A stretch of DNA of 24,409 bases from a virus. The notes under the pieces are model-generated. The model had not been told where the DNA came from. It did not search any database and saw only the letters and a program-made list of their open reading frames with translations. A program made the position numbers and the translations under genes. The stretch is from positions 1 to 24,409 of IMG/VR virus record IMGVR_UViG_3300022701_000340; one strand, written 5' to 3'. Numbering within the stretch: the first letter of the stretch is position 1; every line of letters begins with the position of its first letter. Below are positions 1 to 24,409 of the stretch, piece by piece.

Positions 1-1688
1 CCAAATCCACCACCAGCACCACCTGCTGGACCTGACACTTGTGCACCACCACCTGTCATTTTATTAATTAATTTGTCTACTCCAATACTACCCATTTTAC
101 CTATAATACCACCAACAAATTTAATCGCTGGCATTGCAAGTAAGAACATACCAACATATTTCCCAATAATAGCACCCATATCTTTAGTATCACCATGAAT
201 ACCTTGTAACCAATCAGTAAATGAATCCATCCAAGGTCGAATGGTATTGGTAAGTAAGTCGTTAATACCTCTTAATAATGGAAGACCAACAGCTTTTATT
301 TCTTTCATAAAAATATTCCATTGTTCATCAAAAGTCTGAGCATCTTTTCCTCTTTGTTTTAAAGATTTTGTTTGACCTTCTAAATATTCAAGTTCTGTTT
401 TACCTAAAGTTGCAATATCTTTACGGAAACCTTTAACGTTAACAAAGAATTTACCTGTAGATTCATCCATCTGTGCCATACCTTCGATAATTTCTTTTTC
501 ATCTTTAGTATAACCAGCATTAAGCATTTGCACACGCATATCACCATATTTCTTTTGTTGTAATGCCATTTCGGTCATTTGTTCAACAGAGAAACCTAAT
601 GCTTCACCTGCCTGTTTTAACATATCACGTGCCATTGGAGAGGCAAGTTGATATTCAAAACCATCTGCTGTTTTATTCAAGGTTGCCATTCCTTTTGTAA
701 GTTCAGATATTTTCTTTTGGAATTGTGCAGGATCATTACGAGATAAGAATAACATTTCAAATGGATCACTTTTTGCAAACTCACCACCTAATACTTGTAA
801 TTGTGCTGCAAGATCAACTGCACCTTCTAAACCACGTGCTCGTTCGGCTGAATCTAATGCTGTTCCAATGTCTACTTTGAATTTTTCAGCATATGCTGCC
901 ATATCACCCATTCCTTGAACACCTAAACGGAAAGTATATGTTTGTAAAGATTTAAAGTTTGACCCAACTGCTTTTAATACTTTGGTCGCATTAACACCCA
1001 TGTTTTCAGATGTTTCTAAAATACCTTCAACAGTTTTATTAACACCAATTATATCTTTACCTAATAATTCGAATTGACCAGCAAGTTGTGCAGCTTCTTC
1101 ATTTGCAAGTCCAGTACCTTTGGCAAGGTCTGCCATTGCTTCCATTTGTTCGGCATTCATTGAAACTGTTCTACCAACCTGATCAACATATGAACTATAC
1201 ATACCAATTAATTCTTCGGTAGCCATATTTAATCTTGCAGCTTCAATAGCACTACCTTCAATTGCAGTTCTAAGATCATTAGCTTTACCTGCCGTAAATC
1301 CCATAGTAAGAGAAGTTTCTTTAAGTGCTTTATCGGCAGTCATTAAATAATCATATACGTAAGTTTTTGTTGCAGAATAAATAGAATTTGTTATTTGACC
1401 TGCTCTTTTCCAAAGACTAACAGATTCTTTTTGTTGTTTTACTTGTTGTTGAAGACTACCAACATATTTTCTATGGGTCATTAAATTTTCTGAAAGTGCT
1501 TTTTGCTCGTCTTCGGTAAGGTTACGACCCTTTTCTTTCATTGCCAATAATAGAGATAACTCGTTGGTTTGCTTCTCCATTGTTTCGAGAATACGAGTTT
1601 GAACACCCAACATTTGACGTGAGGTATTGAGGGACTGTGATTCCATATTTTGGATTTCACGTTGAATGTCTTCCTTTTTTTTAGCCAT
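1..1688 (-). CDS. Tail tape measure protein, N-terminal part (runs off the window)
   Basis: The minus strand is open from an ATG at 1688 to the window edge, giving about 562 residues without a stop. The product starts MAKKKEDIQREIQNMESQ. Its first ~110 residues are rich in Gln, Lys and Glu and look helical. A long Ala/Gly/Met-rich helical body follows, then a hydrophobic stretch at about residues 505-535 and a Gly/Ala-rich segment at the window edge. This composition, the size and the place directly after the gp26/gp51-like assembly gene fit a tape measure protein, which sets tail tube length and is later ejected. A late-promoter-like motif lies 18 bases upstream. The C-terminal part is missing, so no peptidase or lysozyme domain can be excluded. 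Tape measure is an inference from architecture and context, not from a conserved motif. Confidence 0.8.
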   Translation of the reverse strand, partial: MAKKKEDIQREIQNMESQSLNTSRQMLGVQTRILETMEKQTNELSLLLAMKEKGRNLTEDEQKALSENLMTHRKYVGSLQQQVKQQKESVSLWKRAGQITNSIYSATKTYVYDYLMTADKALKETSLTMGFTAGKANDLRTAIEGSAIEAARLNMATEELIGMYSSYVDQVGRTVSMNAEQMEAMADLAKGTGLANEEAAQLAGQFELLGKDIIGVNKTVEGILETSENMGVNATKVLKAVGSNFKSLQTYTFRLGVQGMGDMAAYAEKFKVDIGTALDSAERARGLEGAVDLAAQLQVLGGEFAKSDPFEMLFLSRNDPAQFQKKISELTKGMATLNKTADGFEYQLASPMARDMLKQAGEALGFSVEQMTEMALQQKKYGDMRVQMLNAGYTKDEKEIIEGMAQMDESTGKFFVNVKGFRKDIATLGKTELEYLEGQTKSLKQRGKDAQTFDEQWNIFMKEIKAVGLPLLRGINDLLTNTIRPWMDSFTDWLQGIHGDTKDMGAIIGKYVGMFLLAMPAIKFVGGIIGKMGSIGVDKLINKMTGGGAQVSGPAGGAGGGF

Positions 1689-1706
1689 TTATATCTCTTA
1701 ATTTAA

Positions 1707-1715
1707 TATAAATAC
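1707..1715 (-). promoter_or_regulatory. Putative late promoter element upstream of the tape measure gene
   Basis: On the minus strand the sequence reads CTTCGTATTTATATTAAA, matching the shared element GTATTTATAWWAAA. The core ends 18 bases before the ATG at 1688. It is one of seven copies in the window, all oriented toward virion-type genes. Confidence 0.6.
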
Positions 1716-1723
1716 GAAGAAAA

Positions 1724-1912
1724 TTATCTTCTTCTTACCCCTGAAACTCTATTGACATGTGTTTGTGATTTTTCTTGTTCTTTTTTCAGTTCATCAGCCT
1801 CTTCTTTCATGAGATTTAAGAAGTATCTACGTTTGAAAACAGGTATTCTTTCAATATAATCGGACGCAAATCTACCGTGTTTTGTTAACAGATAAATTTC
1901 TTCCATTACCAT
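1724..1912 (-). CDS. Small protein, or C-terminal extension of the upstream assembly chaperone by -1 frameshift
   Basis: This frame of 62 codons (start MVMEEIYLLTKHGRF, basic end VSGVRRR) lies between the gp26/gp51-like gene and the tape measure gene. It is predicted to be helical and charged, with a Lys/Glu-rich stretch at residues 36-50. The frame is open upstream of its ATG, without a stop, back to the T9 run at 1943-1951 inside the end of the preceding gene. A -1 slip there would fuse 72 residues (starting PKSLAGDYKK) to residue 325 of that protein. This is the usual layout of tail assembly chaperones G and G-T just before a tape measure gene. No clear ribosome binding site precedes the ATG, so translation only as a fusion is possible. 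Independent translation cannot be excluded. Confidence 0.7.
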   Translation of the reverse strand: MVMEEIYLLTKHGRFASDYIERIPVFKRRYFLNLMKEEADELKKEQEKSQTHVNRVSGVRRR

Positions 1913-1929
1913 TTTTTTGTAATCACCCG

Positions 1930-2916
1930 CTAAAGACTTGGGAAAAAAAAATCAATACCCATTGCTATTGGTGCTCTAAACATATTACCTTCTGGTGATA
2001 TAAATTCGTATGTGAGATCAACTCCGGGTGTGACATCATCCATTTTCTTTCTAACCGCAAGAGCATCACCTGCTGGCATTGCTTCAACAAAACGATTAAT
2101 ATAATCTGGATTTTTGTTACCATCGATTTCAACAATTGCTGCTTTTAATCTTGATGTAGAAGTATCGGCAAACAATGTTTGATATGTTTGTTGTCTTAAT
2201 TCTGCTTGATCAACAATTTGACGAACTTCTTTATCACCCAATAATCTAAATTTTACAATTTTCTTTCTCATTGGAAGTTTAACAACAAATAAACCATTTT
2301 CATCTGGATGTTCTGTAACTTTTTTATATTCTATTTTTGTTAAATCAATTTCTGCTTTAAATGGTTTTCCAGTATTTGGGTTTGTGACTTGAACTTCATA
2401 TTTTGCACCATATGATGATGCACGAAGAAATATAAGAATTGCATTTTTATCACCAGTTAACATATTTTCAATGTCCAATCCTTTTGTTTTAATCTTTCTT
2501 TTAAGAATTTCATCGAGTACTGTACCATTTTCAAGTAATGCTGGTGTTGTAAGAACATCTTCATCTTTTGCAGTAAGATATTCAACAGCAACTTCTTTAA
2601 CTGGATAAAAATAACCTTCCGATGGAAGTTTTATAATATCACTATCAACAATTAAATCTGGATCAGTTTCCTTCATTTGTTGTTGCATAAAATCTTCTGG
2701 ATTAAAATTTTGTTTTGGTGGACTATCTATAGGTTTTGCTTCCTCATTTGGATTTGGTAATGGCACATTTTCTTTATTTTGAATTTGTTGATGATGCGCC
2801 ATTGCTTCATCTTGATTAGTCATAGGGTTCTTCCCTGTTTTAGCATAAAAATCATCAAAACTCTTTTTAAGTGCTACCTTATTAATTTCTTCATCAGATA
2901 ATTGTTGTTTTGCCAT
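1930..2916 (-). CDS. gp26/gp51-like baseplate hub / tail assembly protein (T4 base plate family)
   Basis: The 328-residue protein has a polar, Gln/Asn/Pro-rich N-terminal ~85 residues and then a conserved-looking core: LPSEGYFYP, a segment containing LTAKDEDVLTTPALLENGT, and GDKNAILIFLRASSYGAKYE, each within about residues 98-175. These features resemble the T4 base plate family that includes gp26 and gp51, small baseplate hub or hub-assembly proteins. By position before the tape measure gene it may act as a tail assembly chaperone. The gene ends in codons GAT TTT TTT TTC, a slippery T-run followed three codons later by TAG. A late-promoter-like element lies 38 bases upstream. The family assignment is from memory of the motifs; the chaperone role is inference. 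Confidence 0.75.
   Translation of the reverse strand: MAKQQLSDEEINKVALKKSFDDFYAKTGKNPMTNQDEAMAHHQQIQNKENVPLPNPNEEAKPIDSPPKQNFNPEDFMQQQMKETDPDLIVDSDIIKLPSEGYFYPVKEVAVEYLTAKDEDVLTTPALLENGTVLDEILKRKIKTKGLDIENMLTGDKNAILIFLRASSYGAKYEVQVTNPNTGKPFKAEIDLTKIEYKKVTEHPDENGLFVVKLPMRKKIVKFRLLGDKEVRQIVDQAELRQQTYQTLFADTSTSRLKAAIVEIDGNKNPDYINRFVEAMPAGDALAVRKKMDDVTPGVDLTYEFISPEGNMFRAPIAMGIDFFFPSL
1942..1951 (-). promoter_or_regulatory. Candidate -1 ribosomal frameshift site (T-run, heptamer T TTT TTC)
   Basis: On the minus strand nine T are followed by C. In the zero frame they read GAT TTT TTT TTC, so the last seven bases form T TTT TTC, a canonical X XXY YYZ slippery heptamer. After a -1 slip the frame stays open through CCC AAG TCT TTA and on into the 62-codon frame, giving a predicted 397-residue product. 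Only a weak CCC/GGG pairing is visible downstream, so a stimulatory structure is not evident. A homopolymer length error in the assembly is the main alternative. Confidence 0.6.
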
Positions 2917-2954
2917 AGTTAAAAAATATAAAAAATTATAATTTATTTTGTTTT

Positions 2955-2963
2955 TATAAATAC
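2955..2963 (-). promoter_or_regulatory. Putative late promoter element upstream of the gp26/gp51-like gene
   Basis: The minus strand reads GTACGTATTTATAAAAAC, matching the shared GTATTTATAWWAAA element except at the last base. The core ends 38 bases before the ATG at 2916. Confidence 0.55.
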
Positions 2964-2986
2964 GTACAAAAAAATTTTTCTAAAAA

Positions 2987-3016
2987 TTCAAGATTTTCTT
3001 TTTAAATACGTATAAT
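2987..3016 (+). promoter_or_regulatory. Possible vegetative-type promoter for the phoH operon
   Basis: A TATAAT hexamer at 3011-3016 lies 38 bases before the phoH start. A poor -35-like TTCAAG at 2987-2992 is separated from it by 18 bases. The late-type element is not present in this orientation, which fits an early or middle operon read by a host-type sigma factor. The assignment is weak because the region is very AT-rich. Confidence 0.3.
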
Positions 3017-3054
3017 ACAATAGAAGGAATAATTTTTTAGACTTAATTTTATGT

Positions 3055-3831
3055 ATGGCAAAAAGGAATGGAAGAGTTGAGGAAACTTTAAAGTTGACTG
3101 AAAAGGAAATTTTTGAGCGAGAAAAAGAAAAAGTAAATAGCGTTTTAAATACAGAGTTTAAAGTAATAGCCAAGAACGAGAGTCAAAAGGAACTCATTCG
3201 ATCTATCAAAAAGAATGAAATTACTATTTGCACAGGCAAAGCAGGGACAGGTAAAACATTTGTCTCGCTTGCCTATGCTCTTGGTTTATTAAGAGCAAAA
3301 TCATCTAAATTCAACAAACTATATCTTGTCAAATCAGTAACCACCCTAAAAGGTGAAGAAATTGGATATCTCAAAGGTACATTACAAGAAAAAATAGAAC
3401 CTTTCATGTGGAGTTTTTTAATTAATATGGAAAAACTTCTTGATGATTCAACCATTAAACAACTAATCGACCATGATTTAGTAAGACCATTTCCTTTAGC
3501 ATATGCACGTGGTACAACATTAGATAATGCAATTATTATTGCAGATGAAATGCAAAATGTTGTTTTAGATAATGCACGTACACTTTTAACACGTATAGGT
3601 AAGAATTCCAAAATGATACTGTTGGGTGATTCAAATCAGGTTGATTTGAAAAATAAAACTGAATCGTCATTAGAACCATTACTTGGTATGTTTGATAACA
3701 TAGAAAAAATAGGTTGTGTTCGAATGAATGATAATGATGTAAATGTTAGAAATCCAATAATAACAATTCTTGAAGAAAAATTTCAAGAATACTACGCAAA
3801 TAATTATACAAATGGCAACGGAAAACACTAA
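3055..3831 (+). CDS. phoH: PhoH-like ATPase
   Basis: The 258-residue protein has a Walker A motif GKAGTGKT at residues 61-68 and a Walker B-type ADEMQN at about 163-168. Other PhoH-like features are the YLVKSVTTLKGEEIGYLKG segment after the first strand and LLGDSNQVD near residue 193. PhoH proteins are P-loop NTPases related to the helicase core and are very common in large phages. Their phage role is unsettled, with RNA handling and phosphate stress both proposed. The N-terminal ~40 residues are charged and probably helical. It is the first gene of a plus-strand operon, and its 3' end overlaps the next start by 20 bases. The start at 3055 gives MAKRNGR and follows an A/T-rich leader without a Shine-Dalgarno sequence. 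Assignment to the family is secure; the function is not. Confidence 0.92.
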   Translation: MAKRNGRVEETLKLTEKEIFEREKEKVNSVLNTEFKVIAKNESQKELIRSIKKNEITICTGKAGTGKTFVSLAYALGLLRAKSSKFNKLYLVKSVTTLKGEEIGYLKGTLQEKIEPFMWSFLINMEKLLDDSTIKQLIDHDLVRPFPLAYARGTTLDNAIIIADEMQNVVLDNARTLLTRIGKNSKMILLGDSNQVDLKNKTESSLEPLLGMFDNIEKIGCVRMNDNDVNVRNPIITILEEKFQEYYANNYTNGNGKH

Positions 3832-4081
3832 AATACTCGTCTTTTATATTGATATAAGAATGGTAGAAAATGAAGATATACCTATGTATATGGAAAAAAT
3901 TGGAAAAAGAATTGTCCCTGAAAATTTAGATGCAGAAGGTATAATGATTCCAATTTATGGTGAAACAAAAGTTGAGTGCATCAACCCTGTCTATATTAAA
4001 GATGATGAATTAATAAAAAAACAGGAAAGACTTATGTCTGAATTACATGAACATTTAGAAAATCAGTTAAACAATGAGTAA
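3812..4081 (+). CDS. Hypothetical protein, 89 residues
   Basis: I chose the ATG at 3812 (MATENTKILVFYIDIRM) because the in-frame ATG further upstream at 3770 would overlap phoH by 62 bases and add a low-complexity leader. The chosen start still overlaps the end of phoH by 20 bases. The protein has a beta-strand-like N-terminus (KILVFYIDI), a middle part with IMIPIYGETKVECI, and a helical acidic C-terminus. It is in the same operon as the genes on both sides and overlaps the next start by 8 bases. I do not recognise the family. Confidence 0.75.
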   Translation: MATENTKILVFYIDIRMVENEDIPMYMEKIGKRIVPENLDAEGIMIPIYGETKVECINPVYIKDDELIKKQERLMSELHEHLENQLNNE

Positions 4082-4802
4082 AAAAGTTATAGGAATTGAC
4101 ATTAATGAAGTATTAAGATATCGATGGTTACAATTCGATAGATTTTATGTTGAAGAATTTGGTGACGAAGGAATACCAGAAGTACCATACGTATATGATT
4201 TTTGGAAAGAATATGCTTGGAAAGATCAGGAAGAAGAAATAAAAATGTTAAGAGAAGACCTTCCAGATGATATTTCACCAATAGATTATACGGTGGACGA
4301 AAAAACTGGCGAAGCACCTGTTGACGCATTTGCTTTTTCAGCAGAAAGTAAAACTATTTCAGCACGTGAAGTATATAAAAGATTTATGTATGAGGATTAT
4401 CTTTTTGAAATACATGGTTCTGCACCATTAATGTATAAAGGTTTAGATAAAGACCTTGAAAAGTTTTATAATAAATTCAAACATCAATTTGATTTTAAAA
4501 TCGTCTCAAAAGAAAATTGGTTTACAATTCCACCAACATTATTTTTTCTTTCAAAGTGTATGCCTCGAATTCAAAAATATGCGTTGGTTTCTACAAATGA
4601 AGAAATTTGGAATGAAGTAGATATTTTAATTACAACTGATCCTGAATTATTAGAAAAAATTCCACGTGGAAAGAAAGTTGTAAAGGTTCAAAGACCATAT
4701 AATGAGAAAATGAAAACTAACTCTATAGTTGAAATCTTTCAAATTCTTGATTTATTAGAAAATAAAGATTTTGACAAAGAAATTAAATATAAAGAATTAT
4801 AA
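4074..4802 (+). CDS. HAD-superfamily-like protein, 5'-deoxynucleotidase-type, probably degenerate
   Basis: The 242-residue protein begins MSKKVIGIDINEVL, which matches HAD motif I except that the second Asp of DxD is Asn (D9, N11). Near the C-terminus comes a strand with VDILITTDPELLEKIPRGKK, followed by VVKVQRPYN. This resembles the end of NT5C-like phosphatases, where an Asp-rich motif is followed by a strand and a pyN turn. An acidic insert at about residues 50-120 is unusual. HAD phosphatases need the second Asp as general acid, so loss of activity or altered chemistry is likely. The gene overlaps its upstream neighbour by 8 bases and lies just before a glycosyltransferase pair, so a role in nucleotide or sugar-nucleotide metabolism is possible. 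The superfamily call is moderate; the function is unknown. Confidence 0.55.
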   Translation: MSKKVIGIDINEVLRYRWLQFDRFYVEEFGDEGIPEVPYVYDFWKEYAWKDQEEEIKMLREDLPDDISPIDYTVDEKTGEAPVDAFAFSAESKTISAREVYKRFMYEDYLFEIHGSAPLMYKGLDKDLEKFYNKFKHQFDFKIVSKENWFTIPPTLFFLSKCMPRIQKYALVSTNEEIWNEVDILITTDPELLEKIPRGKKVVKVQRPYNEKMKTNSIVEIFQILDLLENKDFDKEIKYKEL

Positions 4803-4803
4803 A

Positions 4804-5214
4804 ATGAGTTTTAAATTAGAAATTAATGAATTTAGTAGTGGTGATTGGAAACCTTGGGATAGTCTTGGTTTATTAGAAAAATTAGAAGAAAAAGAACGTA
4901 TGGAACTTGGAGTATTAATGAGTGATTTGTTTAAGTATCTTCATGAAAAAGAAATTATGAAAGATGGTGATATATCACCAAAAAAAGATGGATTTAGTAA
5001 TGTGGTGACTTTAGTATTTCCTGCTCTTAGAAGAGTATATGATAAAGTCAAAGACAAAAACATTGATATTGAAAACTTATATAAGAAATTATCAGAATTT
5101 TATAAAATAAATAGAAGTAGTTATCTTGAATTATGTGCTATGAATGTTGATGGAGAAGCAAAATTATGTGCTGATTTTTCAGACATGATGATAGATAAAT
5201 TAAATAACAAATAA
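4804..5214 (+). CDS. Hypothetical protein, 136 residues
   Basis: The ATG at 4804 (MSFKLEINEFSSGDWKPW) follows the previous stop by one base. An in-frame ATG at 4771 would lie inside the previous gene and is less likely. The protein is acidic and mostly helical by composition, with EKLEEKERMELGVLMSDLF and a Tyr/Lys-rich region at about 90-110. No catalytic motif is apparent. Operon position between the HAD-like gene and the glycosyltransferases is the only hint to function. I do not recognise it. Confidence 0.75.
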   Translation: MSFKLEINEFSSGDWKPWDSLGLLEKLEEKERMELGVLMSDLFKYLHEKEIMKDGDISPKKDGFSNVVTLVFPALRRVYDKVKDKNIDIENLYKKLSEFYKINRSSYLELCAMNVDGEAKLCADFSDMMIDKLNNK

Positions 5215-5231
5215 GGAAAATTAATAAAACA

Positions 5232-6395
5232 ATGGCAGAAGAAACAAAAAACGAACAAATTCAAGCAGCCGAAAATGAAAGAATAGAAAAGGTTAAAGCA
5301 TCTATTGAAAAATTAAAGAACAAACAATCAAAATTTTTGTTCTTTGTGGCAAGCACACCAAATCCTGCTGCATCAGTGTATGAAATTTATTTTCAAGCAA
5401 CTATGCTTAAAAATGCGGGTTATAATGTCAAAATGTTGACAGATTCGGCAACTTATCAAATTCCTGATTGGATTGAAAAGGATATTACAGATATTCCACA
5501 TGAATCTATGGAACAATCTCGATTAACAGTTGCACCAGAAGATGTTTTGGTTATACCTGAAATATTTTCAAATGTAATGGAGCAGACAAAAAATTTACCA
5601 TCAATTAGAGTTGGTTTATTACAGTCTGTTGATTACATGTTGAATGGTTTGATGCCGGGTGTTGATTGGAAATCATTCGGAATAGAAAAAATCGTTACTA
5701 CTTCAAACAATTTAAAAGATATTGTTGAAGAATTCTTTGGTAAATCATATGACATAAAAGTTTATAATGTGGGTATTCCAGATTATTTTAAATATAATGG
5801 TGAATTAAAAAGACCCGTAATTTCAATTGCTGGTCGTAACTCAAATGAAGTAGCTAAAGTTATAAAATTATTTTATAATAAGTACCCTCAATTCTCATGG
5901 GTTACATTTGATTCAATGTTTACAGAATCAAAACCACCACAACCAATGCGTAGAAAAGATTATGCAGATAGATTGAAAAAGAATTTTGCTGGTGTATGGG
6001 TTGATAGAATTGCATCATTTGGTACATTTCCATTGGAATGTATGAAAGCTGGTACTGTTCCTATCGCAATAGTTCCAGATATTCAACCAGAATATCTTTT
6101 AGATGATGAAGGTGAACCTAAAGATAATATCGGTGTCTGGACAAACGACATTTATGCTTTACCAATATTGATCGGTGATGTTATTACTAAATTTTTAGAT
6201 GATAGCATTGATGATACAATTACAGAAGAAATGGCTAAAGTGGTTGAAAATTATGACCCTAAAGATTCTGGTGAACAAATTTTAGCAATCTATGAAGGGT
6301 TTTTAACTGAAAGATTAGGTGTTTTTGAAAGAACTTTGGAAGGTTTAACATCTAAAGAAGAAATAACAGAAGAAAAAGAAGTAAAACAAGACTAA
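5232..6395 (+). CDS. Glycosyltransferase, GT-B fold (GT4-like)
   Basis: The 387-residue protein has two Rossmann-like halves. The first starts near residue 35 with FLFFVASTPNPAASVYEIYF. The second starts near residue 193 with RPVISIAGRNSNEV. The nucleotide-sugar site typical of GT4 enzymes is visible as SFGTFPLECMKAGTVPIAI at about 262-280. The second Glu of the E-x7-E motif is E269, but the first position is A261, so the motif is incomplete. The C-terminal ~25 residues are a Glu/Lys-rich tail. It is followed after one base by a GT-A type glycosyltransferase, so the two probably act in one pathway. Possible targets are modified DNA bases, virion proteins or host surface glycans; nothing here decides between them. 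Confidence 0.75.
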   Translation: MAEETKNEQIQAAENERIEKVKASIEKLKNKQSKFLFFVASTPNPAASVYEIYFQATMLKNAGYNVKMLTDSATYQIPDWIEKDITDIPHESMEQSRLTVAPEDVLVIPEIFSNVMEQTKNLPSIRVGLLQSVDYMLNGLMPGVDWKSFGIEKIVTTSNNLKDIVEEFFGKSYDIKVYNVGIPDYFKYNGELKRPVISIAGRNSNEVAKVIKLFYNKYPQFSWVTFDSMFTESKPPQPMRRKDYADRLKKNFAGVWVDRIASFGTFPLECMKAGTVPIAIVPDIQPEYLLDDEGEPKDNIGVWTNDIYALPILIGDVITKFLDDSIDDTITEEMAKVVENYDPKDSGEQILAIYEGFLTERLGVFERTLEGLTSKEEITEEKEVKQD

Positions 6396-6396
6396 T

Positions 6397-7233
6397 ATGG
6401 ATATTACAGTAATAGTACCAGTACACGAATGGAACGATAAAGTTAAAGAACTTTTTAATAAAGCAATAGAAACAGTTGCGCTTCAAGAAGGTGTTGAAGA
6501 TAGACCAGAGGTTTTGGTTGTATATGCAGCAGCATTGGAAAGTAATGAAGATTTTAAGAAAAACTTAGAACAAGAATATGATAAGTTAAAAGTAACTTTT
6601 GTTAAAAATGAAGGTGAAACAGATTTTCAAAGTCAAGTAAACTTGGGTGCTGAAAATGTAAAAACAAGATTCTTTTCAATTTTGGAATATGATGATGAAT
6701 ATTCAACAACATACTTCAAAATAATGAATTCTTATATAAAAGAACCTGAATTTAAGGGTGTTGATGTTTTCTTACCTATTGTAGTTGAAACCAACGATCA
6801 AGATCAGGCATTAAAATTAACAAATGAAACTGTTTGGTCAAAACAATTTGTTGGTGAAAATGGGACAATGGGTTATTTAAATACACAAGGACTAAATCAA
6901 TATACAGATTTTAAAATTTGTGGTGCATTAATAAAAACAGATGAATTTAAAAATGCTGGTGGTTTAAAAAGAAATATTAAACTCACATTCCAATATGAAT
7001 TCTTATTGCGTTATTTAAACAATGCTTCTAAGGTATACACAGTTCCAAAAATTGGTTATAAACATCTTACAATTAGAGAAGGTAGTTTATTCCATACTTA
7101 TCAAACCACAATGGACATGAATGAAAGAAAGTTCTGGTTTGAAACAGCTAAAAAGGAATCAAACTTTTTCAACGATAGACCGATTGATTTACTTGCGTTA
7201 AACAAAGGGCAAGTAGCTGAAACAAATGTTTAA
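6397..7233 (+). CDS. Glycosyltransferase, GT-A fold (GT2-like)
   Basis: The 278-residue protein begins MDITVIVPVHEWNDKV, the first strand and nucleotide-binding loop of family 2 glycosyltransferases. SILEYDDEYS at about 94-103 sits where the metal-binding DxD motif is expected, with D99, D100 and E101 as candidate ligands. The later FKICGALIKTDEFKNAGG near residue 170-187 resembles the acceptor-side segment of GT2 enzymes, where a residue in a G-G-L context follows. It has no membrane segment, so it should be soluble. The start lies one base after the preceding GT-B gene, which argues for translational coupling. The family call is good; the donor and acceptor cannot be read from the sequence. 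Confidence 0.75.
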   Translation: MDITVIVPVHEWNDKVKELFNKAIETVALQEGVEDRPEVLVVYAAALESNEDFKKNLEQEYDKLKVTFVKNEGETDFQSQVNLGAENVKTRFFSILEYDDEYSTTYFKIMNSYIKEPEFKGVDVFLPIVVETNDQDQALKLTNETVWSKQFVGENGTMGYLNTQGLNQYTDFKICGALIKTDEFKNAGGLKRNIKLTFQYEFLLRYLNNASKVYTVPKIGYKHLTIREGSLFHTYQTTMDMNERKFWFETAKKESNFFNDRPIDLLALNKGQVAETNV

Positions 7234-7270
7234 TTTTTTAAAATAATTATTATGTGTATATTTTTTTATA

Positions 7271-8035
7271 ATGGCAAAAAGAAGACGAAGAAAAGCAAAA
7301 CAATTATATTTTGCAGAACGTGAAGAACAAGCAGTAGTTGACTATATTAATACCGATAGTGTTGATGAACGTCATAGAATTTATGACGAAATATTGAGAG
7401 AACCTTTCAAGAAAATGACGGAATCGATTTTAAGACGTTATCAACATCATATTGGAAATTATAACATACACGAAGTTGAAGCCAATGCTCTGTCTCATTT
7501 GATAGAGCATATGGTTAAATTCAACCCCAATAAAATAACTAAAAGCGGAAAACCAGCCAAAGCATTTAGTTATTGTCAAACCATAGTTCGTAATTTCTAC
7601 AAAGATCACAGCAAAAAAACATATAACGAAGAAAAAACACACCTACCTTGGGAAGATTTTTCAGACGAAATTAATTCAAGAAGAGAATTTTCATATGAAA
7701 TGGAAGATGCTCATAGAAATGAATTAGAGGAACTAATAAGAATAGTGACTGAACGTATGAAAGAAAGAATTGAAGAAGATAAATCTTTGAAAAAGAATGA
7801 AATCATTGTGGGTGAAGCAATTATTAATGTTTTTACAAATTGGCATATTTTGTTTTTAGAAGATTCACCCGATGGTAAATATAACAAAAAGGTTACTAAT
7901 AATTATGCAAAAAACAAAATTTTATTATTCTTAAAAGAACAAACAGGTCTTACAACAAAAGAAATTAGAATGTCAATGAAACCTTATAAAGATATTTATA
8001 AAGTTGAAAAAATGAATTTTTATAATGAAGATTAA
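7271..8035 (+). CDS. gp55-like late transcription sigma factor
   Basis: The 254-residue protein resembles T4 gp55, a minimal sigma factor that directs host RNA polymerase to late promoters. The match is clearest over residues 66-115: a helix with EANALSHLIEHMVKFNP, then KAFSYCQTIVRNFYKDHSKK, which parallels the gp55 segment where a conserved F-x-x-x-K/N-P-h-A/S-Y leads into a basic helix. The N-terminus is very basic (KRRRRKAK). The last residues, EKMNFYNED, are hydrophobic plus acidic like the sliding-clamp-binding C-terminus of gp55; that reading is tentative. At 254 residues it is longer than the 185 of T4 gp55. It overlaps the next start by one base (TAATG). The seven late-promoter-like elements in the window are its likely targets. 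Confidence 0.7.
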   Translation: MAKRRRRKAKQLYFAEREEQAVVDYINTDSVDERHRIYDEILREPFKKMTESILRRYQHHIGNYNIHEVEANALSHLIEHMVKFNPNKITKSGKPAKAFSYCQTIVRNFYKDHSKKTYNEEKTHLPWEDFSDEINSRREFSYEMEDAHRNELEELIRIVTERMKERIEEDKSLKKNEIIVGEAIINVFTNWHILFLEDSPDGKYNKKVTNNYAKNKILLFLKEQTGLTTKEIRMSMKPYKDIYKVEKMNFYNED

Positions 8036-8235
8036 TGGCTGATGGTTACCCAATATATATGGTTGAATTGGTTGTTATACCAATTTTAAATAAACGAAGA
8101 CCTAATTGGGGTTATGTTGAACAACGAGCATTTATTGAAAGGTTAGTAATTGATTTTGAAAATCTTACTCCTTCTGATGATAAAATAAAAAAACTTGCTA
8201 ATAAAATATTAGATAATGAAGATAAAAATAGGTGA
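8035..8235 (+). CDS. Hypothetical small protein, 66 residues
   Basis: The start shares one base with the stop of the sigma factor gene (TAATG), a sign of translational coupling. The protein starts MADGYPIYMVELVVIPILNK, a hydrophobic strand-rich N-terminus, and ends in a charged helix (KLANKILDNEDKNR). Its end overlaps the next small gene by 20 bases. No family is recognised. Confidence 0.7.
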   Translation: MADGYPIYMVELVVIPILNKRRPNWGYVEQRAFIERLVIDFENLTPSDDKIKKLANKILDNEDKNR

Positions 8236-8389
8236 TAAAATTTACGATGCTAAAGATGAACCAATAATGGTAATTCTTGAAGGTAATGATAAAGAAAACA
8301 TAAAAAAGATGCATCCAATGGCAACTAAATACTGTTCATTTCCAGAAGAATTCTCTTCTGATCAAATAAAAGAGTTTATGAAAACCTAA
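8216..8389 (+). CDS. Hypothetical small protein, 57 residues
   Basis: An ATG at 8216 opens 57 codons ending at TAA 8387-8389. The product starts MKIKIGDKIYDAKDEPIMVI and ends with SSDQIKEFMKT. Compact strands at the start, a KYCSFPEEF motif and a terminal helix suggest a small folded protein. It overlaps the preceding gene by 20 bases, as other neighbours in this operon do. It stops just before the late-promoter-like element of the next operon, so it is probably the last gene of the phoH-sigma unit. Not recognised. Confidence 0.65.
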   Translation: MKIKIGDKIYDAKDEPIMVILEGNDKENIKKMHPMATKYCSFPEEFSSDQIKEFMKT

Positions 8390-8395
8390 TTCTTC

Positions 8396-8404
8396 GTATT
8401 TATA
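8396..8404 (+). promoter_or_regulatory. Putative late promoter element at the start of the baseplate operon
   Basis: The sequence CTTCGTATTTATAATAAA matches the shared GTATTTATAWWAAA element. The core ends 15 bases before the ATG at 8420. It is nearly identical to the copy upstream of the tape measure gene, including the preceding CTTC, although the two drive opposite strands. Confidence 0.65.
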
Positions 8405-8419
8405 ATAAATAATAAAATT

Positions 8420-8779
8420 ATGCCAAGACCTAAGAGAAAAAAACTTAAATTCGATGAACAAAGCGTAAATGAATTGCTTCAAGAGTGTTATAATGATTCA
8501 CATAACATTAAAGCAAAGATTTCTCGTTTATTCACAAAATGGGAACAACAAGTTAAAGAAGGTGGTGAAATACAAGCATTAGGTGAAACAATTACAAAAT
8601 TAATTGTTGCCGAAGCAAAAGTTTATGATCAAAAATTAATTCTTCTACGTTACTTGAAAGAAGTTGTATTTGCTAAAGAATCAAAGAGCGAAAGTGATGG
8701 AAAGAAACAAGTGGTAAGTAGTGAAGAAAGAAACAAACTAATCAAACAAGTAACCGAAGGGGTACGAAAAGCTAATTAA
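8420..8779 (+). CDS. Hypothetical protein, 119 residues, first gene of a late operon
   Basis: The protein is basic and largely helical, with a Lys/Arg-rich N-terminus (MPRPKRKKLKFDE) and a central helix around AEAKVYDQKLILLRYLKEVVF. Its size and all-helical character could fit a small terminase subunit, but no diagnostic motif is seen, so this is only a possibility. The late-promoter-like element lies just upstream, and the next gene starts two bases after its stop. Confidence 0.75.
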   Translation: MPRPKRKKLKFDEQSVNELLQECYNDSHNIKAKISRLFTKWEQQVKEGGEIQALGETITKLIVAEAKVYDQKLILLRYLKEVVFAKESKSESDGKKQVVSSEERNKLIKQVTEGVRKAN

Positions 8780-8781
8780 TA

Positions 8782-10107
8782 ATGGGTTTAATTGATGAAA
8801 AGCAAGATGTTTTTACACAGATCGGTGCACTTACTTCAATAGCGGGTGACGTAGAACTGCCTGATCCTACCAATTCATTATCATCAATAAACAACACCAA
8901 AGAAATCGTACCATTCCTTCTTGATATGCTGACCGTTCTGGTGGGTAGCCAAGCACTACAGACAACTTTAGGAGAGGTAATGACTACTTACATCAGATCA
9001 GTAGAACCTACGCTTAAAACGGCTTTAAAAACGCAATTCAGTGACTTTAATACAAACCAATCATTACCTGCATCGTTTACTGGTACAGGGTTTAATTTCT
9101 CAATGAAAAAACTTGATTCTTTTGAAAAATTAAGAATAGACCCTGCTTCTCAAACAGGCAGTTTATTATATAATAATAATGTTAATGATTTTGATCAAAA
9201 ATTATATAGTGCGTTGAACGCTCCGGGAACGGACATAACATTCAACAATATCACTTTCAATTATGATGATGTTTTAGATACTGTTAATATAAAAGCAGCA
9301 AACCCAACTCAAACTATTGGTGAGTTTACAGAAGAATATATTGATGGATTAACAATAATTGATGAAAAATCTTTTGTTTCAAATTTCATTAATCTTCTTT
9401 TTGGTACTATTACTACAAATGAAAATAAATCATTAAGTACCATTATCAATGAACAAAAATTGAATGTAACAATCCAAAAAATTGTTGATGAAGAAGAAGA
9501 TATTACTATTACTGATGATGAATTAAGTGATATTGAACAAACAGCAGAAGATAAAAAAAATGGTATTGAATATTATGATGTTGGTTGTGGTTTAATTGAA
9601 AATAAAGTAACATTAGAAAATTTAACTGGTTTAATTACTGGAACAACAGGAAATACTGATCCACGTACAGTGGGTTTGGCATATCTGAATACCCTAACCG
9701 AAGGTTTTGAGGATTCATCAGATGAAAACACAATTGCTTCTGATACAGCAACAGAAAATCAAAATGCGATTAGAGACGGATTTTTTAAAAGAATTATAAA
9801 TGCAATAGTAAATATGTTGGTGAATGCAATTACTTCACCACCGCAAATAAGAGCATTAATTGGTATGTTTTCTGGTTTTAAAAATAACGGTATTCCACAA
9901 TTAAACAACCCTATTGATGATATACAAAATAATAAAAATTTAATTGATTGTCTTTCAAAAAGTGCAAGAAATACTATAAATGAATTTCTATTTGATTTAG
10001 TAAAAAAAGAATTGATAAAACTGATTGTACCAATTAGTAAAATAATACTAAAAGAAAAAATCAATCAGTATTTAGGAATAATACAAAGTTTAATAAGAAT
10101 AATATGA
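8782..10107 (+). CDS. Putative virion structural protein (baseplate-associated by context), 441 residues
   Basis: The 441-residue protein is rich in Asn, Thr, Ile and Asp. It has a repeated D-E/E-D acidic region at about residues 235-260 and hydrophobic helices near 335-365 (FFKRIINAIVNMLVNAI) and at the C-terminus (ELIKLIVPISKIILKEKI). No enzymatic motif is visible. It lies in the late operon that also codes for a gp5-like baseplate hub protein and a tail tube paralogue, so a baseplate or tail role is the best guess. The stop overlaps the next start by four bases (ATGA). Confidence 0.7.
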   Translation: MGLIDEKQDVFTQIGALTSIAGDVELPDPTNSLSSINNTKEIVPFLLDMLTVLVGSQALQTTLGEVMTTYIRSVEPTLKTALKTQFSDFNTNQSLPASFTGTGFNFSMKKLDSFEKLRIDPASQTGSLLYNNNVNDFDQKLYSALNAPGTDITFNNITFNYDDVLDTVNIKAANPTQTIGEFTEEYIDGLTIIDEKSFVSNFINLLFGTITTNENKSLSTIINEQKLNVTIQKIVDEEEDITITDDELSDIEQTAEDKKNGIEYYDVGCGLIENKVTLENLTGLITGTTGNTDPRTVGLAYLNTLTEGFEDSSDENTIASDTATENQNAIRDGFFKRIINAIVNMLVNAITSPPQIRALIGMFSGFKNNGIPQLNNPIDDIQNNKNLIDCLSKSARNTINEFLFDLVKKELIKLIVPISKIILKEKINQYLGIIQSLIRII

Positions 10108-10289
10108 TAACAGATCAAAAAGTAAACGCAAAATATGTTGGTGCTTATATTATAGGCGACACATTTGAAACCTCTGTTCAATTTGCCACAACACACAAAC
10201 CAAATTGGTTTAGAAGATTTTGCATGTGGGCATTTTTAGGTTGGGGTTGGAAAAGTATTGAAGAAATAAAAGCATATAGAAATAAATAA
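10104..10289 (+). CDS. Hypothetical small Trp-rich protein, 61 residues
   Basis: The small basic protein has a segment KPNWFRRFCMWAFLGWGWKSI at its middle to C-terminus with five Trp. It may be membrane-peripheral or a small structural part, but the segment is short for a true membrane span. It overlaps the upstream gene by four bases and the downstream start by one base (TAATG), so it is clearly part of the operon. No family recognised. Confidence 0.7.
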   Translation: MITDQKVNAKYVGAYIIGDTFETSVQFATTHKPNWFRRFCMWAFLGWGWKSIEEIKAYRNK

Positions 10290-10696
10290 TGGCAATTAAT
10301 TTTACAAATATTGAATCTATAATTGAAGGATTTCAAAAAATTCTTTCAATACAAACGGTTGGTTCACCAACAAAAGTACCAAGTCCGTTGATATTGTTAG
10401 GTTCACCATTACGTGCTGGTTTATCTCCAACAAAAATTGCAAGTAGAATAATTTCACGTAAAAGTGAAGCAGGTTTACCTGTTGGTGCATTACCATCAGG
10501 TGGTGTTGCACCCGATGAATTAATGGAAAGAATTAGAATTGAAGAAATAATAAAAGGTTTACAACAAGATGCGTTGATTACGGTTGTGATGCCACCCGGA
10601 ACTGCTCTCACAGCAGCAGGTGCTTCACCAGCAGGACCAGTAACAGTTTTTGGGTCAACCATCACATTAACAACAGGTTATGGAATCATACAGTAA
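10289..10696 (+). CDS. Putative virion protein, 135 residues
   Basis: The protein is rich in Gly, Pro, Ala, Ser and Ile. After an N-terminal helix (IESIIEGFQKIL) comes a Pro/Ser-rich stretch (VGSPTKVPSPLILLGSPL), a charged helix near residue 72-90 (DELMERIRIEEIIKGL), and a small-residue, strand-rich C-terminus ending LTTGYGIIQ. It has no cysteine and no catalytic motif. The composition is typical of tail or baseplate components, and it lies between other genes of the baseplate operon. The exact role is unknown. Confidence 0.7.
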   Translation: MAINFTNIESIIEGFQKILSIQTVGSPTKVPSPLILLGSPLRAGLSPTKIASRIISRKSEAGLPVGALPSGGVAPDELMERIRIEEIIKGLQQDALITVVMPPGTALTAAGASPAGPVTVFGSTITLTTGYGIIQ

Positions 10697-10697
10697 A

Positions 10698-10889
10698 ATG
10701 ACAGAAACTGAATTGCTTCATCAAATAGAAGATTGTAAAAAGTGGCATGAAGCTATAAAAAAAGAAGCTATTCAATATACTCTTCAAATTGAAGAATTGG
10801 AAAAACAATATAATAATAAATTAATTGATTTAGAAAATATTGAAAAAAAATACGTTGATTTAATGAAAGAATTAACTGATAGAGAATAA
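10698..10889 (+). CDS. Small coiled-coil protein, 63 residues
   Basis: I prefer the ATG at 10698, one base after the previous stop, over an in-frame ATG at 10680 inside the upstream gene. The product, starting MTETELLHQIEDCKKW, is almost all charged helix with heptad-like Leu/Ile spacing (IEELEKQYNNKLIDLENIEKK). It is coupled to the next gene by TAATG. It could be a small scaffold or assembly factor for the baseplate; this is inference. Confidence 0.7.
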   Translation: MTETELLHQIEDCKKWHEAIKKEAIQYTLQIEELEKQYNNKLIDLENIEKKYVDLMKELTDRE

Positions 10890-11779
10890 TGGCATTTGAA
10901 AAAAAATATCTACAGGAATCTGATCCATATAAAAAAGCCTATCCCAATAAACAACAGGCAATAAGAAATATTTATTGGGCAGAGGTTATTTCTATTAAGG
11001 ATGATACTGATGGTGGGAGAATTAGAGTTAGAATCCCTGACTTGGACAAAAAAATACCTAATTCAAAATTACCATTTACATATCCAATGGAACCAAAATT
11101 TTTTCATGTTTACCCAAAAGTTGGAGAAGTTGTAAGAGTTTTTATTGAAGATTTAGAATATCCACAAAGAAGTCGTTTTTGGTTAGGACCGATCATATCT
11201 CAATTACAAAAAATTAATTTTGATCCAATATTTACTTCTCTTTCAACAACAAATATAAATTTTACTTCACCAGAACCAGCAATTTCATCATATCCAGATG
11301 CAAAAGGTGTTTTTCCAAATAAAGAAGATATTGCTGTACTTGGTAGAAATAATGCCGACATGATTTTAAGAGAAAGAGACGTTGAAATTCGTGCAGGTCA
11401 GCATGAAAATAATGATCCTCTTACATTAAATAAGAAAAACCCATCATCTATTCGTGGTACATATGACATTACTGGTGAAACAACCATAAGTTCAACAGTA
11501 TTGATGGGTGATAAAATTGCTTTAATATCTCATGATGGTATACCTAAATTTAAAGCAGTTGAAATTGATCAAAATGAAAGACAAAGAATTTTTGAACAAG
11601 GACATCCTCTTGGACGTGGTGATGTTATAGTACAAGCACTTGAATTGATCAGAGACGTACTTATAAATGATCACTCCCATCCATACCCAAATCTACCTGC
11701 CGATAAATCAGGTAAGGTTTTAGAACTCGAAAAAATAGATTTTACACAAATCTTACAGAAAAATATAGTAATAAACTAA
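10889..11779 (+). CDS. gp5-like baseplate hub protein, OB-fold (no lysozyme domain)
   Basis: The 296-residue protein has an OB-fold like the N-terminal domain of T4 gp5 and VgrG: about residues 28-105 contain YWAEVISIKDDTDGGRIRVR, IPDLD, a proline-containing loop, VYPKVGEVVRVFIED, and RSRFWLGPI. The C-terminal part has GHPLGRGDVIVQALELI followed by NDHSHPYPNLPAD, a His-rich segment seen in gp5/VgrG-like hub proteins of large phages. The gp5 lysozyme domain is absent. The beta-helix needle is not evident either, so the spike tip must come from another protein. It lies in the late baseplate operon, followed after 16 bases by a tube-like protein. This arrangement fits a hub located at the centre of the baseplate. 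Confidence 0.75.
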   Translation: MAFEKKYLQESDPYKKAYPNKQQAIRNIYWAEVISIKDDTDGGRIRVRIPDLDKKIPNSKLPFTYPMEPKFFHVYPKVGEVVRVFIEDLEYPQRSRFWLGPIISQLQKINFDPIFTSLSTTNINFTSPEPAISSYPDAKGVFPNKEDIAVLGRNNADMILRERDVEIRAGQHENNDPLTLNKKNPSSIRGTYDITGETTISSTVLMGDKIALISHDGIPKFKAVEIDQNERQRIFEQGHPLGRGDVIVQALELIRDVLINDHSHPYPNLPADKSGKVLELEKIDFTQILQKNIVIN

Positions 11780-11795
11780 ATATAAATTTTTTGAT

Positions 11796-12164
11796 ATGGA
11801 AAAAAAACTATTTGAATATGAACCACTAAGAAGAAATAGGTTTGTAGTAACTTTTACAGATGGGATTGAGGTTGAACCTTGGAGAATTAATAAAGTAAGA
11901 AGAAGATTTAATGATATAGGGAGTGTTGCAAGAAAATGGTATTCATTTGATATTGTTGAAACTGTTGCACATGAAAGTTTTTTAAACAAAGATTTAAATC
12001 GTCTTGAAGTTTCTTTTAAGATAGAATATCTCGACCCAACAAACGTTGTGGTTAAAACAGATGTTGGAAAAGGTAGAATACAATCACAAACCATGAGTGA
12101 TCTTAATATGGAAGATGATGGTCTTATTTATTCAACAATTGAAGTTTTAGTTGACAACGACTAA
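11796..12164 (+). CDS. Tail-tube-like protein, possible baseplate tube initiator
   Basis: The 122-residue protein aligns with the window's own tail tube protein over the N-terminus: FEYEPLRRNRFVVTF here against FDYEPKRENRFFAEF there, followed in both by a short IEVEPW / IEVWKV segment and a basic F-K/R-R region. It is shorter than the 162-residue tube protein and lacks its central insert. Tube-like folds with different ends are known in T4 gp48 and gp54, which start the tube on the baseplate. Position after the gp5-like hub gene supports such a role. The paralogy is visible; the exact role is inferred. Confidence 0.6.
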   Translation: MEKKLFEYEPLRRNRFVVTFTDGIEVEPWRINKVRRRFNDIGSVARKWYSFDIVETVAHESFLNKDLNRLEVSFKIEYLDPTNVVVKTDVGKGRIQSQTMSDLNMEDDGLIYSTIEVLVDND

Positions 12165-12184
12165 AATTTTTTATAATTTCGTGC

Positions 12185-12991
12185 ATGAGCATACCAGATG
12201 TACCAATTGAACTTTTTACAGCATTCAATAAGGTAAAATATTATGATGAACCCCACAAATATTTTGTTGGAGACAGACAACTTATATCTGTAACAACTCT
12301 CATTGGTAAATTCACGGAAGATTTTGATGAAGAATATTGGTCAGACCGAAAAGGTCATGAATATAACATTCATAAAGAAGAAATGAAACATCTTTGGAAA
12401 TACATCAATAAAGTTGGTGTAACCAGAGGTTCTATTATTCATGATTATGCTGAAAACCTATTTAACAATAAAATTTTTCCATATCCTATTGAAAGAATTG
12501 AAAAAGAATTTGGTTGTGATCCAATATTAGACACATATCTTAGATCAAAAAAACATGTAGATACTTTTTATAGAAAATCACAAGGTAAATTAATTCCAAT
12601 AAAACTTGAATTGGTGGTATATGATGAAGAATTTGGAATTGGTGGGATGGTTGATTTATTATTTTATAATGTAAGAGCAGGTGAATTTCAAATTTGGGAT
12701 TGGAAAACCAATAAAGAATTTTCGGGTTGGAATCCAGAAACTAAGACAAATAATTTAGAAGAAGGTAAAGCAAATTTTACAGGACCGCTTGGTTTATTAA
12801 AAGATAATGACCTAAATCATTATTCACTTCAATTAGATATGTATAAATATATTATAGAAAAAAATACTGGTCTTAAACTTGGACAATCACATTTGATTTG
12901 GGTATCTCACAATCAGCCAAGGTTTTACACAATACCAACAGTGAATCGAATGTCTTATGTAAAAAAAATGATTGAACTTTATTGTAACTAA
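12185..12991 (+). CDS. PD-(D/E)XK nuclease, RecB/Cas4-like
   Basis: The 268-residue protein shows the RecB-type nuclease core: RGSIIHDYAENLF with H86, a Glu in KLELVV (E142), GGMVDLL with D157, and QIWDWKTNKEF with D172 and K174. This order (His, Asp, DxK) is that of the RecB/Cas4/AddB exonuclease branch. The four Cys of an iron-sulfur cluster as in Cas4 are not seen. Likely roles are DNA end processing in recombination, packaging or host DNA breakdown. The gene begins 20 bases after the tube-like gene, without a late-type element, so it may be read through from the late operon or from an unrecognised promoter. Confidence 0.8.
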   Translation: MSIPDVPIELFTAFNKVKYYDEPHKYFVGDRQLISVTTLIGKFTEDFDEEYWSDRKGHEYNIHKEEMKHLWKYINKVGVTRGSIIHDYAENLFNNKIFPYPIERIEKEFGCDPILDTYLRSKKHVDTFYRKSQGKLIPIKLELVVYDEEFGIGGMVDLLFYNVRAGEFQIWDWKTNKEFSGWNPETKTNNLEEGKANFTGPLGLLKDNDLNHYSLQLDMYKYIIEKNTGLKLGQSHLIWVSHNQPRFYTIPTVNRMSYVKKMIELYCN

Positions 12992-13036
12992 TGATTATTT
13001 TTTTCTTTTATTTAAGTAGACAAAAACATAAAAATT

Positions 13037-13447
13037 ATGATATTAGGAAAACATAGATATTTCACGCATCATTATAAAGGATATTGGGAATCAAAATCCA
13101 AATGTTATGTAGATATTTTTCAATTGGAAGAACCCACTGAGCATGGTCATGATACCATAGTACTATTATCTGCATTGCAAGATAATGAGGGAACTTCTAT
13201 AACAAATGCATCAGAAATTATCGCAACTGATCTTGTTTTACAATATGGGTTAAACATACCTTCAACATTATTTATTGAAACATATCCATATTATGATAAT
13301 AATGATCTTGTCGCTATTTTTTACAAGTATGATCCAACTCAAAGAAAATTTCATTCACCACAATGGAAATCTTTAAAGAAATTTGATGAAGATTATGTTG
13401 ATTTTATTCAAAAAAATAAATCAGAAGTACCTTTAGAAAGAGCATAA
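13037..13447 (+). CDS. Hypothetical protein, 136 residues
   Basis: The protein starts MILGKHRYFTHHYKGYW and is rich in Tyr, His and Asp, with strand-like segments in the middle (TIVLLSAL, DLVAIFYKYD) and a charged helix near the end. No motif is recognised. A 45-base A/T-rich gap separates it from the nuclease gene, and TAATG couples it to the next gene. Confidence 0.7.
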   Translation: MILGKHRYFTHHYKGYWESKSKCYVDIFQLEEPTEHGHDTIVLLSALQDNEGTSITNASEIIATDLVLQYGLNIPSTLFIETYPYYDNNDLVAIFYKYDPTQRKFHSPQWKSLKKFDEDYVDFIQKNKSEVPLERA

Positions 13448-13677
13448 TGAAAAAACATAAAAAGGGAAAAAAAATTAAAACCCACTTTGCTACAGTAGAA
13501 CGTGGTAATGAAAATACATCGTTCGATGAATGGAGCACAACATTATGTGGTTTGGAGTATACAGAAAATGTGACCAATAGAATTGAAGAGGTCACATGTA
13601 AAAAATGTTTAAGAGCATTCCCTAAATATAATACTCAAATGAAACATATTTCTGAAAATTGGAGTGATTACTTTTAA
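13447..13677 (+). CDS. Small putative zinc-binding protein, 76 residues
   Basis: The protein begins with a strongly basic stretch (MKKHKKGKKIKTHF) and then has C34 in TTLCGLEY and C51/C54 in VTCKKCLRAF. H13 in the basic stretch could be a fourth ligand, giving an H-C-CxxC set. The VTCKKCL signature recurs in small phage proteins that look like zinc knuckles. The function may be nucleic acid binding, but this is an inference. It is the last gene before a bidirectional hairpin terminator. Confidence 0.65.
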   Translation: MKKHKKGKKIKTHFATVERGNENTSFDEWSTTLCGLEYTENVTNRIEEVTCKKCLRAFPKYNTQMKHISENWSDYF

Positions 13678-13682
13678 ATAAA

Positions 13683-13703
13683 AAAGGGTCTTTCGACCCT
13701 TTA
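13683..13703. terminator. Hairpin terminator between convergent genes
   Basis: AAAGGGTC pairs with GACCCTTT over eight base pairs around a TTTC loop. It has an AT-rich T-tail (TTATATTTTT) on the plus side and A/T-rich sequence on the other, so it can serve both the plus-strand gene ending at 13677 and the minus-strand tail tube gene ending at 13709. Confidence 0.85.
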
Positions 13704-13708
13704 TATTT

Positions 13709-14197
13709 TTATAGGTTAAGGATGCAACGCCAAGGCTGGATGGTTAAAGTTACCATCTGTAATGCATCAGAATCCATATTATTCTCACCAAAGTTAATTG
13801 ATGTGATCATACATTGTTCCAAAAACCATTTTTCTACTTCAACACCTGTTGGATCAAGTCCTTTAAGAAGAATATTTTTCTTATAACCTGCTGCGTAACC
13901 CATACGTCCTGTTAATGATTCGGCATGTAAACGCACCCATTCCATTAATTGCTGTGATGTAGAAGGACCGATAGTGTCAATGAATGTAATGTCCATTGTT
14001 TCCCAACGGTATTGTCCTGCAACATAGTTTCTTTCATTTATAAATGGAATTTCAACTGAATTTATAGTCATTGAAGGTCTTTTAAATGTTTGTACTTTCC
14101 ACACTTCTATGCCAAGTTCATCAGCAAATTCAGCGAAAAATCTATTCTCTCTTTTTGGTTCGTAATCAAAAGGTATACCACGAATTAATTCTGCCAT
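13709..14197 (-). CDS. Tail tube protein, gp19-like
   Basis: The 162-residue protein matches the phage T4 gp19-type tail tube family in length (163 in T4) and layout: FDYEPKRENRFFAEF at the N-terminus, a middle part with YRWETMDITFIDTIG, MEWVRLHAESLTGRMGYAAG, and a C-terminal strand set ending VTLTIQPWRCIL. The tube protein stacks in hexameric rings inside the sheath. It lies downstream of the sheath gene, with only the acidic 117-residue gene between. The gene has no late-type element directly upstream, so it is probably transcribed from the promoter before the 117-residue gene. It ends 6 bases before the hairpin terminator. Confidence 0.85.
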   Translation of the reverse strand: MAELIRGIPFDYEPKRENRFFAEFADELGIEVWKVQTFKRPSMTINSVEIPFINERNYVAGQYRWETMDITFIDTIGPSTSQQLMEWVRLHAESLTGRMGYAAGYKKNILLKGLDPTGVEVEKWFLEQCMITSINFGENNMDSDALQMVTLTIQPWRCILNL

Positions 14198-14274
14198 TTT
14201 TTCTCTTATTTTAAATTTATATAATTATTAAAAACCAAACTTAACTTCTTCATCATCAAATCTGGTGTATCTAT

Positions 14275-14628
14275 TTACTTTTTTTTTACAGGAAGTTTAC
14301 CTGTTCTTGCATATTCCCTCTGTTCTCTTTTACTTAATTCAGAAGGTTTTTTATGCTCAATATATTCTTGTGTGTTTTCAGGAAGTACTTTCTCTTCTTC
14401 TGGTTCTGGTAATGGGTCTATTACTGTTTGTTCATCATCAATAGGCGCACCCAATATCATTTCCTCTTCAAATTCATAATTAACTTCCTCTTCTTCTATT
14501 TCTTCAAGTTTTTCTACATAGGCAGCAATTTGTTCTAATTCACTTTTTTTCATGGAATTTAAATCGCCCCAATCTTCTGAATTGTCAGAATTTTTTATAA
14601 TTTTTATTAGTTCTTTCTTTGTTGCCAT
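14275..14628 (-). CDS. Acidic hypothetical protein between sheath and tube genes
   Basis: The 117-residue protein has an N-terminal helical part (MATKKELIKIIKNSDNSEDW) with spacing reminiscent of small SAP or Rho-N-like helical domains. A very acidic Glu/Pro-rich linker occupies about residues 40-90, followed by a basic C-terminus (LSKREQREYARTGKLPVKKK). Charged, probably disordered proteins like this may be assembly factors. Its own late-type element lies 30 bases upstream and the tail tube gene follows on the same strand after 77 bases. No family recognised. Confidence 0.75.
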   Translation of the reverse strand: MATKKELIKIIKNSDNSEDWGDLNSMKKSELEQIAAYVEKLEEIEEEEVNYEFEEEMILGAPIDDEQTVIDPLPEPEEEKVLPENTQEYIEHKKPSELSKREQREYARTGKLPVKKK

Positions 14629-14658
14629 AATAAATCTTTAAAAAGTATTCTTATTTTT

Positions 14659-14667
14659 TATAAATAC
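14659..14667 (-). promoter_or_regulatory. Putative late promoter element for the 117-residue gene and tail tube gene
   Basis: The minus strand reads TGAGTATTTATAAAAAAT, matching GTATTTATAWWAAA. The core ends 30 bases before the ATG at 14628. It lies just downstream of the sheath gene terminator, so the tube unit has its own start point. Confidence 0.65.
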
Positions 14668-14679
14668 TCATAAAAACAA

Positions 14680-14706
14680 AAACCACCGCAAAAAGTACGG
14701 TGGTTT
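14680..14706 (-). terminator. Hairpin terminator after the tail sheath gene
   Basis: AAACCACCG and CGGTGGTTT form a nine base-pair stem with a nine-base loop. On the minus strand it is followed by TTGTTTTTA, a T-rich tail. It lies about 30 bases after the sheath stop at 14736, so sheath mRNA would end here. Confidence 0.85.
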
Positions 14707-14735
14707 AAAACTAACATTAATTGTTTAACTTAAAA

Positions 14736-17474
14736 TTATGCACCTAATTCATCAAATGAAGCACCAGATGGTGTCAATGTGAATGTAAGTCCTATGAATT
14801 CAACAGCACGTGTTGGTTTCAAGTAAATTTCACCATAAAGTTCGTTTCTGTCTTTTGATTCAGGAGTATTATTTGAATCGTCCATAACAATTCTGAAATC
14901 TTGTAATCCTCTTTCTCTACGAATAGTGTCAAGAATTGGATTTGCTTTTTGTAAGAACTGATCAATTGTTGCTTGATCATTTTGTTCAAATAATAATCTT
15001 GTTGCAATGTTAGAAATAAGAACTTCAACTTGAAGTAACAATCTACGAACATTAATTCTGTCAAGAGCACTTTCTTTTTCTTGTAATGTCTTTTGTCCAA
15101 AGATTGCAGTACCAGCATCAGCAAAGTCTGCCATTGGGTTAATTCGACCATTATAAAGAATATCACGCCCTTCAAGTGACATTTTATATTTAGATTTTAT
15201 CGCATCCGTTACACCACGTTGTAAACCAGCAGGAGCAAACCAAGGGAATTTAGCATTATCTGTAAATGCAATTGCTTTAACTACCTCACCAGTTGGTGGT
15301 AAGTATACGTTTACATTATTTTGATTATCTCTCATTTGAATCCAAGGATAATATGTACATGCATATGAAGAATCTATATCTGCTGTATCAAGCAAATCTA
15401 CAATATCTTCTGCAACTACAACATCAAGTCTTTGATCACCAACAGCAATATCAAGATCGATATCAGGAGCATCCATTATATAAAGTGTATCTCCACGTTC
15501 TTGTTCGATCATATCAAGTGTGTTGTTTACAAGAATGTTTTCATCAGACCAGTTGATACCCGGAGTGGCAAACAAGTTAATTGTTATTTCTTCTGGATTT
15601 GCAAATGTATCGACTGCAACTTCCCATGCTTGGAAATCATTTGTTGGGTCTACACCATCAGCAACACCGTCAAAAATTCCACCTTTTCTATATGAGTCAC
15701 CATAACTTCTTTCGTCACGATGCTCGTCCCAACCATCAAAACCACCATAAGGTACTAATGTAAATTTAGTTGAACGACTATCACCATAAGTATCACCATC
15801 TTGAATATCAGCAGATGTTTGGAATTTACCAGCACCCACTTCAAATTCACCTATTAGATATGTACCATCATAATATGTTCCAGTTGCACCACTATCCATA
15901 TGGAAACCTTTAGATTTTGTTCCCCATTCGTTTAAATCAATACCTTTGTAATTAAACATGTTTTGATTGATTCCTGTACCTTGAAGACCAGTACCATCAT
16001 AACCATTTTCTGAAATACCCAAGTAAACTCTATTTACTCTATCAGTTGAACTATAACCAGTTTTGTAGAATATAGCTGGTGCAATACCTGCATTTGCAGA
16101 AGTAGTTGCACTTGTTGCCCAATCTCTAAAGAAATATCCTTCAAAACCAGCAGGGAATGCATCATTAGGTGCATTTTCATCCATTTCCAACATAATATAT
16201 TCACTTTGTAAAGTATATTCACCATCAGAAGTACCAATTCTTTGAGCAACATAATTTGTTTCTCCTTTTTGCATAGTACAACGTGTAAATGATTCAAGAA
16301 CAGTTACGTTGTTATCTGTATCGTTAAAGTCACGAATTAAAATATCAAATTCACCAGAAACTGGATCAATATTTTGAATAGAAATTTTTATTTCTTGATT
16401 TGCAGAATCTCCATCAGAAATAGAGATAAATTTAAATAACAATTCAACTTCCGAACCTCTAAGTTCTGAAACAACCCAAGGAGTTTCAGGAGTTTGGAAT
16501 TGCTCTCTATAATCAGTAAATACTGAACTATCTGCATCTATTATTGTTGTGTTGATACCATAACCTGTACCATCAGCATCTAATTTTTTAATTAAATCAG
16601 GGAATACTGCTTCAACCCATAACTTAGTATTTTTACCTTTTGGTGCATTACCAAGTACGTTTGTTATAAAATCTCTTGAATTTGGATCAAGTGAGATTGA
16701 ATAATCTTCACTGGTTGAATCTACTGAATTAGTTGCTTGAAGCGTAATTGAACCAAACATATCACCAATACCTGTATTGGTTTCGTTTACAGTAACTGCT
16801 AAACCATCTGCATCAAAGTTTGTCACAGGTGCAGCATCATCAACATCTTCAACAGTACCTCTTGGACGAATTACTGCAAGAACCATATCTTCATATTCTG
16901 TAAATGAAGCACCTGTTACGGTGTAAGTTTCTTGGTAAACATCACCACTACCTGCACTATAAGTAGTTGCTGTAAAAGCAATTAATTCGCCAGAAAAGTC
17001 TGAACCTGATTTAGTAAATCCTGTAAAATTAGTACCAGTGTCGCCAGTTGCACTAATTCCAACGCCTAAATATGTCCCACCAGTATAAGATGAAGTACCT
17101 GTTACTGTTGCTGTAATTGCGGTTGTTGATAAGTCAACACCAGCACTAAGAGTTAATGCCCATGCTGTGCCAGCGTCATATCCTGATAATCCGAGAGGTC
17201 TGGTAAACCAAAGTTGATTTGATTCACTAAGATATGCGTTTGCTACATAAGGTGCTTGATATCTAAGATCACCGTTTCCAAGTTTTTCTATGCTTTGCGC
17301 ACCAAAACGAGTTTCAAATTGTCCTGAGTCTTGAATAAATACTGGTTCGAAAGCTGGTCCTTTTAATGTCTCACCTACTAATCCAAGAGTAGTTATCCCT
17401 ACATTTCTTGTTACAAAAGTTAAATCACGTTCTCTGAACTTAACTCCGGGTGATATAAAAACAAATTCTGCCAT
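14736..17474 (-). CDS. Contractile tail sheath protein, gp18-like, with a large insert
   Basis: The 912-residue protein begins MAEFVFISPGVKFRERDLTF, the conserved sheath N-terminus, followed by VGETLKGPAFEPVFI. The C-terminal ~220 residues are the conserved sheath core: GVTDAIKSKYKMSLEGRDI, LYNGRINPMADF, RINVRRLLLQVEVLISNIA, and AVEFIGLTFTLTPSGASF. T4 gp18 has 659 residues; the excess is in a Thr/Ser/Gly/Asp-rich strand-like region at about 110-650, which should project from the tail surface. The gene has its own late-type element 63 bases upstream and its own terminator, so it looks like a single-gene unit for high expression. The sheath call is secure; the role of the insert is unknown. Confidence 0.95.
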   Translation of the reverse strand: MAEFVFISPGVKFRERDLTFVTRNVGITTLGLVGETLKGPAFEPVFIQDSGQFETRFGAQSIEKLGNGDLRYQAPYVANAYLSESNQLWFTRPLGLSGYDAGTAWALTLSAGVDLSTTAITATVTGTSSYTGGTYLGVGISATGDTGTNFTGFTKSGSDFSGELIAFTATTYSAGSGDVYQETYTVTGASFTEYEDMVLAVIRPRGTVEDVDDAAPVTNFDADGLAVTVNETNTGIGDMFGSITLQATNSVDSTSEDYSISLDPNSRDFITNVLGNAPKGKNTKLWVEAVFPDLIKKLDADGTGYGINTTIIDADSSVFTDYREQFQTPETPWVVSELRGSEVELLFKFISISDGDSANQEIKISIQNIDPVSGEFDILIRDFNDTDNNVTVLESFTRCTMQKGETNYVAQRIGTSDGEYTLQSEYIMLEMDENAPNDAFPAGFEGYFFRDWATSATTSANAGIAPAIFYKTGYSSTDRVNRVYLGISENGYDGTGLQGTGINQNMFNYKGIDLNEWGTKSKGFHMDSGATGTYYDGTYLIGEFEVGAGKFQTSADIQDGDTYGDSRSTKFTLVPYGGFDGWDEHRDERSYGDSYRKGGIFDGVADGVDPTNDFQAWEVAVDTFANPEEITINLFATPGINWSDENILVNNTLDMIEQERGDTLYIMDAPDIDLDIAVGDQRLDVVVAEDIVDLLDTADIDSSYACTYYPWIQMRDNQNNVNVYLPPTGEVVKAIAFTDNAKFPWFAPAGLQRGVTDAIKSKYKMSLEGRDILYNGRINPMADFADAGTAIFGQKTLQEKESALDRINVRRLLLQVEVLISNIATRLLFEQNDQATIDQFLQKANPILDTIRRERGLQDFRIVMDDSNNTPESKDRNELYGEIYLKPTRAVEFIGLTFTLTPSGASFDELGA

Positions 17475-17537
17475 GTTTTTTCTTTATTTATTTTTTATAA
17501 TTATTTTCGTTCTAATACAAAATTGATTAGGTTTTTT

Positions 17538-17546
17538 TATAAATAC
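17538..17546 (-). promoter_or_regulatory. Putative late promoter element for the tail sheath gene
   Basis: The minus strand reads AAAGTATTTATAAAAAAA, matching GTATTTATAWWAAA. The core ends 63 bases before the ATG at 17474, the longest spacing of the seven, which leaves a long A/T-rich 5' leader. Confidence 0.6.
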
Positions 17547-17582
17547 TTTTTAAAAGTGTAAAATCAATATTTTCAATGAATA

Positions 17583-17591
17583 GTATTTATA
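17583..17591 (+). promoter_or_regulatory. Putative late promoter element for the 743-residue virion protein
   Basis: The plus strand reads AATAGTATTTATAAAAAA, matching GTATTTATAWWAAA. The core ends 24 bases before the ATG at 17616. It lies back to back with the sheath element; the two cores are 36 bases apart and point in opposite directions. Confidence 0.65.
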
Positions 17592-17615
17592 AAAAACTAT
17601 ATAAAAAGATTTTTT

Positions 17616-19847
17616 ATGAATAAATCACAGAGAATACGAGTTGATCTTACAGATGATACGTCAAAGTATATCAAAACACGTTTAGAACAAAATACTAAAA
17701 CGTTGGAAATATTATCTTTGAAAATAGATCAAAAAGATACTTATCAATTTTTTAATGCAGATTATGGCGTATTGGTTGGAAGAGTTCTTGCAAATGAAGG
17801 TGTTGGTATTCCAAATGCTAAAGTTTCAATATTTATTCCAATCAGTGATGACGATAAAGAAAATTCAGATATTTTTGCTCTTTATCCATATGAAAAACCA
17901 TATGATAAGAATGCTGATGGTAAAAGATATAATTTATTACCACGTGTAGCACAAGAAGAACCAGATACTGGTGCTTTTAAACCAAAACAACCCTTTGGTT
18001 CTTTTCCAACAAAAGAAGAAACCATAACAAATGAAACTTTTTTAGAAGTTTATGAAAAATATTATAAATATAGCACTGTAACCAATAATGCTGGTGATTA
18101 TATGCTTTTTGGTGTACCAGTAGGTGTTCAAACAGTTCATATGTCTGTTGATATTACAGATATTGGAGAATTCTCTATGAGTCCAATTGATATGGTTACA
18201 CAACTTGGTTATTCAGAAAATTTATTTACCAGCACTGGTGAAATAAAACCACAAACTGATTTAGATGATTTACCACATATTGAAACACAAGAAATTACTG
18301 TTGATGTTGTACCTTATTGGGGTGATACTGAAAACTTTGATATTGGAATAACCCGACAAGATTTTAGAATACGTGCTCAATTAATTTCAAATTTTGTAAT
18401 ATTTGGTTCATATTTTACTCAGGGTAGATTATCGGTTAATGGTGATCCAGATACAACGGTTAATGGAAATGAAGGTGCAGATGGTAGTTTTTATAAATTA
18501 AGTGACGAATTTTGGAATAATATTGATTTTAGAACAAATCGTGTGGGAGATATGACTATTAAAGTATATAGTTATCTTCCATCTATTAATATGGATATTG
18601 TTGATGAAGATATTTCATCAAGTGGAACAACAATAAACCCACAAACTGATATTTTTTTAGTTGATGAAAACTCATATTTTACATATGTTGACTCTGAAAA
18701 TGGTCAATTTATTGTTAGTGTGGCTTGTAATAGAAATAGAGTGGTAACAGATGAATTTGGTAATAAAACACCTATTCCTGATGATAGAAGTGAGGGTGTG
18801 TTTACAAAATTTTATGGTTTTGCTGTGGTTGAGTTTGAAGATTTAGAAATTGAAAAAACATATGGGAGGGATTGGAGAAAACCAAACTCACCAAATAATG
18901 GTCGTTTAAGGTTTAAAATACCACAAGATAATTTTAGTTTGCGTGATGAAGAAAATAATGCAACATATCAAAACGCTGGTAGTGTTCCTTGGGCAAAAAC
19001 TGTCGCTGAACAAATAAAAGAATCTAATATTTGGAGAAAAAATTATTATTCTTTTGAGGGTGGTAAATTTTATAGTGTAGCACAATTTTTTCCAACAAAA
19101 AATAGTACAAATATAGCATTTACACCAGATACTGCTGGTAGAGTAAATACTTTAGACCCTTCAACATATAATTTAATATATAATATTGGTATGTTTAAAG
19201 TTGGTGGTACTGTAGAAACTACGCAGGAAGATTTAGACAATTTTAACGTAATTTCTGGTGGAACTTCTGGTGCTACACCAGATACCACGTTTTTATATGA
19301 TTTTCCACATAATGCAATTGATACTAATTATAATGATGATAAACTATTTGGTGCACAGTGGTTAAATTTCTCAATGTATTTTCCTCAAATAAACTGGACA
19401 TATGATTACACAACTAACGGAAATCGTGATCAAAACACTGCCGATATATGGTGGAAAGATTATCAACGAGGATTGAATGGTAAAAATGGTGAATGGTTTT
19501 CCGTTGGTGGTAGTAAACTTCAAAATTTAGTTGCAGGTGAAGTAAATACGTCATTTATGGCTTCGGCACATGGTCTTAGAACTGATTTTGTGGAAGTACC
19601 AAAAGACGATGTTGTTTTGTTTTCAGAAATAGAAAGAAAGGGTTTAAGAAAGAATGATGAAAATCTAAGTGGTGTTACTCTTTCTGGAAATTATAAATAT
19701 TTAGCACCAACGGGTAGTACTGCTGCATTTAACTATCAAGAAGTCGCTTATGATGAAAATTATATTAGTAGTGCAAATCCATATTTCTTTAAAGGAATGT
19801 ATAATGCAAACTCAATAAATTTATTATTTGAATTTAATTTTATATAA
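17616..19847 (+). CDS. Large virion-type protein with a carboxypeptidase-regulatory/CnaB-like domain
   Basis: The 743-residue protein has a short N-terminal helix-rich region and then a beta domain of the carboxypeptidase-regulatory (transthyretin/CnaB-like) type. Its first strands are LVGRVLANEGVGIPNAKVSI near residue 52-72 and its last are TVTNNAGDYMLFGVPVGVQTV near 152-172, with a Tyr/Asp/Lys-rich insert of about 70 residues between. The rest is Asn/Asp/Thr-rich, strand-like and without a catalytic motif. Such domains occur as stalk or adhesion modules and are frequent in Bacteroidota and their phages. The late-type element, size and position next to the sheath gene point to a tail or baseplate component, perhaps a host-contact protein. 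It is coupled by TAATG to the next gene. Confidence 0.7.
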   Translation: MNKSQRIRVDLTDDTSKYIKTRLEQNTKTLEILSLKIDQKDTYQFFNADYGVLVGRVLANEGVGIPNAKVSIFIPISDDDKENSDIFALYPYEKPYDKNADGKRYNLLPRVAQEEPDTGAFKPKQPFGSFPTKEETITNETFLEVYEKYYKYSTVTNNAGDYMLFGVPVGVQTVHMSVDITDIGEFSMSPIDMVTQLGYSENLFTSTGEIKPQTDLDDLPHIETQEITVDVVPYWGDTENFDIGITRQDFRIRAQLISNFVIFGSYFTQGRLSVNGDPDTTVNGNEGADGSFYKLSDEFWNNIDFRTNRVGDMTIKVYSYLPSINMDIVDEDISSSGTTINPQTDIFLVDENSYFTYVDSENGQFIVSVACNRNRVVTDEFGNKTPIPDDRSEGVFTKFYGFAVVEFEDLEIEKTYGRDWRKPNSPNNGRLRFKIPQDNFSLRDEENNATYQNAGSVPWAKTVAEQIKESNIWRKNYYSFEGGKFYSVAQFFPTKNSTNIAFTPDTAGRVNTLDPSTYNLIYNIGMFKVGGTVETTQEDLDNFNVISGGTSGATPDTTFLYDFPHNAIDTNYNDDKLFGAQWLNFSMYFPQINWTYDYTTNGNRDQNTADIWWKDYQRGLNGKNGEWFSVGGSKLQNLVAGEVNTSFMASAHGLRTDFVEVPKDDVVLFSEIERKGLRKNDENLSGVTLSGNYKYLAPTGSTAAFNYQEVAYDENYISSANPYFFKGMYNANSINLLFEFNFI

Positions 19848-21007
19848 TGGCTGACGAACAAATTCAATTATCACAATTTAAAAATGTAGATGGAACAAAT
19901 GTTGATGTCTATTCTAAATTTTCTTTAGATTTAAATGAAGAAGAAATTATAGAATATGATGTTAGAAATATTGTTGATGTTACTGAATTATATGAAACAG
20001 AAAGACAATTTGTTAACACCTATAGAGTTTATGGAGAAATTGAATATTTGTCACCATTAAATAAAATGATTACTGGTTATACACAAGTTGAAGATTTTTT
20101 CACCATATTTCCAATATCTGCTATAACTAAAACAATTTTAACCGATTTTAAATTTTATTTGGTTGCACCATCCACAGCATACACAGGTTTGATTACTGGT
20201 TCAACTGGTGGTACATATTTAAAAAACTATGAAGTGTTATCAGAACTTGATAATTTTGAAATATATAAAGCAGGATATTCAAAAAATGTTTATGGTGAAC
20301 AACAATATGGTTGGGATTTTAATCAAGATTTTAATATTCAAGATAGATATGATGGATTGAATTTTCCACTTACTAATTTATATTTATATGCTCAATATCA
20401 ACCACAATCAAATGGTGATGGTGATCCAGAATCTATGAGTGGTATAACATATGATTCAAGTGGTAATACTGGTCTGACTGCAATTACTGTTACAACATTA
20501 AGCGGTGGAAGTATTGTTGAGGGTGATGTAATTAATTGGGATAAATTACAATTTACCCAACAAAATATAACCGAACAAGAATATTATATATCAACACCAT
20601 ATTCAGCAGATACTGAAAGATTAATTTGGAAATATTCTCCATTAATACCAATTGAAATAAGAGTTTTTGAAGATGATCTTCAACAAGTAAATATTTCAGG
20701 AACATCTTATGAAGATATTACATCAGTACCTGATTATGCCACACAAATAGATGATGATGGTAATTATGTATGGAGAAATCTTCAAGATAAAGGGTTCTTT
20801 GATCCATTAACAGGTGATGGTGTATCATACCCATTTGTTAACCAGAAACATTATGTATTTAATAATATAATATTGGCTGTTAAACCTGATTTAAGTGATT
20901 CAAATACTGCAAGTGTATTTAATGAAATTGTATTTTCAGATGATACGTTTATTAGTAATCAACCTAATAGTAATTTAAATAACATAGGTAAACCATGCAA
21001 CTTATAA
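19847..21007 (+). CDS. Putative virion structural protein, 386 residues
   Basis: The protein is rich in Tyr, Asn, Thr, Gly and Asp and looks mainly beta. It has Thr/Gly-rich runs (TGLITGSTGGTYL, SGNTGLTAITVTTLSGGSI) near residues 110-225 and a conserved-looking C-terminal part with LIWKYSPLIPIEIRVFEDDL and DGNYVWRNLQDKGFFDPLTG. The start shares one base with the upstream stop and the end overlaps the downstream gene by 13 bases, so the three large genes form one late unit. The same stretches of low-complexity, Thr/Ser/Gly-rich sequence occur in the sheath insert. A tail fibre or baseplate role is likely but not proven. Confidence 0.7.
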   Translation: MADEQIQLSQFKNVDGTNVDVYSKFSLDLNEEEIIEYDVRNIVDVTELYETERQFVNTYRVYGEIEYLSPLNKMITGYTQVEDFFTIFPISAITKTILTDFKFYLVAPSTAYTGLITGSTGGTYLKNYEVLSELDNFEIYKAGYSKNVYGEQQYGWDFNQDFNIQDRYDGLNFPLTNLYLYAQYQPQSNGDGDPESMSGITYDSSGNTGLTAITVTTLSGGSIVEGDVINWDKLQFTQQNITEQEYYISTPYSADTERLIWKYSPLIPIEIRVFEDDLQQVNISGTSYEDITSVPDYATQIDDDGNYVWRNLQDKGFFDPLTGDGVSYPFVNQKHYVFNNIILAVKPDLSDSNTASVFNEIVFSDDTFISNQPNSNLNNIGKPCNL

Positions 21008-21783
21008 AAGAAAAAATATTATTTAAGTCACGACAAACACAAAACATTAAGTTTTTCTTAACTGCTGATAATTCTTTTGGTGGTTTACAAGAAAATATTA
21101 ACGATTTTGTTGAAGAAGAAACTGGTTTATCTATAAATAATTCAGAAGATGCTGAAACATATAGATATTCTCCAATTGGAAATATTTCTTTAAATGCAAG
21201 TTTTTATAGTGGTGGAACTTATGATGATACTTATGTTCAAGCTGGTTTTACTACAGGAGAAACATCAACAAGAAACGAAGTTGTTTTAAGAAGTTTTTTT
21301 CTTTTACAAGTTTATGATTCTACATCACCAGAAAATCAGACATTACTACATAGTGGATATTTTAATGGTTTTGATTTTCTTCCATTAAATACTGGAAACA
21401 CAACATATTCATATAATAATGATGAAGAATTTGCAGATTTATATTTACCAAATTTCTATATAGATACATTAACAGCAACAACTACAATGTATGGTAAATT
21501 AAGTTTTTATAATGCAAAAACAGGAAAATTAGATTTGTTTAGCATTTATAGTGCATCAACTTCAAATCCACCATTACCTGAAACAGATGGTGATTTATAT
21601 TTCGAAATAAGTTTATCGGCAGATACTTTTGCTTACGATGTTGACACAATATATGCATATGAAATTGCAAATGATGATTATGTGGATAAGATTAATAATA
21701 CGTTAACTTCATTTACAAATCAAAAACCAACATATCCTACTGGAAATACGTTTCTTAATACTGGTAGATATATTGAAAATTAA
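20995..21783 (+). CDS. Putative virion structural protein, 262 residues
   Basis: The product begins MQLIKEKILFKSRQTQNIKF and is rich in Ser, Thr, Tyr, Asn and Phe, with a beta-type pattern throughout and no catalytic motif. It overlaps the upstream gene by 13 bases. Its TAA at 21781-21783 overlaps the TAA of the convergent minus-strand gene, so no terminator lies between them. Composition and unit membership suggest a tail appendage or baseplate part; the family is not recognised. Confidence 0.7.
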   Translation: MQLIKEKILFKSRQTQNIKFFLTADNSFGGLQENINDFVEEETGLSINNSEDAETYRYSPIGNISLNASFYSGGTYDDTYVQAGFTTGETSTRNEVVLRSFFLLQVYDSTSPENQTLLHSGYFNGFDFLPLNTGNTTYSYNNDEEFADLYLPNFYIDTLTATTTMYGKLSFYNAKTGKLDLFSIYSASTSNPPLPETDGDLYFEISLSADTFAYDVDTIYAYEIANDDYVDKINNTLTSFTNQKPTYPTGNTFLNTGRYIEN

Positions 21784-22592
21784 GATTCTTTTACTTCACG
21801 ATCATCCCTACCTCTTCTTGGTGGAGAAGCAAGATCGTATGCAATACGTGGTCTTCTCGATGTTTTTACTATTTCAAATTCATCTTCATTTTGACGGAAA
21901 CCCAACACTTTTATGTTGTAAATACCAACATAAAATCGATCACCATCAATATTTTCAATTGAATTTGCTTCATCAGTTGATTCTAAATGAACTGGCATTG
22001 GAGCACCTTTAACCCATATATAATGTTGTCTTGAAGCAAAATTTTGAAAAAAAAGTTCATCATATTGATTAAAATCAATACGATATTTTGTAAATAGTCT
22101 TACTTCATAAAGTAAATCAACATTAACTGGTTCAGGTATTTTATAACGAAGTGTAATTACTTGACCTTCATCTAAAATAGGTACGTCTAAATAACGAAAA
22201 TTTCTTGGTTGTGGAATACGATATTTTGTGCCGAGACGAGTGCCGGGTGCTTTACCCGTTCTTCTCACAGTTATATATGGCGTTGGAACGTTTTTATCTT
22301 GATCAACAAATTTCCATGTTTTAGAGAATTCACCCCAACGTTCATTTTCTAAATAAAACGCTGGAACTGTTTCACCATCAAGAATTAATTCAAATTTACC
22401 GTTTTTAAAATCATCAAATATTTCTCTATCAATATCTTTAAAAGAAATTGTCTTTGGTAAATAATTAGTGTTTTGATCTGTTTTGATCATCAATTCTTCA
22501 ACACGATCCATACCATATTCAAGATAGTCAGTACCAACATTTACAGTATCAACTATCTCCATATCAAATTTTTTCTTTTTTGGTAACGCCAT
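21780..22592 (-). CDS. Putative tail completion / sheath stabiliser protein, gp15-like
   Basis: The 270-residue protein is close in length to T4 gp15 (272), which caps the tail and joins it to the head. The visible similarity is in the central part: a Pro followed by VNVDLLYEVRLFTKYRIDFN and then a helix YDELFFQNFASRQHYI, compared with the gp15 segment where a P-I precedes a YELSIFTRY strand and a helix ending in QPHFNT. The N-terminus starts MALPKKKKFDMEIVD and the C-terminus is basic and Arg-rich (PPRRGRDDREVKES). A late-type element lies 13 bases upstream. The similarity is from memory and limited to one segment, so the name is provisional. Confidence 0.5.
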   Translation of the reverse strand: MALPKKKKFDMEIVDTVNVGTDYLEYGMDRVEELMIKTDQNTNYLPKTISFKDIDREIFDDFKNGKFELILDGETVPAFYLENERWGEFSKTWKFVDQDKNVPTPYITVRRTGKAPGTRLGTKYRIPQPRNFRYLDVPILDEGQVITLRYKIPEPVNVDLLYEVRLFTKYRIDFNQYDELFFQNFASRQHYIWVKGAPMPVHLESTDEANSIENIDGDRFYVGIYNIKVLGFRQNEDEFEIVKTSRRPRIAYDLASPPRRGRDDREVKES

Positions 22593-22605
22593 TGTTTGCT
22601 TTTTA

Positions 22606-22614
22606 TATAAATAC
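22606..22614 (-). promoter_or_regulatory. Putative late promoter element for the gp15-like gene
   Basis: The minus strand reads ATAGTATTTATATAAAAA, matching GTATTTATAWWAAA. The core ends 13 bases before the ATG at 22592, the shortest spacing of the seven. The divergent gene at 22647 has no such element in its own direction. Confidence 0.65.
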
Positions 22615-22646
22615 TATTTATCTTTGTAATCGTTAAAATATAGCAA

Positions 22647-22988
22647 ATGATAGTAAAAAGAACAGTTCAAGAAGATGAAGGTGGTAAACTCGTTGAATGT
22701 ATCATTGATTCATCGAATATTTTAAAAACTAATTATTTTGCTCACAAGAACAGACTTTACATATTTTTTAACAGAGGTAAAGTTTATTCATATTCAAACA
22801 TAACAGAAGAAGTTTACAGAAATTTCGAAGAAGCAAATTCACAAGGTGAATTTTTACGTGGAGAAATTATGAAAAACCCACAAAAGTATCCCTACTTTAA
22901 AGAATTTTCTATGACCGATTCCGAAATTAATGATGCAAAAACCATAATAAAGGAATGGAAAAACAAACAACAATCACAGAACTTTTAA
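22647..22988 (+). CDS. KTSC-domain protein
   Basis: The 113-residue protein has the pattern of the small KTSC domain: DSSNILKTNYF, LYIFFNRGKVYSYSNI, and a helix EEVYRNFEEANSQGEFLRGE, at about residues 22-80. It ends in a Lys/Gln-rich tail. KTSC domains occur in phage and bacterial proteins, and their function is unknown or linked to nucleic acid related contexts. It is the first gene of a plus-strand set of small genes, and its end overlaps the next start by 34 bases. The start at 22647 gives MIVKRTVQEDEG. Confidence 0.7.
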   Translation: MIVKRTVQEDEGGKLVECIIDSSNILKTNYFAHKNRLYIFFNRGKVYSYSNITEEVYRNFEEANSQGEFLRGEIMKNPQKYPYFKEFSMTDSEINDAKTIIKEWKNKQQSQNF

Positions 22989-23293
22989 ATAAAATTATTT
23001 TTCTTTCAAAAGCATTAAAATTTTATGGTAATAAAAAGAATTATGATGTAAATATTCCATACAATGGTGAATTAGCTTCTCAAATAGAATTAGATGAAGG
23101 TAATCAAGCACGTTTCGCATTAGAACAAATTCAAGATATAGAAAAATATCAGGCAAATTTAATGGAAAATTATTATAAAAATATTGAAAAGATTAAAAGT
23201 CAAATGGATGAACCTGTTATTGACCCTAAAACTCAAGAAAAATTAGATAAAATAAGCAAAACAATAAATAAATATGGAAATAAAGACATTTAA
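22955..23293 (+). CDS. Hypothetical protein, 112 residues
   Basis: The protein starts MEKQTTITELLNKIIFLSK and is mainly helical, with a conserved-looking block KFYGNKKNYDVNIPYNGELA followed by ELDEGNQARFALEQIQDIE. It overlaps the KTSC gene by 34 bases in another frame and the MazG-like gene by 20 bases. The strong overlaps argue for translational coupling. Function not recognised. Confidence 0.7.
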   Translation: MEKQTTITELLNKIIFLSKALKFYGNKKNYDVNIPYNGELASQIELDEGNQARFALEQIQDIEKYQANLMENYYKNIEKIKSQMDEPVIDPKTQEKLDKISKTINKYGNKDI

Positions 23294-23651
23294 TGATTAT
23301 CAGGATAATGCAAAAAAGACTGCAATTTACTTAAATAAAGTGAAAGAAAAATATCCTGAATTACCACCTGAAATATTAAAAATTCTTGGAATATCATATG
23401 CTGCAAATGGTTTGGGTGAAGTAGGAGAGATTCAAGGTAAAATAAAGAAACTTATTCGTGATGCTGGTGGTGAAATATCAGAAGATGCTAAGAAAGAAAT
23501 TTCCAAAGAAATTGGTGATGTGTTGTGGTATGTAATGGCTATTTGTGAAGAATTTGATTTACGAATGGAAGATGTTGCACAACAAAATATAAATAAATTG
23601 TTTTCACGTATGGAACGTGGTGTTCTTGGTGGAAGCGGAGATAATAGATAA
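23274..23651 (+). CDS. MazG-like nucleotide pyrophosphohydrolase
   Basis: The 125-residue protein has the single-domain MazG layout: GLGEVGEIQGKIKKLIRD with E49 and E52 (ExxE) and, after a short loop, EISKEIGDVLWYVMAI with E79 and D82 (ExxD). These acidic residues bind the metals in the all-alpha NTP pyrophosphatase superfamily, which hydrolyses nucleoside triphosphates to monophosphates and pyrophosphate. In phages such proteins may lower alarmone or non-standard nucleotide levels; the substrate here is unknown. It overlaps the previous gene by 20 bases. Confidence 0.85.
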   Translation: MEIKTFNDYQDNAKKTAIYLNKVKEKYPELPPEILKILGISYAANGLGEVGEIQGKIKKLIRDAGGEISEDAKKEISKEIGDVLWYVMAICEEFDLRMEDVAQQNINKLFSRMERGVLGGSGDNR

Positions 23652-23668
23652 AATTAAAATTTAAAATT

Positions 23669-24037
23669 ATGAGCACTATTGAAGGAGATAAAAAAACAAA
23701 AAAAATAGAAGAAAAAAAGGTAGAGAAATTACCTAATGAAAAAATTATTGAAAATTTAGAATCTGAATTAAAAGACTTATCTGATCTTTATAATAATGTT
23801 ATTAAAGAAAATAAAGGTCTTACAGTAGAACGCAATGAATTAAATGCAAAAGTTATTGAACTTCAAGACATAGCACAAACAAATTTGGTGAATAGTAATA
23901 GTGAAGTAGAAGAACTTCAAGAGACTCTTCGTGAATATGTTAAAGATTGTGAGATTCAAGAAGGTATTATTGATGAACTCAGAATTCAAATTTTGAATTT
24001 GAATTCAATAATTGAAAAACTAATAGAAAGCAGATGA
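23669..24037 (+). CDS. Coiled-coil protein, 122 residues
   Basis: The protein has a Lys/Glu-rich N-terminus (EGDKKTKKIEEKKVEKLPNE) and then an almost continuous charged coiled-coil helix from about residue 28 to the end, with Leu/Ile/Val in heptad-like positions (LESELKDLSDLYNNVIKEN and following). It could be a scaffold or assembly factor, but no family is recognised. It overlaps the next start by four bases (ATGA). Confidence 0.75.
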   Translation: MSTIEGDKKTKKIEEKKVEKLPNEKIIENLESELKDLSDLYNNVIKENKGLTVERNELNAKVIELQDIAQTNLVNSNSEVEELQETLREYVKDCEIQEGIIDELRIQILNLNSIIEKLIESR

Positions 24038-24225
24038 AAGGAAAACAAGGTTTAAAAAGAAGACAAAGAAGTGCTTTGGAATTAAGACAAGCACAATTGG
24101 AAAAAGGTACAAAACCAGAAAAAATTGATGGTCGTACAACAAATAAGCAGATTCCTTTGACTGATGGTGATAGAACCAGAATGAAAAAGGAAATCGAAGT
24201 ATTAGAAAAAAGATTAGTTTCATAA
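24034..24225 (+). CDS. Small basic hypothetical protein, 63 residues
   Basis: The product, starting MKGKQGLKRRQRSALELRQ, is very basic and Gln/Lys/Arg-rich with a helical tail. It is coupled to both neighbours by overlap: ATGA upstream and TAATG downstream. A nucleic-acid contact is possible but there is no recognised motif. Confidence 0.65.
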   Translation: MKGKQGLKRRQRSALELRQAQLEKGTKPEKIDGRTTNKQIPLTDGDRTRMKKEIEVLEKRLVS

Positions 24226-24409
24226 TGGAAGACGAAAAAACCCCAATATTTAATATTGATCTATTAGCGTTTGATAGTTACATTTTAGCTGTAAGATCAA
24301 CGGATGGTAAAATCATAATGAGATTGGATTCAGATGGTTCACTATGGCTTGAAAAAAATGTTGGTATTAAATCTTTAGGTTATTATGACAAAAATAACAA
24401 TGAAATAAA
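24225..24409 (+). CDS. Hypothetical protein, N-terminal part (runs off the window)
   Basis: An ATG at 24225, sharing its A with the previous stop, opens a frame that is still open at the window edge (61 codons). The product begins MEDEKTPIFNIDLLAFDSYI and continues with strand-like DGKIIMRLDSDGSLWLEKN. The start is acidic, the rest looks beta-rich. The C-terminus is missing and no family is recognised. Confidence 0.7.
   Translation, partial: MEDEKTPIFNIDLLAFDSYILAVRSTDGKIIMRLDSDGSLWLEKNVGIKSLGYYDKNNNEI

Follow-up and report, generated by a model that had tools for sequence, protein, structure and literature searches.

According to two accounts of T4 late transcription, the late promoter of T4 is the box TATAAATA, which gp55 recognizes together with gp33 and the gp45 clamp, and T4-type phages carry variants of it, such as NATAAATA in S-PM2 and a/gC at -13/-12 in Aeh1 (PMC2988020, PMC2984593). 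Section 9 of one of these accounts, a review, asks why a fused late sigma factor is not found in nature (PMC2988020). The flavobacterial sigmaA promoter is given as TAnnTTTG at -12 to -5 (PMC9723704). We analyzed 24,409 nucleotides of viral DNA (positions 1 to 24,409 of IMG/VR record IMGVR_UViG_3300022701_000340; the window), in which an earlier note had described seven copies of an element, GTATTTATA, as a diverged T4-type late promoter. This is still the best reading, as the core occurs predominantly in one orientation and is conserved before orthologs of late-unit genes. We consider it likely, from sequence patterns and the analogy with T4, that the element serves as the -10-type core of a promoter for late phage genes and that the probable phage sigma factor encoded at 7271-8035 is its reader.

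All seven copies were recovered at the coordinates and in the orientations previously proposed (Table 1), the distances from copy to ATG agreed as well, depending on the base from which they are counted, and the consensus GTATTTATAWWAAA was matched fully by six of the seven copies, the copy at 2963-2950 having a final C. Dinucleotide shuffles of the window predicted 0.01 exact copies and 0.69 copies with at most one mismatch, as compared to six and seven observed, respectively. When scored with a weight matrix learned from the relatives and the window, the seven copies reached 14.6-17.2 bits, and the next-best site of the window, located inside a gene, 10.8 bits. The element at 17583..17596 (+) is divergent to the sheath promoter at 17533..17546 (-), gene 8420-8779 is the first of a unit containing a gp5-like hub, and the tail tube gene is the second of the unit starting at 14628. 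A terminator-like hairpin with a T-run can be read from the sequence directly upstream of the element at 14654..14667.

Table 1. Proposed promoter elements and probable sigma factor gene located in the window.
Feature	Position	Strand	Downstream gene	Match or basis	Score (bits)
Late-promoter element GTATTTATATTAAA	1702..1715	-	gene starting at 1688	exact	16.6
Late-promoter element GTATTTATAAAAAC	2950..2963	-	baseplate-hub gene 1930-2916	one mismatch	14.6
Late-promoter element GTATTTATAATAAA	8396..8409	+	8420-8779	exact	16.8
Late-promoter element GTATTTATAAAAAA	14654..14667	-	14275-14628 and tail tube 13709-14197	exact	16.7
Late-promoter element GTATTTATAAAAAA	17533..17546	-	tail sheath 14736-17474	exact	17.1
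Late-promoter element GTATTTATAAAAAA	17583..17596	+	17616-19847	exact	16.8
Late-promoter element GTATTTATATAAAA	22601..22614	-	21780-22592	exact	17.2
Second promoter class, CGTATAAT type	3005..3024	+	phoH, 31 bases downstream	found de novo	12.8
Third promoter class TATCTTTG	22619..22638	+	KTSC gene at 22647, 9 bases downstream		10.7
Probable phage sigma factor, gp55-like region 2 and extra C-terminal domain	7271..8035	+		profile, structure aligner	

The statement that only virion-type genes lie downstream held in part. Among the seven first downstream genes, the baseplate hub and the tail sheath had a PHROG virion match, and the PHROG search returned no match for the five others. Homing endonucleases, endolysins, and a NAD-synthetase family likewise lie downstream of the element in the relatives, and the statement is thus too narrow. 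The reported absence of the element before phoH, sigma, KTSC, and MazG was found in the window and also in the relatives, with the exception of one of 22 phoH orthologs.

The element is a family trait of a large uncultured T4-like phage group, whose hosts are probably Bacteroidota. In unbiased searches of 1.25 Mb (the relatives and the window, with genes called by a simple script), aGTATTTATAnnAAA was the top upstream motif and was found in about one third of the usable upstream regions, as counted with weight matrices trained on these same regions, 37 regions passing on the reverse strand. The 8-mer count of this pool ranked GTATTTAT first (275 upstream copies in sense and 55 in antisense, 464 in total), and expectation-maximisation returned the element as the top motif of the whole pool as well as of each of four subsets. 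Across this large phage family, it precedes virion, packaging, and lysis genes, their lateness being taken from the gene family, and the downstream families differ among the three motif classes. Two additional motifs precede early-type genes.

The element was not equally frequent in both orientations or inside genes, the outcome named beforehand as contrary to a late promoter: in same-direction gaps, it pointed toward the downstream gene 227 times and away from it 7 times, which supports the working direction chosen in the earlier note. Across 16 records, GTATTTATAWWAA was present in 224 copies as compared to 15 of the backwards-read pattern, and TATTTATA was found upstream of genes 224 times in sense and 53 times in antisense, TATAAATA showing the reverse. 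Considering gaps of at least 35 bases, the element was present on either strand in 75 of 103 divergent and 5 of 56 convergent gaps, and, when genes were in the same direction, in sense in 181 and in antisense in 5 of 505. A hairpin with a T-run (≤-6 kcal/mol) lay upstream in 51 of 148 same-direction gaps with the element and in 72 of 299 without it, a weak difference between gaps of unequal lengths. As had been pointed out, the reverse complement of TATAAATA reads TATTTATA, just as that of TATAAATAC reads GTATTTATA, and a T4-type TATAAATA box could be read oppositely, firing away from the genes named in the earlier note; four of the seven window sites (2963, 17546, the 17591 side, and 22614) indeed have a co-directional next gene for this reading in the list of open reading frames. 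However, only one of the two readings can serve the next gene in same-direction gaps, where the counts given above exclude the reverse orientation as a general reading, and the box of T4 itself was found more often in sense (8) than in antisense (4), so that the probability left to this explanation is negligible. Judging from its sequence, the element is very likely a variant T4-type late promoter, with a core that is neither TATAAATA nor TATAAATA reversed.

The position of the element was largely conserved in the relatives. It was found upstream of 64 of 65 tail tube, 58 of 60 tail sheath, 49 of 50 17616-19847, and all 26 21780-22592 orthologs, as well as of the three orthologs of 14275-14628 and of the three examined for the gene starting at 1688. 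Orthologs of 8420-8779 had an exact GTATTTAT in 35 of 41 cases and a site above 9 bits in 32 of 41, those with the core mostly having T, A, and C instead of AAA at positions 12-14. Support was weakest for the baseplate-hub gene (exact GTATTTAT in one of three orthologs, none above 9 bits). No late element was detected upstream of the orthologs of sigma (0/39), exonuclease (0/58), MazG (0/14), or two glycosyltransferase-like genes (0/40 and 0/42).

The conserved positions of the element are GTATTTAT and the A at positions 12-14, and positions 9-11 are variable. The core comparable with TATAAATA is therefore TATTTATA, in which the fourth and fifth bases are changed, and the overlapping register TATAWWAA, put forward earlier as a core, was rejected because of the variable positions 9-11. 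A low-G+C stretch lies approximately 13-16 bases upstream of the G of the unit aGTATTTATannAAA; at the middle of this stretch, 14 bases from the G, the G+C content is 3%. No conserved -35 hexamer was found at a fixed spacing within 40 bases upstream of the element. The distance from the G to the ATG was mostly 22-30 bases (166 of 302 sites).

This distance is sharply peaked, the ATG lying 14-18 bases after GTATTTAT, and Shine-Dalgarno sequences are described as naturally absent in Bacteroidetes (PMC6847099); both points would suit an mRNA translation element, for instance an enhancer close to the ATG. However, A was found at positions 13/14 in 94/92% of the copies with the G 22-30 bases from the ATG, in 91/86% at 31-50 bases, and still in 82/71% at 51-200 bases, as compared to 42/26% of the copies inside genes. 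The constant spacing of the two parts at any distance from the ATG speaks against a translation signal. Moreover, the inner genes of the units, 8782, 10289, and 20995, are without the element (0 of 43, 45, and 27 orthologs, respectively), with the exception of 19847, for which the core was present in 23 of 25 orthologs. A translation element is thus disfavoured and appears highly improbable.

The two other promoter classes were also represented in the window (Table 1). The second-class site ranks below an in-gene site of 13.0 bits, and its motif was found before 12 of 22 phoH orthologs. The third-class site is the only listed one within 100 bases upstream of a co-directional gene, two sites elsewhere scoring higher; its motif precedes 11 of 26 orthologs of the KTSC gene and fits the flavobacterial sigmaA box.

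The core of the window recurs in Flavobacterium phage immuto, where it precedes the genes for terminase, portal, sheath, and tube. In Microcystis phage Mel-JY01, which infects a cyanobacterium, it lies before the tail tube gene. The same counting procedure gave TATAAATA for T4, cyanophage P-RSM4, and a Campylobacter phage. In the 8-mer ranking, the known late box came first in T4, second in P-RSM4 (behind ATAAATAA), and sixth in the Campylobacter phage. Expectation-maximisation yielded a motif resembling a ribosome-binding site, not the late box, in T4 and the Campylobacter phage, and in immuto the top motif differed from the late core and is probably early. Neither core was found in the 50 kb examined of each of Tenacibaculum phage PTm1, RM378, and PhiW-14, nor in the 142 kb examined of LR756508, which has sheath and sigma similarity; a more distant relative (G016, 210 kb, sigma about 31% identical) had no copy of the pattern.

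These distributions bear on the idea of a host promoter that the host's main sigma factor, or an alternative one, would recognize. The element is A+T-rich and found at promoter positions, and alternative sigma motifs are reported for flavobacteria (PMC9723704). Yet it does not contain TAnnTTTG, a box that the separate sigmaA-type motif of the same genomes fits, and the presence of the core in the Microcystis phage but not in the 50 kb examined of PTm1 suggests that it goes with the phage lineage and not with the host. A host promoter is disfavoured by both observations, and we regard it as very unlikely.

For the protein encoded at 7271-8035, a profile comparison with eight gp55 proteins of T4-type phages gave E 2.9e-5 and a probability of 73.6%, and a smaller gp55 set gave only E 0.00093 and a probability of 22.5%. 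Nearly all structure aligner rows were sigma factors, with region 2 at residues ~9-117; 7khi_F aligned with Z 8.4 (96 residues, 2.5 A) and 5h6x_B with Z 8.9 (95 residues, 3.5 A), values that helical models can reach by chance. Pfam Sigma70_r2 matched 7 of 22 members of the sigma family (best 0.0029). These three weak lines (aligner, Pfam, and gp55 profile) agree on a probable region 2 domain. The window protein alone had no significant match in Pfam, PHROG, and PDB sequence searches, PHROG 12791 had none in 13 records, and Foldseek gave none with E ≤0.001 for either sigma model. The C-terminal domain (model pLDDT 83.3, pTM 0.74) aligned to residues ~528-611 of E. coli sigma70, which we take to be region 4, with Z 5.0 (3.4 A, 81 residues), a score that unrelated helical proteins equal, and a sequence search with this domain found no sigma region-4 family. 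By eye, most C-terminal tails of the family (such as MNFYNED and IDYLDD) resemble LDFLYEAND of T4, the clamp-binding tail of gp55 being hydrophobic and acidic; no such resemblance was seen in the tails of immuto, Mel-JY01, L106, and L107. The Pfam models of the T4-type sliding clamp, PF09116 and PF02916, matched 0 of 12 records, although a diverged clamp is possible.

From co-occurrence and analogy, this large sigma factor is likely the reader of the late element: of the six fetched records, five carry it and the sixth has it at a further locus, and it has relatives in both cultured phages with TATTTATA, immuto and Mel-JY01. Another reader, a small sigma-like protein or a paralog, might act at the same late promoter, since small gp55-like proteins of 105-114 aa were matched in G002, G005, and G001, some relatives carry additional sigma-like genes, and eight loci have a second sigma-like copy after the main gene. 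However, the gp55 family model weakly matched only 3 of 13 records and gave matches in 7 of 14 control genomes as well, and the wide occurrence of the large sigma factor argues in the same direction, making another reader unlikely.

With the large sigma factor as the reader, early-type genes, the phoH-to-sigma operon among them, would first be read from promoters of the sigmaA type (TAnnTTTG) and of the second class (ttCGTATAat). The sigma factor, with its gp55-like region 2, would then bind the host RNA polymerase core and direct it to GTATTTATAnnAAA. In T4-type late promoters the box lies at about -13 to -6, and transcripts begin roughly one turn of the helix downstream of it. By analogy, TATTTATA would take the -10 position, the G would lie at -14, and the AAA block would span roughly -3 to -1; transcription would begin directly after this block, giving leaders of approximately 10 bases. 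It is possible, though less likely than not, that a single naturally fused late sigma factor, combining the gp55-like region 2 with a region-4 or gp33-like C-terminal domain and possibly also a clamp-binding tail, reads a co-evolved TATTTATA in hosts as far apart as Bacteroidota and cyanobacteria.

Among the matches listed from the open-licence literature, we found no report of the element or of a phage late promoter with TATTTATA, whether for T4-like phages, Flavobacterium phages, immuto, or Mel-JY01, and those matches gave no report of a gp55-gp33 fusion. The results provide a readable map of three proposed promoter classes (late, early-type, and sigmaA-type) for this uncultured phage group, which is large and has records of up to 365 kb, and late genes without known relatives can be picked out via their promoter. 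They also point to a T4-type late promoter with an altered core in phages with an unusual sigma factor. Since immuto is cultured and has the same core, the change is accessible to bench work, which would also address the existence and function of a fused late sigma factor.

The element shares with the T4 late promoter a single 8-base A+T box with no conserved -35 hexamer, its use on both strands, a short distance to late genes, an A+T-rich segment after the box, and a probable phage sigma factor whose region 2 resembles that of gp55. In contrast to T4, a fixed G precedes the core in this phage family (A or C in immuto), A is conserved at positions 12-14, and a low-G+C stretch lies upstream; the sigma factor is larger, with a C-terminal domain absent from T4 gp55, and the clamp was not found here by family models. 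The flavobacterial sigmaA promoter probably involves the same host polymerase core, but its box is fitted by the separate motif of these phages and not by the GTATTTATA element. Lineage-specific box variants are already known for other T4-type late promoters; the phage consensus variants considered here alter the first bases, none replacing the central AA by TT, and it is the fourth and fifth bases of TATAAATA that are changed in the core TATTTATA.

The seven copies of the element, the candidate late promoter that we call motif 1, all lie where the earlier note had placed them. The window contains six exact copies and seven copies with at most one mismatch, as compared to 0.01 and 0.69, respectively, expected from dinucleotide shuffles. 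The window is the entire IMG/VR record (24,409 bases) and, judged by gene content, is part of a larger phage. It has identifiable genes for the sheath and tube of the tail, the baseplate hub, PhoH, a MazG-like protein, and an exonuclease, and, through a weak match, for a gp5-like hub.

Relatives were collected from IMG/VR via the sheath protein (at least 80 loci) and via PhoH (at least 80 loci), the largest contig being 364,702 bases. In 16 related records, GTATTTATAWWAA occurred in 224 copies versus 15 for the reversed pattern, and was present in 15 of them, with 0 copies in the distant relative G016. Five records whole, part of a sixth, and the window formed a set of 1.25 Mb, in which a simple purpose-made caller predicted 1,586 genes. 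The core GTATTTAT was the 8-mer most enriched upstream of these genes (275 upstream sense and 55 upstream antisense copies, 464 in total). Expectation-maximisation seeded with over-represented 8-mers ranked motif 1 first in G003, in G001, in G004, in the pooled remainder, and in all 787 upstream regions pooled, where it was present in 37%. At >9 bits, motif 1 was found in 258 of 819 upstream regions, the same regions on which its matrix had been trained, in 7 after letter shuffling, and on the reverse strand in 37, divergent gaps counted in.

Orientation and in-gene frequency, named in the earlier note as part of the check on the promoter reading, came out in its favor: among the 464 copies of GTATTTAT, 227 in same-direction gaps pointed toward the next gene and 7 away from it, and genes contained 71 sense and 52 antisense copies. 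Another 100 were located in divergent gaps, which are uninformative for direction, and 7 in convergent gaps. When gaps of at least 35 bases were considered, the core was present in 75 of 103 divergent and 5 of 56 convergent gaps, and in 181 (sense) and 5 (antisense) of 505 same-direction gaps. Within the 100 bases examined, start codons most often lay 14–18 bases beyond the last base of GTATTTAT, with a tail to 98.

In 288 sites picked for an exact core, position 9 of the element was A in 66%, positions 10–11 were mainly A or T, and positions 12–14 were A in 75, 92, and 87% (the matrix obtained de novo gives 75, 94, and 91%). A low-G+C stretch (12, 9, 3, and 12%) lies about 13–16 bases 5′ of the element's G, with about 30% G+C just upstream of it and 10–23% from the stretch to the core. 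In the sheath, 17616, tube, and 21780 orthologs (window genes without a product name are designated by a coordinate), two or all three of these A positions were 96–100% conserved, while bases further 3′ varied; T, A, and C were typical at positions 12–14 in 8420 orthologs. Since the spacing between core and A block was constant at every ATG distance and in-gene copies of the core lacked the A block, a promoter fits better than a translation signal.

Conservation was then counted gene by gene in loci L007–L110 at >9 bits unless otherwise stated, after removal of window-identical hits, duplicate upstream sequences, and hits that fell short of the first 40 residues or lacked an ATG close by; 13037 had zero usable orthologs. 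The element was found upstream of 64/65 tail tube orthologs (within 100 bases of the start), 58/60 sheath, 49/50 17616, 26/26 21780, 3/3 14275, 3/3 1688, and 32/41 8420 orthologs, the last with an exact core in 35/41. Hub orthologs gave 0/3, with an exact core in 1/3. In the window, gene 14275, which has few relatives, separates the tail tube gene from the late promoter. At the same threshold and in the same loci, the element was absent before the orthologs of two glycosyltransferase-like genes (0/40 and 0/42), 8782 (0/43), 10289 (0/45), 20995 (0/27), the exonuclease (0/58), 3836 (0/27), 4074 (0/30), 1724 (0/12), 4801 (0/3), and 11796 (0/1), and preceded 1/51 orthologs of the gp5-like gene. 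Its absence before the phoH, sigma, KTSC, and MazG genes, described in the earlier note, extended to the orthologs of sigma (0/39), KTSC (0/26), and MazG (0/14), but not entirely to those of phoH (1/22). Only 1/25 of the 19847 orthologs exceeded 9 bits, yet 23/25 (L015, L028, L046, and L072, for example) had the exact core GTATTTAT, which was not present in the window's own 19847 upstream region. Four of six inspected examples had the core, and in these it started exactly 13 bases before the ATG, a position that could leave the late mRNA with no leader or almost none.

After masking motif 1, de novo discovery returned ttCGTATAat (motif 2) and TtTGTAACA (motif 3), which became TaTaTTTGtaa when rerun from chosen seeds. 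Weight-matrix scans placed a motif of the second class before phoH and TATCTTTG before the KTSC gene in the window. The downstream genes were assigned to PHROG families, the 25 most frequent being tallied per set (110 of 230 usable genes for motif 1, 83 genes for motif 2, and 79 for motif 3). Among the families listed for motif 1, homing endonuclease was the commonest (8), followed by terminase large subunit (4), NAD synthetase (4), tail tube (3), baseplate wedge (2 + 2), baseplate hub (2), and endolysin (2). Motif 2 preceded genes for PhoH (4), RIIB (3), Dda-like helicase (3), endonuclease V (2), and nicotinamide phosphoribosyl transferase, RIIA, and homing endonuclease (1 each); a "terminase" count of 4 in this set is due to PhoH matching that family. 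For motif 3, two unnamed families also matched by the window KTSC gene (5), SbcC-like (4), metallo-phosphoesterase (3), HNH endonuclease (3), ribonucleotide reductase (2), and RIIA (1) were found. Virion and packaging families therefore stand out for motif 1, and endonucleases are shared by the three sets; the restriction to virion-type genes initially proposed is thus too strict, given the homing endonuclease, endolysin, and NAD synthetase genes. Because motif 3 fits the flavobacterial sigmaA box TAnnTTTG (PMC9723704) and Flavobacterium phage immuto shares the core of motif 1, Bacteroidota are the likely hosts.

The likely reader of the element is the product of the window's probable sigma gene, a protein of 254 residues. 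It is conserved in the family, with tblastn hits in five of six fetched records and at a locus of the sixth, and matches proteins of the cultured phages immuto (E 1e-4) and Mel-JY01 (4e-5) and of the uncultured LR756508 (E 1e-7); the match to gp55 of Campylobacter phages was not significant (E about 1). In the two genomes looked at, the window and immuto, the gene is directly 5′ of a core-bearing unit. Profile comparison gave E 2.9e-5 (probability 73.6%) with eight gp55 proteins, spanning the region-2 core, and E 0.00093 (22.5%) with three. Among 22 family members, the most frequent Pfam match was the ZW10 helical domain (13/22, best 5.4e-5), followed by Sigma70 region 2 (7/22, best 0.0029), and the most frequent PHROG was "RNA polymerase sigma factor" (5, best 0.0017). 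In the predicted structure (mean pLDDT 79.9, pTM 0.44), residues ~9–117 align with sigma region 2; of the 50 rows listed by the structure aligner, almost all were sigma factors; a Foldseek search with the model gave zero matches at E ≤0.001. A helical domain absent from T4 gp55 makes up the C-terminal 115 residues. The model is suggestive of a resemblance to sigma region 4, for which sequence comparison gave no support. Judged by eye, most tails in the family are hydrophobic and acidic, like the T4 clamp-binding tail, unlike those of immuto, Mel-JY01, L106, and L107.

A second sigma-like copy (25–33% identity over ~100–125 residues) was observed behind the main gene in L019, L027, L034, L090, L049, L051, L058, and L109, L034 and L090 being one contig. 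In one group of relatives (L049, L044, L073, L067, L093, and L014), the sigma has about 40 extra residues inserted ahead of its FSYCQT helix. Small gp55-like proteins (105–114 aa) from three records may possibly be further sigma factors, the gp55 family model also matching 7/14 control genomes.

Coordinates of the features discussed
Feature	Record	Locus or region	Position
Probable sigma factor gene	Window		7271-8035 (+)
Gene 14275	Window		14275-14628
Small gp55-like protein	G002	L234	1471-1815
Small gp55-like protein	G001	L236	1447-1788
Small gp55-like protein	G005	L235	1321-1638
Run of mainly small genes with TTCnTATATTTAGGTATCAATAATTAAAA	NC_055915	immuto	~60956-76216

In immuto, 22 plus-strand intergenic core sites precede genes; for seven of these genes the annotation is terminase, gp20 portal, sheath, tube, tail spike, or tail fiber, and for most others it is hypothetical. 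Another immuto motif, TATTTA(G/A)nTA, mainly behind TTCnTA, precedes 17 genes (14 hypothetical, 1 endolysin). The long promoter-like TTCnTATATTTAGGTATCAATAATTAAAA, near-invariant in many copies before a run of mainly small genes, is probably an early promoter of this phage.

The same 8-mer count was applied to known phages. TATAAATA ranked first in the T4 late region (45 kb), second behind ATAAATAA in cyanophage P-RSM4 (50 kb), and sixth in Campylobacter phage NCTC12673 (100 kb), behind ribosome-binding-site-like words. Its upstream sense/antisense counts were 8/4, 4/0, and 11/4, respectively; those of TATTTATA were 9/0 in Mel-JY01, 20/7 in immuto, and 224/53 in the window family. Both words were missing from the examined parts of PTm1, RM378, PhiW-14, and LR756508. 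For Microcystis phage Ma-LMM01, which lacks gp55, phage-specific motifs are reported to be absent (PMC5780444). In T4 reviews (PMC2988020 and PMC2984593), the late promoter is a box of 8 bases that precedes the start by about one helical turn, KVP40, 44RR, and S-PM2 have similar consensus boxes, and Aeh1 a box variant at the first two positions; as described there, none of the five is TATTTATA. Motif 1, first in de novo discovery, pointing in one orientation, and kept before late units, is strongly supported by sequence as a late promoter, for which we infer late timing and start sites. The reading as a diverged T4-type late promoter is supported, and the element with its core TATTTATA appears as a new variant form of that type.

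What the first reader, a model, noticed from the sequence alone, without database searches (positions are those of the whole stretch)
1724..2916. Probable -1 programmed frameshift fuses the gp26/gp51-like protein to a C-terminal extension just before the tape measure gene
The slippery heptamer T TTT TTC sits in the correct phase four codons before the stop. The -1 frame is open from there, without a stop, into the 62-codon frame, giving a 397-residue product (325 + 72). A frameshifted pair of chaperones before the tape measure gene is a well known feature of long-tailed phages such as lambda G/GT and Mu gp41/gp42. I do not know of it for the T4 gp26/gp51 family. If real, it links that family to the general tail assembly chaperones.
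Basis: partly seen in the sequence, partly recalled or inferred. Interest (0 to 1): 0.75.

Follow-up and report, generated by a model that had tools for sequence, protein, structure and literature searches.

The report
Frameshifted T4-gp26-type tail assembly chaperone
A phage gene related to the T4 baseplate-hub assembly proteins gp26/gp51 very probably makes a short and a long version of one tail assembly chaperone by slipping back one base on a run of nine Ts, and its relatives do the same with a slip that is usually forward instead of backward.

Summary
On the minus strand, a 328-residue PF12322 (T4 gp26/gp51) protein ends GAT TTT TTT TTC CCA AGT CTT TAG. The -1 frame opens exactly at the T9 run and continues 72 codons to 1724, just before a probable tape measure gene.

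An independent contig and a relative only ~50% identical keep the same T9; the relative shares a 25-nt identical block. An extension profile built from other phages recognises the -1 frame (E 6.7e-12).

Across about 200 related loci the same C-terminal module lies out of frame behind the gene. In 182 it is in the +1 frame, nearly always behind +1-prone sites (UUU-UGG, UUU-UAC, UUU-CGU, CUU-UGG). In 14, including this window, it is in the -1 frame, and all 14 have T TTT TTY in phase. The tree needs at least three changes of shift direction. T4 (gp26 + gp51) and contig L062 instead carry a short gene plus an in-frame long gene.

Best reading: a lambda G/GT-like TAC-N/TAC-NC pair made by -1 recoding. 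The family's link to tail assembly chaperones was published in 2022 (not readable here), apparently stressing separate genes. New here: widespread frameshifting in both directions. No expression data exist.

The parts
1930..2916 (-). TAC-N: 328-aa zero-frame gene of the T4 gp26/gp51 family (stop TAG 1932-1930)
   Evidence: PF12322 E 1.6e-10; PHROG 150 'baseplate hub' E 6.7e-13; AlphaFold2 model pLDDT 91 matches viral gp26-type baseplate proteins
1943..1951 (-). T9 slippery run (A9 on the + strand)
   Evidence: same T9 in L001 and in the divergent L125
1942..1948 (-). in-phase -1 slippery heptamer T TTT TTC
   Evidence: T TTT TTY in phase in 14 of 14 loci whose extension is in the -1 frame
1952..1954 (-). 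TGA stop in the -1 frame just upstream of the T-run; it fixes the 5' limit of the shift window
   Evidence: frame translation
1724..1951 (-). -1 frame extension (TAC-C module), 72 codons after the shift, stop 1726-1724; fused TAC-NC product 397 aa
   Evidence: homologous to the out-of-frame module of about 195 other loci; substitutions concentrated at the third position of the -1 frame
1724..1912 (-). 62-aa ATG ORF inside the extension; probably not a separate gene
   Evidence: the ATG lies inside the conserved module, after PKSLAGDYKK
1..1690 (-). following gene, probable tape measure protein (truncated by the window end)
   Evidence: weak BLASTP match to the annotated tape measure protein of Flavobacterium phage immuto (E 5e-5 for a single comparison); long, low-Pro, Gly/Ala/Lys-rich ORF

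Best explanation
This is the tail assembly chaperone locus of a T4-related contractile-tailed phage. Most ribosomes make the short chaperone TAC-N (328 aa, gp26-like) and stop at TAG 1932-1930. A minority slip back one base on U UUU UUC (within U9) and make TAC-NC (397 aa), which adds a 72-residue, mostly helical C-terminal module. By analogy with lambda gpG/gpGT, many TAC-N copies would coat the tape measure protein and a few TAC-NC copies would bring in tail tube subunits. Shown by sequence: the open -1 frame, the conserved slippery site, the conserved extension, selection on the -1 frame, and the position before a probable tape measure gene. Inferred: that the shift happens, its rate, that it is the ribosome that slips, and the chaperone roles of the two products.
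For: (1) The extension in the -1 frame is homologous to a module found out of frame behind the same gene in about 195 other loci. (2) The shift site matches the frame: 14 of 14 -1 loci have T TTT TTY in phase where both frames are open; 176 of 182 +1 loci have UUU-U/C or CUU-U there, and the other six have CCC-A. In 196 gene bodies only 7 in-phase TTT TTY occur, one preceded by T. (3) The base before TTT TTT T in +1 loci is C 42, G 28, A 10, T 0, while NNY codons elsewhere in these genes are 75% T (raw Fisher p about 1e-25, not corrected for relatedness); among representatives under 62% identity T precedes TTT TTT in 2 of 59, whereas in the -1 class it is T in 14 of 14. (4) Window and L125, about 50% identical in protein, share 25 identical nt across site and stop. 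(5) Differences in the extension by -1 codon position: 0/0/3 (L001), 22/16/44 (L125); for 18 +1 pairs in their frame 121/82/319. (6) In 34 of 101 +1 loci no ATG, GTG or TTG precedes the module in its own frame. (7) L062 has a short copy followed by an in-frame short+module copy, and the T4 gp51 C-terminus aligns with the module while gp26 does not, so the fused protein is a real product in relatives. (8) The TAC-N model has HK97 tail assembly chaperone 2ob9 as its most probable PDB match.
Against: No proteomic, ribosome-profiling or reporter data. No stimulatory RNA structure downstream (z -0.4 and -0.8). T9 is long enough for RNA polymerase slippage. The HK97 fold match is not significant by E-value (1.2). 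The tape measure assignment rests on a weak match. Closest relatives outside L001/L125 shift the other way, so the -1 direction in this lineage rests on two divergent genomes plus L001.
Confidence: 0.82

Rival explanations
1. Transcriptional slippage: RNA polymerase adds one U on the T9 run, so a fraction of mRNAs encodes the 397-aa protein by ordinary translation.
For: T9 run conserved in L001 and L125; slippage on T/A runs is used to make extended products, for example Shigella mxiE (PMC5009743). A 10-T transcript gives exactly this fusion.
Against: Other -1 members have only six Ts (CAT TTT TTC in SP27 and Atu_ph07, TAT TTT TTC in Vibrio 2.275), and +1 members have at most seven, often interrupted (TTC TTT TGG, TTT CTT TGG, TTC TTT CGT), which does not favour polymerase slippage. 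Several 8-T runs elsewhere on the window's minus strand have no such arrangement.
Confidence: 0.12
2. Two separate genes: the 62-aa ORF (ATG at 1912) is translated on its own by re-initiation or coupling, and the T-run is incidental.
For: An ATG exists at 1912 with a GGGTGA about 10 nt upstream; in L101 and L106 the module looks like a separate ORF with its own ATG.
Against: The ATG is inside the conserved module and would remove its first ten residues. In 34 of 101 +1 loci no start codon precedes the module. The 25-nt identical block over the slip site and the match between site type and frame would be unexplained.
Confidence: 0.05
3. Sequencing error or inactivating frameshift mutation in a gene that is fused in truth.
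For: Long homopolymers are error-prone; the extension would be in frame with T7 or T10.
Against: Same T9 in an independently assembled contig and in a divergent relative; about 195 relatives also have the module out of frame.
Confidence: 0.01

Closest known systems
T4 gp26 / gp51 (baseplate hub assembly proteins; PF12322)
   Same: Same protein family; gp51 carries a C-terminal module that aligns with the extension, gp26 does not; L125's extension hits PHROG 634 'baseplate hub assembly catalyst' (E 0.006)
   Different: T4 makes the short and long forms from two separate genes; here one gene plus a frameshift. Vladimirov et al. 2022 named the T4-like tail assembly chaperones and proposed a mechanism other than frameshifting (title and citing text).
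Lambda gpG / gpGT and HK97 gp13 tail assembly chaperones
   Same: Short chaperone plus rare -1 frameshift extension just before the tape measure gene; TAC-N model's most probable PDB match is HK97 gp13 (2ob9, probability 0.51, target TM 0.49)
   Different: No detectable sequence similarity; PF12322 protein is two to three times larger; structural E-value not significant
Pakpunavirus Adele and Vandenendeviridae TAC (PMC12846349)
   Same: -1 frameshift at a poly-T motif (GTTTTT) before the tape measure gene, extension conserved
   Different: Whether Adele's TAC-N belongs to PF12322 was not tested; that paper treats the TAC-N genes of T4-like phages as a separate known case
+1 programmed frameshifts (prfB CUU U; influenza PA-X UUU CGU C; Listeria phage PSA on proline codons; HSTV-2 tail locus)
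   Same: The +1 relatives of the window use look-alike sites: CTT TGG, TTT CGT, CCC A, and most often TTT TGG
   Different: Different genes; the window itself is -1. Site analogies for prfB and PA-X are from general knowledge; PSA and HSTV-2 are described in PMC5009743

Membership tests
T4 gp26/gp51 family (PF12322) | Pfam profile match above the curated cut-off | tested here: met
   41.5 bits against a cut-off of 24.5, E 1.6e-10
T4 gp26/gp51 family (PF12322) | gp26-type fold | tested here: met
   Foldseek against viral models: SP-15 baseplate hub subunit E 3.7e-18, Aeromonas phage 25 gp26 E 1.4e-5
[quoted passage not shown]
   Next ORF starts at 1690; weak match to a tape measure protein; in 130 of 142 loci with enough DNA a long ORF follows
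Frameshifted tail assembly chaperone (lambda G/GT type) | Slippery sequence in phase in the overlap of the two frames | tested here: met
   T TTT TTC at 1948-1942; 14 of 14 -1 loci
Frameshifted tail assembly chaperone (lambda G/GT type) | Conserved extension translated only after the shift | tested here: met
   Homology and third-position substitutions in the shifted frame
Frameshifted tail assembly chaperone (lambda G/GT type) | Known tail assembly chaperone fold | tested here: inconclusive
   HK97 gp13 is the most probable PDB match (0.51) but E 1.2
Frameshifted tail assembly chaperone (lambda G/GT type) | Both products made, absent from the virion, binding tape measure and tube | not testable with these tools
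   needs protein experiments
-1 programmed ribosomal frameshift | Measured -1 product | not testable with these tools
   needs a reporter or mass spectrometry
-1 programmed ribosomal frameshift | Downstream stimulatory RNA structure (usual, not required) | tested here: not met
   no structure beyond shuffles, z -0.4 and -0.8

The most novel reading that the evidence does not exclude
The gp26/gp51 chaperone family is ancestrally a frameshifted single gene. The direction of the shift (+1 or -1) has changed at least three times with the slip site changing to match, and sites that would allow the other direction are avoided. T4's two genes are a later replacement of recoding by gene duplication, of which L062 shows an early, tandem form.
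Probability: 0.55. Interest if true: 0.72.

Novelty: new variant of a known kind. Interest (0 to 1): 0.62.

Why it matters
T4 has been cited as the exception to the conserved tail frameshift (PMC5009743). If this holds, the exception is derived: most of the gp26/gp51 family recodes, and T4 split one recoded gene into two. It also gives a natural experiment in which one gene changed shift direction several times with matching slip sites, which makes the rules for +1 and -1 slipping testable in one protein context. In practice, the extensions of many phages, including the coliphage SP27/121Q group, RaK2, immuto, SP-15 and Microcystis phage Mel-JY01, are missing or annotated as small hypothetical proteins.

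Tried and rejected
Downstream RNA structure: none beyond shuffles. A -2 shift for the +1 class: rejected because TTC TTT TGG, TTT CTT TGG and TTC TTT CGT do not allow re-pairing two bases back, while +1 re-pairing works in nearly all variants. Solved relatives by sequence: none. A link to contractile injection systems through DUF6760: one extension hits it below the cut-off (E 2e-4), but only 1 of 392 genomes searched had the family, in broken form with no PF12322 neighbour seen, and no plasmid matched SP-15's TAC-N; left open. A wide alignment (A1) had no stretch conserved enough for a contig scan. Vladimirov et al. 2022 could not be read, so how much of the family-wide frameshift it already reports is unknown; PMC12846349 cites it for poly-T -1 signals in T4-like TAC-N genes.

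Full report
What is there. On the minus strand a 328-residue gene (2916-1930) matches PF12322, the T4 gp26/gp51 family (E 1.6e-10; PHROG 150 'baseplate hub'). It ends ATT GAT TTT TTT TTC CCA AGT CTT TAG. The T-run is nine long (1951-1943). In the -1 frame a TGA lies directly before the run, and the frame is then open for 75 codons to a stop at 1726-1724. The next gene (start 1690, same strand, cut by the window end) is a long ORF with a weak match to the annotated tape measure protein of Flavobacterium phage immuto. The window also has tail tube and sheath genes.

Is it more than chance? Composition alone gives about 0.3% for 75 open codons. Homology is much stronger. A profile made from the +1-frame extensions of other phages finds the -1 frame of this locus at E 6.7e-12 (scored on L001, whose extension is identical in protein; the later 5.5e-16 comes from a profile that includes L001). 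The independent contig L001 differs by 11 bases in 5,916 and keeps T9; its three differences in the extension are all synonymous in the -1 frame. L125, about 50% identical in protein, keeps 25 identical bases, GATTTTTTTTTCCCAAGTCTTTAGC, over site and stop, in a gene otherwise near 63% identical in DNA; its extension differences by -1 codon position are 22, 16, 44. A base-calling error is excluded for practical purposes.

The family. Scans of IMG/VR and of annotated phages gave about 210 loci with a PF12322-type gene. The same module, roughly '..Y+..+++.+F.L.Y....F...VYNMPV..R+FY...L.....E', lies behind the gene, overlapping it out of frame: +1 in 182, -1 in 18 rows. Of those 18, one is L001 (near-identical to the window) and three are not frameshift cases: L062 (second, fused copy) and L101 and L106 (module with its own ATG). 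This leaves 14 -1 loci: window, L125, L007, L220-L225 and the jumbo phages Atu_ph07, Vibrio 2.275, CM1, SP27 and RaK2. All 14 have T TTT TTY in phase where both frames are open. Of the 182 +1 loci, 176 have UUU followed by U or C, or CUU followed by U; the other six end AAT CCC AGT, compatible with a slip on CCC A. The commonest +1 sites are TTT TTT TGG, TTC TTT TGG and TTT TTT TAC; a large gut/rumen group has TTT CGT CC.

The sites are selected for direction. The base before TTT TTT T in +1 loci is never T (C 42, G 28, A 10), although pyrimidine-ending codons elsewhere in the genes are 75% T. With one representative per 62%-identity cluster, T precedes TTT TTT in 2 of 59. In the -1 class it is T in 14 of 14. 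The second Phe codon of the +1 site is TTT in 166 of 167, against 81% in the gene bodies. In-phase TTT TTY is rare elsewhere: seven in 196 gene bodies, one of them preceded by T. P-values are not corrected for relatedness; the representative counts are the safer figure.

Evolution. In a maximum-likelihood tree of 77 zero-frame proteins the -1 state needs three changes and is forced to three by well-supported branches; window + L125 (100/100) sit inside a +1 clade (99/96). The root is a midpoint, so the ancestral state is an inference. Two other solutions occur. T4 has gp26 (short) and gp51, whose C-terminus aligns with the module (probability 76, single-template E 2.3e-5) while gp26 does not (0.3). 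L062 has a short copy followed at once by a full copy with the module in frame. L101 and L106 seem to have the module as its own ORF.

Structure. The TAC-N model is confident (pLDDT 91). It matches viral gp26-type proteins strongly. Against the PDB nothing is significant, but the hit with the highest probability is the HK97 tail assembly chaperone 2ob9 (0.51; the other chain 0.25), well above the unrelated rest. This agrees with, but does not prove, a tail assembly chaperone fold. In the L062 fusion the module is predicted as helices with high confidence.

Mechanism. The most likely reading is a -1 programmed ribosomal frameshift giving a minor long chaperone, TAC-NC. No downstream structure was found. 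RNA polymerase slippage on T9 would give the same fusion and cannot be excluded for this lineage; it is less likely for the family because other members have six or seven, often interrupted, Ts. Separate translation of the 62-aa ORF is unlikely because its ATG lies inside the conserved module and many relatives have no start codon at all there. That the long form recruits tube subunits to the tape measure is by analogy with lambda (PMC5009743).

What was known. Frameshifted tail chaperones are classic, and T4 was named as the exception (PMC5009743). Vladimirov, Gautam and Davidson 2022 identified the T4-like chaperone genes and, by title, argued for a mechanism other than frameshifting; PMC10885494 summarises it as a short gene plus a fused long gene, while PMC12846349 cites it for poly-T -1 signals in T4-like TAC-N genes. 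I could not read it. Nothing in the held library describes frameshifting in PF12322 proteins. I therefore rate it a new variant of a known kind, with the caveat that part may already be in that paper.

Noticed in passing
L062:2501-4212: Tandem duplication: a short gp26-like gene ending at a +1-type site (TTC TTT TGG) is followed at once by a second, diverged copy with the C-terminal module in frame; it looks like an early form of the T4 gp26/gp51 arrangement.
   Followed up: partly
L101:3277-3549 and L106 downstream of 3205: The C-terminal module appears as its own ORF with an ATG next to the TAC-N stop, a third way of encoding it.
   Followed up: partly
[quoted passage not shown]
   Followed up: partly
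L207, L210-L212, L216, L217: The likely slip site is CCC A rather than a Phe codon; the module is in the +1 frame.
   Followed up: partly
L058:2972-3244: The extension weakly matches PF20546 (DUF6760; E 2e-4, under the cut-off). From memory this family sits near gp26-like genes in contractile injection systems; if so, those clusters may recode too. One degraded hit in 392 genomes, so unresolved.
   Followed up: partly
window 11796-12164 (+): A 122-aa ORF resembles the N-terminal part of the tail tube protein at 14197-13709 (41% over 39 residues), a possible truncated or specialised tube paralogue.
   Followed up: partly
L112 (Alishewanella phage Slicko01) 1699-2650: A weak module match (E 0.2) lies in the +1 frame, but no convincing slip site was found in the overlap.
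   Followed up: no
L116:2583-2792, L114:2571-2774, L005:3357-3467, L004:3231-3467: The frameshift extensions of published phages are annotated as separate small hypothetical proteins, sometimes starting inside the module.
   Followed up: yes
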